DNA from: Bradyrhizobium roseum
GTDB taxonomy: Bacteria > Pseudomonadota > Alphaproteobacteria > Rhizobiales > Xanthobacteraceae
Direction of reading: 5' to 3'
Length of the DNA: 64,000 bases
NCBI RefSeq assembly: GCF_030413175.1
Contig: NZ_CP129212.1
Span: forward strand, 2,108,001-2,172,000
The number at the start of each line of letters is the position of its first letter. Positions within the stretch are counted from its first letter, which is position 1. The notes below the pieces were generated by a model, which had not been told where the DNA came from, ran no database searches, and was given only the letters and a program-made list of their open reading frames with translations. Below, one piece after another: positions 1-64,000 of this stretch. Made by a program: the position numbers and the translations under genes.

Positions 1-1
1 T

Positions 2-2963
<2,962 letters not shown>

Positions 2964-2964
<1 letters not shown>

Positions 2965-3665
2965 TGACCATCGCAACCTATCTCGAACGGCGCGGCGAGC
3001 TTAAAACCTATTTCGACCGTACGGCGGTCGATGCCTGGGCCAAGCTGACCTCGGACGCGCCCGTCGGTCGCATCAGGGCGACGGTGCGCGCCGGGCGCGA
3101 CGAGATGCGCAACACGCTGCTGTCGTGGCTGCCCCAGAACATGAGCGGTGCGCGGATGCTCGATGCCGGATGCGGCACCGGCGCGCTGTCGATCGAAGTA
3201 GCGCGGCGCGGTGCGCGCGTGGTCGCGATCGACCTGTCGCCGACGCTGGTTTCGGTCGCGCGGGAGCGCCTTCCGTCGGATCTGGATGCCTCAGCGATCG
3301 ACTTCAAGTCCGGCGACATGCTCGATCCAAAGCTGGGAAAATTCGATTTCGTGGTGGCGATGGACTCGCTGATCCATTACCGGCCGGCGGATACGTGCCG
3401 GATCATGGCGGAGCTGGCCGGGCGCACCAATGATGCGCTGCTGATGACGTTTGCCCCGAAAACTCCGGCTCTGGCGCTCATGCACGCCGCCGGCCGGCTT
3501 TTTCCGCGCGGCGATCGGGCGCCCGCGATCGAACCTGTCGCCGAACAGAAATTGCGGCGGCTGCTGATGGCCGATGAGGGGCTGGAGCGCTGGCAGATCG
3601 GCCGCAGTCACCGTGTCGCCAGCGGTTTCTACACGTCGCAGGCATTGGAGATGATTCCCCGATGA
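2964..3665 (+). CDS. bchM: Magnesium-protoporphyrin O-methyltransferase
   Basis: BchM methylates Mg-protoporphyrin IX with S-adenosylmethionine, giving the monomethyl ester that is the substrate of AcsF encoded further down. The 233-residue protein carries the class I SAM-binding motif LDAGCGTGALS at about residues 66-76, followed by an acidic strand end (VVAIDLS). The start codon overlaps the bchL stop by one base (TGATG) and the stop overlaps the start of lhaA. Length and position between bchL and lhaA match the family. Confidence 0.95.
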
Positions 3666-5095
3666 CCCGGATTTCGACGACATTGGCAAAGGGCTGGATG
3701 CGTCTCGGAACGCGTTTCCTTCCCTTTGCGGACGCCGCCACCAACGAGCTCCCGCTCGGACGGTTGCTGCGGCTGTCGTTGTTCCAGGTCTCGACCGGCA
3801 TCTCCATCGTGCTGCTCAACGGAACGCTCAACCGCGTGATGATCGTTGAACTCGGCGTATCGACTTTGCTGGTTTCGCTGATGGTGTCGATCCCGTTGGT
3901 GTTCGCGCCGTTCCGCGTGCTGATCGGATTCAAGTCCGACCAACATCGCTCGGTGTTGGGCTGGCGGCGCGTTCCCTATATCTGGATGGGAACGCTGCTG
4001 CAGTTCGGCGGTTTTGCGATCCTGCCGTTCGCGCTGTTGGTATTGTCCGGCACCGGCGAATACCCGGCCGTCTACGGACAATTCGGGGCGGCGCTGGCGT
4101 TCCTGCTGGTCGGCGCGGGCATGCATACGATCCAGACGGCTGGTCTGGCGCTGGCCACCGATATTGCGCCGGAGGACGCGCGGCCGCGCGTGGTCGCGTT
4201 CCTCTATGTGATGCTGTTGATCGGAATGGTGGGCAGTGCGCTGATCTTCAGCGAACTGCTGCGCAATTTCGACGAAATCCGGCTGATACAGATCATCCAG
4301 GGCGTCGCGGTCACGCAGATGCTGCTCAACATCGCAGCGCTCTGGAAACAGGAGGCGCGTAATCCCTCGCTGACCTCGGCGGCGCGCGAGCGGCCACAGT
4401 TCCAACAATCCTGGGCCAGATTCCGCAAATCCGGCGGATCGGTTCGTGTCCTCGTCGCGCTGGCGCTGGGGACTTCGGCGTTCTCGATGCAGGACATTCT
4501 GCTGGAGCCGTATGGCGCCGAAATCCTGAAACTCAGCGTCGGCCAGACCACCGCGCTCACGGCCTTCTTCGCGCTTGGGACACTCGCGGGCTTCGGGCTG
4601 GCGGCGAGGACGCTCGGACGCAACGCCGATCCTTATCGGATTGCGGGATTCGGCGCGGTCGCCGGCATCTTCGCTTTCGCAGCGGTCATCTTCGCGGCAC
4701 CCTTGGGCTCGGTGCTGCTGTTCCGGATCGGCACCGGCCTGATCGGGTTTGGCGGCGGGCTATTCGCGGCGGGGACACTGACCGCGGCGATGGCGCTGGC
4801 GCGCGACGGCGAGAGTGGATTGGCGCTTGGCACATGGGGCGCCGTGCAGGCGACCGCGGCCGGCGGGGGCATTGCGCTGGGCGGCGGCGTACGAGACGCC
4901 GTGTCGTCGCTGGCGTCGAGCGGCGCGCTCGGCCGAGCGCTGACCGATCCGTCGACGGGATACAGCGTCGTCTACCACATCGAGATTGCTCTGCTGTTCG
5001 CCACGCTGGTTGCGATCGGCCCGCTCGTGCGCACGGCACGAACGCGCTTTCCGCAACCGTCGTCAAAGTTCGGTCTCGCTGAATTTCCTAGTTAG
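3662..5095 (+). CDS. lhaA: LhaA/PucC-family light-harvesting complex assembly protein
   Basis: This 477-residue polytopic membrane protein belongs to the PucC/LhaA branch of the major facilitator superfamily. Members assist assembly of light-harvesting complex 1 and probably delivery of bacteriochlorophyll. About twelve hydrophobic segments are visible, and the PucC-like stretches FRVLIGFKSD and LGWRRVPYIWMGT occur after the third helix. The gene sits exactly between bchM and puhA, where lhaA (orf477/F1696) lies in Rhodobacter-type clusters, which favours LhaA over the related PucC or Bch2 (paralogues I cannot exclude by sequence alone). The ATG overlaps the bchM stop. Confidence 0.9.
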   Translation: MTRISTTLAKGWMRLGTRFLPFADAATNELPLGRLLRLSLFQVSTGISIVLLNGTLNRVMIVELGVSTLLVSLMVSIPLVFAPFRVLIGFKSDQHRSVLGWRRVPYIWMGTLLQFGGFAILPFALLVLSGTGEYPAVYGQFGAALAFLLVGAGMHTIQTAGLALATDIAPEDARPRVVAFLYVMLLIGMVGSALIFSELLRNFDEIRLIQIIQGVAVTQMLLNIAALWKQEARNPSLTSAARERPQFQQSWARFRKSGGSVRVLVALALGTSAFSMQDILLEPYGAEILKLSVGQTTALTAFFALGTLAGFGLAARTLGRNADPYRIAGFGAVAGIFAFAAVIFAAPLGSVLLFRIGTGLIGFGGGLFAAGTLTAAMALARDGESGLALGTWGAVQATAAGGGIALGGGVRDAVSSLASSGALGRALTDPSTGYSVVYHIEIALLFATLVAIGPLVRTARTRFPQPSSKFGLAEFPS

Positions 5096-5116
5096 CCAAC
5101 TAGAGGGAGGTTTCTC

Positions 5117-5884
5117 ATGCAATCCGGCGCCTATCTGGACCTGGCACAGGTCACGCTCTACGTCTTCTGGATTTTCTTTGCCGGCCTGATCTTCTACCTT
5201 CGCCGCGAAGACAAGCGCGAAGGCTATCCGCTCGACTCCGACGGAATCGGCCGCGGCGTGGTTCAGGGCTTCCCGAGGATGCCCGAGCCCAAGAGTTACC
5301 TGCTGCGGACCGGTCATGTCGCGACGCTCCCGAACCACAAGAACGACCGCCGCGACGTGGCCCTGGCGCCGATCGCGGTGTGGCCGGGCGCGCCGGCGGA
5401 GCCCACCGGCAATCCAATGCTCGACGGTGTTGGGCCCGGCTCCTATGCCGACCGCGAGGACATTCCCGAACTCACCATGGAAGACATCCCCTGCATCGTT
5501 CCGCTGCGGCTGGCCGAAGGCACGTATCTGGAACCGCGCGATCCCGATCCACGTGGCATGCAGGTGCTTGGTGCGGACAGTGAGGTGGGCGGGGTGGTCA
5601 CCGACGTCTGGGTCGACCGCGCCGAGGCCCTGATCCGCTATCTCGAAGTCGAGGTCACGACACCTCAAGGTGCACGGCGTGTGCTGCTGCCGCAGCCGTT
5701 CGCCAAGATCGATCGCAATCGCCGCCGGGTCCGGGTCGACGCCATTCTCGGCAGCCAGTTCGCCGCCGTGCCGGCCACCAAGAGTCTCGATCAGGTGACC
5801 AAGCTCGAGGAAGACAAGATTGTTGGCTATTACGGCGCCGGCACCCTCTACGCGACACCGGCACGACAGGAGCCGCTGCTGTGA
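5117..5884 (+). CDS. puhA: Photosynthetic reaction centre H subunit
   Basis: PuhA is the H subunit of the type II reaction centre; it caps the L-M core on the cytoplasmic side and guides proton uptake to QB. The 255-residue protein has one N-terminal transmembrane helix (about residues 12-31, rich in F, I and L), followed by a polar linker starting RREDKREGYPL and a large soluble beta-rich domain. A strong Shine-Dalgarno sequence (GGGAGG) lies just before the ATG. Length and layout match the family. The stop overlaps the GTG start of puhB. Confidence 0.96.
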   Translation: MQSGAYLDLAQVTLYVFWIFFAGLIFYLRREDKREGYPLDSDGIGRGVVQGFPRMPEPKSYLLRTGHVATLPNHKNDRRDVALAPIAVWPGAPAEPTGNPMLDGVGPGSYADREDIPELTMEDIPCIVPLRLAEGTYLEPRDPDPRGMQVLGADSEVGGVVTDVWVDRAEALIRYLEVEVTTPQGARRVLLPQPFAKIDRNRRRVRVDAILGSQFAAVPATKSLDQVTKLEEDKIVGYYGAGTLYATPARQEPLL

Positions 5885-6552
5885 AACAGGACCATCAGCA
5901 GTTCAGGAATGCGCCGTTTAAGGAACTGCCGGCGCCATTGCCCGCCGGCGAGCGCGTCATCTGGCAGGGCAAGCCCACCTTCAAGGGACTGGCGCTGCGG
6001 TCGTTCCACATCCGCGAGGTGGCCATCTATTTTGGCCTGCTGGTGGCATGGCGACTGTGGTCGAACTGGTCGCACGGCGTGCCGCCGGCTGATACCGCGA
6101 TCTCCGCGCTATGGCTGGTCGTTCCGGCCACGAGCGCCATCGCGGTGCTTGCGGCTCTGGCGTGGCTGTTTCGGCGCGCGGCCTGCTACACCATCACCAG
6201 CAAGCGGGTGCTGTTCCAGTTCGGCGTCGCGCTGCCGATGACGATGAACATCCCGCTCTCCAGGATCGCGAACGCGGCCCTGAAAAGCTACCGCGACGGC
6301 AGCGGCGACATCCCGCTGCGGGTTTCGGATGACAAGCGCGTCTCGTACCTGCTGCTTTGGCCGCACATCCGTCCGTGGGGGCTGCGGGCGCCGGAGCCGA
6401 TGTTGAGTTCGATACCGGATGCAGCAGGCGTCGCAGCGAAGCTGGCGGAAGCGCTGGCGGGACAACCACTCCCGTCCGCGATCTCGCTGACGCAATCCGG
6501 CGCATCCGGTTTCGAACCCGATGCCCTCCCGCATTCCACCGTGGCAGCCTGA
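5881..6552 (+). CDS. puhB: Photosynthetic complex assembly protein PuhB
   Basis: PuhB is a membrane protein needed for efficient assembly of the reaction centre and light-harvesting 1 complex. This 223-residue protein has two to three hydrophobic segments (roughly residues 45-60 and 75-100), then a bacterial PH-like domain region beginning around TITSKRVLFQFGVALPM, typical of the family. The start is a GTG that overlaps the puhA stop (GTGA), so it is probably translationally coupled. Position right after puhA is the conserved arrangement. Confidence 0.92.
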   Translation: MKQDHQQFRNAPFKELPAPLPAGERVIWQGKPTFKGLALRSFHIREVAIYFGLLVAWRLWSNWSHGVPPADTAISALWLVVPATSAIAVLAALAWLFRRAACYTITSKRVLFQFGVALPMTMNIPLSRIANAALKSYRDGSGDIPLRVSDDKRVSYLLLWPHIRPWGLRAPEPMLSSIPDAAGVAAKLAEALAGQPLPSAISLTQSGASGFEPDALPHSTVAA

Positions 6553-6566
6553 AACGGAGACAACGC

Positions 6567-7025
6567 ATGAGCCAGGCCATTCACGAGCCGGTCGTTCCCA
6601 AAGGTGGCGTCCTAGCCGCGGCGGCGCTGATCCTGTTCGCCCTTGCATCCGTCACGACCGTGCGGTTGAGCGGCGTCGGCGAAGTTCGCATGACGCTGCC
6701 GGCGGCCCTCGAAAGCCGCGACTTGCGGTTCGAGGACGGCAAGAACGGCGCGGTGCTGGTGTACGACGCCAGTAACGGGCAACTCGTCGACACCCTGGCG
6801 CCCGGCAGCAACGGCTTCATCCGCGTGGTGCTGCGCGGGCTGGCGCGGGAGCGCAAGCTCGGCGACATCGGCTCGCAGCCGCCGTTCCGGCTGACCCGGT
6901 TCGTCAACGGCCAGATTACGCTGACCGACACCTCGAGCGGCAAGCAGATCGATCTCGATGCCTTTGGCTCGGCCAATACCGAGGCCTTTGCGCGGTTGAT
7001 GAAACTGCGGGGGGGCGCGACATGA
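6567..7025 (+). CDS. puhC: Photosynthetic complex assembly protein PuhC
   Basis: PuhC is a small membrane-anchored, periplasm-facing protein required for normal levels and organisation of the reaction centre-LH1 complex. The 152-residue product has one transmembrane helix at about residues 14-31 and a soluble domain containing LRFEDGKNGAVLVYDA and a conserved FIRVVLRGLARER stretch. I chose the ATG at 6567 because a GGAG motif lies 7-8 bases upstream and because it follows the puhB stop directly; the open frame further upstream runs inside puhB. The end overlaps the next small gene. Confidence 0.9.
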   Translation: MSQAIHEPVVPKGGVLAAAALILFALASVTTVRLSGVGEVRMTLPAALESRDLRFEDGKNGAVLVYDASNGQLVDTLAPGSNGFIRVVLRGLARERKLGDIGSQPPFRLTRFVNGQITLTDTSSGKQIDLDAFGSANTEAFARLMKLRGGAT

Positions 7026-7327
7026 CCATGACCTGGACCGGTTCGCGCAAATCGTTCGACGTGCCCTGCACGGTCGAGATCGAGCAAACCTCGGAGACAT
7101 TGCACGCCCATGTCATTCTCGATGGCGACATCGACATCAAGCCGGGCGATCAAGTCAGGGTGCATGACGCGCCGACCGGTGTCGAATTCGGCCAGCGCCT
7201 CGTCGTGCGCCGCACCGCCACGGTGGTCCGCGGCGGCTGGCTCGACAGGCTGCGCGCGCGGATCGAAGGCTATCTCGAATTGACCGAACTCTACGAAGTC
7301 AGCTTCTCGGACGGGAGGGCATCATGA
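7022..7327 (+). CDS. Small conserved protein of the puh operon, function unknown
   Basis: This 101-residue protein lies between puhC and acsF and overlaps both (ATG inside the puhC stop, stop over the acsF ATG), so it is almost surely translated with the operon. It has no transmembrane segment or signal peptide. It starts [14 protein letters not shown] and includes the charged stretch [20 protein letters not shown], which looks like a small beta-barrel. The C-terminal half is rich in arginine and ends with [13 protein letters not shown] do not recognise a named family. Its location suggests a role in assembly of the photosynthetic complex or the cyclase, but that is inference only. Confidence 0.8.
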
Positions 7328-8421
7328 TCCCCATGGAAGGCGGAACACAAGGCAGCCTGCACACGCGCCCGGCGATCAAGGGCAGCAACGAAAGCCTCGA
7401 AAAGGCGCGCGAGGATACAATCCTCAGCCCGCGCTTCTACACCACCGATTTCGAGGCGATGGATCGCCTCGATGTCAGCCTGGTGCGATCCGAATGGAAC
7501 GCGGTCATCAGGGAACTGCGCGCGGATCACAACAAGGCGCATTTCGTCAAGACGGACGAATTCAAGAACGATCTTGAGTCGCTGCCGCCCGAGTTGCGCA
7601 AGGAGTTCAAGGATTTCCTGGTCAGCTCGCTCACCGCCGAATTCTCCGGCTGCGTGCTCTATGCGGAGATCAAGAAGCGGATCAAGAACAAGGATATCCA
7701 GGAGCTGTTCAGCTTCATGAGCCGCGACGAGGCCCGCCATGCCGGCTTCATCAACGAGATTCTGAAGGATCACGGCATTGGCGTCGACCTGAGCTTTCTG
7801 ACCAAGGTGAAGAAGTATACTTACTTCCGGCCCAAGTTCATTTTCTACGCGACGTATCTTTCGGAGAAGATCGGCTACGCCCGCTACATCACCATCTACC
7901 GGCAGATGGAGCGGCATCCCGAGCGCCAGTTCCATCCGATCTTCCGCTGGTTCGAACTGTGGTGCAATGACGAGTTCCGCCACGGCGAGGCCTTTGCGCT
8001 TCTGATGCGTGCCGATCCCTCGCTGCTGCGCGGGGTCAACAAGCTGTGGATCCGGTTTTTCCTGCTGGCGGTATTCGCCACCATGTATGTGCGCGATCAT
8101 ATGCGGCCGGCGTTCCACGAGGCGCTGGGGATGCACCCGACCGACTACGACATGCGGGTATTCCGCATCACGTCGGAAATTTCCAAGCAGGTATTTCCGG
8201 TGACGCTGAATCTCGACGATCCGCGCTTCCTCGCCGGTCTCGAACGCTTGCGGCTGATTTCCGAGGCGATCGCCGATGCGCGCGAGAAGGGCGGCCTGTT
8301 GTCGAAGGTGAAGCGCGCGGTTCTGGCGGGCAGGGCGGCGCTGACATTCGCGAGGCTGTTCCTGTTGCCGGTGAAGCCGAATGCGCTGCCGCGCGAAATC
8401 TGCTTGCAACCGGCATGGTGA
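7324..8421 (+). CDS. acsF: Aerobic magnesium-protoporphyrin IX monomethyl ester cyclase
   Basis: AcsF is the oxygen-dependent diiron enzyme that forms the isocyclic ring E, turning Mg-protoporphyrin monomethyl ester (the BchM product) into divinyl-protochlorophyllide. The 365-residue protein is ferritin-like; putative iron ligands are visible in the helices [22 protein letters not shown] and [10 protein letters not shown], which carry the ExxH-type motifs. Its presence in the puh operon indicates that pigment can be made in the presence of oxygen, in keeping with photosynthetic Bradyrhizobium, which forms its photosystem aerobically. The start overlaps the previous gene's stop. Confidence 0.95.
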
Positions 8422-8431
8422 GGAGAGGGCG

Positions 8432-9445
8432 TTGATAGCGTCATACACGGTCCCACCCATCTATGCTGCGTTCGTATGGTGGTTCAGCACCGGGGCCGTG
8501 CTTTTGCTGGTGGGGCGTTCGGGACGCTTTGAAGGGCTGCGGGCGTTGCTGGCAGCAGGGCTGCTCGCCGGATCGCTTGGCGGCCTGGCGCTGACGGCCG
8601 GCGATACCAGCATTGGCGGCGCCTATACCGCCTTCACCTGCACCATCCTGCTGTGGGGCGCGCAGGAGATCGCCTTTCTCGCAGGCTGGCTGACGGGGCC
8701 GCGGCCGTTGGCCTGTCCGGCTGGCGTGACCGGCTGGAAGCGGCTGAGCTACGCCTTGCAGGCCATCCTGTATCATGAGTTCGCGCTGCTGGCCTGCGGT
8801 GCCGCGGTCGCCGCACTGACCTGGAGCGGGCCCAACCAGGTCGGGCTCTGGACCTTCGCGGCGCTCTGGGTGCTCCGGCAGAGCGCCAAGATCAACCTCT
8901 TCCTCGGCGTTCCCGTCACCAATGACGAACTCATGCCGGATGCCGTGCGATTCCTGAAGAGCTTCTTCGCCCGCAAGCCGGTCAGTGCCTTCTTTCCGGC
9001 CTCTGTTACGCTTGCGACCGCCGTTCTCGTCATCCTGATCCAGCGCATCGTCGAAGTGGCGGCAACGCCGTTCGATATCGTTGGACTGACGCTGGTTTCC
9101 ACCCTGTTTGCGCTCGGCGTTGTCGAGCATTGGTTCATGCTGCTGCCGCTGCCGGCGATCACGCTGTGGGGCTGGGGCATACGCTCAGGTTTGCCGCCGG
9201 AGGACACCACCATGGAACAGGAACGCGACACCAAGATCACCAATGCTCCACCCAATCTCGTCGTGCTTGCGAACGTGCGCCCCGACGCGGCGCCTCCGAG
9301 ACCGGCGCAAGCGGCCTGCGCACGTCAGCGGCTGGAGGACCAGTTCCGTCAGAGTTTCCGTGAGCAACACGCAAGGGATGGCCTGACGACGGCTCTCAAC
9401 ATCAGTACCGAGCCGGCGGCAACGATCAATGGGAGGACGCCATGA
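8432..9445 (+). CDS. puhE: Photosynthetic complex assembly protein PuhE (DUF3623-type)
   Basis: PuhE is a polytopic membrane protein that influences bacteriochlorophyll supply and reaction-centre assembly. Seven or so hydrophobic segments cover residues 1-255, including the family stretches [17 protein letters not shown] and [14 protein letters not shown] chose the TTG at 8432 because an AGGAGAGGG Shine-Dalgarno stretch lies just upstream and the protein then begins with its first membrane helix. The C-terminal 80 residues are polar and low in conserved motifs, an extension beyond the membrane core. The stop overlaps hemA (ATGA). Confidence 0.88.
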
Positions 9446-10653
9446 ACTACGAAGCCTATTTTCGCCGGCAACTTGAAGGTCTTCATCGCGAAGGACGCTA
9501 TCGCGTGTTCGCCGATCTGGAGCGCAAGGCGGGTGCTTTTCCCCGCGCCAGGCATCACCACCCCGATGGCGCCGGCGAGGTCACCGTGTGGTGTTCGAAC
9601 GACTATCTCGGCATGGGCCAGCATCCGCAGGTGCTGAAAGCGATGCACGAGGCGCTCGACAGTTGCGGCGCCGGCGCCGGCGGCACCCGCAACATCGCCG
9701 GGACCAATCACTATCACGTGCTGCTGGAGCAGGAACTCGCCAGCCTGCACGGCAAGGAAGCCGCGCTGTTGTTCACCTCAGGCTACGTCTCCAACATGGC
9801 TGCGATCAGCACGCTGGCGTCGCGGATGCCGGGCTGCACGATCCTGTCGGATGAACTCAACCATGCCTCGATGATCGAGGGCATCAGGCACAGCCGCAGC
9901 CCGACGCGCATCTTCGCCCATAACGATCCGCGCGACCTCGAGCGAAAGCTGAGCGATCTCGACCCGCATGCTCCGAAGCTGGTGGCGTTCGAGTCCGTCT
10001 ATTCGATGGATGGCGACATCGCGCCGATCGCCGAGCTGTGCGACGTCGCCGACGCCCACAACGCCATGACCTATCTCGACGAGGTGCACGGCGTCGGTCT
10101 CTATGGCCCGAACGGCGGCGGCATTGCCGACCGGGAGGGGGTGAGCCATCGCCTGACCGTGATCGAAGGCACGCTGGCGAAGGCGTTCGGGGTCATTGGG
10201 GGCTATGTCGCGGCATCGAGCACGATCTGCGATTTCATCCGCAGTTTCGCCTCCGGTTTCATCTTCACCACCTCGCTGCCACCAGCGGTCGCCGCGGGGG
10301 CGCTGACCAGTATCCGGCATCTGAAGGCGAGCTCGGCCGAACGTGAACGGCACCAGGATCGCGTGGCGCGGCTGCGGCGGCGGCTCGACGAGAGCGGCGT
10401 CGCGCATCTGGATAATCCGAGCCACATCGTCCCGGTGATGGTCTGCGACCCGGTGCTGTGCAAGCAGATCAGCGATGTCCTGATCGACCGCTACGGCATC
10501 TATGTGCAGCCAATCAACTATCCGACCGTGCCGCGCGGCACCGAGCGGCTGCGGATCACCCCGTCGCCGCATCACACCGATGCGGATATCGAGCATCTGG
10601 TGCAGGCTTTGGTCGAGATCTGGGCCGAGGTCGGACTGGCCAAAGCGGCTTGA
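9442..10653 (+). CDS. hemA: 5-aminolevulinate synthase
   Basis: HemA condenses glycine with succinyl-CoA to 5-aminolevulinate, the first step of tetrapyrrole synthesis in alphaproteobacteria. The 403-residue pyridoxal-phosphate enzyme shows [11 protein letters not shown], the glycine-rich [23 protein letters not shown] and the PLP-lysine motif TLAKAFG (lysine at residue 247). Length is typical. Its location at the end of the puh operon, with an ATGA overlap to puhE, ties precursor supply to photosystem synthesis; a second ALA synthase elsewhere in the genome is likely but cannot be seen here. Confidence 0.96.
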
Positions 10654-10689
10654 GAATGCCGTTTGAGCCTTGGCGGCGCGGCCGCGCCT

Positions 10690-11658
10690 TCAGCGCTTTC
10701 CGCGCGCCGATGGGCGGGTGAGCCGGACCCTGCCGCGGGTTCGCGGCAGGAACTGCGCACCGCGTGCGCCAAGGAAGTCCAGCATCGCTCGCGCCGGTGG
10801 CAGCAGGATCTTGTCCTTGCGGGAAAGCACGAACCATTGCCGGACCACGGGAAGTCCGACCACATCGAGCGTCACCAGCCGTCGCTCGTCGAGTTCGGTG
10901 GCCACCGTATGCGCGGAAATGAACGCGATCCCAAGGCCGGCGATCACCGCCTGCTTGATGGTTTCGTTGCTGCTCATCGCCATGCCGATCCTGGGGCGGA
11001 GGCGCGCCGTTTCGAACAATTGCTCCATCAGGCCGCGCGTGCCCGACCCTGGCTCGCGCATCAGGAAGGTCTCTTCAGCCAGGTCGGCGAGCGCAATGCG
11101 GGATTTTCGCGCCAGGCGATGGCCGGTCGGCGCGATGATGACGTGGGGATGATCGCCGATCAGGCGAACGTCCATATCGATGTCGGCCGGTGGGCGGCCC
11201 ATGATCGCGAAATCGAGGTCGTATCCGCGCAGCGCGGTGCCGATCTCCTGCCGGTTGCCGATCGAAAGCGTGACATTGACATTCGGGTGCAGCCTGGAAA
11301 ATCCGGAGATCATGAACGGCACGAAGTATTTCGCGGTGCTGACGGCGCCGATCGAAATGCGCCCGGCGGTCTTGCCCGCCATCATCTCCAGCGAGGTCTC
11401 GCAGTCCGTAATCGCCGCCTCGATGCGTTCGGAAAGCGCCAGCACCTCGCGCCCCGCATCGGTCAGAAGCATTCCGTCGCCGGTGCGCTGAATCAGCGGC
11501 AAGCCCGCCAGGCCCTGCAAATTGCGGATCTGCAGCGTGACGGCCGGCTGCGTCAGATGCAGCCGCTTGGCGGCCGCGGTTACCGATCGGTCGCTGTGAA
11601 CGGCCGCCAGCGCGCGAAGCTGGCGAATGGTCAGTTCTCTCAGAAACCGGCTTGCCAT
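10690..11658 (-). CDS. cbbR: LysR-type regulator of the Calvin-cycle operon
   Basis: This 322-residue LysR-family regulator is transcribed away from cbbF, the classical place of CbbR, the activator of cbb operons that senses metabolic signals such as RuBP or NADPH. The N-terminal helix-turn-helix is visible (LRALAAVHSDRSVTAAAKRL then LTQPAVTLQI, residues about 11-45), followed by a periplasmic-binding-protein-like effector domain with MREPGSGTRG, typical of CbbR. It ends convergently with hemA, about 37 bases away. The assignment to CbbR rests on motif similarity plus gene context. Confidence 0.92.
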   Translation of the reverse strand: MASRFLRELTIRQLRALAAVHSDRSVTAAAKRLHLTQPAVTLQIRNLQGLAGLPLIQRTGDGMLLTDAGREVLALSERIEAAITDCETSLEMMAGKTAGRISIGAVSTAKYFVPFMISGFSRLHPNVNVTLSIGNRQEIGTALRGYDLDFAIMGRPPADIDMDVRLIGDHPHVIIAPTGHRLARKSRIALADLAEETFLMREPGSGTRGLMEQLFETARLRPRIGMAMSSNETIKQAVIAGLGIAFISAHTVATELDERRLVTLDVVGLPVVRQWFVLSRKDKILLPPARAMLDFLGARGAQFLPRTRGRVRLTRPSARGKR

Positions 11659-11807
11659 CGGCGCTACCTTTATAAGGAAAACTTTGCCTGAACCAAAGAT
11701 AAGAAAATTTCCCTAATTTGGCAAACTGCGATGAGATACGGCGCGGACTGCCAGCCGGCAAGAAGCGTTGCAATGCCCCGAGAGAGGGCGCGGACAGGGG
11801 AGCGGCC
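11659..11807. promoter_or_regulatory. cbbR-cbbF divergent control region with AT-rich dyad
   Basis: This 149-base gap between the divergent cbbR and cbbF starts is AT-rich next to cbbR. It contains the perfect dyad AAATT-TCCCT-AATTT (11705-11719), a spacing compatible with LysR-type T-N11-A operators, and an upstream AT-rich TTATAAGGAAAACTTTG stretch (11670-11686). CbbR proteins bind such intergenic regions and activate cbb while repressing themselves. Which of these elements is the true operator cannot be decided by reading. The cbbF Shine-Dalgarno (GGGGAG, 11797-11802) closes the region. Confidence 0.6.
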
Positions 11808-12845
11808 ATGGACGAACGCGTGACGTTGCGTTCGCATCTCGATCGTTCGGTGCAGGACACGCCGAACGGCCCCGCAGTCGCCGCCGTGATCGAGGCGTTG
11901 GCGACGGCGTCGATCGGCCTTGCCGACCTGATCGCCGATGGGCCGCTGGCCGGCATCACCGGACGGCATAGCGGGATCAATCCCGACGGCGATCTGCAGA
12001 AGGATATCGACGTTGCCGCCGACGAGATGATGCGCCATGCGCTAGGTACCGCGCCGGTTGCCGCCGTGCTGTCCGAGGAAGCGGAACTGCCCGAGGTTTT
12101 CGACGCCGCCGCGCCGCTGTGTGTTGCGATCGATCCGCTCGACGGATCGGCCAATCTCGAAAACAATATCTCGGTCGGGACGATCTTTTCGATCCGGCCG
12201 AGCGGCCACGACATCGTATCCACCTTCTTCGAACCCGGCACGGCGCAATGCGCCGCGGGGTTTGTGGTGTACGGGCCGCAGACCACGCTGGTGCTGGCGC
12301 TGAACGGGAGCGTCGACATCTTCATTCTCGATCGGCGCGTCCGGGAATTTCTGATGACCGCGCGCGGTGTCAGGATCGCGCCGGATACGCCGGAGTTCGC
12401 GATCAATGCATCGAACAGGCGGCACTGGCACGGCCCGGTTCGCGCCTATATCGACGAATGCCTTGCAGGCACCAACGGCAACGGTGGCGCCGACTTCAAC
12501 ATGCGCTGGATCGGCTCGCTCGTCGCGGAATCACTGCGCATTCTCGTCCGTGGCGGCGTTTTTCTTTACCCGGCCGATGCCCGACCCGGATATCGCGAGG
12601 GACGGTTGCGGCTGCTCTACGAAGCTCATCCGATGGCGCTGGTGATGGAATGGGCGGGCGGGTCCGCAACCACCGGGCGCCGGCGGATCTTGGAAATGTC
12701 GGCAAGGACCCCGCACCAGCGCGTGCCGTTGATCATGGGGTCGGCATATGGCGTTCGCGATGTCGCGGCAATCCATGAAGGCATCGAGCCAATGTTCGAC
12801 AACAGCGATGCGCCGTTGTTCGCGCGGCGCGGCCTGTTTCGCTGA
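11808..12845 (+). CDS. cbbF: Fructose-1,6-bisphosphatase (Calvin cycle)
   Basis: This enzyme hydrolyses fructose-1,6-bisphosphate (and commonly sedoheptulose-1,7-bisphosphate) in the Calvin cycle. The 345-residue protein shows the class I sugar-phosphatase metal motif IDPLDGSANLENN and the acidic LSEEAELPE. I chose the ATG at 11808 over the longer open frame because GGGGAG lies 5 bases upstream. It is the first gene of cbbFPTALSX and is separated from cbbP by 13 bases. Confidence 0.94.
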   Translation: MDERVTLRSHLDRSVQDTPNGPAVAAVIEALATASIGLADLIADGPLAGITGRHSGINPDGDLQKDIDVAADEMMRHALGTAPVAAVLSEEAELPEVFDAAAPLCVAIDPLDGSANLENNISVGTIFSIRPSGHDIVSTFFEPGTAQCAAGFVVYGPQTTLVLALNGSVDIFILDRRVREFLMTARGVRIAPDTPEFAINASNRRHWHGPVRAYIDECLAGTNGNGGADFNMRWIGSLVAESLRILVRGGVFLYPADARPGYREGRLRLLYEAHPMALVMEWAGGSATTGRRRILEMSARTPHQRVPLIMGSAYGVRDVAAIHEGIEPMFDNSDAPLFARRGLFR

Positions 12846-12858
12846 AGGGATCGCACCA

Positions 12859-13734
12859 ATGTCCCGCAGCTATCCCATCATATCGATCACCGGCTCCTCC
12901 GGAGCCGGCACGACGTCGGTAAAGAAGACGTTCGAGAACATTTTCCGCCGCGAAAAGGTCGCGGCGGCCTACGTCGAGGGCGATGCCTTCCATCGCTACA
13001 ACCGCGCCGAGATGCGCACGAAAATGGCCGAGGAGGCCGTGCGCGGCAACAGGCACTTCAGCCATTTCAGTCCCGAAACCAATCTGTTCGAAGCGCTCGA
13101 GAAACTGTTTCGGGACTACGGCGAATCCGGCACCGGCACCACGCGACACTACGTTCACGACGACCAGGAAGCCAAATTGTACGGCGCCGATCCCGGGACT
13201 TTCACCGAATGGACCTCGTTGCCGGAGAAATCCGATCTGCTGTTCTACGAGGGCCTGCATGGTGCTGTCGTGACCGAAAAAGTGAATATTGCGCAGCATG
13301 CCGACCTCAAGATCGGCGTCGTCCCGGTCATCAATCTGGAGTGGATTCAGAAGCTGCATCGCGACCGCAGCGACCGTGGCTACACCGCGGAAGCCGTTAC
13401 CGATACGATCCTGCGGCGGATGCCGGACTACGTGCACTACATCTGTCCGCAATTCGCCGAGACAGACATCAACTTCCAGCGCGTGCCGACGGTCGATACC
13501 TCGAATCCATTCATCGCGCGCTGGATTCCGACGCCGGACGAATCGATGGTGGTGATCCGGCTGAAGAATCCGCGCGGGATCGACTTCCCATATTTGCTGT
13601 CGATGATTCCGAACAGCTTCATGTCACGCGCCAATTCGATCGTGATTCACGGATCGAAGCTCGATCTGGCGATGCAACTCATTCTCACCCCGCTGATCCT
13701 GCAACTGATGGAACGCAAGAGGCGCACGGTATGA
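12859..13734 (+). CDS. cbbP: Phosphoribulokinase
   Basis: Phosphoribulokinase makes ribulose-1,5-bisphosphate, the RuBisCO substrate, from ribulose-5-phosphate and ATP. The 291-residue length fits the octameric bacterial type. The P-loop [10 protein letters not shown] begins at about residue 12, and the catalytic-region motif [13 protein letters not shown] follows. The stop overlaps the cbbT start (ATGA). The gene is in the canonical F-P-T order. Confidence 0.95.
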
Positions 13735-15770
13735 CCGCTCCAGCTCTCGCCTGCATTGCCGGCCGCACGGGTGTTTCGCATGCAGAAATGGCCAATGCGA
13801 TCCGATTTCTGGCGATCGACGCCGTGGAGAAAGCCAAATCCGGACATCCGGGAATGCCGATGGGCATGGCCGATGTCGCCACCGTGCTGTTCTCGCGCTT
13901 CCTCAAATTCGATCCCGCCGACCCGGCATGGCCCGATCGCGATCGTTTCGTGCTGTCGGCCGGTCACGGCTCGATGCTGCTCTACGCGTTGCTGTACCTG
14001 ACGGGTTACGAAGGTTTGACGTTGGAGGAGATCAAGTCCTTCAGGCAGTGGGGATCGAAAACCCCGGGGCATCCCGAATACGGCCATACGCCGGGCGTCG
14101 AGACGACCACCGGGCCGTTGGGGCAGGGGCTCGCTACCGCCGTCGGCATGGCGCTGGCCGAGCGATTGATGAATGCGAGGTTCGGCAACGATTTCGTCGA
14201 TCACTACACGTATGTGATCGCAGGTGACGGCTGCCTGATGGAAGGCCTGAGTCACGAGGCGATCTCGTTGGCCGGGCATCTCGGTCTCAATCGCCTGATC
14301 GTCCTGTTTGATGATAACGAAATTTCGATCGATGGTGCAACCTCGCTGTCGTGTTCGGATGACCAACTCGCGCGCTTCAAGGCCTCGGGGTGGTCGGCGA
14401 GCCGGATCGATGGCCACGATCCCGAAGCGATCGCAGCTGCGATCGAGCAGGCGCGACGCAGCGACCGGCCGTCATTGATCGTCTGCCGCACGATGATCGG
14501 TTTCGGAGCGCCGAACCGTCAGGGCAGCGAGAAGGCCCATGGAGCGCCGCTCGGTGCCGATGAAGTAACCAAGACCCGTGCCGCGCTGGACTGGTCCTAC
14601 GAGCCGTTCCGGATTCCGGAGTCCGTTCTCAAGCAATGGCGCAAGATCGGTGAGCGCGGGCATGCGGTCCGCCGAAGCTGGGTCGAGCGAGCCAGGCAAT
14701 TAAATCCGGCCGCACGTTCGCCGTTCCACGATGCGCTGAACCGAAACCTGCCTTTCGGCTATGCCGAGGCCATGACCGATATCCGCGATCGCTTTGCGGC
14801 CGACAAGCCCAGTATCGCGACGCGGCAGGCGTCTCAGCTGGTGATCGACACGATTGCCGAGGTCTTGCCAAACTTACTGGGGGGCTCGGCCGATCTTACG
14901 CATTCCAACCTGACGCGCGCCAAGACTCACCGGCCGGTGAATGCCGCGGCCTTTGACGGCAGCTACATCCATTACGGCGTACGCGAGCACGCCATGGCTG
15001 CCGCGATGAACGGTATCGCGCTGCATGGCGGCTTTATCCCCTACGGTGGTACATTTCTAGCCTTCGCAGATTACAGCCGGCCCGCGATCAGGCTGGCGGC
15101 GCTGATGGGCATCCGCGTCGTCCATGTGATGACACATGATTCCATCGGACTGGGCGAGGACGGCCCAACCCATCAGCCGGTCGAGCATCTGGCGTCGCTG
15201 CGGGCCATTCCCAATTTGCTGGTGTTTCGTCCCGGTGACGCCGTCGAAACCGCAGAAGCCTGGGACTGCGCGCTGCGGGCACAGGCAAGCCCGTCGGTGC
15301 TGTGCCTGTCGCGACAGGCGATGCCGACGTTTCGTGAAAGTGGCGGCATCATCAATTTGGTGGCGCTGGGGGCGTACGTGATCGTCGAGCCGGAGGGCGG
15401 TCGCGACGTCACCCTGATGGCTACGGGCTCGGAAGTGTCGATAGCGCTCAAGGCGGCAAAGCTGCTTGAGAGCGCCGGCGTCCGCGCCGCGGTCGTTTCG
15501 GCGCCGTGCTTCGATCTGTTTCGTCAGCAGTCGCGGGAATACCGGGCCAGCGTGCTCGGACGGGTTCCACGGATAGGCGTCGAGGCCGCGGTCGAGGGCG
15601 AATGGGCGCGCTGGCTTGGCGACAGCGGCGAATTCGTCGGCATGACCGGCTTCGGCGCATCCGCCCCGGCCGAAGTGTTGTACCGCGAATTCGGCATCAC
15701 CGAGGAGGCCGTCGCGAGGGCCGCGATGAATTGCCTGGTTCGATCGAAGGTAGCGGCAATTCATTCATGA
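13731..15770 (+). CDS. cbbT: Transketolase (Calvin cycle)
   Basis: Transketolase shuffles two-carbon units between sugar phosphates to regenerate ribulose-5-phosphate. The 679-residue protein has the thiamine-diphosphate binding region [13 protein letters not shown], the N-terminal [34 protein letters not shown], and the pyrimidine-domain catalytic [10 protein letters not shown] with the nearby [17 protein letters not shown]. The length is full. The start overlaps cbbP. A housekeeping transketolase probably exists elsewhere; this copy belongs to the cbb operon. Confidence 0.95.
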
Positions 15771-15798
15771 TGTCCCCGTGGAATTGAGAGGAACCGCG

Positions 15799-16884
15799 AT
15801 GCCACGAATTACCCTGAGGCAGTTGCTGGATCACGCCGCCGAGCATGGCTACGGCGTGCCGGCCTTCAACATCAACAACATGGAGCAGGGGCTGGCGATC
15901 ATGGAGGCGGCGGCCGCCGTCGATGCGCCGGTCATCATTCAGGCCTCGCGCGGCGCGCGCGCCTATGCCAACGACATCATGCTGTCGAAGATGATCGATG
16001 CGCTGGAGCAAATGTACCCGCAGATTCCGCTCTGCATGCATCAGGACCACGGCAACGAGGAGGCAACCTGCGCCACCGCGCTCCAGCACGGTTTCACCTC
16101 GGTCATGATGGATGGCTCGCTGAAGGCGGACGCCAAGACGGCCGCGGACTATGACTACAATGTCGACATCACCAGGCGTGTGGTCGAGATGGCGCACTGG
16201 ATCGGCGCCTCGGTGGAAGGTGAACTCGGCGTGCTCGGATCGCTTGAGCACGGGGGCGGAGAACAGGAGGACGGCCACGGCGTCGAAGGCAAGGTCAGCC
16301 ATGATCAGTTGCTGACCGATCCGGACCAGGCCGTAGACTTCGTTCGGGCCACCAAGGTCGACGCGCTGGCGATCGCGATGGGCACCTCGCACGGTGCCTA
16401 CAAGTTCTCACGTAAGCCCGATGGCGACATTCTCGCCATGAAGGTGGTCGAGGAAATCCATCGCCGGTTGCCGAACACGCATCTGGTGATGCACGGGTCA
16501 TCCTCGGTACCGCAGGCGCTACAGGATTTGTTCAATCAGTCCGGCGGCGAGATGCCGCAGACCTGGGGGGTGCCGGTCGAGGAGATCGCGCGCGGCATCC
16601 GGCACGGCGTTCGCAAGGTCAATATCGACACTGATTGCCGGCTGGCGATGACCGCGGCGTTCCGCAAGGTCGCAAGCCAGACCAAGAGCGAATTCGATCC
16701 GCGCAAGTTCCTCAAGCCCGCGATGGATGCGATGCGCGATCTGTGCCGCGAACGCTTTGAGCAGTTCGGCACCGCAGGCCATGCCGCGAAGATCAAGGTG
16801 CTCCCGCTGTCGGAGATGGCCAAACGCTATCGCACAGGGGCACTCGATCCAGGTATCGGCGACATCGCCGTAGCCGCCGAATAG
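15799..16884 (+). CDS. cbbA: Class II fructose-bisphosphate aldolase (Calvin cycle)
   Basis: This zinc aldolase condenses triose phosphates to fructose-1,6-bisphosphate (and sedoheptulose-1,7-bisphosphate). The 361-residue protein carries class II features: [10 protein letters not shown] near the start, the zinc-region [20 protein letters not shown] and HGSSSVPQ, with NIDTDCR late in the chain. The ATG at 15799 has a GAGAGGA Shine-Dalgarno sequence; the open frame starts seven codons earlier without one. Gene order T-A-L-S fits alphaproteobacterial cbb operons. Confidence 0.94.
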
Positions 16885-18393
<1,509 letters not shown>

Positions 18394-18404
18394 GGAGAAG
18401 CAAC

Positions 18405-18830
18405 ATGCGAGTCACCCAGGGATGTTTTTCGTTTCTCCCCGATCTCACCGACGAGCAGATCACGGCGCAGGTGCAGTACTGCCTCAACAACGGCTGGGCC
18501 GTGAACCTCGAGTTCACCGACGATCCTCACCCGCGAAACACCTATTGGGAGATGTGGGGACTGCCGATGTTCGATCTTCGCGATGCCGCAGGCGTGCTGA
18601 TGGAGCTGAACGAGTGCCGCAAGGTGTACGGTGACCGCTACATCCGAATGTCTGCGTTCGATTCCAGCCATGGCTGGGAGTCGGTTCGATTGTCCTTCAT
18701 CGTCAACCGGCCGAAGGACGAACCCGGCTTCCGGCTCGAACGGCATGAGGTCGGCGGCCGCAACATCCGCTACACCACGAAATCCTACGCGGCCGATCGT
18801 CCCGAGGGCGGACGCTACGGTGGCAAATGA
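18405..18830 (+). CDS. cbbS: RuBisCO small subunit
   Basis: The small subunit caps the L8 core to form the L8S8 RuBisCO. The 141-residue protein contains [33 protein letters not shown] family blocks and the extended C-terminal tail ([11 protein letters not shown] onward, ending RYGGK) that forms the beta-hairpin typical of red-type enzymes. It lies 11 bases after cbbL with a GAGGAG Shine-Dalgarno, and its stop overlaps cbbX. Confidence 0.96.
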
Positions 18831-19738
18831 GCGCGGTAGCGGCATCGGCTGCGGCGGCTGAGACGCCGCCACCTGAACAGGTGGACCTGCGCCGCGAATT
18901 CAACGAGGTCGGCATCGGCGAGGTGCTCGATCAGCTCGATCGTGAGCTGATCGGCCTGAAACCGGTCAAGACCCGCATCCGCGAAATCGCCTCGCTGCTG
19001 TTGATCGAGCGCATTCGCAAGCGCATGAACCTGACGTCCGATGTCCCGACGTTGCATATGTCCTTTACCGGCAATCCCGGTACGGGAAAGACCACTGTCG
19101 CGTTGCGGATGGCCAACATTCTCCACAAGCTCGGCTTCGTGCGCCGTGGCCATGTCGTTTCGGTGACCCGCGATGAACTGGTTGGGCAGTATATCGGTCA
19201 CACCGCGCCCAAGACGAAAGAGATCCTGAAGAAGGCAATGGGCGGCGTGCTTTTCATCGATGAGGCATACTACCTGTATCGGCCGGACAACGAACGCGAC
19301 TACGGCCAGGAAGCCATCGAGATCTTGCTACAGGTGATGGAATCGCAGCGCGAGGACCTGGTGGTGATTCTCGCCGGGTACGGCGACCGCATGGACAAGT
19401 TCTTCAGCAGCAATCCGGGCTTCCGCTCCCGCATCGCCCACCACATCGATTTTCCGGATTATGCCGAGGAGGAACTGCTGGCTATCGCGGAGCTGATGCT
19501 GCGAGACATGAACTACAGATTCAGTCCTGACGCGCGCGACGCCTTCATTCGCTACATCGCGCTGCGCAAGACCCAGCCGCTGTTCTCGAACGCGCGCTCG
19601 ATCCGCAACGCACTCGACCGCATGCGGCTGCGCCAGGCCAACCGCCTCGTCGCCGATCTCGATCGCGAGCTGACAGCGGACGATATCATGTCGTTGGAGG
19701 CGTCGGATGTGCTGGCCAGCAGGGTGTTCTCGAAATAA
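18827..19738 (+). CDS. cbbX: Red-type RuBisCO activase
   Basis: CbbX is a AAA+ ATPase that remodels inhibited red-type RuBisCO by transiently pulling the large-subunit C terminus. The 303-residue protein has Walker [10 protein letters not shown], Walker [13 protein letters not shown], the pore-region motif [15 protein letters not shown], and [17 protein letters not shown] with the arginine finger. It is the last gene of the cbb operon and overlaps cbbS (ATGA). Sequence conservation and context are both decisive. Confidence 0.96.
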
Positions 19739-19780
19739 TGAACTGCACGGATTCACCGAACGTGATATTGTTTGCTGTCC

Positions 19781-22700
19781 ATGAACGAACCAGCATTAGA
19801 AAGCGATGAAAAGCGTTCTCAGAAGGTTGCGAACACCATCGAGTCGTCCGTAGGCGGCGGTAGCGTCGATGTCGCCCTGCCGACAGACCGCACGACAATG
19901 CAGCATTGCACAGAATGGCTGAAGCGGCAGGGGGCGACCGACACTTCCTATGCGTTCGTGCCGCATAACTCTGCCAAGTACGGCGCGCGGCCGGCGGAGC
20001 AAAGCTCCTGGTGGATCGACTATGGCAATTTCCAACGGGGCGTCGGCGCACTCGGCGGAGGCAATGTCGACATCAACGCCGGCGGCGATCTCGATAATCT
20101 GACGGTTGCGATGCCGACCAACGGCCGCGTGCGCGGCGGACGAACCGTCGCGGAACAGAAGACCCTTGAAGTGCGCAATGGCGGCGCCCTGACGGTCGAG
20201 GCGGGCGGTGCCGTCCGTGCCGGCTACTATTATCTCGGGCGCGGCGCGGGTACGATCGAGGCCGGTGAATTCGCGGTTGGGCGCGAGGTGAGGGTGACGA
20301 GCGGGTCGCAGGTCACGACCTATCCGATTGCGCCGATCCTCTCGCTGGGGGATGCCACGCTGGACGTGCGTACGGCCGGCGATCTGCGGTTGCAGACATT
20401 CCTCGACCCGCTGCTCGTCAGCAGCGGCGATCCCTACGCTCCCAACTTCATAAGCAGCCACACCGAGCGCACCGCGCTCAGCCCTCGCCTCGACAGGCGG
20501 CGACGTCATTCTGGTCAGTCAGGTCACTTACCTGTCGAAGGATGCGGATCTAACATCAGGCAATTCTACGGGCGCTGCTATCCGTTTTATCAATAGCTTC
20601 GCCGGTAACGTCTACCCGTCGAAGCTGCGCATCGCCGCGCTCAACGGCTCGGTGATGAACGAGACCCATTACAGCAGCGCGACAGGCTCGATGGTGACGC
20701 TCTACACGATGCCGAGCATGAACCCGGAACTGCGGATCGTCGCGGCCAAGGGCGTCTTGCCCGGCTCGATTGTCATGAGCCGCGCCAATCCGGCGATGAT
20801 CCCGTCGCCATTCGAGCCGATCGCAGGAACGCAAACGATGCCCGTCAATATCGGCGAGCAGAGCGCTGGGGTTCTGGGCGGGCTTTTGACGAACAACATG
20901 ACCGTGCCTGCCTCCAACATCGCAGGGCACGCGCTGCACCTCTACAACCTGCGCAATCCGGCGCATCTGCCAAACGTGAACGACGAAGAGCCGAGCCGCA
21001 TCTACGCCCTGAACGGCTCGATTACCGGCTCGGTCGTGCGTTCGTCCGGCTCATTCATCACGTCCAGCATCACGGCCAACGAGCCGACCTGGTTCCGGGC
21101 CGGGACGGATATCCGCAACATCGATTACGCGCTGCGCAACATCCGTCCGACCGACGTCTCGGTGATCGAGGCCGGTAACGACATCATCGGCGGACCAGTT
21201 CAGGGCTCCGTCACCGTGCAAGGCCCGGGCGCGCTGCTCGTCAGCCCGCCGATACTGTCCCTCATGAGCGTCGGCAATCGGACCTTTGATGCGAACAACT
21301 GTCCGGTGGACTATTCGCAGGTCAACGGTCTGCCGAGCCAGAACGCAGCGATCACCGTGATGGCGGGGTTGAAGGGCAAGCAGCCATCCTATGAGGCCTT
21401 CCTCGCGGGCTATCTCGATCCGGCGAATGTCGGCTCGATGCCGGACTATCTCGTCCTTACGCCCGCCGAAGCCGCCCTGCCGGATCCAGCGACGCTCATA
21501 CCGGGGGTCAAGATGACCTCGGTGATCGGCGATTCCGCTGTGCCGCTGTGCCGCTGTACCTGGCGAATGAATACCGGTTGGTCAAAGGTGGCTATGACGA
21601 GGTCAAGTTGGTGTCCTTTGTGGCGTGCTAGACCGGCCACACATTGACGGCGGACAAGGCCCTCGAAGCCTACAGGCAGCTGCGGGCGGAGAGGCAGCAA
21701 GCTTTCCTGTTCGCCGGGACTTGGAAGATGACGCGAACAGGCGTCGCGGCCTTCATCGCCGACGTTACCGGCGCGGCGCTGTCGCCACTCGATGCCTGGT
21801 CCCGGTTCCAGACGCTCACGCAACGCACGCAGGGGTCCTTCACGCAAGAGCGCTTCCTGCGCCAGGTCTATATGCAGGAGTTGCGCGAGGCGGGGGCCGA
21901 CCAGAACGAGCCCGGCGTCAATGGCCTTCCGCGCAACGGTGGCTACAACCGTGGCTATGCGGCGATCGACAGCCTGTTCCCCGGCAAGGACTGGAAGGGC
22001 GACGTGACGATCGGCAACGCGCTGTTCCGCACCATGGCCGGCGGCGATATCGAGGTGCTGACGCCGGGTGGCGGCCTGCAGGTGGCGGCGTTGAGCATCG
22101 ACCCTCATCCAGGTTACGGTCTGGTCACGCTCGGCTATGGCAACATCAACATCTTCGCTCGTAACAACGTCGTCTGAGCCGCTCGCGCATCCTGACATTC
22201 GCCGGCGGTGATGAGACGATCTGGTCGACGCTGGGCGACATCGATGCCGGGCGCGGCGCCAAGACGACCCGCGTGGTGTCGGCGCCGGAGATTCAGACCG
22301 ACGGCGACACAGTGACGAAAGTGCTGGAGAAAGCCGACATATCCGGCAGCGGCATCGGCACCATCGTCGGCTTTGCCGGCGTCGAGGAGGGCGACGTCAA
22401 CCTGATCGCGCCGCAGGGCACGGTGAACGCGGGCGATGCCGGCGTGCGGGTCAGCGGCAATCTCAATATTGCGGCGCTCTTCGTGCTGAACGCCAACAAT
22501 TTCCAGTTCTCCGGTGAAGTCAAAGGTCTACCGCCGAAGGAGAGCTCGCTGACGGCCCTGAAAATCGATACCGGCGATGCAAGCCAGAAAGCCGCAACCG
22601 ATGCGGCAAAGGACGCAACGCAATCCGGTAAATCCCAGCAGGCCTTGATCATCATCGTCGAGGTACTCGGCTTCGGCAGTGGCGACTCACCGGTCAATCA

Positions 22701-22851
22701 AGAAGAGCCACAGCCGCGCCGTGGCGGTGTGAATGAGCAACGGAGTCAAAATCCGGAGAGCGCCTACCAGGTTATCGGCGCCGGCCAAATGACGGCGGAG
22801 GAGGCGAGGCAGGTCATCGCCGAGCGCCGCGGCGGTGCCGGCCAGCAGTGA
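19781..22851 (+). pseudogene. Decayed filamentous-haemagglutinin-like exoprotein gene (DUF3739-like C-terminal part)
   Basis: Four open segments in three frames join into one protein resembling the C-terminal region of large two-partner-secretion filamentous haemagglutinins: repeated beta-helix phrases such as GGGNVDINAGGDLDN, ALTVEAGGAVRAG and GDIEVLTPGGGLQV, then a C-terminal tail ending RRGGAGQQ. Reading the frames shows a one-base insertion in a C-run near 20482, an 8-bp tandem duplication TGCCGCTG (21541-21556) that shifts the frame, an in-frame TAG at 21629-21631, and another frame change near 22175. The N-terminal secretion domain is absent: the first 65 or so codons after 19781 do not look like an exoprotein. 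No partner TpsB gene is in the window. It is therefore a remnant, not an active adhesin. Confidence 0.82.
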
Positions 22852-23053
22852 ATGGCGCAAGGACAGCGTGGATGGGGCTCGACTGCCACGGATGAGAGCG
22901 ATCTCACGCTCGTTCCGTCGCAACCGCGCGCCATCAATGACGGCGCGCAGCTCGCGCATCCAGCACGCTTTTCTGCTAACGCTCAAGTAATCGACCGACG
23001 AGAAGCGATGGCGATCAGCGGTCGATCCCGTGGAGAGGTCTGCTGGCTGGCCG
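22852..23053. other. Gene-free stretch after the haemagglutinin remnant
   Basis: These 202 bases separate the end of the exoprotein remnant from the stop of the convergent XRE regulator gene. An open frame exists but has no Shine-Dalgarno sequence, no recognisable motif and an irregular composition (many R, S and A residues), so I do not call a gene. I see no clear terminator. Confidence 0.5.
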
Positions 23054-23575
23054 CTAGTCTGGTTCAGTTGTCTTCAGGAGCTGCGCGACTTCCATCAGCT
23101 TTCGGCGCAGGCGTTCGTCGGCGATACCGAAGTAGAGTTCGAGGAGCTGACGCGACTCCCGCTTGGTGACGAGTTCACTCCAATCTGCAGTCTCCAAGGC
23201 TTGCTTCGACAAGGCTTGCTTCGACAGGGCCTGCTTGGATGAGGCTTGCTTCGATTCGGCGGATGGCCGCCTCTTGCCTTCCAGCTCGTCGAAGAACCAC
23301 GTGATCGGGACTGCGAGTTGCGTGGCGATTCCGTAGAGCCTTGATGCGCTGATCCTGGTTTCGCCGGCCTCGTATTTTTGAATGAGCTGAGACGTCAGGC
23401 CGATGCGCCGCGCCAGGTCGTCCTGGCTCAGGCCGAGCAGGTTGCGCCTGAGACGCAACCGCTTTCCCACATGCTCATCGACATGCGTCGGCTTCTTCGA
23501 AGAAACACGCATTTTATCGCCACGCCTGGCCGGCGCACGGGGTTTCGATTTCTTCTCGGAAGGCTCAGAAGGCAT
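23054..23575 (-). CDS. XRE-family helix-turn-helix transcriptional regulator
   Basis: This 173-residue protein has a lysine/arginine-rich N terminus, then a Cro/CI-type helix-turn-helix (LRLRRNLLGLSQDDLARRIGL followed by TSQLIQKYEAGETRISASRL, about residues 40-80) and the common alphaproteobacterial tail VPITWFFDEL. The C-terminal half contains four SKQA[LS] repeats, coded by a 15-bp tandem repeat, then a helical segment (RQLLELYFGIADERLRRKL). It faces away from the gene at 23741, sharing a 165-base control region. I chose the ATG at 23575; a TTG one codon upstream and a later ATG before RVSSKK are alternatives. Its target is unknown; autoregulation and control of the divergent gene are inferred. 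Confidence 0.85.
   Translation of the reverse strand: MPSEPSEKKSKPRAPARRGDKMRVSSKKPTHVDEHVGKRLRLRRNLLGLSQDDLARRIGLTSQLIQKYEAGETRISASRLYGIATQLAVPITWFFDELEGKRRPSAESKQASSKQALSKQALSKQALETADWSELVTKRESRQLLELYFGIADERLRRKLMEVAQLLKTTEPD
23196..23255. repeat. Four 15-bp tandem units inside the XRE regulator gene
   Basis: Four consecutive 15-base units (AAGGCTTGCTTCGAC twice exactly, then two diverged copies AGGGCCTGCTTGGAT and GAGGCTTGCTTCGAT) encode the SKQAL-type pentapeptide repeat in the linker after the DNA-binding domain. Because the unit is a multiple of three, copy-number change would lengthen or shorten the linker without breaking the frame. Confidence 0.9.
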
Positions 23576-23740
23576 CAATCACCTTGGTTGAATTCCAGTT
23601 CGGTACAATCAACTGTTTGGATGAAAATGGCATATCAACTCATGGACGGCAATATCAACTACAATTATGTCATGCAGGTTACAAGTGTGCGGATTATTAC
23701 GCTCAATCACACGATGTGATAGCAGCGGAACATATACTCC
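23576..23740. promoter_or_regulatory. Divergent control region with ATCAACT repeats and a 6-3-6 dyad
   Basis: This AT-rich 165-base gap between the XRE gene and the divergent gene at 23741 holds three direct copies of ATCAACT (23608-23614, 23634-23640, 23654-23660) and a perfect dyad ATCACA-CGA-TGTGAT (23706-23720) ending 20 bases before the downstream ATG. Either could be the operator of the neighbouring XRE protein; the dyad also resembles a short CRP/FNR-like half-site pair but with too small a spacer. Function is inferred only from position and symmetry. Confidence 0.55.
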
Positions 23741-24526
23741 ATGCGTGAACCTCTTCCGAGTTCGGGACGCCTGCCTGCCCACCTCAAGGTCAAGCACGGT
23801 CCCGTGGACCTGCTTGGACGGTTCTTTCTGTGGGCCGACACTGCCGCGAGGGATCGTGGGGTTACATTGTCATTTGGCACGTTGCAGGAACTGATCGACG
23901 CCAACAGGAGTAACTCCGATAGCTGGCGTCCACTCGTTCCCATATTTGACGAGAAGCTGGGCGGCGTTACGCCGGAAACGGCGTTCGTCCTGATCGGCCG
24001 GAACAAGCTTGGGGAGATCGTGGCAACGCAAGCGGCGCGGTTCTATGACTGGCCGTCGACCTGTCTTAAGGAAGAGGCCAGTTCGATGCGGATGTTCTAC
24101 GCCGATCCTGAAGCCGCGCTCGCGCGGGGAGATCGTTGCGAAGTCGCCACACCGGTTGCCGAAACAATTACCGGGCGCGTCGTCTATTCCGGCGGCGTCT
24201 GGTTTCGGCCTGATTTCAGAGGTAGGGATCTGGCAACGATCCTGCCGCGAATTTCCCGCGCATACGCGTTCACACGCTGGAATAGCAATTTCACGATCGG
24301 CGTGATGGCCGATGCCGTCGTCGCGGGCGGCGTGGCAGAACGGGTCGGATACGCCAATCTCGTGCATAGCTGCATCGAGCTTGTGGCGTCGCCGCTCGGC
24401 CAGATTCGTCTCGCGCTGGGCTGGATGCAACCTGACGAACTCCTCGCAGATCTCGCTGCGATAATGGATCGCGCCAACGTGCCGGTCGCCGGAGCTGGCC
24501 GCATTGCTGAAAACGTCCCTCACTGA
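23741..24526 (+). CDS. Uncharacterised protein, possible acyltransferase-like fold
   Basis: I do not recognise this 261-residue soluble protein with certainty. It has no signal peptide or membrane helix. The middle part (FVLIGRNKLGEIVATQAARFYDW, then GGVWFRPDFRGRDLATILPRISRAYA, then NFTIGVMADAV) has the rhythm of a GNAT-type acetyltransferase, with RPDFRGRDLA at the place of the acetyl-CoA-binding R/Q-x-x-G-x-G/A motif, but this is a weak reading. It is divergent from the XRE regulator and convergent with the next unknown gene (34 bases apart). The Shine-Dalgarno is poor, so the exact start is uncertain. Confidence 0.7.
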   Translation: MREPLPSSGRLPAHLKVKHGPVDLLGRFFLWADTAARDRGVTLSFGTLQELIDANRSNSDSWRPLVPIFDEKLGGVTPETAFVLIGRNKLGEIVATQAARFYDWPSTCLKEEASSMRMFYADPEAALARGDRCEVATPVAETITGRVVYSGGVWFRPDFRGRDLATILPRISRAYAFTRWNSNFTIGVMADAVVAGGVAERVGYANLVHSCIELVASPLGQIRLALGWMQPDELLADLAAIMDRANVPVAGAGRIAENVPH

Positions 24527-24559
24527 TGCCGCCAGAAGCCCGGCGTGAACAACCCGATG

Positions 24560-25441
24560 TCACATCGAAAGTTCTTCGATAGCCAGGCGATCCGAGGCGA
24601 ATTTCTGTTCCCTGAAGTCAATGACCGAGGCGCCAAGAAAGCAGGCTCCTCCGTGCTTCTTGCATGTGAACGGCACGATAAGACGCCGATAGCGAAGGTG
24701 GATCCGATCGTTCCGGTGTGGCCGTCTGATTGTGGCGTCCACCTCATCCAGGCGCGGTTGCCATGTCTCCGCGACACGGCGGTAAATTCCTTGCACCCAT
24801 AGGCCGTAATCGTAGTCCGGTGTTTCTTCGATCGGCAGGCCTCGCGCGTTCTTCTGCCAGGTCTCGCCGAAGATCTCGAAGCCGGAGCCGACATCGGTAA
24901 TGGTCAGGCGCTCGTTCACGGGCTCGACGAGTATGAAGCGGGCGCGCAGCGACTCGGGCAGCAAGCTGGCCAGCGTCGTTGAATCGTAGGCCTGCCTCGA
25001 ATCGATCCATCGCGCAAATAGCGACGAAAGCGCCTCGTCGGAGTTCGCATGCATGTCGAGCGGCTGCTCTATGCTTGTGAGCACCGGGAAAATCGGCTGA
25101 TAGTTCGTGGTAACCTGCTCGGCAATGTAGGCGATCGTCTGCGCCAGACTCGGAAACATTTTCTCGGCAAACTGGTCCGGGTGGGAAATCACCGTGCGTT
25201 CGATCCCCATGTCAGCGAGGAAATAAAGGGCGGCGGCGACGCTTGCCTGCGAAGCCGTTTCGGGCTGAAACCGGATGCGCGCAGCGTTGGGTGCGATTTT
25301 CGTTACAGCCACGAAGCCGAGATTTCCGATCAGATAGGTCAGGGAATCGAAGTCGGGAATTGAGCAGTGTAACAGGCTTCGCAGGACCGGGGATCGCGCG
25401 TCCCATGCGTGACCGCGGTCGTCCATAACGATAGTTTGCAT
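24560..25441 (-). CDS. Uncharacterised protein with possible PAS-like C-terminal region
   Basis: This protein of about 293 residues has no signal peptide or membrane helix. The N-terminal part (LLHCSIPDFDSLTYLIGNLGFVAV) is unrecognised. The C-terminal half (ERLTITDVGSGFEIFGETW, then GIYRRVAETWQPRLDEVDATIRRP and RIHLRYRRLIVPF) resembles the layout of PAS-like sensor modules seen in many alphaproteobacterial proteins of unknown function. The open frame could begin at TTG 25459, GTG 25453 or ATG 25441; I use the ATG, with a GAGGGG four bases before it. It is transcribed toward the previous unknown gene and away from the phosphonate operon. Confidence 0.7.
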   Translation of the reverse strand: MQTIVMDDRGHAWDARSPVLRSLLHCSIPDFDSLTYLIGNLGFVAVTKIAPNAARIRFQPETASQASVAAALYFLADMGIERTVISHPDQFAEKMFPSLAQTIAYIAEQVTTNYQPIFPVLTSIEQPLDMHANSDEALSSLFARWIDSRQAYDSTTLASLLPESLRARFILVEPVNERLTITDVGSGFEIFGETWQKNARGLPIEETPDYDYGLWVQGIYRRVAETWQPRLDEVDATIRRPHRNDRIHLRYRRLIVPFTCKKHGGACFLGASVIDFREQKFASDRLAIEELSM

Positions 25442-25849
25442 GCGACCCCTCACAGTCAACCCGGAGCAAAGTCGTCCATCAAGCGTTTATTGTTTGGCAG
25501 AGTAGCGTCATCTTAGCCACACTTGCTCGACGGCACATCAAAATTCCATCGACGACTGACTTCACGCTCTGGTGACGGCGTTTCCGCTGTCGCGTTAGGC
25601 CGCCGCAGCCGATGCATTCTTCGAATGCGAGAGATGGAAAACGAATCCCTCACTGGTTGTGCAAGAATTAATAAAAAAGTCGATGCGCGGCGGAAGGTCC
25701 GCATCTCAACGCCTCCTTGTTGAAATCAACCAAAGTTAGATATTTTCGTATGCCAACTAGAATTAGATATTGACGTCATGTAGCGATTTATGACAACTTT
25801 TGGTGGTTGCCAACGCTGTTGATGCGGACAGAAACTCGAGGAGTTGGGC
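25442..25849. promoter_or_regulatory. Upstream region of the phosphonate biosynthesis operon
   Basis: This 408-base gap lies between the divergent unknown gene and aepX. It contains short open frames without support. Its aepX-proximal part (about 25640-25800) is markedly AT-rich and carries two direct copies of TTAGATATT (25736-25744 and 25763-25771, 27 bases apart) just downstream of a TTGAAA hexamer (25720-25725). This is the natural place for the operon promoter and an operator; no confident -10 at standard spacing was found. GAGGAG at 25838-25843 is the aepX Shine-Dalgarno. Confidence 0.55.
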
Positions 25850-26800
25850 ATGCAATCGCCAGAACAATCAGTCGTCGTCAAAGAACGATCTCACCACGCC
25901 GCTTCGCGCGCAGTGGACAAGCTGCGTAATCAGATAGCCTGCAATCACGATCTCGCTTTCCTGATGGAAGCCCACGACGGTCTGTCGGGCGCCATCGCCG
26001 AGCGGGCCGGGTTCAAGGGGCTCTGGGCGTCCGGCCTTTCCATTTCTTGTTCGCTCGGCTACCGCGACGCCAATGAAGCCTCCTGGACCGAACTCGTCGA
26101 TGTCGTCGAGCGCATGGTGGACTCGACCGATCTTCCGGTGCTTGTCGACGGCGATAGCGGCTTCGGCAATTTCAACAATGCACGCCTTCTCGCGCGCAAG
26201 CTGCAGCAGCGGGGCGCTGCAGGTGTCGCACTGGAAGACAAGGGTTTTCCCAAGATGAATTCGTTCGTCGGCGATCGGCATCCGTTGGCCGATACCGACG
26301 AATTCTCCGGCCGGCTGCGTGCCGTAAAAGACACGGTCGGCGATGATCTGTTGCTCATCGCGCGGATCGAGGCGCTGATCGCCGGCCACGGAATGGACGA
26401 GGCGCTCGCGCGCGCCCATGCCTATGCCGATGCAGGAGCCGACGCCATCCTGATCCATTCGCGCAAGAGCGTGGCGGACGAAATTCTCGATTTCGCCGCC
26501 GCCTGGCAGAACCGGCTTCCTGTCGTGATCGTCCCCACCAAATACTATCGAACGCCCGTTTCCGCCTATCGCGAAGCCGGTATCTCGACAGTGATCTGGG
26601 CCAACCATTCGATGCGCGCGGCCATCGCCGGGATGAGTGACATTTGCGGCCGCATTCTTGCCGAGGAAAGCATCGCCGGCATCGAAGGTGACGTCGCTAC
26701 GCTCGACGAAGTGTTTGGGCTGTTGCGGTACGGTGAACTCGCTGCCGCGGAGGAGCGATACTTGCCGACGCACAATGGAAATGGTCACGCGAAGGCGTGA
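25850..26800 (+). CDS. aepX: Phosphoenolpyruvate phosphomutase
   Basis: PEP mutase rearranges phosphoenolpyruvate to phosphonopyruvate, forming the C-P bond that starts almost all phosphonate biosynthesis. The 316-residue protein belongs to the isocitrate-lyase superfamily and shows LWASGLSISCSLGYRD, the metal-site DGDSGFGNFNN (residues 100-110), and the diagnostic EDKGFPKMNS (129-138). Asn137 matches the asparagine of true mutases; phosphonopyruvate hydrolases carry threonine there. The ATG at 25850 sits six bases after GAGGAG; a TTG two codons earlier is less likely. It is the first gene of a five-gene operon. Equilibrium favours PEP, so the downstream decarboxylase is needed to pull the reaction, and that gene is present. 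Confidence 0.93.
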   Translation: MQSPEQSVVVKERSHHAASRAVDKLRNQIACNHDLAFLMEAHDGLSGAIAERAGFKGLWASGLSISCSLGYRDANEASWTELVDVVERMVDSTDLPVLVDGDSGFGNFNNARLLARKLQQRGAAGVALEDKGFPKMNSFVGDRHPLADTDEFSGRLRAVKDTVGDDLLLIARIEALIAGHGMDEALARAHAYADAGADAILIHSRKSVADEILDFAAAWQNRLPVVIVPTKYYRTPVSAYREAGISTVIWANHSMRAAIAGMSDICGRILAEESIAGIEGDVATLDEVFGLLRYGELAAAEERYLPTHNGNGHAKA

Positions 26801-26861
26801 TCGTCACGCCCTCCATACAAGAGCATCCCGATAGAAACGTTCCCAACCAGGAGATCATGCC

Positions 26862-27938
26862 ATGCTTCAATCGACACTCGCTGCGTCAATCCCAAATCAG
26901 CTGCCTGAACCCGACATCGCGCAGGTGATCCGATGGCGCGATAGTTCCTATGCGGCCGACCTTTATATCGCGGCGGTCTCGTGGCTTGATCTATTCACCT
27001 ATCTCGATGCGACCCCTACCACCGAAGCAGAGCTGCGCCTGCATTTTCAGATCAAGGAGCGGCCGACACGAACGATGATCAGGCTCTTCGAGTCCTGGGG
27101 GCTGCTCGCCAACGTCGATGGCAAGCTTCTCGTTACGGCGTCCGCGCGGCGGTACCTGAGCCGCAGCTCGAGCGAGAACGTTTCCTCCTACATTGCCACC
27201 ATGAAGTACAAATCGTCGGTCCGGGAGATCTACGACGTATTGCGCAAAGGGGCGCCTGACACGTGGCACGTCGAGCGTGGCGACACGACCAACTGGGACG
27301 CGCTCATGCAAACGGACGATTTCGCCGATCTGAATACGCAAGGCATGGAGGAGCGCGGGCGGATTTTTGCTCCCGATCTGGCGCGCCTGCTCGATTGCGC
27401 GCATGACACGGCCGTTCTGGATGTGGGGGGTGGATCCGGGGTCTATTCAGCGCACCTGATCAACCGGTATCCCAATCTGTCGGCGACGATATTCGAGCGT
27501 CCCCCGGTCGACCAACTTGCCATGCAATGCCTTGCCGAACGTAAGCTGACCGAGCCGAGAGCGCGGGTGATTGCCGGGGATATGTTTGTCGATCCGTTTC
27601 CGCAGACCGCTTCTCTTCACCTCTATTCGCATGTCCTTCACAATTGGGGACCGGAAAAGGTGCAGCTGTTGCTGGAAAAATCCTATCAAAGTTTGCTGCC
27701 CGGCGGCCGGGTGGCGGTTTACAGCTGCCACCCCGACGACCGCGGCGGGCGTTCTGCACCGGTCGCGGAGGCGGAATATTCGGTGCTGCTGACGACCGGC
27801 TATGAGGGCTGCTGCTACAGTTTCGAAGACATGCGCTCCCTGATGGAAGGCGCGGGCTTTGCACACGTCGACTATCGCAAGTCGATCTGCAACCGGAGCC
27901 TCATCACGGCGCGAAAGCTCGCCGGCAACCCCAACTGA
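26862..27938 (+). CDS. SAM-dependent O-methyltransferase-like protein of the phosphonate operon
   Basis: This 358-residue protein has the architecture of plant/antibiotic-type O-methyltransferases (acetylserotonin OMT or DmpM-like): an N-terminal winged-helix dimerisation region (about residues 30-110, with LRLHFQIKERPTRTMIRLFESWGLL) and a C-terminal Rossmann domain with the SAM motif VLDVGGGSGVYS (about 185-196) and an acidic strand end (IFERPP). The later HVLHNWGPEKVQLLLEKSYQSLLPGG block holds the catalytic-region histidine of the family. AGGAG lies upstream of the ATG. Lying between PEP mutase and phosphonopyruvate decarboxylase, it probably methylates a phosphonate or its carboxylate, but the substrate is unknown. 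Confidence 0.85.
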   Translation: MLQSTLAASIPNQLPEPDIAQVIRWRDSSYAADLYIAAVSWLDLFTYLDATPTTEAELRLHFQIKERPTRTMIRLFESWGLLANVDGKLLVTASARRYLSRSSSENVSSYIATMKYKSSVREIYDVLRKGAPDTWHVERGDTTNWDALMQTDDFADLNTQGMEERGRIFAPDLARLLDCAHDTAVLDVGGGSGVYSAHLINRYPNLSATIFERPPVDQLAMQCLAERKLTEPRARVIAGDMFVDPFPQTASLHLYSHVLHNWGPEKVQLLLEKSYQSLLPGGRVAVYSCHPDDRGGRSAPVAEAEYSVLLTTGYEGCCYSFEDMRSLMEGAGFAHVDYRKSICNRSLITARKLAGNPN

Positions 27939-27990
27939 ACGAGAACTACATACAGGCAGCATCGCTGGTCGAAAGCGTCCTGCCCGATCC

Positions 27991-28016
27991 TGCTGCCGTC
28001 GATGCCGACGGCAGCA
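27991..28016 (+). terminator. Perfect 10-bp hairpin between methyltransferase and decarboxylase genes
   Basis: TGCTGCCGTC and GACGGCAGCA form a perfect 10-bp GC-rich stem with a six-base loop, in a 135-base gap inside an otherwise tight operon. No T-run follows, so it is not a classical intrinsic terminator. It could be an RNA-stability element, an attenuator or a partial terminator that sets different levels for upstream and downstream genes. Confidence 0.55.
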
Positions 28017-28073
28017 AACGCTGCGCCTTGTCTGGCGCTGGAAGCACAATATTGCCTTCGGGGAGAAGCTGAA

Positions 28074-29240
28074 ATGACCATGTCGACATCGACACTCCTG
28101 AGTCTTCTGAAACAGCAGAAATATGGTTTTTTTTCCGGGGTGCCTTGCTCAAATTTCGCCGATCTTTTCCAGCAGGTATCCTTGGACAACGATATCGCAT
28201 CGGTCCCGGCGGCGAGCGAGGGCAGCGCGTTGTCATTCGCCGTCGGCGCGGCACTGGCGGGACGACGAAGCGTCGTGGCCCTGCAGAATTCCGGGCTGGG
28301 AAACATCATCAATCCGCTGACATCGCTGGTCCAGATCAACTGTATTCCGACGCTGCTTCTGATTTCCGTGCGGGGACATACCGACGAAGCCGAGGACGAG
28401 CCGCAGCATCGCATCATGGGTGCAAATACCCATGCATTGCTCGATCAATTGGCAATTCCGTGGAGCGAGTTCGACGGGACGCCGCAGGGGTTCATGGCGG
28501 CCCTCCTGAAGGCCGAAGAGGCATTCGGGCGATCGGTCTCGTTTGCGGTCCTGGTCCGGAAAGGTCAGCTGTCGGCGGGCCTCGGCGTCGTTGGCGACCG
28601 CGAACTGCAAGTGGACGGCTATCCACTCAGCGTCGGAAGTGCTCTGGAGATCGTTAGCGAAGCCCTGCGAACTAGCGATCTCGTTGTTTCAACGACCGGG
28701 TTCATTTCCCGCGAGCTATTTCGCGTGAGCGACCGTCCGGAGAATTTCTACATGCAGGGATCGTTGGGCCATTGCAGCGCGGTCGCTGCAGGCGTCGCGC
28801 TCGCGCATCCATCGCGCCGCGTGGTTGCGCTGGATGGCGACGGCGCCGTGCTGATGCATATGGGCGTGTTGTCCACAATCGGCTACGCTGCTCCCCGGAA
28901 TTTCCTGCATATCGTGCTCGATAACGAAGGTTACGTTTCAACCGGGAAGCAGGAATCCACCTCGGTGACCTCGTCGCTGGAAGCCGTTGCCGCAGCCTGT
29001 GGATACCGCGCGGTCAGCCGGTGCGTAACCAAAGCCGAATTGGATGACGCTGTTGCGCGAAGCTTGGCGAGCGAAGGGCCGCACTTCCTGTTGTGCAAGG
29101 TCAATCAATCCCATTCGCGTTCGCTTCCCCGGGTTACGTCCCAGCATACCCCAGAGGAGAACAAGCGCGCGTTCCAGATCGCAGTAAGCCGGCCCTCGGG
29201 CGGCGATCTGCAGGCGGTGCCGGCAGGAGCGGTCCGGTGA
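28074..29240 (+). CDS. aepY: Phosphonopyruvate decarboxylase
   Basis: AepY (Ppd) decarboxylates phosphonopyruvate to phosphonoacetaldehyde with thiamine diphosphate and Mg2+, making C-P bond formation irreversible. The 388-residue protein shows SGVPCS (residues 21-26), Glu49 in the ASEGSA helix, the hallmark QNSGLGN (71-77) followed by NPLTSL, the EDEPQHRIMG stretch, and the C-terminal cofactor motif LDGDGAVLMHMG with DNEGYVSTG. ATG 28074 has a GGGGAGA Shine-Dalgarno seven bases upstream; the open frame further upstream covers the hairpin and is not coding. A GTGA overlap couples it to the transporter gene. Confidence 0.93.
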   Translation: MTMSTSTLLSLLKQQKYGFFSGVPCSNFADLFQQVSLDNDIASVPAASEGSALSFAVGAALAGRRSVVALQNSGLGNIINPLTSLVQINCIPTLLLISVRGHTDEAEDEPQHRIMGANTHALLDQLAIPWSEFDGTPQGFMAALLKAEEAFGRSVSFAVLVRKGQLSAGLGVVGDRELQVDGYPLSVGSALEIVSEALRTSDLVVSTTGFISRELFRVSDRPENFYMQGSLGHCSAVAAGVALAHPSRRVVALDGDGAVLMHMGVLSTIGYAAPRNFLHIVLDNEGYVSTGKQESTSVTSSLEAVAAACGYRAVSRCVTKAELDDAVARSLASEGPHFLLCKVNQSHSRSLPRVTSQHTPEENKRAFQIAVSRPSGGDLQAVPAGAVR

Positions 29241-30139
29241 AGACGTCAGCGGTCAATGTGATCGGGCTTCTTTGCCTTTCGTTCGTCGTCGTCATCTGGG
29301 GCACAAATTGGCTTGTGATCAAGGATGCCCTGCATTCTTCGCCGCCGCTGTTGTTTACCGGCATCCGTTTGCTGGGCGGCGCCATCGCGATCGGAGCTGC
29401 GCGGCTGTGCCTTGGATACCGGCTCCGGCTCGGTTGTGACGGGAAGGGCAGGCTGGTTGCGGTGGGTCTACTGCAGATGGCTGGAGGCCTCGGCCTTAGC
29501 CTGGCGGGCTTGCAGTATCTCGACGTGGGCACCAGCGCCCTGATTTTCTATACGATGCCGCTGTGGCTCGTTGTGATTGAATGGGCGATCGACCGGCAGA
29601 AGCAATCGCTGCTCGATGTTATCGCGCTGACCTGTGGCATGCTTGGTCTCGGGCTGCTGGCCTCGGGTGCTGCGCCGGTGGCGACATCCCATGGGATCCT
29701 GGGCGTCGCATTGCTTTCGATGGCGGCGTTCAGCTGGGCGCTCGGAACATGGGTCCACAAACGCGCTCCCGGCGACGGCGACGTGTGGAGCCGGACCATC
29801 TTTCAGTTGGCGACCTCGGGCGTCGTCGTCATCGTTGCTTCGCTGCTGCTGGAACGTCGGCTTGAGTGGACGCAATTGCCAATTCTGGCCTGGCCTATTG
29901 CATTCAACTGCATCGTAGCGACTGGGTTGGCGTTCGTCGCCTGGTATCGCGCGCTCAGTTCCGTTTCCACGCAGATCGCATCCCAGAGCCTCGTGCTGAT
30001 CCCGGTCGTCGCACTGGTTGCGGCCGCCGTGTTGCAACAGCAGGCTCCAACGGCCCGCGTCTTGCTCGCCTGTGTCCTCATCATCGTCGGTGTCACCATC
30101 GCGATCTGGCATGCTGGCCAAAGGACCCGATCGCTGTGA
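29237..30139 (+). CDS. EamA/DMT-family transporter, putative exporter of the phosphonate product
   Basis: This 300-residue protein has about ten hydrophobic helices in two EamA repeats, as in drug/metabolite transporters (RhaT/YdcZ-type). The first helix includes VIWGTNWLVIKDAL, a family-typical start. The GTG start overlaps the aepY stop (GTGA), so it is coupled to phosphonate synthesis. Members of the family are often exporters of amino acids or metabolites; export of the operon product is inferred from location. No soluble binding protein accompanies it. Confidence 0.85.
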   Translation: MKTSAVNVIGLLCLSFVVVIWGTNWLVIKDALHSSPPLLFTGIRLLGGAIAIGAARLCLGYRLRLGCDGKGRLVAVGLLQMAGGLGLSLAGLQYLDVGTSALIFYTMPLWLVVIEWAIDRQKQSLLDVIALTCGMLGLGLLASGAAPVATSHGILGVALLSMAAFSWALGTWVHKRAPGDGDVWSRTIFQLATSGVVVIVASLLLERRLEWTQLPILAWPIAFNCIVATGLAFVAWYRALSSVSTQIASQSLVLIPVVALVAAAVLQQQAPTARVLLACVLIIVGVTIAIWHAGQRTRSL

Positions 30140-30195
30140 GTGTCTGCGCGCCCGGAAACCTGAGATCGGAACAGAACACTGCGTGGAGCCCGGCG

Positions 30196-31632
30196 ATGCT
30201 GGATTCGACCCCTCCATTTCATCCAATGAAGATCGCTGGAGCGGATGTCTTTGCGGATTCGAGGATCGACGTTCGCAATCCGTTTACTGGTGAGGTCATC
30301 GCCGCAGTGCCGCAGGCGCGTCCCGATCAAGTTCGGCGCGCCTTCGCGATCGCCCGGGGATTTCGTTCCAGGCTCACAAGGCGTGAACGGGCGCGGATCC
30401 TGTTCGCTACAGCCCAGGCAATCGAAGCAAACCGGGATCAGCTCGCGCATCTCATCACGTCGGAGAGCGGGCTATGCCTGAAAGACTCGCTGCATGAAAC
30501 GGCGCGGGCCAGGGATGTCTGGTCATTCGCATCGCAGGCCGTGCTCCAGGACGATGGTGCGATGTACGCGGGCGATATCGGGGGGAGCGCGCAGAGCAGG
30601 CGCATCTTCGCAACCAGGACGCCGCTCCTTGGCGTCATTTCGGCGATTACCCCCTTCAATCATCCCCTGAACCTCGTCAGCCACAAGCTCGCTCCGGCGA
30701 TTGCGACAAACAACAGGGTCGTGCTTAAGCCGGCCGAGGCGACCCCTTTGACCGCGCTTGCGCTTGCCGAACTGCTTTATGAGGCGGGACTGCCGCCGGA
30801 AATGTTGTCGGTGGTCACTGGTGAACCGCGTTCGCTCGGAGACGCGATGATCAATGACCCGGACATCGACCTGGTGACGTTTACGGGATCGGTGGGTGCC
30901 GGAAAGAAGATTGCCGAGCGGGTGGGATACAGAAGGCTGGTGCTCGAGCTTGGCGGGAATGATCCCCTGATCGTCATGGGCGACGCCGATCTCGACCGCG
31001 CAGCCCGATTGGCGGTGCAGGGCGCGACGAAAAATTCCGGACAACGCTGTACCGCCGTCAAGCGGGTTTTGGTCATCGAGGATGTCGCCGATCGCTTTGC
31101 CGAAGCGACTCTCTCTCTGATGAAGCGTCTCAAGACCGGAGATCCGATGGATCCCGACACGGATGTGGGGACGGTTATCAACGCGAGGGCGGCGTCGACC
31201 ATTGCCGGACGCGTCAAAGCCGCAATTGAAGGCGGCGCCCGCCTGCTGCTCGGCAATACGCCCAAAGGCGCGCTTTACCCGCCAACGATGCTCGACCATG
31301 TTGCGGCCGATTGCGAGCTGGTGCGTGAAGAGACCTTTGGTCCTGTCCTGCCGATCATTCGCTGCCCGGATGACGTCGAACAGATTATCTCCATGGCGAA
31401 TTCGACGGCCTTCGGTCTCTCGGCCGGATTGTGCACCAACAGACTCGACACCATCACCCGCTTTGTCGATGGCCTCGACGTCGGCTGCGTCAATGTGTGG
31501 GAGGTTCCGGGATATCGGACCGAGCTGACGCCGTTCGGCGGCATCAAGGATTCCGGCCTCGGCCACAAAGAGGGCGTGCTGGAGGCCATGAAGTGCTTCA
31601 CCAATATCAAAACCTATTCGCTGCCGTCGTGA
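30196..31632 (+). CDS. phnY: Phosphonoacetaldehyde dehydrogenase (aldehyde dehydrogenase superfamily)
   Basis: This 478-residue NAD(P)-dependent aldehyde dehydrogenase resembles the enzymes that oxidise phosphonoacetaldehyde to phosphonoacetate. The catalytic residues are visible: Glu251 in LELGGNDP and Cys285 in NSGQRCTAVK, with the cofactor-binding ITPFNHPLNL and FTGSVGAGK. Start choice: ATG 30196 has GGAG about seven bases upstream; ATG 30226 is an alternative, and the longer open frame from 29866 runs inside the transporter gene. Placed after aepX and aepY, and with a phosphonoacetate hydrolase downstream, the substrate assignment is well supported by context, less by residues alone. Confidence 0.88.
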   Translation: MLDSTPPFHPMKIAGADVFADSRIDVRNPFTGEVIAAVPQARPDQVRRAFAIARGFRSRLTRRERARILFATAQAIEANRDQLAHLITSESGLCLKDSLHETARARDVWSFASQAVLQDDGAMYAGDIGGSAQSRRIFATRTPLLGVISAITPFNHPLNLVSHKLAPAIATNNRVVLKPAEATPLTALALAELLYEAGLPPEMLSVVTGEPRSLGDAMINDPDIDLVTFTGSVGAGKKIAERVGYRRLVLELGGNDPLIVMGDADLDRAARLAVQGATKNSGQRCTAVKRVLVIEDVADRFAEATLSLMKRLKTGDPMDPDTDVGTVINARAASTIAGRVKAAIEGGARLLLGNTPKGALYPPTMLDHVAADCELVREETFGPVLPIIRCPDDVEQIISMANSTAFGLSAGLCTNRLDTITRFVDGLDVGCVNVWEVPGYRTELTPFGGIKDSGLGHKEGVLEAMKCFTNIKTYSLPS

Positions 31633-31640
31633 AGCAAACC

Positions 31641-32621
31641 TCAATCCAGCAGTTTGGATGCGGCCGCTTCATCGGTGACCAGCACTTGGGCAAATCCAGC
31701 CAACAGGCCGGCGCGAATAATCGGAACCTTGTGCTCGCCGCCGGCGGCGAGAATCCGATGTCTGATCTGAAGCACGTGGTCGATCGGCGGATGGATCGTC
31801 CGCTGCACCAGCGGATGGTGAAGCGGCTTGCCTGACGAATCGAGGTAGTGACCGCAAATATCCCCGACCGCGCCGGCTTTCAGCAGCGAGGTCCAGCTTT
31901 CGCGGGAAATGACGTCGTATTCGAGCGCCTTTGATTGTTCGGAGAGGTCGATCGCGCTCAACAAGGCGACGTCGAGGGAGGGCACCATGGCGAGCACCGA
32001 TCGAACCGGCTCGCTCGCGATCAGGATATCCCTCAGCTCGGCAGTCTCGGCGTACATCGGCGCGGTCAGATAATAGCATCGCGCGCCGAGCGCCCGGGCA
32101 ATCATGGTTGCATTGTCATACGGATTGATCGGCGCGCTTTCGGCCAGCCCTCCGGTCAACAGCACCACGCGGGTGCCGTCGCCAGATCGCTGCGGCAGGT
32201 TTTGAGCCGCGGCATTGATGGTGCCGCCCCAGGTGATTCCCAGTGAACCCGACGGCGGAAGGCACTCGGCGACGTATCGTGCGGCGGCGGCGCCGATGAA
32301 AGAACGCACCTCGGTGCTGCCCATCGGGACCGGGACCACGATCGCGTGACGCAGACTAAATTTGTGGATGAGCGCTTCTTCAAGCTCGGTGCGTTGGCCC
32401 GCCGGATCGGCAATCGTGATTTGAACGAAGCCGCTTTCCCGGGCGTCACCGAGGATCCGGTTGACGCGCTTGCGGGTCATCTTCAGCCGCTGCGCGATCG
32501 CATCCTGCGTTTGGCCCTCTCTGAAATAGTACCAGCAGATTTTGGCCACCAAGGCGGCGTCGGCCCGGCCATCGCCGGTTTCGCCTTCGTTTAGTGCCAT
32601 TTGCGGGCCTCGAATCAGCAC
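31641..32621 (-). CDS. SorC/DeoR-type sugar-binding-domain transcriptional regulator
   Basis: This 326-residue regulator has an N-terminal helix-turn-helix (ICWYYFREGQTQDAIAQRL then KMTRKRVNRIL, about residues 28-60) and a C-terminal SorC-type effector domain related to sugar isomerases, with ITWGGTINAAAQNLPQ and GEHKVPIIRAGLL. The GTG at 32621 has a perfect GGAGG seven bases upstream; ATG 32600 also has a GAGG and is an alternative. It converges with the phosphonate biosynthesis operon (8-base gap) and diverges from the uptake/hydrolysis operon, so it probably controls one or both. A phosphorylated or phosphonylated small molecule would suit the effector domain, but that is inference. Confidence 0.88.
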   Translation of the reverse strand: MLIRGPQMALNEGETGDGRADAALVAKICWYYFREGQTQDAIAQRLKMTRKRVNRILGDARESGFVQITIADPAGQRTELEEALIHKFSLRHAIVVPVPMGSTEVRSFIGAAAARYVAECLPPSGSLGITWGGTINAAAQNLPQRSGDGTRVVLLTGGLAESAPINPYDNATMIARALGARCYYLTAPMYAETAELRDILIASEPVRSVLAMVPSLDVALLSAIDLSEQSKALEYDVISRESWTSLLKAGAVGDICGHYLDSSGKPLHHPLVQRTIHPPIDHVLQIRHRILAAGGEHKVPIIRAGLLAGFAQVLVTDEAAASKLLD

Positions 32622-32786
32622 ACCCGATCCTCCGATCAGCTTCAGGAATGCGCTGTTTGCCCGTTTCCAGGTCCGAATGGCAAATCTTCATGCTTGTCCA
32701 CAAGCGTCCAAATGTACCTTCGATGTCACAAATGTGTTACGTGGTGCCTCTATCAGTCCGCCGAGCTTGGAAACAGGAGAAAACCC
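32622..32786. promoter_or_regulatory. Divergent control region of the SorC regulator and uptake operon
   Basis: This 165-base gap contains two direct copies of CAAATGT (32709-32715 and 32729-32735) spaced exactly 20 bases, about two helical turns; the second is part of the dyad CACA-AA-TGTG (32727-32736). Such phased repeats are typical operator arrangements for oligomeric regulators such as SorC proteins. AGGAGA at 32775-32780 is the Shine-Dalgarno of the binding-protein gene. No confident -35/-10 pair was assigned. Confidence 0.55.
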
Positions 32787-33989
32787 GTGCGTCGGCTGAT
32801 CATCGCGTCACTACTGCTATGCGGAGGGGCAACGCCCTCCCTCGCGCAATTTTCCGACAACAAGATCATCATCGGTGTGATGGGCGATCAAAGCGGCGTT
32901 GTCGCCGATGTCGGCGGGCCCGGATCGATCCTGGCGGCCCGGATGGCGGTCGAGGATTCGGGCGGAAACGCCAGCGGCGTCCCCATCGAGATCATCACGG
33001 CCGACCATCAGAACAAGCCCGACGTGGCGTCGGCGATTGCCCGTGAATGGTTCGACCGGCGCGGCGTCGACGTTATCGCCGACCTGCCGCATTCCGGCGT
33101 GGTCTTCGGGTTGATGGCGATTGCCAACGAGAAAAAGCGTTCCCTGATGATATCGGGCGCCGCCAGCGTGGAGATCACCGGGGGGCGCTGCTCGCCGTTT
33201 GCCACTCACTGGACGGATGACACCTACGCGCTGGCGCGCGGGACCGGTGTCGCCCTGATGCAGCAGGACCTGAAGTCCTGGTATTTTCTCACGGCTGACT
33301 ATGCTTTCGGCCACGATCTCGAAAAGGACGCCGCGCGCGTCGTCGAGGAACGTGGAGGCAAGGTAGCCGGAAGCGCCCGCCACCCGTTGAGCACGGCCGA
33401 TTTCTCCGCACTGCTGCTGCGCGCGAAATCCTCGCAGGCGCAGGTCGTTGCACTGGCGAGTGCCGGTGCCGACACTGTCAACGCCATCAAGCAGGCCGGC
33501 CAGTTCGGGATCATGCGCGGCGGCCAGCGCGTCGCGGCGCTCCACGCCTTCGTTACCGACATCAATAGCGTTGGCCTTGAAGCGGCGCAGGGCCTGATCA
33601 TCACCACCGGCTTCTACTGGAACGATACCGATGGGACTCGTTCCTTCGCAGAGCGCTTTTTCAAGGCCCATGGCCGCATGCCTACCCGTGAGCAGGCCGG
33701 CGTCTATACCAGCGTGCGGCACTACATCAAGGCTGCCGGTGCAGCGAAGACTGACGATGCAGCTGTCGTGAACACGGAGATGCGAAAGCTGCCCGTCGAT
33801 AAATTCGGCCGGCAGGTCCGTATCCAGGAAAACGGCCGTGTCATCTACGATCTCGGTGTCTATCGGGTGAAGCCCCCGGCCGAGAGCAAGGCGCCGTGGG
33901 ACTATTACGAGCGCATCGCCACGGTCCAGGCTGACACCGCCTTTCGCTCGCTCGATACCGCGGGCTGCGCCGCTCCGGGCGTTCGATGA
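32787..33989 (+). CDS. Branched-chain-amino-acid-type ABC substrate-binding protein
   Basis: This 400-residue type I periplasmic binding protein (LivJ-like, Peripla_BP_6) begins with a clear signal peptide (RRLIIASLLLCGGATPSLA, cleavage near residue 21). Family features are KIIIGVMGDQSG, GGPGSILAARMAVEDSGG, and a mid-chain YFLTADYAFGHDLE. The GTG at 32787 sits six bases after AGGAGA. It is the first gene of the uptake operon and overlaps the ATPase gene. Liv-type systems carry amino acids, amides, urea or aromatic acids; the adjoining phosphonoacetate hydrolase and amidase suggest an acyl or amide phosphonate here, unproven. Confidence 0.9.
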   Translation: MRRLIIASLLLCGGATPSLAQFSDNKIIIGVMGDQSGVVADVGGPGSILAARMAVEDSGGNASGVPIEIITADHQNKPDVASAIAREWFDRRGVDVIADLPHSGVVFGLMAIANEKKRSLMISGAASVEITGGRCSPFATHWTDDTYALARGTGVALMQQDLKSWYFLTADYAFGHDLEKDAARVVEERGGKVAGSARHPLSTADFSALLLRAKSSQAQVVALASAGADTVNAIKQAGQFGIMRGGQRVAALHAFVTDINSVGLEAAQGLIITTGFYWNDTDGTRSFAERFFKAHGRMPTREQAGVYTSVRHYIKAAGAAKTDDAAVVNTEMRKLPVDKFGRQVRIQENGRVIYDLGVYRVKPPAESKAPWDYYERIATVQADTAFRSLDTAGCAAPGVR

Positions 33990-34810
33990 CAATGCTTCTT
34001 CTTGATCGTCCAGGGCGGGCGGCCGCGCCGATTGCTTCGGCCGCTCGAAAATACGACGTCGCAACATCGCTGCTGACCGCCCGTGACCTGAAGGTTCGCT
34101 TCGGTGATTTCGAGGCGCTTCGCGGCGTCTCGATTGATCTCGACGCCAGGTCGATCCATGCGGTGATCGGGCCGAACGGGGCCGGCAAGACCACGCTATT
34201 CAACGTGATCAGCGGCTTTACAAAGCCAACCGCCGGCCATGTTCGTCTCAACGGTGCGGATGTGACCGGGGCGGCACCGAACCGCCTTGCACGGCTCGGA
34301 CTCGCCCGCTCGTTTCAGATATGCTCGATTTTCCCGAATCTCTCCGTTGCCGATAATGTCCGCACCGCACTGGCGCTGGACGTGCGCGGCCTGCAGCTGC
34401 TGCGCGGCCGTTCGCGGCGGGACGAAACCGAAGCAAGGGTCCGGCACCTTCTCGATCAAGGCGGGCTGACGGACGAGAGCGAACGGCGGGCCGCCGATCT
34501 GTCCTATGGTCGCCGGCGACTGCTTGAGATCGTTACGACGATCGCGATCGCGCCGAAATTCCTGCTGCTCGACGAGCCGACCGCGGGTCTGGCCCGCGAA
34601 GACATCGCACCCGTCGCAGCCCTGATCAAGACGGTTGCTGCTGGCTGTGGCGTCCTTCTCGTCGAGCACAATCTGCAGGTCGTGAAAAGCCTGGCGGCGA
34701 AGGTCACGGTGCTCGCGGAAGGCTCGGTCCTCTGCGAGGGCAGCTATGACGGAGTCGCGCGCGACCCGCGCGTGATCAGCGCCTATATCGGGGCCGAGCG
34801 TGGTGCCTGA
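33986..34810 (+). CDS. ABC transporter ATP-binding protein, LivG type
   Basis: This 274-residue cytoplasmic ATPase energises the Liv-type importer encoded around it. Walker A GPNGAGKTT, the Q-loop region RSFQICSIFPNLSV, signature LSYGRRRL (the usual LSYGQQR with RRR) and Walker B LLLDEPTAGL are present. An N-terminal extension of about 25 residues precedes the usual start of the fold. It overlaps both the binding-protein gene and the LivF-type gene. Confidence 0.92.
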   Translation: MTMLLLDRPGRAAAPIASAARKYDVATSLLTARDLKVRFGDFEALRGVSIDLDARSIHAVIGPNGAGKTTLFNVISGFTKPTAGHVRLNGADVTGAAPNRLARLGLARSFQICSIFPNLSVADNVRTALALDVRGLQLLRGRSRRDETEARVRHLLDQGGLTDESERRAADLSYGRRRLLEIVTTIAIAPKFLLLDEPTAGLAREDIAPVAALIKTVAAGCGVLLVEHNLQVVKSLAAKVTVLAEGSVLCEGSYDGVARDPRVISAYIGAERGA

Positions 34811-35510
34811 TGCGATTTCGCTGCGCCTCTCGCATGTCCAGGCGTGGTATGGCGACTCCCAGGCGCTGTTCGGCGTCAGCTTCGCGGTGCGAAGGGGCGA
34901 GGTGACCTGTCTGGTCGGTCGCAATGGCGCCGGCAAGACCACCGTGCTTCGCGCCATCATGGGTCTGCTGCCGCGACAAACCGGCAGCATTGTCCTGTCC
35001 GGGCGCGAAGCCAGCGGCATGCGCCCTTATGAGCGCACCCGGTTCGGCATCGGCTATTGTCCCGAGGAGCGGGCGATCTTCTCCAGCCTGACCGTGGAGG
35101 AGAATCTTGCGCTTCCTCCGGCCGTTTGCGCCGCGGGCATGGCCAGGGCCGATATCTTCACGCTGTTCCCCAATCTTCGTACCAGGGGACGCCACTACGG
35201 CGACCAGCTCAGCGGCGGCGAGCAGCAAATGCTCGCCATCGCCCGGATCCTGCGCACGGGCGCGCAGACGCTTCTTCTGGACGAACCCACCGAGGGGTTG
35301 GCACCGGTGGTCGTCAGGCAGATCGAGCAGGTGCTGATCGAACTCAAGCGCCGCGGCTACACGATCCTGCTTGTGGAACAGAATCTCGACTTCGTCCTGC
35401 ATCTCGCAGACCGGGTGGTGGCGATCGAAAACGGTGCTGTTGTGGACGACCTCCAAACCCGCGGCGACGAGCACGTCAAGGCTCGGCTTCTCGAACGTAT
35501 GGCGCTGTGA
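34800..35510 (+). CDS. ABC transporter ATP-binding protein, LivF type
   Basis: This 236-residue ATPase is the second nucleotide-binding subunit. It has Walker A GRNGAGKTT, signature LSGGEQQML, Walker B LLLDEPTEGL (the LivF-typical TEGL), and the switch in LVEQNLDF. The GTG start overlaps the LivG gene by 11 bases. Length is normal for LivF. Confidence 0.92.
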   Translation: MVPDAISLRLSHVQAWYGDSQALFGVSFAVRRGEVTCLVGRNGAGKTTVLRAIMGLLPRQTGSIVLSGREASGMRPYERTRFGIGYCPEERAIFSSLTVEENLALPPAVCAAGMARADIFTLFPNLRTRGRHYGDQLSGGEQQMLAIARILRTGAQTLLLDEPTEGLAPVVVRQIEQVLIELKRRGYTILLVEQNLDFVLHLADRVVAIENGAVVDDLQTRGDEHVKARLLERMAL

Positions 35511-35517
35511 TTCCCGC

Positions 35518-37422
35518 ATGATGGACCTCATCCTCGGCTACCTGACGATAGGCCTCGTCAACGGCTCGTTCTACGCGCTGCTCAGTCTCGGACTGGCGCT
35601 GATCTTCGGCCTTCTCAACATCCTCAACATGACGCATGGCGTGCTCTACATGATGGGCGCCTTTGCTGCATGGGCCGGTTCGCGATACCTCGGATTGGGC
35701 TATTTCGGAGGGCTGGTTTTTGCGCCGGTCTGCGTAGCTCTTTTCGGCATGATGCTCGAACGCTTGTTGTTGCGTCGAACCTACGGCCTCGATCCGCTGT
35801 ACGGATTCATGCTGACGTTCGGCGCGGCGATGGTCGTTCAGGGAGGTTTCCAGGCCTATTTCGGTTCGACCGGACTACCCTACGCCGCGCCGGATTGGCT
35901 ATCCGGCGGGCTGGATCTTGGCTTCCTGTATTTTCCGGCCTATCGGCTTTGGGTCGTCGCCGTAGCGCTGGTCGTATGCGTGATCGTATGGATCGCGATT
36001 GCGCGCACGCGGCTTGGCTCGGTCCTGCGCGCCTCGTCCGAAAATGCAGCAACGGCTGAGGCGCTCGGCGTCGGCGTGCCTCATGTTTTCGCTGCCACTT
36101 TTGCCCTCGGCGCCGCCTTGGCGGGATTGGCAGGCGCGCTGGCGGCGCCGATCTACCAGGTCTCACCGCTGATGGGCTCGGACATCCTGCTCGTCGTGTT
36201 TGCAATCATCGTCATCGGCGGCATGGGTTCGATCGGCGGAACCATCGTCTCGAGCTACGCGCTCGCGATGATCGAAAGCCTGACGCAAGCGCTGGTCCCG
36301 CAGGCGGCAAGCTTCATCGTCTTCGCCTTCATGTGCCTCGTGCTGTTGCTGCGGCCGCAGGGGTTGTTTGGCATTTCGGTGGTCCGATCCCATGAATTCC
36401 TGGCGGCGCGGCTGCCATGGATCGAGCCCGCAGATAAGGCAACCGCCGCCAAACGCCTGACCGGCATGGTGCCGGTGCTGGCCGCCGTCGTCGCGCTATT
36501 CGCGCTGCCGATGCTGCTTTATCCCGTCTATCTGATGAAGATCTTCTGCTTCACCATCTTCGCCGCTTCATTCAATTTCCTGCTGGGCTATGCCGGCATC
36601 ATGTCCTTTGGTCAGGCGGCGCTATTCGGCACGGCGGCCTATTTCACAGCGCATGCGGCAAGGGAGTGGGCGTTGCCGCCGGAAGCCGCGATCGGCGTCG
36701 GGATAGCGGCGGCGCTCGTTCTGGGGCTCGTCATGGGCATCTTTGCGATCAGGCGCCGGGGCATCTATCAGGCGATGATCACGCTGGCGATCGCGCAGAT
36801 GGTCTATTTCGTCTATGTGCAGGCCAGCTTCACCCATGGCGAGGATGGCATTCAGTCAGTTCCCCGCGGCATGTTGCTGGGGTTGATTGACCTTCGCAAC
36901 GACACCAACGTTTACTGGCTCTGCGCCGCAGCCATGCTCGGCGTGCTGTTCGGCCTTCGCCGTCTGATCAATTCCCCGTTCGGGATGATGCTGATCGCGA
37001 TTCGCGATAATGAACGCCGGGCCCTGTCGCTGGGGCACAATGTCGACGCCTACAAGCTCGCTGCATTCGGCGTCGCGGCGCTCTGCGCCGGCGTCGCCGG
37101 CGCCATGAGTGCCGTCGTGTTCCAGTTGGCCACCTTGTCCGGCGTGCATTGGCATCTTTCAGGCGAAGCCGTGCTGATGGCGTTGATCGGTGGCATCGGC
37201 ACATTTGCCGGGCCGCTCGTCGGCGCCACCGTGCTGGTGACGATGCAGCATTTTCTGTCGCCCTTCGGTGCCTGGATCGTGGCAATTCAGGGCGTCGTCT
37301 TTGTTCTTTGCGTCCTGCTGTTTCGCGATGGCTTGTTGCCGCATGCCCAGGCGCTCGCCGCAAGCCTTCGCAGTTGCGTAACGCGCAGGCCCGCGCGGAC
37401 CACGGAGGCCGTCTCCCCATGA
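35518..37422 (+). CDS. Fused LivH-LivM permease of a branched-chain-type ABC importer
   Basis: This 634-residue membrane protein joins two permease domains that are normally separate: a LivH-like half (residues 1 to about 290, starting LGYLTIGLVNGSFYALLSLG and with IGGMGSIGGTIVSSY) and a LivM-like half (from about 320, with FAASFNFLLGYAGIMSFGQAALFG and GGIGTFAGPLVGA). Roughly 16 hydrophobic helices are visible. ATG 35518 (with a second ATG next to it) follows the LivF stop by seven bases. The single-chain permease is a natural fusion, also known in some proteobacterial Liv-like systems. The stop overlaps the amidase start (ATGA). Confidence 0.9.
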   Translation: MMDLILGYLTIGLVNGSFYALLSLGLALIFGLLNILNMTHGVLYMMGAFAAWAGSRYLGLGYFGGLVFAPVCVALFGMMLERLLLRRTYGLDPLYGFMLTFGAAMVVQGGFQAYFGSTGLPYAAPDWLSGGLDLGFLYFPAYRLWVVAVALVVCVIVWIAIARTRLGSVLRASSENAATAEALGVGVPHVFAATFALGAALAGLAGALAAPIYQVSPLMGSDILLVVFAIIVIGGMGSIGGTIVSSYALAMIESLTQALVPQAASFIVFAFMCLVLLLRPQGLFGISVVRSHEFLAARLPWIEPADKATAAKRLTGMVPVLAAVVALFALPMLLYPVYLMKIFCFTIFAASFNFLLGYAGIMSFGQAALFGTAAYFTAHAAREWALPPEAAIGVGIAAALVLGLVMGIFAIRRRGIYQAMITLAIAQMVYFVYVQASFTHGEDGIQSVPRGMLLGLIDLRNDTNVYWLCAAAMLGVLFGLRRLINSPFGMMLIAIRDNERRALSLGHNVDAYKLAAFGVAALCAGVAGAMSAVVFQLATLSGVHWHLSGEAVLMALIGGIGTFAGPLVGATVLVTMQHFLSPFGAWIVAIQGVVFVLCVLLFRDGLLPHAQALAASLRSCVTRRPARTTEAVSP

Positions 37423-38768
37423 ACGTGATATCAGGTGCCCTGGAGCTTGCTCTGTACAGCAAGCCATTGACCGAATTGCCGGCCCGCACCATCGTCAGGG
37501 CGATCCGCGATCGTCGGCTGACGGCGGCATCGGTGATGGAAGCCTGCCTGGAGCGCATTGCCGCGCGCGAACCCGAGGTGAAGGCCTGGAGTTTCCTCGA
37601 TGCCGATCTGGCGCGCGAACGCGCGTGGCAGGCGGACAAGTGGCAGGCCGCGGGATTTCCACTCACCCCGCTGCATGGCTTGCCGGTCGGCGTAAAGGAC
37701 GTGTTCGATACCAGCGACATGCCGTCCGAATACGGCAGCGCAAGTTTGCGTGGACGCAGGCCAACCGAAGACGCTGATGCGGTAAGCGTGCTGCTCGGAG
37801 CCGGGGCGCTCATCATCGGCAAGACCAGCACGTCCGAATTCGGGATGTATCATCCCAGTCCGACCCATAACCCTTTGGACCTGTCGCGCTCGCCCGGCGT
37901 GTCGTCGGCGGGATCTGCGGCGGCGGTGGTCGACAACATGGTTCCGCTAGCGCTCGGCACGCAGCACACGGCATCCACGACGCTGCCGGCGTCCTTCTGC
38001 GGCGCGTTTGCGTTCAAACCATCGTTCGGCTTCACGAGCATGCGGGGATCCAATGTGCTCGTGCCGCGCATGGCGCATATCGGCCTGTTGGCCCGGTCGG
38101 TCGATGACCTCGCGCTGTTTGCCGGAGCCTTCGATGGTCGGCTCGGCGAGCTCGAGGCAATCCCGCATCCGCCGAGGCTCGGTCTGGTCTGCGGGCCGGG
38201 CTGGGAGATGGCAAGTGATGCTGCACGGGAGGCCCTCGATCGCCTGGTTGCCGGATTGCCTGCGACAGTGGCCGCCGTCGAACTGCCTTCTGACTTCGAC
38301 AGGGCGATCGAGATCGTGCACGGCCTTCTGAACGCACATCTGGCGTATCGCTTCGGCCTCTCGCCGCCGGAAACGTTCCGCAATTTCTGCGCGCCGCTGC
38401 AGCAAGGCATCATCGCCGGCCGCGAATTGAGCGCTATGGATTATCTCAAACTCGAGGCTATGGCCGACCGCCTATCGGCTCACGCTGCGCGGTTGTTTCT
38501 CGATCATGATGTCTTGATCACGCTCTCCGCGCCGGGGGAAGCCACACGTCTTGAAGACGGCCCGGGCTCGGGCGTCATGTCCATGCCCTGGAGCCTGTGC
38601 GGACTGCCGACCATGTCGCTGCCGCTGCTGCGCGGCGCGAACGGCCTGCCGATCGGCGTTCAACTCATTGGCCGGCGGGGCGGCGACCGCAACCTCCTGC
38701 GCGTAGCGGCGTGGTTTACCGATGCAACAATAATCCTCAAACATGTGTCTTCCCATGAACAAGCTTGA
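37419..38768 (+). CDS. Amidase-signature-family hydrolase
   Basis: This 449-residue enzyme belongs to the amidase signature family (Ser-cisSer-Lys triad). The catalytic lysine lies in LPVGVKDVFDT and the serine-rich region reads SPGVSSAGSAAAVV, with the nucleophile position in TQHTASTTLPASF. The usual DTGGSIR around the nucleophile is replaced by QHTASTT; the serine is kept but the oxyanion-hole glycines are altered. It is coupled to the Liv-type permease and overlaps phnA, so it may release phosphonoacetate or ammonia from an imported amide. The actual substrate is unknown. Confidence 0.88.
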   Translation: MNVISGALELALYSKPLTELPARTIVRAIRDRRLTAASVMEACLERIAAREPEVKAWSFLDADLARERAWQADKWQAAGFPLTPLHGLPVGVKDVFDTSDMPSEYGSASLRGRRPTEDADAVSVLLGAGALIIGKTSTSEFGMYHPSPTHNPLDLSRSPGVSSAGSAAAVVDNMVPLALGTQHTASTTLPASFCGAFAFKPSFGFTSMRGSNVLVPRMAHIGLLARSVDDLALFAGAFDGRLGELEAIPHPPRLGLVCGPGWEMASDAAREALDRLVAGLPATVAAVELPSDFDRAIEIVHGLLNAHLAYRFGLSPPETFRNFCAPLQQGIIAGRELSAMDYLKLEAMADRLSAHAARLFLDHDVLITLSAPGEATRLEDGPGSGVMSMPWSLCGLPTMSLPLLRGANGLPIGVQLIGRRGGDRNLLRVAAWFTDATIILKHVSSHEQA

Positions 38769-40047
38769 TCGAACATTGACCGATGCTGCGTCCCGTCGCG
38801 CGGAGGAACCCCTCGTAAGCGTCAACGGACGCACCTATGCGTGGCCAAAACATCCGACCGTGGTCATCTGTTTCGACGGCTGCGATCCCGCCTATCTCGA
38901 GGCTGCCAGCGCGGTCGGGGCAATTCCTGCCATCGACCGGATGCGGCGCGAGGGCTTTGCCGCCTCCGCGCTCGCAGCCATGCCGACATTCACCAACCCC
39001 AATAATGTGTCCATCGTCTGCGGTGTATCGCCCGCGGTTCACGGTGTCTCCGGCAATTTCTATCTCGACCGTGACACGGGTGCGGAAATCATGATGGTGG
39101 ATGCCACCCCGGTGCGCGCACCGACCATTCTGTCGGCATTTTCGCAAGGGGGGGCCAGGGTCGCCGCCGTCACCGCAAAGGACAAGCTGCGCAAGGCGCT
39201 GGGGCAGGGACTCGACGGCATCGCTTTCTCTGCCGAGAAGGCCGATGAGGCGACCGACGCGGAGAACGGAATTTCCGAGATCGGGGCGTTGGTAGGACGG
39301 GGAGCACCGGATCAGTATTCCGCGGATCTTTCCTTGTTCGTGCTCGATTCCGGAATTCGCCTGCTCGAAACCTGCCGGCCGGATCTCATGTATCTGTCGC
39401 TTTCCGATTATGTGCAGCACAAGCATGCACCCGCTGCGCCCGAAGCGATCGCGTTCATGCGCGCGGTGGATGAACGGCTGGCAAGGATGATCGCGCTCGG
39501 CGCCCGCCTCGGAATTGTTGCCGACCATGGCATGAGCGACATGGCCCAACCGGACGGGGAGCCGAACGTCGTCTATCTCGGCGACCTGCTCGATGCGGCT
39601 TTCGGTCCGGGCGCTGCCCGCGTGATCTGCCCGATCACCGATCCCTTCGTACGCCACCATGGCGCCCTGGGCGGCTTTGTTCGTGTTCACCTGCAGCAAA
39701 CGGAGCCATCTGTCGCGGAGGTGTTGCAGTTCATTCAGAAGATCCCGGGAGTCGGGATGGCGGCAACTCGCGAGGAAGCCTGCCTGCGTTTCGAACTGCC
39801 TGAAGATCGCGAAGGTGACATCGCCGTGGTGGCGCGATCGGGCGTCGCCCTCGGCGCCCATGCGAGCGACCACGATATCTCGCAGCTATCGGGAGAGCGG
39901 CTGCGCTCTCACGGCGGGTTCGCCGAGCAGGTGGTGCCGTTCATCCTCTCGCACCCGCTCAAGGCCGGACGGGTTGAAGGCGGGGCAGGAAGGCCGCTCC
40001 GCAACTACGATATTTTTTCGGTCCTGCTCAATGAAGTGAAAGCCTGA
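38755..40047 (+). CDS. phnA: Phosphonoacetate hydrolase
   Basis: PhnA cleaves phosphonoacetate to acetate and phosphate with two zinc ions, and belongs to the alkaline phosphatase superfamily. In this 430-residue protein the whole metal and nucleophile set is visible: Asp41 in FDGCDP, nucleophile Thr80 in PTFTNPNN, Asp218 and His222 in LSDYVQHKH, Asp257-His258 in VADHGMSD, and His386 in RSHGGF. I chose ATG 38755 (MNKLDRT); an ATG four codons earlier is possible. It overlaps the amidase by 14 bases. With phnY it completes the route from phosphonoacetaldehyde to acetate and Pi. Confidence 0.93.
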   Translation: MNKLDRTLTDAASRRAEEPLVSVNGRTYAWPKHPTVVICFDGCDPAYLEAASAVGAIPAIDRMRREGFAASALAAMPTFTNPNNVSIVCGVSPAVHGVSGNFYLDRDTGAEIMMVDATPVRAPTILSAFSQGGARVAAVTAKDKLRKALGQGLDGIAFSAEKADEATDAENGISEIGALVGRGAPDQYSADLSLFVLDSGIRLLETCRPDLMYLSLSDYVQHKHAPAAPEAIAFMRAVDERLARMIALGARLGIVADHGMSDMAQPDGEPNVVYLGDLLDAAFGPGAARVICPITDPFVRHHGALGGFVRVHLQQTEPSVAEVLQFIQKIPGVGMAATREEACLRFELPEDREGDIAVVARSGVALGAHASDHDISQLSGERLRSHGGFAEQVVPFILSHPLKAGRVEGGAGRPLRNYDIFSVLLNEVKA

Positions 40048-40049
40048 CC

Positions 40050-41336
40050 ATGCCTCGTGCTATACTTGTCATCCTCGATGGTCTGCGCCGTGATCTCGTC
40101 ACGCCGGAGACCACGCCCCGTCTTGCCGCCTTTGCCGCGCGCTCCGAACAGTTCGCTGCCCATCGCACGGTGTTTCCCTCCTGCACGCGGGTGGTCTCGG
40201 CGAGCTTGGCGACCGGTTGTTATCCGGCGCGCCACGGCCTGCAAGGCAATACGATGGCGCTCATGGAAGACGGGCGCCTGGTTCGCCACGATGCAGGCCG
40301 TCCCGATTTCCTTCAGCATAAGCGGCGCGTCACCGGTCGCTCGCTGGCCGTGCCGACCCTGGCGGAGCGGTTGACGGGTAGCGGCGGCGCCATCATCTTC
40401 AGCAACGTTTCGCCGGGAGCGGCCTACGCGCACGATCCGGACGGGTTTGGTCGGGTCTATCATCGTGCAGGATCATTCGGCCGCGACCGGGTGCCGCTTC
40501 CCGAGGACGAGCAACTTCGCGTCACGCTGGATGTCGAAGGCGACCGGGCGATGACCGAGCGCTTCATCCGCGAAGCAATACTGCCCGAGGCCAATCCGCC
40601 TGCGCTTGCGGTCCTGTGGCTGGGCGAGCCGGACGCCACGCAGCACGCCTTGCCCATGGGCTCGCCAGGTCATCTTGCGGTGTTGGCGGAGGCCGACGGC
40701 AATGCCGGACGCGTCATGGATGCCGTAGGGACGCTCGACGACAAGGACGATGTTCTGCTGCTGATAGGATCGGATCATGGCCACCAGACGGTTACCGGCG
40801 TCGTCGACATCGATGAAGAACTCGTCGCCGCCGGATTGAAGGAAAGCCTCGAATCGACCGACGTGGTTGTCGCCTCGAACGGCACTTCGGCCTTGCTGTA
40901 CGTCCATCCTGACTTCGGTGCCCGTACGTCGCTGGTCGGCGACTTCCTGGCCAATCAGGCATGGGCGGAGACCGTCTTTGACGGTAGCGGGCTGGCGTCG
41001 GTCGGGCAAAGGCGGGACCACGGCCTCGCTTTCGCGGTCTCGATGCGCGCGAGCAACGAACCCAACGCCTACGGCGTGGTCGGTACCAGCCTCGTCGCGG
41101 AGCGCGCCGGCAACAAGGCGGATGTTCTTGGTAGCGGCCAGCACGGTGGCCTGGGTGCAGGGGAGCAGTCGCCCTTCCTGATGATCGACGGTGCGGGCTT
41201 TTGCCCTGGCGCTGCGAGGCAGGAGCCCTCCTGCATCACTGACATTGCGCCGACCATTCTCGCGCATCTCGGGCTTCCCGCGTCCGGAATGGATGGGCGT
41301 CCGCTGCAGGCCGCGCCGGGAGGCCGCAATGGCTGA
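40050..41336 (+). CDS. Alkaline-phosphatase-superfamily hydrolase (phosphodiesterase/nucleotide pyrophosphatase-like)
   Basis: This 428-residue protein is a second alkaline-phosphatase-superfamily enzyme next to PhnA, two bases downstream of it. It keeps the metal and nucleophile set: Asp10 in VILDGLRRD, Thr46 in FPSCTRVVS, then EPDATQH, GSDHGHQ and SGQHGG. The position usually occupied by Asn three residues after the nucleophile in PhnA and NPP enzymes is valine here, so the specificity probably differs. Phosphonate ester or phosphodiester cleavage is likely from family and context; the substrate is not determined. No signal peptide is seen, so it acts in the cytoplasm. The stop overlaps the ABC ATPase start. 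Confidence 0.85.
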   Translation: MPRAILVILDGLRRDLVTPETTPRLAAFAARSEQFAAHRTVFPSCTRVVSASLATGCYPARHGLQGNTMALMEDGRLVRHDAGRPDFLQHKRRVTGRSLAVPTLAERLTGSGGAIIFSNVSPGAAYAHDPDGFGRVYHRAGSFGRDRVPLPEDEQLRVTLDVEGDRAMTERFIREAILPEANPPALAVLWLGEPDATQHALPMGSPGHLAVLAEADGNAGRVMDAVGTLDDKDDVLLLIGSDHGHQTVTGVVDIDEELVAAGLKESLESTDVVVASNGTSALLYVHPDFGARTSLVGDFLANQAWAETVFDGSGLASVGQRRDHGLAFAVSMRASNEPNAYGVVGTSLVAERAGNKADVLGSGQHGGLGAGEQSPFLMIDGAGFCPGAARQEPSCITDIAPTILAHLGLPASGMDGRPLQAAPGGRNG

Positions 41337-42450
41337 GATCGAACTGCGCCGCATCGAGAAGAGCTACGGCGAAACCGCCGTTGTGAGGGACGTGTCGCTG
41401 AGCATTCGCAGCGGCGAGTTTCTGACCCTGGTCGGCCCCTCCGGATGCGGAAAGTCGACCTTGTTGCGGATCATTGCCGGGCTTGAGGCGCAGGATAGCG
41501 GCGAGGTCGTGGTGGCTGGCCGCTGCGTGGACGACAAGCGTCCCAAGGAGCGCGATGTCGCCATGGTGTTCCAGTCTTATGCGCTCTATCCGCATCTGAG
41601 CGTGTTCGACAATCTGGCTTTGCCACTGCGGACGCGGCGTCTGAGCTTTGCGCAACGGCTGCCATTTGTCGGCCGCGCATTGCCGGGACGCAACGGCGTG
41701 GAAACGACGATCCGCGCTGAGGTCGAGCAGGCAGCTTCCATGCTCGACATCGCCCATCTGCTACACCGCAAGCCGGGCCAGCTATCCGGCGGCCAGCGCC
41801 AGCGTGTCGCGCTGGGCCGCGCGATGGTGCGGCATCCCGCGGTGTTTTTGATGGACGAGCCGCTGTCCAACCTCGACGCCAAGTTGCGGGTGCAGATGCG
41901 CGCCGAAATCACCGCACTGCATCGCCGTCTGGGCGTGACCTTCGTCTACGTCACCCACGATCAGGCGGAGGCGATGACGATGTCGGACCGCGTCGCCGTG
42001 ATGACATCGGGCGAACTGCTTCAGGTCGACAAGCCGGAGCAGCTCTATCGCGACCCACAGGAACTCCGGGTAGCCGAGATGATCGGCAGCCCGAAGATCA
42101 ATGTGGTCTCTTGCGCCGATTGGACCTCTCTCGGTGCGTCACTTCCGCCAGGTGTTCATGACGACACGGCGCACCTTGCGTTTCGTCCAGAGGCCATCGG
42201 GATAACCGCACCCGGGGATCGAAGGCTCAATGGCGTCGTCGCCAGCATCGAGAATCTCGGCTCAGATATATTTGTGAACGTGGCGCTTGGCGATGACCGC
42301 GGCACCGTCGTCGTGCGCACCCACCCGGAGTGGCCGCGTCCCGAACCGGGCCGTCCGGTCGGCCTTCAACTCGAGCCGGCGTGCTTGCTGCAATTCGACA
42401 GCGCCGGGATGCGACTGCGCCGGGCCGAGCAGGTGGAGGCCGCGGCGTGA
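41329..42450 (+). CDS. ABC transporter ATP-binding protein, UgpC/MalK type
   Basis: This 373-residue CUT1-type ATPase has Walker A GPSGCGKST, signature LSGGQRQRV, Walker B FLMDEPLSNLDAKLR, the switch region VTHDQAEAMTMSDRV, and a C-terminal OB/TOBE domain (from about residue 240). A region around residues 105-130 (TRRLSFAQRLPFVGRALPGRN) is longer than usual. It energises the two permeases and the binding protein that follow. UgpC-type transporters of glycerol-3-phosphate are the closest functional idea in a phosphonate cluster, but sugar import cannot be excluded. Confidence 0.9.
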   Translation: MAEIELRRIEKSYGETAVVRDVSLSIRSGEFLTLVGPSGCGKSTLLRIIAGLEAQDSGEVVVAGRCVDDKRPKERDVAMVFQSYALYPHLSVFDNLALPLRTRRLSFAQRLPFVGRALPGRNGVETTIRAEVEQAASMLDIAHLLHRKPGQLSGGQRQRVALGRAMVRHPAVFLMDEPLSNLDAKLRVQMRAEITALHRRLGVTFVYVTHDQAEAMTMSDRVAVMTSGELLQVDKPEQLYRDPQELRVAEMIGSPKINVVSCADWTSLGASLPPGVHDDTAHLAFRPEAIGITAPGDRRLNGVVASIENLGSDIFVNVALGDDRGTVVVRTHPEWPRPEPGRPVGLQLEPACLLQFDSAGMRLRRAEQVEAAA

Positions 42451-43379
42451 CAACTCTCGATCGGGGTTGCGCACGCAGCATCGTTGCGAAACCCGGCTTT
42501 GCCAGGCAATCGGGCGAGCATGGCGTTGGCTGGCTCGCCGTATCGCCCGCATTGCTGCTCCTGATCGGCTTGCTGTTCGGCCCGGTGGCGGCCGTGGTGC
42601 TTTTTTCCCTGACGGACTGGCAACTGGGGTCATCTACCTTCAATTTCATCGGTATCGCGAATTTCAGGACGCTGTTCGCGGATCCCATTTTCTGGAAGGC
42701 ATTGACCAATACGCTGGTTTACGCGGCCATCGTGGTGCCGGGCACGGTGCTGCTCGGCCTTATGGTGGCCCTGCTCATTGAAGCCAGTCCCGGCCTGCGT
42801 GGCTTCTACCGCGCCGCGCACTTCCTTCCCGTGATGTCGACGATGTCGGCCATGGCGATCGTATGGGGCTCCATGCTGCATCCGACCATCGGCCTCGTGA
42901 ACCGCGCTCTGGGCGCGATTGGGATATCGGGAGTGAATTGGCTCCGCGACGAGCGTACGGCGTTACTCGCCTTGGCTCTTATCGGCATATGGCAAGGCCT
43001 CGGCTTTGCGATGGTGCTGTTCGTATCCGGCCTCAAGGCCGTTCCGCAGCAACTCTACGACGCAGCCGCCGTCGACGGCGCCGACGGCATTCTGGACCGC
43101 CTACGCTTCGTGACGCTGCCGATGCTGGGACCGATCACGATGTTCGTCGTCATCCTGACGGCGAAACGATCCTTCGAGGTATTCGACAGCGTTCGCGTCC
43201 TGACCCAGGGCGGGCCGAACTACGCATCCGATGTGCTGCTGCATCGGCTCTACACCGAGAGCTTCGATTTCCTGCGCATGGGGTATGGCGCGGCGCTTAC
43301 CGTGGTCTATCTCGCCATCATCGTGCTGCTCACGCTGACACAGGCGAGACTCCTCGAGCGGCGGGTTCATTATTCATGA
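42447..43379 (+). CDS. ABC transporter permease, UgpA/MalF type
   Basis: This 310-residue membrane protein has six or so helices and the EAA loop (LYDAAAVDGADGILDRLRFVTLPML) that contacts the ATPase. The GTG start overlaps the ATPase gene stop (GTGA), and the stop overlaps the second permease. It is the first permease of the CUT1-type importer. Confidence 0.9.
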   Translation: MTTLDRGCARSIVAKPGFARQSGEHGVGWLAVSPALLLLIGLLFGPVAAVVLFSLTDWQLGSSTFNFIGIANFRTLFADPIFWKALTNTLVYAAIVVPGTVLLGLMVALLIEASPGLRGFYRAAHFLPVMSTMSAMAIVWGSMLHPTIGLVNRALGAIGISGVNWLRDERTALLALALIGIWQGLGFAMVLFVSGLKAVPQQLYDAAAVDGADGILDRLRFVTLPMLGPITMFVVILTAKRSFEVFDSVRVLTQGGPNYASDVLLHRLYTESFDFLRMGYGAALTVVYLAIIVLLTLTQARLLERRVHYS

Positions 43380-44218
43380 TCGCCCGCGTTCGATATCGGC
43401 GATTTGCCGGCCGGGCCGCCCGGCATGCCGTTCTGATGCTCACCGCGGCGTTTGCGCTGCTGCCGTTCGTCTGGATGGTGAGCCTCTCGCTCAAACCGCC
43501 GGAAGAGATATTCCAGCCTGATTTCCATCTTTGGCCGACGGCCTTTCACGGTATCGAGAACTACCGCACCGCGTTGACGGCGGCGCCGATGTTCCGCTTC
43601 CTGCTGAACGGGCTGCTCGTGTGCGCGGCGATCTTTGCGCTGCAGCTGCTGGTCTGCATTCCGTGTGCCTATGCGCTCGCGAAGCTGCGCTTTCACGGCA
43701 GGGACACGTTGTTCTCGGCGGTGCTTATCGCGCTGCTGCTGCCGGCCCAGGCGCTCGCCATTCCGCACTTCGTTTTGCTGCACCTGTTCGGGCTTCTGGA
43801 CACCTACGCCGCGCTGATCCTGCCGTGGGCGATCTCTACTTTCGGCGTCTTCCTGCTGCGCCAGTTCTTTCGATCCATACCCGACGAGATCATTCATGCA
43901 GCCCGGCTCGACGGACTTGGCGAGTTCGAGATCATCTGGCGCATCATGATCCCCATGACGGTCCCGGCGTTAGCCGCCTTTGGCATCTTCTCGGTCGTAG
44001 CCCATTGGAACGACCTGTTCTGGCCGCTAATCGCGGTGCGCAGCGCGGAGATTTCGACGCCTGCGCTCGGCATCCTGTTGTTCCGCGACGATGAGGCCGG
44101 GCAGTTCCTCGGGCCGCTGATGGCCGGTGCCGTGATCATCGTGGCTCCGCTCCTTCTCGCATTCCTGATCGCGCAGCGCCGGTTCATTGACGGCCTCGCC
44201 GTAACGACCATTAAGTAA
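43376..44218 (+). CDS. ABC transporter permease, UgpE/MalG type
   Basis: This 280-residue membrane protein is the second permease of the importer, with about six helices and the EAA loop IIHAARLDGLGEFEIIWRIMIPM. It begins with an arginine-rich cytoplasmic stretch (RVRYRRFAGRAAR), then a hydrophobic helix. The ATG overlaps the end of the upstream permease gene. Length and motif order are standard. Confidence 0.9.
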   Translation: MIARVRYRRFAGRAARHAVLMLTAAFALLPFVWMVSLSLKPPEEIFQPDFHLWPTAFHGIENYRTALTAAPMFRFLLNGLLVCAAIFALQLLVCIPCAYALAKLRFHGRDTLFSAVLIALLLPAQALAIPHFVLLHLFGLLDTYAALILPWAISTFGVFLLRQFFRSIPDEIIHAARLDGLGEFEIIWRIMIPMTVPALAAFGIFSVVAHWNDLFWPLIAVRSAEISTPALGILLFRDDEAGQFLGPLMAGAVIIVAPLLLAFLIAQRRFIDGLAVTTIK

Positions 44219-44237
44219 CCCAAAATGGAGATCGTCC

Positions 44238-45524
44238 GTGCTTGATCAAATCATATCGCGGCTGGGTTTGGCGCTTGCCGGCGCTGCCCTGATGGCCATC
44301 AGCGTGACCACCGCGCGCGCGGAAGTCACGCTCGACGTGCTCTACACCACTCCAGGTACCTTCAATGCGCTGCATCAGGAATTGGCCAGGCGCTTCACCG
44401 AAGCGAACCCGGAAATCAAGGTGAAATTCCGCAATCCGGCCGCGAGCTACGAGGAAGCCGCGCAGCAGATCCTGCGCGACCAGATCACCGGCCGCTTGCC
44501 CGATGTGGCGTTCAATGGGATCAACCAGATCGGCCTGTTCGTTGATCGAGGACTGGGTGCGCCGCTGGATGGGTTTGTCGCCAGAGATGGCGGGCTCGCC
44601 GAACTCGGCTATTACCCGACGCTTGCAGAACTCGGAAAGCACAAGGGCAAGCTCTACGGGCTGCCATTCGCCGTCTCGACCCCGGTGCTCTACGTCAATG
44701 CCGATCTGCTGGCCAAAGCCGGCAGCGATGTATCCGCTCTTCCGAAAACGTGGCCAGAGCTGCTGGCTCTCGGTAAGAACGTCGAGGTGAAGGCGGGCAC
44801 CGGCACGACCGGCCTCTACTATCAGTGGGAGCAAACCGGAAACTGGCTGTTTCAGTCGCTGGTGACAAGCAAGGGCGGCCGTATTCTCAAGCCTGACGGG
44901 TGCAGCATCGCCTTCGACGACGCAAACGGCATGTGGGCGCTGAAGACGCTGGAAGGCTTTGGCAAGTCGGGCATGCCGAATCTCGGCCTCGGTCAAGCCC
45001 GGCAGTCATTCGTCGCCGGCAATATTGCGATCCTGGCGGACTCTACGTCCTATGTGGCGGCAGCCGAGCGGCAGATCGGCGGCCGATTCCAGTTCAAGAC
45101 CGTTGCCTTTCCGCTTGCCGCCACCGAAGGGCGTCTTCCCGCAGGAGGCAATGTCGCCATGGTCTTCTCGAAGGATGCCGAACGCCAAAGGGCTGCCTGG
45201 CAATATGTAAAGTTCGTCACCGGGCCGGTCGGCCAGACCGCGATGGTCAATTTGACCGGATATATGCCCGGCAACGAGATCGCCGTGAAGACGCCGGACC
45301 TGCTGGGCGCCTTCTATGCAAAGGCCCCGAACCATGTGACCAGCATCCAGCAACTGCCGGTGCTGACGGAATGGACATCCTTTCCGGGCGACAATTCGCT
45401 GAAGATTATCGAGGTGATAAAGCACCACGTCGAAGGCCTGGTGACGGGCAAGCGTACGGCGGAGCAGGTCATGCCCGAGGTGGTTCGAGATGTCTCCAGC
45501 CTTCTTCCAAAGTGCGGTGGCTGA
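44238..45524 (+). CDS. ABC substrate-binding protein, UgpB/family 1 type
   Basis: This 428-residue family 1 extracellular solute-binding protein starts at GTG 44238 (GGAG seven bases upstream) and has a signal peptide ending near VTTARA/EVTL. Visible family features are LARRFTEANPEIKVKF, GRLPDVAFNG, and the aromatic-rich TGLYYQWEQTGNWLFQS. It is the last gene of the uptake/hydrolysis operon. By analogy with UgpB it could bind a glycerol-phosphate or phosphonate-like ligand, but nothing in the sequence proves it. Confidence 0.9.
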   Translation: MLDQIISRLGLALAGAALMAISVTTARAEVTLDVLYTTPGTFNALHQELARRFTEANPEIKVKFRNPAASYEEAAQQILRDQITGRLPDVAFNGINQIGLFVDRGLGAPLDGFVARDGGLAELGYYPTLAELGKHKGKLYGLPFAVSTPVLYVNADLLAKAGSDVSALPKTWPELLALGKNVEVKAGTGTTGLYYQWEQTGNWLFQSLVTSKGGRILKPDGCSIAFDDANGMWALKTLEGFGKSGMPNLGLGQARQSFVAGNIAILADSTSYVAAAERQIGGRFQFKTVAFPLAATEGRLPAGGNVAMVFSKDAERQRAAWQYVKFVTGPVGQTAMVNLTGYMPGNEIAVKTPDLLGAFYAKAPNHVTSIQQLPVLTEWTSFPGDNSLKIIEVIKHHVEGLVTGKRTAEQVMPEVVRDVSSLLPKCGG

Positions 45525-45719
45525 CGCATTCTCCAGCCAGGAGGGTGCCGCTTCGCCTCGAGAAACGGCCTCAGACGACAATATGGAGCGCTGTTCCGAT
45601 TCAGTCGGACGGAAAGGGCGCCAGTCAGCCCAGGTTTGCCCCCGCGAAAGCCTGATAGGCGCGCCGTTGGGACCAGTGTCTTCCAGGCGCGAACTCCGTG
45701 CTGATGGCCCAGCGAGGAA
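45525..45719. other. Convergent intergenic gap, no gene
   Basis: These 195 bases separate the convergent ends of the UgpB-type gene and the EamA transporter gene. Only a small 5-bp hairpin (TCCGA-TTCAG-TCGGA, 45595-45609) is visible; it is too weak to call a terminator. No promoter or gene is evident. Confidence 0.4.
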
Positions 45720-46697
45720 TCAGATTTCTGGACCTTTCATCATCGCTACTTGGACAGGCCTGGTTTCGGACTGGCCACTGAGGAGCAGAACGAGCCCAGC
45801 AGTGACGATTGCGATGCCGATCCACTCGATGCCTGCTGGAATCTCCCCAAGTACCGGTATCGCCAACAGCGTTGCGCTTGCCGGTACCGCCGCAGCCAGC
45901 CCAGCCGAGGGCGTCGGCCCGAGAACCCTCGCAGAGATCGAGAACAGGATGACCGCCAGGAAACCGGGTCCCAAGCCCTGGAAGGCGGCCTGAAGCAGCA
46001 CCGTGGACCATGCCGCATCGTGGATGGTGGAGGGGAGAAAGAAAAACCAGATCGGCAGGAAAAGGATTGCGTTCGGAAGGCTGACCATGGCCAGAGCCTG
46101 GCGCGGTTCGACTTGCCAGTGCTTCACGCCCAGAAAATAAATCGAAAGCACAGCCGATGCCGCGAGGAAGAGCGCGATGGCCGTCACCACGCTGCTGCCG
46201 CCTGTGCGCAGGCCCGGAAGGCCGATCAGAACCGCGCCGACCACGAGGGTGAGAACGGCCATGAGTTGCCGCCGGGACGGAATCTGCCGCGCGAAAAAGA
46301 AGCCCATCAGGATGGTGAAAATGGGTAGCGTACCGTTAGCGAACACTCCCCCGTAGGCGGCCGACGAATTCTTCAATCCGAAATACATCAAAACGCTATA
46401 TAGCGCGCCGGGGCCAAAGACCGACATTGACAGCGTTGCGTGCAGCGGCAGATGGCGCGGCCACCAGGCCATCGCGAACGGAACAATCAGGGTGCCGGCG
46501 ACCATGAATCGAAGGGCCGTCACATCGAAGGGGGTCAGGCCGGATTGCACGCCGGCCCTCGAGAAGACAAGAAAGCCCGACCAGATGCAGAAAACGCCGG
46601 CTGCGCTCAGCAGCCCCAGGATCCGCTCGTTGGATTTGGTCGCAAGAGTCAAGGCGGTGTCCAACTTCCCGGGATTTGCCCGTGCATCTCGGCTCAA
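45720..46697 (-). CDS. EamA/DMT-family transporter
   Basis: This 325-residue protein has about ten membrane helices in two EamA domains, with the typical GVFCIWSGFLVFSRAG first helix, and LGPTPSAGLAAAVPASATLLAIPVLGE near the end. The open frame starts at a TTG (46697); a later TTG before GACACCGCC is also possible because no ATG exists before the first helix. It is convergent with the phosphonate uptake operon and stands alone. Substrate and direction are unknown. Confidence 0.8.
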   Translation of the reverse strand: MSRDARANPGKLDTALTLATKSNERILGLLSAAGVFCIWSGFLVFSRAGVQSGLTPFDVTALRFMVAGTLIVPFAMAWWPRHLPLHATLSMSVFGPGALYSVLMYFGLKNSSAAYGGVFANGTLPIFTILMGFFFARQIPSRRQLMAVLTLVVGAVLIGLPGLRTGGSSVVTAIALFLAASAVLSIYFLGVKHWQVEPRQALAMVSLPNAILFLPIWFFFLPSTIHDAAWSTVLLQAAFQGLGPGFLAVILFSISARVLGPTPSAGLAAAVPASATLLAIPVLGEIPAGIEWIGIAIVTAGLVLLLSGQSETRPVQVAMMKGPEI

Positions 46698-46858
46698 TTA
46701 TCGGCTGGAAGAGCGTCGCAAGGCAAATCCGGAATTGATATCGGGAAGCCCCATACTCCTGCCGGGGGCGTCGTGCGCCCGCGCCGGGTTGCTACGCCGG
46801 TGGACGCGTCTGCCGCGAACGCAGCAGCCGTACGTGCGGCGCTCTGCGACTGATCGAG

Positions 46859-48220
46859 CTATCGGGGCACAAGCACAAGAGCGAGACCCGGGAACAGCAA
46901 CAGGATCAGAACGGCCAGCATATACACGCCGACGAAGGGCATTACGCCGCTGAAAACGTCCGTGATGGGCCCGGGCGTGCGGCGCATACCCTGCAGGACA
47001 TACATGACGGTCCCGTCCGGCGGGCTGATCATGGCGATCTCGATCAGCATGGTAACGATGACGCCGAACCAGATCGGGTCATAGCCGAGGCTCTTCACCA
47101 CCGGAAACACCACCGGAATCGTCGTGATGATCATGGAGAAACCCTCCATGAAGGTGCCCAGCGCGAGATAGAACCCGATGATGACCAGCATGATCGCCCA
47201 GGCCGGCAGCGGCAGCACGCTGACAATTTCCGCCAGCGATTGCGGCACCCGCAATTGCGTCATGATGAAGTTCAGCATGTAGGCGCCGAACAGGATCAGG
47301 CCGAGCATCGAGGTATTGCGCGCGGTCGCTTCTGCCGACTCGTTCAGCAGCTTGAAACTGAGTTTGCGGGCGATGAATGCAAACACGAGCGACGCGACCA
47401 CGCCGAGCGCGGCGGCTTCGGTCGGCGTCGCGATTCCGCCATAGATCGTCCCGAGCACGATCAGGATCAATAGCGCCGTCGGCATGAGGTCGATGATGCT
47501 TCGCCATCGTTCCTGCGCGGTAATCGGTGGCAGCGTTTCGTTGGTCGGCGTACGCAGGCCGTGGATGACGATGACGACAAAGAACAGCGCGCAGACGAGC
47601 ACACTTGGCACGATCGCGGCGATATACATCTTGCCGACCGACGTCTCTGTCATTAGCCCGTAGACGATGAAAGTGATGCCGGGCGGTATCAAGTTGCCCA
47701 GCGCGCCGCCGGCGGCCAGCGATCCCAAAACCATGCGCTGGCTGTAGGCCTTTTTCTCGAAGTAGGGCAAGGCGACCGAGCCCATGGTGGCCGCCGTTGC
47801 CACGCTCGACCCCGAAATCGCGGAGAACACCGCGCAGGCTGCGATGTTCGTATGCAACAGACCGCCCGGCCAGCGGCGCATCCAGACATTGAGCGCGCGA
47901 TAGAGTTGTTCTGACAGACCCGATCGCAACAGGATCTCGCCCATCAGCAGGAACAGCGGTACGGCCACCAGCACGAAGCTCGATGACGGCGCCCAGATCA
48001 CCTGGCCCAGGAACAGCCAGAACGGCCGGTCGGAGAACATGAACCCGGACAGCAACGCCAGCGCGCCAAGCACCACCGAGATATACACGCCCGATCCGAA
48101 GAACACGAGGAACAGGCCGACCAGCATCATGATCTCGCCGATCGGAAGCGCCGCCGCGCCCTGGCTGGCCGCAAAAATGGCGAGGCCGAGCATGACGAGC
48201 AGGAAGATGATGGCAATCAC
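46859..48220 (-). CDS. dctM: TRAP transporter large permease DctM
   Basis: This 453-residue inner-membrane protein is the large subunit of a TRAP transporter, which uses the Na+ gradient to take up substrates delivered by the periplasmic DctP. It shows about twelve helices and family motifs ALPIGEIMMLVGLFLVFFGSG and GSSVATAATMGSVALPYF, plus NLIPPGITFIVYG and MISPPDGTVMYVLQG. I place the start at GTG 48220, immediately after the dctQ stop; the longer open frame upstream lies inside dctQ. Order P-Q-M on the minus strand is standard. Confidence 0.92.
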   Translation of the reverse strand: MIAIIFLLVMLGLAIFAASQGAAALPIGEIMMLVGLFLVFFGSGVYISVVLGALALLSGFMFSDRPFWLFLGQVIWAPSSSFVLVAVPLFLLMGEILLRSGLSEQLYRALNVWMRRWPGGLLHTNIAACAVFSAISGSSVATAATMGSVALPYFEKKAYSQRMVLGSLAAGGALGNLIPPGITFIVYGLMTETSVGKMYIAAIVPSVLVCALFFVVIVIHGLRTPTNETLPPITAQERWRSIIDLMPTALLILIVLGTIYGGIATPTEAAALGVVASLVFAFIARKLSFKLLNESAEATARNTSMLGLILFGAYMLNFIMTQLRVPQSLAEIVSVLPLPAWAIMLVIIGFYLALGTFMEGFSMIITTIPVVFPVVKSLGYDPIWFGVIVTMLIEIAMISPPDGTVMYVLQGMRRTPGPITDVFSGVMPFVGVYMLAVLILLLFPGLALVLVPR

Positions 48221-48222
48221 GG

Positions 48223-48885
48223 TTACGCGTCCCTTCCATCGGCGCTTCGGGCAGGGGCTAGGCCGACCGCCTCCAGCGCTTCCTGCGTCTCTTCCTGATA
48301 TCCGCGGGGCCCCAACAGCTTGTCGATCTCGGCGGCGTCGCCAGCAATCAACAGACACACGATTTCCAGCAGCAGCACGACCGCAAACACCGCAAGCATC
48401 GTGACGCCGATCGCCCACAGGCCCTGCGGCAGGACGAGCGGTATTGCCAGCGCACTGGTGTCCTTGGCGTTGAACAGCATGCTTTCGCCGACAAGCTGCC
48501 ATGCGCACCAAGCGAGAAACAGCGACAAGGCGGTCAAAAGCACCAGGGCGAATGCGTGAAGATACTGACGAATGCCGATCGGCAGGCGATTGACCAGCAC
48601 GTCGATCCGAATGTGGGAGCGCGTCGCCAGCGCATGGGCGAGCCCCCAGGCCAGGCCGAACGCCAGCATGTAGCTGGTGATCTCGGTGGTGGCGCTTGAG
48701 GAGAAGCCGCCGAAGTTTCGGCAAATGACATCGATGGTGATGAACGCAGCGCAGAAGATGAAATTCCAGCCCGCCACGTAGTTCATTAACGCCGCGATTG
48801 CGGTCGCGGCTTTTCGTAGGGTGCGTGGAATTTCCATTCCACGCGTGGCTATGCGGGATCCACGTTCGTTCGCGGCATCTGTCAT
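48223..48885 (-). CDS. dctQ: TRAP transporter small permease DctQ
   Basis: This 220-residue protein has four membrane helices and the DctQ-type IDVICRNFGGFSSSATTEITSYMLAFGLAWGLA region, followed by RSHIRIDVLVNRLP. It lies 30 bases after dctP and two bases before dctM. It stabilises the large permease in the TRAP complex. The hydrophilic C-terminal tail is longer than usual and has no recognisable motif. Confidence 0.9.
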   Translation of the reverse strand: MTDAANERGSRIATRGMEIPRTLRKAATAIAALMNYVAGWNFIFCAAFITIDVICRNFGGFSSSATTEITSYMLAFGLAWGLAHALATRSHIRIDVLVNRLPIGIRQYLHAFALVLLTALSLFLAWCAWQLVGESMLFNAKDTSALAIPLVLPQGLWAIGVTMLAVFAVVLLLEIVCLLIAGDAAEIDKLLGPRGYQEETQEALEAVGLAPARSADGRDA

Positions 48886-48914
48886 CGCATCGGGTTCTCC
48901 GCCTTTGCTGGTCG

Positions 48915-49979
48915 TCAGTTCGCGGTGAGTTTCACTCCCGTAATCGGTGCGATGACGTCATTGTAGATCGTGCCGCAGCGCGCGCCGCAGCGTTTCACCC
49001 ATCCGGGGATGACGGTGATTTCCACGATCTTCTTCAAGGTCGCCTTGTCTTCCTCGGTCGCCTCCACGACCTTCATCGCCTTTTCCTTGACGAGCGTATG
49101 GATCTTGCAGCCTTCCGCCTTTCCGGCGTTGCAGTCGAGCCCGTCCTGGGTGGCCTCGGCGCCGAGCTTCCACTGCGCCGTCTCAACCTCCTTCATCGTT
49201 GCGGAGATCATGTCACGTGTCGGCTGGTCGAGCTTGTTCCACCAGTTCGTATTGACATAGTAGGCCGCCACCGCCCATCCGACCGACAGGTTGTAGATGC
49301 TGGTCGTCACCTCGTACCACTTCGCCGCATTGCCCGAACCAGTACCTGTCACGGCGCAATCGGCGACACCGCGTTCGAGCGCGCTGTAGACTTCGGGGAA
49401 ACCGATCGATACCGGCTGGGCGCCGACGGCGGTAACGACGTCATTGAGCGAGGCGCCGAAGGTCCGGATCTTTCGGCCCTTGAGATCGGCAAGGCTGGAG
49501 ACCGGCTGGCGGCACCAGAACACTTGCGCCGGGAAAGGATATATCGCGACGATCTGGCTGCCGAACTTTTCCAGTTCCTTGTTGGCCAGGGGGACGAGTG
49601 CGATCGCGGCTTTTCGCGCCTGTTCGATGTCGGGGTGCAGGCCGGCGAGATCGACGCCGTCGAGGAACGGCACGTCGCCGGAAACGGTCGAGAGCGGCGC
49701 CGCGCCGATGTCGACTTGCCCGGCGCGGATGAGACGCAGCACTTCGGGGCCATTGAGCCCCATCTCCGGCCAGGCCGAAAGCTTGACGTCGATCTGCCCG
49801 TTCGATTTGGCCTTCAGTCCGTCGCGCAGCAGCGGCTGATCGACTTTGGTGAACTGCGGCTGTGTACCGAAGGGCTGGGTCACGATCGTGATCGTCATCT
49901 TCTGTTGCGCGTCGGCGGTTGCGACCGTCCCAAGCCAGCACGCAGCAATGGCTGTTAGCACCCGATGGCATGGCGTCAT
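48915..49979 (-). CDS. dctP: TRAP transporter substrate-binding protein DctP
   Basis: The 354-residue periplasmic protein has a signal peptide (about residues 1-24, ending TADA) and the DctP pattern, including GLNGPEVLRLIRAGQVDIG and LKGRKIRTFGASLNDVV, where the Arg coordinates the substrate carboxylate in the family. I prefer ATG 49979 because AGGAG lies nine bases upstream; ATG 49988 is too close to it and the longer frame to 50054 is unsupported. The gene is divergent from hyuA/hyuB, suggesting that the TRAP system imports the substrate of those enzymes, probably an organic acid. Confidence 0.9.
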   Translation of the reverse strand: MTPCHRVLTAIAACWLGTVATADAQQKMTITIVTQPFGTQPQFTKVDQPLLRDGLKAKSNGQIDVKLSAWPEMGLNGPEVLRLIRAGQVDIGAAPLSTVSGDVPFLDGVDLAGLHPDIEQARKAAIALVPLANKELEKFGSQIVAIYPFPAQVFWCRQPVSSLADLKGRKIRTFGASLNDVVTAVGAQPVSIGFPEVYSALERGVADCAVTGTGSGNAAKWYEVTTSIYNLSVGWAVAAYYVNTNWWNKLDQPTRDMISATMKEVETAQWKLGAEATQDGLDCNAGKAEGCKIHTLVKEKAMKVVEATEEDKATLKKIVEITVIPGWVKRCGARCGTIYNDVIAPITGVKLTAN

Positions 49980-50223
49980 CACAAACATCTCCTCTGATCC
50001 CGGGACGGGCTTTGCGTGAGCTTCTGCGTGAGTTTGTTGCAATATTCGCACCAACCGGCCACCGGCTTCCTCTCGCGCTGCGAGGGCCAGTCATGCACGC
50101 GCTAATGCTCGCAAACTGGGCAATGAGCCCGGCAGAACGCCTTGATCACGTGCTGGCGTCGCGATCCGATCTGTGTAGGATCGCAGATGCAGTCTACGGT
50201 CTATCGGGATTGGGGAAGTTCTA
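49980..50223. promoter_or_regulatory. Divergent TRAP-hyu control region
   Basis: The 244-base gap between dctP and hyuA must hold promoters for both directions. The only repeat I see is GCGTGAG occurring twice 13 bases apart (50014-50020 and 50027-50033). No confident -35/-10 elements or operator could be assigned, and the hyuA GTG has only a weak Shine-Dalgarno (GGGG at 50212-50215). Confidence 0.4.
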
Positions 50224-52284
50224 GTGGCGTTGATCGAAGTGGCGCCGGTCAGGATCGGTGTCGATATCGGCGGCACATTCACTGACCTGCAGATTTATGA
50301 TGCCCGCACGGGCGCGATCGTCAGCTACAAGACGCCGACGACGCCGGAGGATCCTTCCATCGGTCTGATGACCGGAATCAAGGAGGCGGCGGCCCGCTAC
50401 AATTTCACGCTTCCCGATGTGGGCTTCCTGCTTCACGGAACGACGATCGCCACTAATGCGATCCTGGAACGCAAGCTCCCCAAGTCGGTGCTCGTGACCA
50501 CGGCCGGTTTTGAGGATGTGCTCGAGATCGGCCGCCACGTCCGGCGCGAAGTCTATGCCCTCAGTCCGCAGCAACCGCCGACGCTCATCCCGCGCGACTG
50601 TCGCGTCGGCGTCGCCGAAAGAATATTGGCGAATGGCCGTGTCGAGGTGCCGCTGACGCCTGAGGCGCTGGAAAATCTCGCTGCCGCGATCGACAGGATC
50701 GACCCGGTCAGCGTCGCCGTCTGTCTGATGAATTCCTACCTCAACCCGCAGCACGAACAGGCGATCGCCGAATATCTTGCTAATACGAGGCCCGCGCTGA
50801 AAGTGTCCTGCGCGAGCGCTTTGAGCGCGGAGATCCGCGAATACGAGCGCACCTCGACCACCGTGCTCAACGCGGTTCTGATCCCGGTCATTGCGGGATA
50901 TCTCGACAAGCTCTCGCACCGCATGGAGACGGAAGGTTTCCGGCCGCGGTTGCTGCTGGTGCAATCGAATGGCGGTGTTTGCGCCGCCAGGACCGCGGCG
51001 CTGGAGCCGGTACGGCTGCTGCTCTCGGGGCCGTCGGGCGGCAGCGCGGCCTGTGCGCTGCTGAGCAAGGTCCTTGGCGAGGACAATCTGATTGGCGTCG
51101 ACATGGGCGGCACCAGTTTCGACGTTTCGGTCGTGCGCAACGGCCGCGTCAATGTCGTGATGCAGGGCGAGGTTGACCGCATGCCGGTCCGCATTCCCAT
51201 GGTCGAAATCCGCGCCATCGGCGCCGGTGGCGGCTCGCTCGCAAAAGTGCAGCGGGGCCAGCGGCTGACGGTCGGGCCTGAGAGCGCCGGCTCCACTCCG
51301 GGCCCCGCCTGCTATGGTCGCGGCGGGACCGGGGCGACGGTGACGGATGCGAATGTCACGCTCGGCCGCATCGACGGCGAGAAGTTTTTGGGCGGCGGGA
51401 TGCGCCTCGACGGTAAGGCGGCACGCGGCGTGATCGATGCCGAGGTCGCCGGGCCCCTCAGTCTCGCGACCGAGCCCGCGGCGGAGGGGTTGCTCGCCGT
51501 GGTCAATGCCAATCTCGGCGCCGCGATCCGCTTGTCGCTGTTCGAGAAGGGCGTCGATCCCCGCGAATTCACCATGATCGCGTTCGGCGGCGCCGCCGGT
51601 CTGCACGCGCTCGAGGTGGCTGACGAAACGGGGATCCGGCGCGTCGTATTCCCGGAGAACGCCAGCACGCTTTCGGCTTACGGCATTCTTCATTCGGACC
51701 TGACTCATGACCTCGTCCGCTCGCGCGTGCTCGATGCGACGGCTGAAAAGCTCGGCGCGATCACGCCGCTGCTCGAAAGCCTTGTTGCCGATGCGCGGAC
51801 GAGGCTCGATGCCGACGCGATCCCCGAGAACGACCGTCACATCGAACTCTCGGCCGACATGCACTACAAGGGGCAGGCGTTCGAGCTGACGGTACCGCTG
51901 CGCTCCCTCGAGCTCGACGAGGCGGCGCTGGCTTTGCTGATCTCCGATTTTCACGATCTTCATCGTCAATATTTCTCCTATTCGAATCCGGGCTCGCCCG
52001 TCGAGATCGTGTCGCTGCGCGCGTCGGCGATTGGGCGCTTGCCCAAGCCTGTTGCGAAGGGAGCGGATGCGCGCGACGGCGGCAAGCCGGTTGGCAAGCG
52101 ACGGATCTGGCTTTCCGGAGGTTGGCGGGATGTCGCAGTGTGGAATCGCGCCGACGTGTTTCTGGGTGCGGCAATCGAAGGGCCGGCCGTTATCGAGGAG
52201 GCCTATACCAGCGTGCTCCTCATGGAGGGATGGAGTTGCCAGCGTGACAAGAGCGGCCACCTCGTGGCGAGGAGGCAAGGATGA
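50224..52284 (+). CDS. hyuA: Hydantoinase/oxoprolinase family protein, subunit A
   Basis: This 686-residue protein belongs to the ATP-dependent hydantoinase/5-oxoprolinase/acetone-carboxylase A family, which phosphorylates cyclic amides or ketones. N-terminal IGVDIGGTFTDLQIYD is the phosphate-binding motif of the ASKHA fold, repeated as GVDMGGTSFDVSVV around residue 290, and HGTTIATNAILERK is also characteristic. The GTG start begins a two-gene unit with hyuB (ATGA overlap). Which substrate is used (N-methylhydantoin, 5-oxoproline or other) is unknown; the divergent TRAP transporter suggests an anionic one. Confidence 0.9.
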   Translation: MALIEVAPVRIGVDIGGTFTDLQIYDARTGAIVSYKTPTTPEDPSIGLMTGIKEAAARYNFTLPDVGFLLHGTTIATNAILERKLPKSVLVTTAGFEDVLEIGRHVRREVYALSPQQPPTLIPRDCRVGVAERILANGRVEVPLTPEALENLAAAIDRIDPVSVAVCLMNSYLNPQHEQAIAEYLANTRPALKVSCASALSAEIREYERTSTTVLNAVLIPVIAGYLDKLSHRMETEGFRPRLLLVQSNGGVCAARTAALEPVRLLLSGPSGGSAACALLSKVLGEDNLIGVDMGGTSFDVSVVRNGRVNVVMQGEVDRMPVRIPMVEIRAIGAGGGSLAKVQRGQRLTVGPESAGSTPGPACYGRGGTGATVTDANVTLGRIDGEKFLGGGMRLDGKAARGVIDAEVAGPLSLATEPAAEGLLAVVNANLGAAIRLSLFEKGVDPREFTMIAFGGAAGLHALEVADETGIRRVVFPENASTLSAYGILHSDLTHDLVRSRVLDATAEKLGAITPLLESLVADARTRLDADAIPENDRHIELSADMHYKGQAFELTVPLRSLELDEAALALLISDFHDLHRQYFSYSNPGSPVEIVSLRASAIGRLPKPVAKGADARDGGKPVGKRRIWLSGGWRDVAVWNRADVFLGAAIEGPAVIEEAYTSVLLMEGWSCQRDKSGHLVARRQG

Positions 52285-53963
52285 GCGTGAGCGCAGACGT
52301 CGATATTTCACCGATCGAACTCGAGATCATATACAACGCCCTGACCGCCGCTGCGGCGGAGATGGATGTTACCATCTGGCGCACTAGCCGCTCGACCATC
52401 GTTCGGGAGTTGCTCGACTACTCGACCGCGATCTTCGATCGCGATGGATGGAACGTGGCGCAGGCGGCGCGCATTCCGAGCCATCTGAATTCGATGAGCT
52501 ACTTCCTCACCGAGATCCTGGCCCGTCACATTCCACCCGAGAACTGGGGACCTGGCGACGTCGTCATTTCGAACGATCCGTACTGCGGCGGCCAGCATCT
52601 GCCCGATATCGTCGCCTACAAGGCAGTGTTTCGCAACGGCCGGCGCATCGGGTTCGTCGGCGCGTTGTGTCATCATCTCGACGTCGGCGGTTCCTCGCCG
52701 GGCAGTTACGGCTCGAGCGCGACGGAGATCTTTCAGGAAGGCTTGCGAATTCCGCCGGTGAAGATCGTCGAAGACGGCAAGCTCAATGAGCCGATCCGGG
52801 CCATCATCCTGCAGAATGTTCGTCAGCCGGACATCCTGTGGGGCGACCTGCAGTCGCAACTCGCCTCGCTTGACATCGGCGCGGCAAGCCTCGAGCGGCT
52901 TGCCGCAAAGCTCGGAGAGGTGCGTTTCGAAACAGCCACCCGCCAGTTGCTCGATCGCTCCGAAGCGGCCATGCGGGCCGTGATCGGCCGCATTCCCGAC
53001 GGCACCTACGAATTCGAGGATCATGTCGACGACGACGGGATTTCGGATACGCCGATCCGTATTCATGCGAGGCTGACGGTCGCAGGCGACGAACTCACGG
53101 TCGATCTCTCCGGCTGCAGTCCGCAGGTGATGGGTCCGAGCAACGCGACGCTGTCGTCGACCTGCTCGACGGTGTTTTATGCGCTGATCGCCTCGGCCGA
53201 CGTGCCCATCGCGGCGAATGCGGGATGCTATCGTCCGGTCAAGATCGTTGCGCCGCCTGGCCTGTGCGTGAGCGCGGCCGTGCCGGCGCCTGTCGTGCAT
53301 CGGATCGCCATCGGTCACCGCCTGGCTACGGTGCTGTTCGGCGCACTGCATCAGGCGGTGCCGGAACGCATGCCGGCGGCCTATTATGCGGTGTCCTATG
53401 TCGTGACGCTACAGACCATCGACCCGGAGCTTGGCCGCCGCGTTCTCGTCGAGATCGAGGTGGGCGGGATCGGCGCGCTGCCGGTTTCCGACGGCGCGTC
53501 GGCGTTGTCGTTTGGCATGCATAACAACTCGAACATTCCGATGGAGATGATCGAAAGCGACATGCCGGTGACGTTCATGGGCTATGGATTGCTGACCGAC
53601 ACTGGTGGTCCCGGCCAATGGCGCGGAGGGCTCGGCCTGTGGCGCGAATGGCGGATCGATTGCCTGATGGCGCAGCTTTCGACCAATCTCGATCGTTTCA
53701 AGTTTCGTCCGTTTGGACTGGCGGGCGGCGGGTCCGCGGCGCCAAGCGCGCTGTATCTGATCCGCGACGGCCAGAGGCAGGTGTTGCGCTCAAAAGTCAC
53801 CAACATGATGGTGAAGCGCGGGGACATCATCCGGCTCGAAACGTCCGGCGGCGGCGGCTTTGGTGAACCACGTTTGCGGGCGCGGGAGCTTGTCGAGCGC
53901 GACATCAGGCTCGGCTATGTCAGCGCTGCGGCCGCAAGGGAGAGTTACGGGCAGGGCGGCTGA
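52281..53963 (+). CDS. hyuB: Hydantoinase/oxoprolinase family protein, subunit B
   Basis: This 560-residue protein is the HyuB-type partner, the catalytic hydrolase half of ATP-dependent hydantoinases. It has PIELEIIYNALTAAAAEMD at the start, PGDVVISNDPYCGGQHLPDI, HHLDVGGSSPGSYG and the glycine-rich C terminus ETSGGGGFGEPRLR. It overlaps hyuA by four bases. Full length. Assignment to the family is firm; substrate unknown. Confidence 0.9.
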   Translation: MSVSADVDISPIELEIIYNALTAAAAEMDVTIWRTSRSTIVRELLDYSTAIFDRDGWNVAQAARIPSHLNSMSYFLTEILARHIPPENWGPGDVVISNDPYCGGQHLPDIVAYKAVFRNGRRIGFVGALCHHLDVGGSSPGSYGSSATEIFQEGLRIPPVKIVEDGKLNEPIRAIILQNVRQPDILWGDLQSQLASLDIGAASLERLAAKLGEVRFETATRQLLDRSEAAMRAVIGRIPDGTYEFEDHVDDDGISDTPIRIHARLTVAGDELTVDLSGCSPQVMGPSNATLSSTCSTVFYALIASADVPIAANAGCYRPVKIVAPPGLCVSAAVPAPVVHRIAIGHRLATVLFGALHQAVPERMPAAYYAVSYVVTLQTIDPELGRRVLVEIEVGGIGALPVSDGASALSFGMHNNSNIPMEMIESDMPVTFMGYGLLTDTGGPGQWRGGLGLWREWRIDCLMAQLSTNLDRFKFRPFGLAGGGSAAPSALYLIRDGQRQVLRSKVTNMMVKRGDIIRLETSGGGGFGEPRLRARELVERDIRLGYVSAAAARESYGQGG

Positions 53964-54260
53964 GTAGTCGACATGCAGCCCGTACGGATCGAGGCGCTTG
54001 TCGACAAATGTCCCAAGCCGCGGTATCTCCGCGTTAATTCCCGCGCGTAGTCAATTGCACACGCGGGATATGAAGATCGCCCGCCGTTCAAGTGAACAAG
54101 ATGCGGACAGTCACCGCTCAGCATCTGTGCAAATTCACATTAGAGCGCCTTATTCTTTCAATGAGAACTTCTCATTTCTTGCCGGCTCCCCTCGCTGTTA
54201 GCGTTCCTGCCAATTGAGATGAACGCAACCGCCATCGGATTGTTTGCAGGGGAGTTGGAT
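53964..54260. promoter_or_regulatory. Upstream region of the polyamine-type ABC operon
   Basis: These 297 bases lie between hyuB and the next operon. An upstream open-frame extension to 54219 exists but the Shine-Dalgarno AGGGGAG (54248-54254) points to ATG 54261. The stretch 54110-54185 is relatively AT-rich and is the likely promoter area. I see no convincing gene or repeat. Confidence 0.4.
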
Positions 54261-55592
54261 ATGGGCAGGGATACCGACAAATCAGGCAAGAGAAGCGTTG
54301 CGAAAGGGCATCTGCCCTCTCGCCGACAGGTGCTGAAGGGAGCCGCGGCGGTCGCCGGGGCTGCCGCCGGTTCGAGTGTGATCGGTGCGCCCGTGATCTG
54401 GGCGCAGGAGATCAAGGACATTGAGCTTCGGCATGTCGGCGTATCCTATTCCGTGGTGAAGGCGATCGGCGACCAGGCTGCCAAGGATCTCGGCTTCAAG
54501 GTCACGATGCAGAACCTCGACACGTCTGCCGCGATCAATCGCTTCATCACCCAGCCGAACAGCGTAGATATCCCGGATCTCGAGGGCTGGCAGGCAAAAC
54601 TCGCCGCCAAGCGCGGCGTCATCCAGGGCATCAACATCAAGAAGGTCAAGGAGTTCGACAACTTCCTGCCGATCTTCACCAAGGGCGAGCTCGACGGGCA
54701 CAAGATTCCGCGTCAGGGCATCTCGCCCTATGAAGCGATGTACATCAAGGACGCGAATGCGACCGATCTGCATGATGGCGTCACCGATTGGGCGACATTC
54801 TTGCCACAAGTCTACAACGCCGATTCGATCGGCTACCGGCCCGATCTGGTCGATCATCCCGTCACCGAATGGAAGGATCTGCTCAATCCCAAATACAAGG
54901 GCAAGGCTGCGATCCTCGACGTGCCGGCGATCGGTATCATGGATGCTGCGCTCTGCTTCGAGAGCGCCGACCTGATCAAGTACGGCAACAAAGGCAACAT
55001 GACCACGAAGGAGATCGACTTCACCATCGAGAAGCTGATCGAGCTCAAGAAGTCAGGTCACTTCCGCGCCACCTGGACCACCTTCGATCAGTCGGTGCAG
55101 TTGATGGCGGCGGGCGAGGTCGTGATCCAGTCGATGTGGTCGCCGGCCGTCGCAGCCGTGCGCGTCAAGCAGATCCCGTGCGTCTATGCGCCCGTCAACA
55201 AGAAGGGTGACAAGGAAGGTTATCGCGGCTGGTGCAACGGCCTCGGCCTGATGAAGCATCTCAGCGGCAAGAAGCTGGATGCGGCCTACGAATACATCAA
55301 CTGGTACTATTCGGGATGGCAGGGGGCCTTTGTCAGCCGCTACGGCTATTACAGCCCGGTTCCGTCGACGGCGAAGAAGCAGATGACGCCGACCGAATGG
55401 GCGTTCTGGTACGAAGGCAAGCCGGCGCCGGAAGAGATCAAGGACCCGTACGGCGTTCCGATGGAAAAGGCCGGCACCGTCCGCGACGGCGGCTCCTTCC
55501 TGGAGCGCGTCAAGAACATCTCGTGCTGGAACACGCTGATGGACGAGGCCGCCTACATGAACAAGCGCTGGAACGACTTCAAGGTCGCCTGA
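54261..55592 (+). CDS. Spermidine/putrescine-type ABC substrate-binding protein with Tat signal
   Basis: This 443-residue periplasmic binding protein begins with a twin-arginine-type leader (SRRQVLKGAAAVAGAAAG, ending APVIWA) and belongs to the PotD/PotF-like group, with DIPDLEGWQAKLAAK, WKDLLNPKYKGKAAILDVPAIG and VQLMAAGEVVIQSMWSP. The ATG at 54261 follows AGGGGAG by six bases. A Tat signal suggests export of a folded protein, which is common for this subgroup in alphaproteobacteria. It leads an operon with two permeases and an ATPase. The ligand is unknown; the adjacent molybdenum hydroxylase hints at an N-heterocycle or similar compound. Confidence 0.9.
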   Translation: MGRDTDKSGKRSVAKGHLPSRRQVLKGAAAVAGAAAGSSVIGAPVIWAQEIKDIELRHVGVSYSVVKAIGDQAAKDLGFKVTMQNLDTSAAINRFITQPNSVDIPDLEGWQAKLAAKRGVIQGINIKKVKEFDNFLPIFTKGELDGHKIPRQGISPYEAMYIKDANATDLHDGVTDWATFLPQVYNADSIGYRPDLVDHPVTEWKDLLNPKYKGKAAILDVPAIGIMDAALCFESADLIKYGNKGNMTTKEIDFTIEKLIELKKSGHFRATWTTFDQSVQLMAAGEVVIQSMWSPAVAAVRVKQIPCVYAPVNKKGDKEGYRGWCNGLGLMKHLSGKKLDAAYEYINWYYSGWQGAFVSRYGYYSPVPSTAKKQMTPTEWAFWYEGKPAPEEIKDPYGVPMEKAGTVRDGGSFLERVKNISCWNTLMDEAAYMNKRWNDFKVA

Positions 55593-55593
55593 T

Positions 55594-55632
55594 GCTTGCG
55601 TAGCGCAAGCCCGGGACGCTCGCCGTCCCGGG
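55594..55632 (+). terminator. Two hairpins after the binding-protein gene
   Basis: Directly after the binding-protein stop are two perfect inverted repeats: GCTTGCG-TAG-CGCAAGC (55594-55610) and CCCGGGACG-CTCGC-CGTCCCGGG (55610-55632, a 9-bp stem). Neither is followed by a T-run, so they are more likely mRNA-stabilising or partial-termination structures that keep the binding-protein transcript more abundant than the permease genes, a common arrangement in ABC operons. Confidence 0.7.
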
Positions 55633-55674
55633 CGCTTCATTCGATGATTTGGCGTGCGTGGATTTGAAAAGCGG

Positions 55675-56550
55675 ATGGAAAGCAAAGCCAAGGGAGGCGG
55701 GAGCAACGCAGGTTGGCTGCTGATCCTCCCCCTCATCCTCATTCTGGTGCCGTTCTTTATCGTGCCGATCATCGGCGTGGTCGCCGCCAGTTTCGTGCAG
55801 AGCGACGGCTTCGGCGGTATCATTCCGAGTTTCACGCTCGAGAATTACAAGGGGGTCTTCACCTCCGGGCTGACCTACCAGCTGTATTGGGCGACCTTGA
55901 AATTCTCGGTGTTTGCCTGGTTCTTTTCGCTGCTGATCGGGTTCTGGATCGCCTATTTCCTCGTGTTCCATGTTCGTAACCCGCTGCTGGCGCTCGGGCT
56001 TTTCCTGATCTGCACGGTGCCGTTCTGGACCTCGAACATCATCCGCATGATTTCGTGGATACCGCTGCTCGGCAAAGAAGGGCTGATCAACAGCGCGCTG
56101 CTCAAGACCCATGTCATCGACCAGCCGCTCGAGGTGCTGCTGTTCTCGGGCCTCGCGGTCGTGATCGCCTATGTCCACCAGCTGACGATCTTCATGATCG
56201 TGCCGATCTTCAATTCGATGGCCCGGATCGACAAGCGCACCATCGAGGCGGCGCGTGACGCCGGTGCCTCGCGCTTCGAGATCGTTCGCTTCATCGTATT
56301 GCCGCTTTGCAAGACCGGCATTGCCCTCGGGTCGATCTTTGTCGTCTCGATCGTGATGGGTGATTTCTTTGTCGTGAAGGTGATGTCCGGCGGCGGCTCG
56401 GCCTCGGTGGTCGGGGCGTTCTATGAAGACATCGGCGTGCTGCAGTATCCGACTGCGGCCGCCAGCGCCACCATCCTGACGGTCATCGTGTTGCTGCTCG
56501 TCGTGGCGATCCTGCGCACCGTCGACATTCGCAAGGAGCTGACGCGGTGA
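55675..56550 (+). CDS. ABC transporter permease, PotB type
   Basis: This 291-residue membrane protein (counting from ATG 55675) has about six helices and the EAA loop TIEAARDAGASRFEIVRFIVLPL. A GTG start at 55654 would add seven residues (MRGFEKR); no strong Shine-Dalgarno distinguishes them. The stop overlaps the next permease gene. It forms the translocation channel with the PotC-type partner. Confidence 0.9.
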   Translation: MESKAKGGGSNAGWLLILPLILILVPFFIVPIIGVVAASFVQSDGFGGIIPSFTLENYKGVFTSGLTYQLYWATLKFSVFAWFFSLLIGFWIAYFLVFHVRNPLLALGLFLICTVPFWTSNIIRMISWIPLLGKEGLINSALLKTHVIDQPLEVLLFSGLAVVIAYVHQLTIFMIVPIFNSMARIDKRTIEAARDAGASRFEIVRFIVLPLCKTGIALGSIFVVSIVMGDFFVVKVMSGGGSASVVGAFYEDIGVLQYPTAAASATILTVIVLLLVVAILRTVDIRKELTR

Positions 56551-57440
56551 CCGACGATCCGACCGCTGACGCCGACCTGGGGACGAAACGGCCTCGGCGT
56601 GCGTTGGCGCCGAGCCGGGGCGGCCGTCCCTGGACGTTCTACGTGCTGGCGACGCTGTTCACCCTGTACGTCATTGCGCTCTATGGACCGATGGTCTGCA
56701 TCTATATCCTGTCGTTTCAGGATGTGCGCGGCGGCCTGGTGTTTCCGATGCGGGGAACATCGCTGCACTGGTTCGTCGATCTCTTCACCCAGGTGCGCAC
56801 CGGCGACGTCAAGGGCGCGTTCAGCCGCTCGATCCGGCTTGCGGTCGTCGTGACCGTCATCACCGTCGTGGTTTCCTTCATGTCGGGCCTCGCGTTCCGC
56901 AAGCGCTTCGCGGGCGACAGCGTGGTGTTCTATCTGATGATCGGCAGCCTGGTCGCGCCCGGCCTGGTGCTCGGCATCGGCGTCGGCCTGATCTGCAATG
57001 TGCTCGGCATCGAGACCAACTGGTACTCTACCGCGCTCGGCGCGCAATTGTCCTGGACGCTGCCGTTCGGCGTGCTGGTGATGTTCGCCGTGATGTCTCG
57101 CCTCAACAACGCCTGGGAAGAGGCGGCACGGGATCTCGGCGCCAGCGCCTGGCAAACGACATTCCTCGTGATCATCCCGATTCTGGCGCCGGGCCTTGTC
57201 GCGGTCGCCCTGTTCGGTTTCACGCTGTCCTACGACGAATTCACCCGCAGCCTGCTGACCGCAGGGTCGCTCAACACGCTTCCGCTTGAAATCTGGAGCA
57301 TGACGCTGAACGTGACCTCGCCGTCGCTATATGCGCTCGGCACGGTAACGACCCTGATTTCGTTCGCCATCATCGGCATCTGCCTCGGCACCATCGCCCG
57401 AATCCAGAAACGGCGCGCGGTCGGGCCGGCGGCACACTAG
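56547..57440 (+). CDS. ABC transporter permease, PotC type
   Basis: This 297-residue membrane protein is the second permease, with an arginine-rich cytoplasmic N terminus of about 25 residues, six helices, and the EAA loop WEEAARDLGASAWQTTFLVIIPIL. The GTG start overlaps the first permease gene (GTGA). It is 15 bases ahead of the ATPase gene. Confidence 0.9.
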   Translation: MTDDPTADADLGTKRPRRALAPSRGGRPWTFYVLATLFTLYVIALYGPMVCIYILSFQDVRGGLVFPMRGTSLHWFVDLFTQVRTGDVKGAFSRSIRLAVVVTVITVVVSFMSGLAFRKRFAGDSVVFYLMIGSLVAPGLVLGIGVGLICNVLGIETNWYSTALGAQLSWTLPFGVLVMFAVMSRLNNAWEEAARDLGASAWQTTFLVIIPILAPGLVAVALFGFTLSYDEFTRSLLTAGSLNTLPLEIWSMTLNVTSPSLYALGTVTTLISFAIIGICLGTIARIQKRRAVGPAAH

Positions 57441-57455
57441 GGAATCAACCGGGCT

Positions 57456-58559
57456 ATGGATGTCGAGAACGGAAGCATCGAGCTGGCGGGCATCGTCAAA
57501 AGCTATGACGGCGCCACCCGGGTCGTTGACGGCGTCAATTTGAGGATTCCCGACCGTGCCTATTGCTGCTTCCTCGGCCCGTCAGGCTGCGGCAAGACGA
57601 CGATCCTGCGCATGATCGCGGGTCATGAGGACCCGACCCATGGCGAGATACTGATCGGTGGCAAGGACGTCGTTGGCCTTGCGCCCGTCGAGCGGCGCAC
57701 TGCGATGATGTTTCAGTCCTACGCGCTGTTTCCCCATCTGAACGTCCGCGAGAACATCGCTTTCGCCTTGCGCGTGCGCGGCGTAGGATCGCAAGAGCGG
57801 CGCAAGGCGGCCGATGCCATGATCGAAAAGGTCAGGTTGACGGAGTTGGCCGACCGGTTGCCGGCGCAGCTTTCGGGCGGCCAGCAGCAGCGCGTCGCAC
57901 TGGCGCGAGCCGCTATCACCGGCCCGAAGGTGTTGTTGCTGGATGAGCCGCTGTCGGCGCTCGACGAGCAATTGAGGGTGCAGATGCGGCAGGAACTCAG
58001 CCGTATGCAGCGTGATCTCGGGATCACCTTCATTCACGTGACTCACACCCAACTCGAGGCGATCGCGATCGCCGACATCGTCGTGGTGATGGAAAAGGGC
58101 AAGATCAAGCAGGCCGGCCCGGCCCGCGACGTCTATGACCGCCCGCAGGACCGCTACGTCGCCGAGTTTCTTGGCGGTCAGAACGTGCTCACGGGGCGGA
58201 TCGAGCGGATCGAAGGCAATCGTGCGATCATCGCGTCGCCGGAGATGCGCGACGTCGTGGTGCCGCTCGGCGTCCGCCGGACGGTATCGGCCGGGGATCG
58301 CGTGGATTTTGCGGTACGTCGCGACGACGTCGACCTGACGAGGCCCGAGAGAAGTACCGACGGAGAACGCGCCAAGGTTCCGAGCCGGGTTCGCGCCATC
58401 GAATACCAGGGCAACTTCGTCAAGGTCATCCTGGACAAGATCGGCGACGATGAACTGATCGCCTATGTGCCGGACCGTGTGTTCTATCGTGACCCATTCT
58501 CTGTCGGAGACGTGGTGATCGCCGGATGGGAAACGGACAAGACCAGGATGCTCGCTTGA
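57456..58559 (+). CDS. ABC transporter ATP-binding protein, PotA type
   Basis: This 367-residue ATPase has Walker [10 protein letters not shown], signature LSGGQQQRV, Walker [16 protein letters not shown], and a C-terminal TOBE-type domain from about residue 240. The switch histidine region reads [14 protein letters not shown], a slight variant of the usual HDQxEA. It completes the four-gene importer and lies 40 bases before the coxS-like gene, so the importer and the hydroxylase are probably one transcription unit. Confidence 0.92.
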
Positions 58560-58599
58560 AACAGGCGGCCGATCGAACGATGCAACAGGAGGGACGCGC

Positions 58600-59082
58600 A
58601 TGAATGTCGAGATGACGGTCAACGGGAAGACAGTGAAGGCGGATACTTCGCCGTCACTGCTGCTGTCCGATTTTCTTCGCGAGAATCTCAATCTTACCGG
58701 CACCCATGTCGGCTGCGACACCTCGCAATGCGGCGCCTGTGTGGTCCATATCGACGGCGTCTCGATGAAGAGCTGCACGCTGCTGGCGGTCACTGTTGAC
58801 GGCAAGTCGGTCACGACCATCGAAGGTCTCGCTAGGACCGCCAATGCCGATCTGCATCCAATGCAGCTGGCTTTCCATCACAATCACGGTTTGCAGTGCG
58901 GATTCTGCACCCCCGGCATGATCATGAGCGCGGTCGATTTCGCCAAGCGGACACCGAACCCGACGGAGGGCGATGTTCGGCACTGGCTCGAAGGCAATAT
59001 CTGCCGTTGCACCGGCTACCAGAACATCGTCGCGGCTGTGCTCGCCGGCGCCGCCGCCATGCAAGCTCAGGCAGGAGGCTGA
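58600..59082 (+). CDS. coxS: Molybdenum hydroxylase small (2Fe-2S) subunit, CoxS-like
   Basis: This 160-residue iron-sulfur subunit carries both [2Fe-2S] clusters of xanthine-oxidase-family enzymes: Cys39, Cys44, Cys47 and Cys59 in the plant-ferredoxin-type N-terminal domain, and Cys100, Cys103, Cys135 and Cys137 in the helical domain (CGFCTPGM and [12 protein letters not shown]). All ligands are intact. It passes electrons from the molybdenum site to the FAD of the medium subunit. The gene order S-L-M is that of form II Cox clusters. Confidence 0.92.
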
Positions 59083-59084
59083 CC

Positions 59085-61475
59085 ATGAATGTTCATACAG
59101 GCATAGGCGCCTCGATCCTGCGCAAGGAAGACCGCCGGTTCATCACCGGCAAGGGCAACTACGTCGCCGACATCAAGCGGCCGGATATGGTGATGGGCGT
59201 ATTCCTGCGCTCGCCGCACGCGCACGCGCTGATCAAGGGCATTGATATCAAGGTTGCCGCCGCACTGCCCGGCGTCGCCGCAATCTTCACAGGCGCGGAT
59301 CTCGCCGCGGACAAGGTCGGCGGTCTGCCCTGCGCGTGGGGCGTCAGCAATGCCGACGGCAAGCCGATGAAGGAGCCGCCGCGTTCGGCGATGGCGGTCG
59401 ACAAGGTGCGATGCGTCGGCGACGCGGTGGCGTTCGTGATCGCCGACACGGTCGAACAGGCGCGCGAAGCCGCGGACGCGATCGAGGTCGACTACGAGGT
59501 GCTGCCGGCCGTGGTCGGCGTGCTCGACGCCATACGCCCCGGCGCTGCCGCCGTGTTCGACGATATCCCCGACAATACCTGCTTCGACTGGGAGTGCGGC
59601 GACGCCAAGGCGACGGCGGCGGCGTTCAAGAATGCGGCGCATGTCGCCAAGATCAGCCTGGTGAACAATCGCCTGGTCGGCAATCCGATGGAGCCGCGCG
59701 CGGCAGTGGCCGAATACGATGCCGGCCGCGACCATTACACGATGTGGACCACGAGCCAGTTTCCGCATGTGGTGAAGGTGCTGATGGGCAACTTCGTGCT
59801 GAACATCCCGCAGCACAAATTGCGCATCGTGGCGCCCGACGTCGGCGGCGGCTTTGGCGTGAAGCAATTCCTGTACGCCGAGGAAATCATCACCACCTGG
59901 GCCTCGCGCAAGGTGGGTCGTCCGGTGAAATGGGTCAACGAACGCAGCGAGGGCTTCCTGTCGGACGCCCATGGGCGCGATCATGTCAGCGAAGCGGAAC
60001 TGGCGCTCGACGAAACCGGCAAGTTTCTCGGCCTGAAGGTACGCACCGTCGCCAACATGGGCGGCTATTTGTCGACGTTCGGCCCGAACATCCCGACCAA
60101 CCTCTACGGATTGCTGCTGGCCGGTGTCTACACCACGCCTGCGATCCATTGTGAAGTCAAAGGCGTGTTCACCAACACCGTGCCGGTCGATGCCTATCGC
60201 GGTGCGGGCCGTCCCGAGGCGACCTTCCTGCTCGAGCGTCTCGTCGACGTCGCGGCCAGCGAGATGAAGATCGACAAGGCTGAAATCCGGCGCAAGAACA
60301 TGATCGACGCGTCTCAGTACCCCTATCAGACGCCGGTGATCGTGAAATACGACAGCGGTGACCCTAAGGCCTGCCTCGAAAAGGCGCTCGAGGATTCCGA
60401 CTGGGGCGGCTTTGCCAAACGCAAGGAAGAATCCAAGGCGCGCGGCAAGCTGCGCGGCATCGGTCTGTGCACCTACGTGGAAGCGTGCGGCCTGGCCCCG
60501 TCACGTATTGTCCAGTCGCTCGGTGCCCGCGCCGGCATCTTCGAAAGCGCCACGGTGCGGGTCCATGTCACCGGCGACGTTACGGTGCTGATCGGAACCC
60601 ACAATCACGGTCAGGGTCACGAGACCACCTTTGCGCAGATCGTTTCGGAAAAATTGTCCATTCCGGCCGACAAGATCGAGATCGTGTTCGGCGACACAGA
60701 CAGGGTGCAGTTCGGATTGGGCACTTATGGCTCGAGATCGTTGGCGGTGGGTGGCACGGCGCTCGCCAAGGCCACCGACAAGATCATCGCCAAGGGGGCC
60801 AAGATTGCCGCGCATATGCTCGAGGCGGGCGAGGGCGACATCGTCTTCGAGAACGGATCGTTCGCCGTCCAGGGTACCGACCGTTCGAAATCGTTCGGCG
60901 ACGTGGTCGGCGCGGCTTACGGCCTGGTGAATTTCCCGGTCGATGTGCTGGAGCCGGGGATGGAAGCCCAGGCATTCTATGATCCGGTGAACTTCACCTA
61001 TCCCGGTGGTGCCCACATTGCCGAGGTCGAGATTGATCCGGAATGCGGCTCGGTCGATCTGGTATCCTATATCGCGGTGGATGATATCGGCACGGTGATC
61101 AACCCGATGATCGTGGCGGGGCAATTGCACGGCGGCATCGCGCAGGGGGTCGGTCAGGCGCTGTTCGAGAACTGCGTCTATGACGAGACATCCGGCCAGA
61201 TGCTCTCGGCGTCGTTCATGGACTATTGCATGCCGCGCGCCGACAACATGCCCAACATGGAAATCGTCACGCTGTCGACGCTGTGTACGCATACGAGCTT
61301 CGGCGTCAAAGGCTGCGGCGAAGTCGGCACCATCGGGTCGCCTGCGACTGTGATCAATGCCGTGGTCGATGCGCTGTCGCATCTCGGCGTCAGTCATGTC
61401 GACATGCCGGCCACGCCAAGCCGGATCTGGCGCATCATCCACAATAGCGCCAATCAGCTGCGCGCAGCGGAATAG
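59085..61475 (+). CDS. coxL: Molybdenum hydroxylase large subunit, form II CoxL-like
   Basis: This 796-residue subunit binds the Mo-molybdopterin-cytosine-dinucleotide cofactor. Family features are the N-terminal ASILRKEDRRFITGKGNYVADI block, DVGGGFGVKQFL, and a C-terminal GVKGCGEVGTIGSPA carrying the conserved glutamate. The active-site loop is AYRGAGR (residues 370-376), the signature of form II; true CO dehydrogenases (form I) have AYxCSFR with the copper-binding cysteine. CO oxidation is therefore unlikely as the main role; an aldehyde or N-heterocycle hydroxylase is more probable. It lies two bases after coxS. Confidence 0.9.
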   Translation: MNVHTGIGASILRKEDRRFITGKGNYVADIKRPDMVMGVFLRSPHAHALIKGIDIKVAAALPGVAAIFTGADLAADKVGGLPCAWGVSNADGKPMKEPPRSAMAVDKVRCVGDAVAFVIADTVEQAREAADAIEVDYEVLPAVVGVLDAIRPGAAAVFDDIPDNTCFDWECGDAKATAAAFKNAAHVAKISLVNNRLVGNPMEPRAAVAEYDAGRDHYTMWTTSQFPHVVKVLMGNFVLNIPQHKLRIVAPDVGGGFGVKQFLYAEEIITTWASRKVGRPVKWVNERSEGFLSDAHGRDHVSEAELALDETGKFLGLKVRTVANMGGYLSTFGPNIPTNLYGLLLAGVYTTPAIHCEVKGVFTNTVPVDAYRGAGRPEATFLLERLVDVAASEMKIDKAEIRRKNMIDASQYPYQTPVIVKYDSGDPKACLEKALEDSDWGGFAKRKEESKARGKLRGIGLCTYVEACGLAPSRIVQSLGARAGIFESATVRVHVTGDVTVLIGTHNHGQGHETTFAQIVSEKLSIPADKIEIVFGDTDRVQFGLGTYGSRSLAVGGTALAKATDKIIAKGAKIAAHMLEAGEGDIVFENGSFAVQGTDRSKSFGDVVGAAYGLVNFPVDVLEPGMEAQAFYDPVNFTYPGGAHIAEVEIDPECGSVDLVSYIAVDDIGTVINPMIVAGQLHGGIAQGVGQALFENCVYDETSGQMLSASFMDYCMPRADNMPNMEIVTLSTLCTHTSFGVKGCGEVGTIGSPATVINAVVDALSHLGVSHVDMPATPSRIWRIIHNSANQLRAAE

Positions 61476-61484
61476 GAGCCGGCG

Positions 61485-62294
61485 ATGAAGGACTTTTCGT
61501 ACTACAAGCCATCCACCGTCTCCGAGGCCGTCGCCCTGCTGGCGGCGAGCGGTGAGAACCGCCCCCTTTCCGGCGGCATGACGCTGCTGCCGACCATGAA
61601 GATGCGGCTCGCGTCGCCGACGGCGATCGTCGATCTGGCTGCGCTGCCCGGACTGACCGGGATCACGGTCGGCGGCGGCAGCGTGACCATCGGGGCGATG
61701 ACGACGCATGCCGAGGTCGCGGCGTCGGCGGAGATCAAGGCTGCAATCCCCGCGCTTGCCGCGCTCGCCGGCCTGATCGGCGATCCTCAGGTTCGGCATC
61801 GCGGCACCATCGGCGGATCGATGGCCAACGCCGACCCTTCAGCAGACTATCCGGCCGCGGCGGTGGGACTCGGCGCGACGATCGTCACGGATCGTCGCGA
61901 GATTGCCGCCGACGGCTTTTTCACGGCGATGTTTCAGACGGCGCTCGAACCCGACGAGATCATCCTGGCTGTCCGATTTCCGATTCCCGATGCGGCCGGC
62001 TATGCCAAGTTCAAGAGCCAGGCATCGCGCTACGCGCTGGTTGGCGTCTTCGTGGCGCGGTTCGGCGGCGCCGTACGCGTCGCGATTACCGGGGCCGGGC
62101 CGGTGGTCTTTCGATCCGGGGATATCGAGGATGCGCTGGCGGCCAATTTTTCACCCGATGCTCTGGCGCGGATTTCGATCGCGCCCTCGGGGTTGAATTC
62201 CGACATCCATGCCGACAGCGAGTATCGCGCCCATCTGGTGGTGGTGATGGCGCGCCGAGCTGTCGGGCAGGCACTGGGCCACAAGCCGGTATGA
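61485..62294 (+). CDS. coxM: Molybdenum hydroxylase FAD-binding medium subunit, CoxM-like
   Basis: This 269-residue flavoprotein subunit shows the two FAD-binding motifs of the family, SGGMTLLP (residues 29-36, the AGGHSL-type motif) and TIGGS (108-112) within GDPQVRHRGTIGGSMANADP. It accepts electrons from the iron-sulfur subunit and passes them to the external acceptor. It ends the operon, 10 bases after coxL, and converges with the LysR regulator. Confidence 0.92.
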   Translation: MKDFSYYKPSTVSEAVALLAASGENRPLSGGMTLLPTMKMRLASPTAIVDLAALPGLTGITVGGGSVTIGAMTTHAEVAASAEIKAAIPALAALAGLIGDPQVRHRGTIGGSMANADPSADYPAAAVGLGATIVTDRREIAADGFFTAMFQTALEPDEIILAVRFPIPDAAGYAKFKSQASRYALVGVFVARFGGAVRVAITGAGPVVFRSGDIEDALAANFSPDALARISIAPSGLNSDIHADSEYRAHLVVVMARRAVGQALGHKPV

Positions 62295-62346
62295 CGCGGT
62301 AACGGGCGGGATGGTGCACAACGAGGCGGCAGGCGGAGATGGTGCT

Positions 62347-63279
62347 TTATTCGGCCGCCGCCGGAAGCGCGGGCCGCGTCGCGGCTTTTGCCGTTTCTGC
62401 GGCGAACTCAAGGCGGCTGGAGTCCGAACCTAGATAGCTCTCGAGATAATTATACAGCGCATCGATGGCCGCGAGGTTGCGGCCTGCTGCCCGGTACAGC
62501 AGCAGATCGACCGGTGGCAAGGCGGGAAACCCCTCATTTGCGCCGATTTCGCGCAGGCCGGGGGTCAATGCGCTACGGCCGAGCACGGTCACTGCCATGC
62601 CTGCGAGCGCGGCCGCCTGCAATCCGACGGCGCTGGCGCTGACACAGGTGATCTTCCAGTTGCGCCCGATCCGCTCCAGCTTGTCGATCGCATGTTCCCG
62701 GTAGATGTTGCCGGCCGGCAGCAATGCCAACGGCACCGGATCGACCCAATGCGCGTCGGAATCAGCGCCGACCATCCAGATCAACTGCTCCTGGCCGACC
62801 ACTTTGCCGCCGGAGAAGCCCTCCATCTTGGTGACCAGTGCAAGATCGATCTCGCCGCGACGGACCAGTCCCACCAGCGGCGTCGACAATTCGCAGCGCA
62901 GCTCGACCTGCACTTTTGGAAACGCCTTGCGAAATCGGCTTAGAATCGCCGGCAAAACGAAGGCGGCGTAGAGATCCGGCGTGCCCAGGACCACCGTCCC
63001 CTCGACATCCGCCGCGGCCAGCCGTTGCAGCATCTCGTCGTGGAGCCGGAGTATGGATTTTGCGTAGGAAAGCACGAGGTCGCCGTCGTCGGTGAGAAGC
63101 TGGCGGCGGCCTTCGTGGCGCAACAGCGTCGTGTCGATCAGTTCTTCCAGCCGCTGCAACTGCAGCGTGATCGCGGGCTGGGTTCGCCCAAGCTGCCGGG
63201 CGGTAACGGTGATGCTGCCGGTCTGAACCACCGACACGAATGACCTCAGCATACGAATATCGAGGCTTATCAATGGCAT
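62347..63279 (-). CDS. LysR-family transcriptional regulator
   Basis: This 310-residue LysR regulator has the N-terminal helix-turn-helix (LRSFVSVVQTGSITVTARQLGRTQPAITLQLQRLEE, about residues 10-45) and an effector domain with YAAFVLPAILSRF. I use ATG 63279 because GGAGG lies nine bases upstream; the longer frame to 63324 has no ribosome site. It converges with the coxSLM operon and is divided from the downstream monooxygenase gene by 90 bases on the same strand, so it may regulate either. Confidence 0.88.
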   Translation of the reverse strand: MPLISLDIRMLRSFVSVVQTGSITVTARQLGRTQPAITLQLQRLEELIDTTLLRHEGRRQLLTDDGDLVLSYAKSILRLHDEMLQRLAAADVEGTVVLGTPDLYAAFVLPAILSRFRKAFPKVQVELRCELSTPLVGLVRRGEIDLALVTKMEGFSGGKVVGQEQLIWMVGADSDAHWVDPVPLALLPAGNIYREHAIDKLERIGRNWKITCVSASAVGLQAAALAGMAVTVLGRSALTPGLREIGANEGFPALPPVDLLLYRAAGRNLAAIDALYNYLESYLGSDSSRLEFAAETAKAATRPALPAAAE

Positions 63280-63369
63280 ATCCAAGCGCCTCCCTAGCTG
63301 GAGGCAATGCAGTTCTTGTGCCATTGGAATCAGGTCGCGGCGTTCGGGTGCCGGCGTGGATAGAAACCC

Positions 63370-64000
63370 TCAGTCCGCGCGATACACGTCGAGGGGAATC
63401 CCTTCCATCCGCGCCTTGATCTGTAGCGATGTGTACAGCGAAAAATGTCGCGCCTGCTGCAGATTGCCGCCCTGGAACCAGAGCGCTTCCTGCTTCGTCG
63501 GCTTCCACATGTTGCGCAACTCGCCTTCCCAGGGCCCGGGGTCCTTTGCGGTATCGGAGCCGAGGCCCCAGCACAGACCGACCTTTTCGGCGACATCAGG
63601 CGAGATCAACTGCGCCGCCCAGTCGTTCATCGGTCCGTAGCCCGTCGCATAGACGATGAGGTCCGCGGGCAGGGTGGTGCCGTCGGCCATGACTACGGAG
63701 TCTTCAGTGAGATGACTGATCTGCACGCCGGACTTTAGCTTGATGTGGCCCTCGATGATCAGGTCGGAGGCGCCGACATCGATGTAGTAGCCGGCCCCGC
63801 GCCGCGCATACATCAAACCGATGCCGCTTTCGTCTTCGCCGAACGTCAGCATGAACCCTGTCGCGCGGAGCCGCTCGTAGAACGCGGCGTCCTCCTGCCT
63901 GATGCGATCGAATACAGCTTTCGCGAATTGTGGGAGGATGCGGTAGGGGATCGAGGCTGCGATCAGGTCCGCGCGGTCGGCGTCGATGCCGGCAGCCAAC
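63370..64000 (-). CDS. Flavin-containing monooxygenase-like protein, C-terminal part, 5' end outside window
   Basis: This is the C-terminal 210 residues of a flavin-dependent monooxygenase of the FMO/Baeyer-Villiger (class B) type. The frame runs off the window edge, so the FAD-binding GxGxxG and FMO fingerprint lie outside. The diagnostic C-terminal ATG motif is visible as DLIVYATGYGPMNDW, followed by GNLQQARHFSLYTSLQIKARM. Such enzymes oxygenate ketones or amines; the substrate is unknown. Whether it belongs to the same pathway as the adjacent molybdenum hydroxylase cannot be judged from here. Confidence 0.8.
   Translation of the reverse strand, partial: LAAGIDADRADLIAASIPYRILPQFAKAVFDRIRQEDAAFYERLRATGFMLTFGEDESGIGLMYARRGAGYYIDVGASDLIIEGHIKLKSGVQISHLTEDSVVMADGTTLPADLIVYATGYGPMNDWAAQLISPDVAEKVGLCWGLGSDTAKDPGPWEGELRNMWKPTKQEALWFQGGNLQQARHFSLYTSLQIKARMEGIPLDVYRAD

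What the first reader, a model, noticed from the sequence alone, without database searches (positions are those of the whole stretch)
25850..45524. Two-sided phosphonate island: make-and-export operon plus import-and-hydrolyse operon around one SorC regulator
Seen directly: true-type PEP mutase (EDKGFPKMNS with Asn137), phosphonopyruvate decarboxylase (QNSGLGN, GDGA), an O-methyltransferase-like protein, an EamA transporter and a PhnY-like dehydrogenase lie in one operon. A SorC-type regulator follows, then a divergent operon with a Liv-type importer, amidase, PhnA with all zinc ligands, a second alkaline-phosphatase-superfamily hydrolase and a Ugp-type importer. Known: the encoded steps form PEP to phosphonopyruvate to phosphonoacetaldehyde to phosphonoacetate to acetate + Pi. 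Making and destroying phosphonoacetate in one genome locus would be futile unless the product is methylated or otherwise modified, exported, and later retrieved. I infer a secreted phosphonoacetate-derived metabolite (a public P store, signal or toxin) with a dedicated recovery and self-protection arm. I do not know of this exact combination as a described system.
Basis: partly seen in the sequence, partly recalled or inferred. Interest (0 to 1): 0.85.

Follow-up and report, generated by a model that had tools for sequence, protein, structure and literature searches.

The report
Make-and-recover phosphonoacetate gene island
A soil bacterium carries, side by side, genes that look built to make a carbon-phosphorus compound (a phosphonoacetate derivative) and genes that look built to take it back up and break it down, a pairing that may point to one natural source of phosphonoacetate.

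Summary
The window lies in a 7,319,411-bp Bradyrhizobium genome, the length published for B. roseus S12-14-2T. PepM, Ppd, PhnY and PhnA pass curated equivalog cut-offs. The island's eight-gene core recurs in 10 further genomes of the 195-genome genus sample, including a pair at 58-80% identity, with purifying selection on all 11 genes tested and unlike flanks where read. Each locus keeps Liv, Ugp or both importers. The second hydrolase (AlkP2) has the NPP P-O esterase fold and sits right behind PhnA in 12 of 66 PhnA places outside the genus, with Opp or TRAP carriers there. I read the recovery arm as uptake and de-esterification of a phosphonoacetate ester, then C-P cleavage. 'One SorC regulator' is half right: a conserved operator precedes the recovery operon in 11 of 11 island loci and PepM in none. 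Each arm also occurs without the other, so coupling is likely, not proven. The strain's synthesis genes are already in print, read as a hydroxyethylphosphonate route; in nine searches I found no description of the coupled island. Product, methylation site and export are inferred.

The parts
25844..26800 (+). PEP mutase (PepM), EDKGFPKMNS
   Evidence: TIGR02320 over cut-off; PDB 1m1b 327 bits
26862..27938 (+). O-methyltransferase (OMT), PF00891; SAM motif LDVGGGSG, H260 in 43 of 44 aligned relatives
   Evidence: AlphaFold model pLDDT 92.4, nearest solved fold 5i2h
28074..29240 (+). phosphonopyruvate decarboxylase (Ppd)
   Evidence: TIGR03297 over cut-off
29237..30139 (+). EamA-family transporter (export assumed, not shown)
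   Evidence: PF00892
30196..31632 (+). phosphonoacetaldehyde dehydrogenase (PhnY)
   Evidence: TIGR03250 over cut-off; 571 bits to 4i3t
31641..32621 (-). SorC-type regulator
   Evidence: PF04198
32726..32739 (+). conserved presumed SorC operator TCACAAATGTGTTA
32787..33989 (+). LivJ-type substrate-binding protein
   Evidence: PF13458
33986..34810 (+). LivG ATPase
   Evidence: PF00005
34800..35510 (+). LivF ATPase
   Evidence: PF00005
35518..37422 (+). LivH-LivM fused permease
   Evidence: PF02653, two stretches
37419..38768 (+). amidase-signature hydrolase
   Evidence: PF01425
38743..40047 (+). phosphonoacetate hydrolase (PhnA)
   Evidence: TIGR02335 over cut-off; 3szy 406 bits
40050..41336 (+). 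AlkP2, NPP-fold hydrolase (phosphodiester / phosphonate-ester activity inferred)
41329..42450 (+). UgpC ATPase
   Evidence: PF00005, PF08402
42447..43379 (+). UgpA permease
   Evidence: PF00528
43376..44218 (+). UgpE permease
   Evidence: PF00528
44238..45524 (+). UgpB substrate-binding protein
   Evidence: PF01547
24560..25459 (-). up2, unknown 299-aa protein divergent from PepM; in 15 of 195 genomes, 11 of them next to island PepM
23741..24526 (+). up1, unknown 261-aa protein of the upstream cassette
25754..25775 (+). conserved box CAACTAGAATTAGATATTGACG upstream of PepM

Best explanation
A two-arm island for a secreted and retrievable phosphonoacetate derivative. Synthesis arm: PepM turns PEP into phosphonopyruvate, Ppd pulls the reaction forward to phosphonoacetaldehyde, PhnY oxidises it to phosphonoacetate, OMT methylates an acid group (most likely a phosphonate oxygen, which would shield it from PhnA), and EamA exports it, possibly after a further conjugation. 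Recovery arm, under its own SorC repressor: an importer takes up the ester/amide, amidase and AlkP2 strip the carboxyl and P-O substituents, and PhnA splits phosphonoacetate to acetate and phosphate. The substituent keeps the two arms from forming a futile cycle; SorC opens the recovery arm only when a suitable ligand builds up inside. Shown by computation: gene identities, conservation, selection, operator position, AlkP2 fold, PhnA-AlkP2 pairing elsewhere. Inferred: every reaction in this strain, the product, methylation site, export, SorC as repressor and its ligand, timing.
For: Equivalog hits for all four pathway enzymes. PepM, OMT, Ppd, EamA, PhnY, SorC, PhnA and AlkP2 in 10 of 10 other island loci; Liv complete in 8, Ugp in 7, at least one in 10 of 10. 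Apart from an XRE-up1-up2 cassette, the window's flanking genes are not found in the flanks held of 14 loci, only weak paralogues. dN/dS 0.06-0.26 for 11 genes. In the OMT scan, Ppd follows OMT in 16 of 17 loci and PhnY is near in 15; the 17th is a 44-aa fragment. AlkP2 follows PhnA on the same strand in 13 of 87 PhnA loci mapped (3-57 bp between matches; 2 bp between the genes here), 12 of them outside the genus, with LysR and Opp genes by eye (L088, L091) or SorC, TRAP and amidase (L083, L100); no PhnY match of more than 120 aa lies within 3.5 kb of PhnA in these 13, so the entry point looks like phosphonoacetate, not 2-AEP. AlkP2 has the NPP fold and no KxK motif. In the AlkP2 tree starred branches force two changes between island and other loci: the G065/G167 pair groups with the LivJ-amidase-AlkP2 loci, the other nine with the AlkP2-Ugp loci, as if the function was refilled. 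A Hyphomicrobiales MAG has PepM-OMT-Ppd and SorC|PhnA-AlkP2-TRAP-amidase on two contigs.
Against: No product is known. OMT substrate and EamA direction cannot be tested here. No SorC site at PepM, so the arms are not co-controlled at this level. Each arm exists alone; AlkP2-importer modules without PhnA or PepM in the stretches held exist (6 loci), and AlkP2 relatives are abundant (2571 proteins at E<=1e-20), so AlkP2 may act on other organophosphates. The trio loci have synthesis genes without the recovery arm nearby. Three of 10 relatives have a broken gene (OMT L016, PhnA L021, amidase L015; draft contigs). A review names PhnWAY as a possible main natural route to phosphonoacetate (PMC10574752), so a dedicated producer is not needed to explain every PhnA.
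Confidence: 0.55

Rival explanations
1. Neighbours without teamwork: the recovery arm scavenges phosphonoacetate esters or other organophosphates made by others, and merely shares a genomic island with a phosphonate synthesis operon.
For: PhnA-AlkP2 pairs occur in 12 of 66 PhnA places outside the genus; 9 of these 12 genomes have no PepM match at E<=1e-60, G253 and G290 have a 40% match on another contig, and G265 is the MAG; AlkP2-importer modules without PhnA in 6 loci; separate control; trio without recovery arm.
Against: Linkage kept in all 11 carriers of the PepM-OMT-Ppd-EamA-PhnY operon found in the sample, across 58-80% divergence and different flanks; AlkP2 and importers exchanged in place rather than lost; both arms also in a MAG of another family.
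Confidence: 0.25
2. Self-protection: the recovery arm mainly destroys a toxic product that leaks back in.
For: PhnA and AlkP2 accompany the synthesis arm in 10 of 10 other loci.
Against: One or two importers are kept in every locus, the opposite of what pure protection needs; the trio loci lack the arm.
Confidence: 0.1
3. The published reading: the operon makes 2-hydroxyethylphosphonate and then methylphosphonate (B. roseus genome paper, Figure 6B legend).
For: PMC10708946 passages.
Against: The dehydrogenase passes the phosphonoacetaldehyde dehydrogenase equivalog and aligns to PDB 4i3t at 571 bits (that 4i3t is S. meliloti PhnY, which oxidises the aldehyde, is recalled); no methylphosphonate synthase or reductase family among the 20 gene products scanned by Pfam.
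Confidence: 0.03
4. Private phosphorus store: phosphonoacetate kept inside and released by PhnA when phosphate is short.
For: Making and breaking enzymes in one cell.
Against: Two importers and a transporter point outside the cell; no Pho-box-like site near the island (one 3-mismatch hit in the window, at 20668, 3.24 expected).
Confidence: 0.05

Closest known systems
PhnWAY / PhnY-PhnA hydrolytic 2-AEP catabolism
   Same: PhnY and PhnA enzymes and their reactions
   Different: No PhnW in the island; PhnY sits in the synthesis operon; PhnA is paired with AlkP2. In my map 61 of 87 PhnA loci are PhnA-PhnY; a published census gives 121 of 145 (PMC12366243, passages)
Pseudomonas fluorescens 23F phnA region (phosphonoacetate use, LysR-type PhnR)
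   Same: Substrate-specific use of exogenous phosphonoacetate (PMC10574752, passages)
   Different: There LysR and three putative transporter genes; here SorC, AlkP2, Liv/Ugp and a synthesis operon
Phosphonoacetate-derived natural product clusters of actinomycetes (O-phosphonoacetic acid serine; K. fiedleri cluster)
   Same: PepM, Ppd and an aldehyde dehydrogenase to phosphonoacetate (PMC12723261, passages)
   Different: No recovery arm in the passages seen; other tailoring genes
Fosfazinomycin / dehydrophos phosphonate methylation (recalled; one paper asked for was not held)
   Same: Methylation of a phosphonate as a pathway step (recalled)
   Different: Recalled enzymes FzmB and DhpI are of another methyltransferase type (recalled, not compared)
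Common Bradyrhizobium PepM loci (PepM, aminotransferase, PntC-like nucleotidyltransferase; names by eye)
   Same: PepM, and in several an NPP-like hydrolase (28-35%) nearby
   Different: PepM reads EDSC in 16 of 16 such loci with the motif; no intact OMT or PhnA-AlkP2 pair seen (L065 is a trio locus with OMT)

Membership tests
Phosphonate biosynthesis cluster (PepM + thermodynamic pull) | PepM with EDKxxxxxNS | tested here: met
Phosphonate biosynthesis cluster (PepM + thermodynamic pull) | Coupled exergonic step (Ppd) | tested here: met
   TIGR03297 over cut-off
Phosphonate biosynthesis cluster (PepM + thermodynamic pull) | C-P product detected | not testable with these tools
   needs 31P NMR
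Phosphonoacetate hydrolase PhnA | Equivalog score; AlkP metal-site motifs; two lysines for the leaving group | tested here: met
   that the lysines are those of TAKDKL is recalled
PhnWAY 2-AEP catabolism | PhnW (2-AEP transaminase) with PhnY-PhnA in one operon | tested here: not met
   no aminotransferase among the 20 gene products scanned by Pfam; PhnY and PhnA in different operons
PhnA-AlkP2-importer operon (named here) | AlkP2 immediately downstream of PhnA, same strand, importer in the operon, no PhnY | tested here: met
NPP (nucleotide pyrophosphatase/phosphodiesterase) family, for AlkP2 | NPP fold, Thr nucleophile, six metal ligands | tested here: met
NPP (nucleotide pyrophosphatase/phosphodiesterase) family, for AlkP2 | Hydrolysis of phosphonate monoesters | not testable with these tools
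   needs assay
Fosfazinomycin-type cluster | Hydrazine-forming genes and FzmB-type methyltransferase | not tested
   recalled features only

The most novel reading that the evidence does not exclude
Bradyrhizobium makes an exported phosphonoacetate ester, not yet recognised in these bacteria, and it or its neighbours harvest it with PhnA-AlkP2 operons that have been fitted with at least four unrelated importer types (Liv, Ugp, Opp, TRAP): a shared phosphonate economy in soil that would account for the phosphonoacetate hydrolase genes that stand without PhnY.
Probability: 0.3. Interest if true: 0.85.

Novelty: new variant of a known kind. Interest (0 to 1): 0.66.

Why it matters
A broad survey found that fewer than 1% of genomes hold both phosphonate production and consumption traits and spoke of mutual exclusivity (PMC8931226, section 6 read). 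Here both are locked into one island (in this genus co-presence at genome level is commoner: all 17 genomes tested have phnJ). A review and a 2025 paper treat a biogenic origin of phosphonoacetate as likely or presumed, with PhnWAY as one possible source (PMC10574752, PMC12366243, passages); this island names candidate dedicated producers, and PhnA-AlkP2 operons candidate consumers, both open to simple tests. It also questions a published pathway reading for this strain.

Tried and rejected
Shared SorC control of both arms: rejected on operator position; the operator in one window alone is not significant (1 hit at up to 3 mismatches, 1.13 expected), its weight comes from conservation. Pho control: one 3-mismatch site at 20668, 3.24 expected. 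Sigma-70 promoters and terminators in 25400-33000: 0 promoter-like against 2.2 expected, 3 terminator-like against 7.3, uninformative. Plasmid origin of OMT: only matches below 60% identity, in 120 plasmid records. Island throughout the order: rejected; PepM in 15 of 297, 13 of them outside the genus; of the 8 of those 13 loci that I read, one (the MAG) has OMT. PepM-PhnA linkage outside the genus: 10 of 25 PepM-positive genomes have PhnA, none seen on the same contig within 100 kb; several are drafts, and in the MAG G265 the two lie on different contigs, so linkage there is open. Single origin of all island genes: supported for PhnA and SorC, not for AlkP2 and PhnY (starred branches force two changes), open for PepM and Ppd (its printout was cut inside the AlkP2 tree, the four AlkP2-Ugp rows being known by elimination). 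G155, where PepM and PhnA lie about 13 kb apart, is an EDSC-type PepM near a PhnA-PhnY pair, not an island. A 71-aa PhnY-like match (39%) beside SorC in L083 was not resolved. up1/up2: no Pfam or NCBIfam family (up1 only DUF1248 at E 0.11); PDB sequence search gave nothing for up2 and one E 0.16 hit for up1; a second up1-up2 copy in this genome has no match to the island's phosphonate genes beside it, so they are kept out of the mechanism. Not in counts: the ten other island loci are not among the 87 PhnA loci; of the other genus PhnA loci only 20 were read there (L025, L050-L053, L150-L164).
Full report
OBSERVATION. The finding's genes are present as described. Pfam scans of 20 gene products between 23741 and 46697 and NCBIfam scans of 10 of them give PepM, Ppd, PhnY and PhnA above their curated equivalog cut-offs, an O-methyltransferase (PF00891), an EamA transporter, a SorC-type regulator, a complete Liv importer (LivH and LivM fused), an amidase, a second type I phosphodiesterase (AlkP2) and a complete Ugp importer. 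All ten junctions from LivJ to UgpB overlap or lie within 19 bp, so this looks like one operon; the synthesis operon PepM-OMT-Ppd-EamA-PhnY has gaps of -4 to 135 bp; PhnY and SorC are convergent, 8 bp apart; SorC and LivJ are divergent, 165 bp apart. The genome is a single 7,319,411-bp contig, the exact length published for Bradyrhizobium roseus S12-14-2T (PMC10708946, passages); the identity is inferred from length and from the genus of its relatives.

CONSERVATION. In a genus sample of 195 genomes PepM has a match in 91 and PhnA in 41 (E<=1e-40), AlkP2 in 36 (E<=1e-30). Without the island genomes PepM and PhnA co-occur at chance level (14 genomes, p 0.84). The island occurs in 10 other genomes: eight with core genes at 70-93% identity and two at 58-80%. 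PepM, OMT, Ppd, EamA, PhnY, SorC, PhnA and AlkP2 are in 10 of 10 (OMT broken in L016, PhnA in L021); Liv is complete in 8, amidase in 9 (split in L015), Ugp in 7 (in L022-L024 not found in the roughly 3.4 kb read beyond AlkP2); each locus keeps at least one importer. Named records of the island (9 of 17 loci) include strains STM 3843 and SRL28, B. hereditatis, B. retamae, B. lablabi, B. valentinum and B. aeschynomenes. Apart from an XRE-up1-up2 cassette upstream, the window's flanking genes are not found in the few kilobases of flank held for 14 loci, only weak paralogues. dN/dS (window against three or four loci) is 0.06-0.26 for all 11 genes tested.

THE TWO ARMS ARE SEPARABLE AND SEPARATELY CONTROLLED. 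A scan with the OMT profile found six further Bradyrhizobium loci with OMT-Ppd-PhnY and no EamA, SorC or PhnA match in the stretch held (L063, L064, L065, L067, L068, L069; some genes of L068 are broken; L065 and L068 have a distant AlkP2-like gene, 29-30%). Conversely AlkP2 with Ugp (L038-L041) and LivJ-amidase-AlkP2 (L042, L043), beside SorC, occur without a PepM or PhnA match in the stretch held (SorC is only a partial match in L038 and unmatched in L039). A 10-bp core CACAAATGTG lies between SorC and the recovery operon in 11 of 11 island loci (exact) and, within one mismatch, before AlkP2 or LivJ in 6 of 6 stand-alone loci. It is absent from the roughly 0.9-1 kb held upstream of PepM in the other island loci and from the window's PepM upstream region; there a different box, CAACTAGAATTAGATATTGACG (window 25754-25775), is conserved in the seven closer loci aligned (one mismatch in L021) and altered in L023 and L024 (10 upstream regions aligned, window included, L017 left out). 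So SorC most likely governs only uptake and breakdown.

EVOLUTION. Trees put the island PhnA and SorC each on one side of a supported branch. AlkP2 needs two changes: the nine-locus lineage groups (89/87, not starred) with the AlkP2-Ugp loci, the G065/G167 pair with the LivJ-amidase-AlkP2 loci (starred with L043). PhnY of G065/G167 is closer to the trio loci. I infer a synthesis operon that acquired a recovery arm whose hydrolase and importer were later exchanged in place. A Hyphomicrobiales MAG (G265) carries PepM-OMT-Ppd at a contig end and, on another contig, SorC|PhnA-AlkP2-TRAP-amidase, with operator-like ACAATTGT and ACAAATGT 21 bp apart between PhnA and SorC; the contigs are not joined, and binning errors are possible.

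LITERATURE. The strain's own paper lists pepM, ppd, 'pdh' and an O-methyltransferase and proposes HEP and methylphosphonate; 'phna' has no occurrence in its main text (passages). Producer-plus-consumer genomes were under 1% in a survey (PMC8931226, section 6); but all 17 Bradyrhizobium genomes I tested have the C-P lyase gene phnJ, so in this genus co-presence is not in itself rare. Phosphonoacetate as a biosynthetic branch point is known in actinomycetes (PMC12723261, passages). I found no paper on a PepM-PhnA island or a PhnA-AlkP2 operon in searches (listings, with passages of some papers) of an open-licence library that lacks most subscription papers.

VERDICT. Observation confirmed; interpretation partly supported. 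The strongest new points are the conserved coupling with exchangeable importers, the operator evidence for separate control, and the PhnA-AlkP2 pair. The weakest are the product and the role of OMT and EamA.

Noticed in passing
L025-L037, L048, L049, L065 (other Bradyrhizobium loci): The PepM-like protein common in the genus reads EDSCFPK.NS in 16 of 16 loci with the motif searched, against EDK in the island; it may have altered activity.
   Followed up: partly
L035-L037, L048, L049: These loci also carry an AlkP2-like hydrolase (28-32%) within about 10 kb of PepM; L037 shows, by eye, an Opp importer, a PhnF-like GntR and a PntC-like nucleotidyltransferase beside it.
   Followed up: partly
window 23054-25459; G000:C1:4636412-4637302 (L080): An XRE-up1-up2 cassette of unknown function sits next to the island; up1-up2 have a second copy elsewhere in the genome with a small gene between them. 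up2 is in 15 of 195 genomes, each with a PepM match on the same contig within about 26 kb; four of the 15 look like near-copies of one another.
   Followed up: partly
G000:C1:5800408-5801676 (L044): A second AlkP2-like gene (46%) beside a Dpp/Opp-type importer (by eye) in this genome; the match is reported with one stop codon inside.
   Followed up: no
window 25736-25775: A conserved box upstream of PepM with two TTAGATATT repeats 27 bp apart, probably the synthesis arm's own control site.
   Followed up: no
L016, L021, L015, G039:C2:329220-330106: Broken genes in relatives: OMT, PhnA, amidase and up2 each found in two pieces.
   Followed up: no
L050, L150-L152: PhnA followed by an MFS carrier with no PhnY or AlkP2 match nearby: another phosphonoacetate-use layout in the genus.
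   Followed up: no
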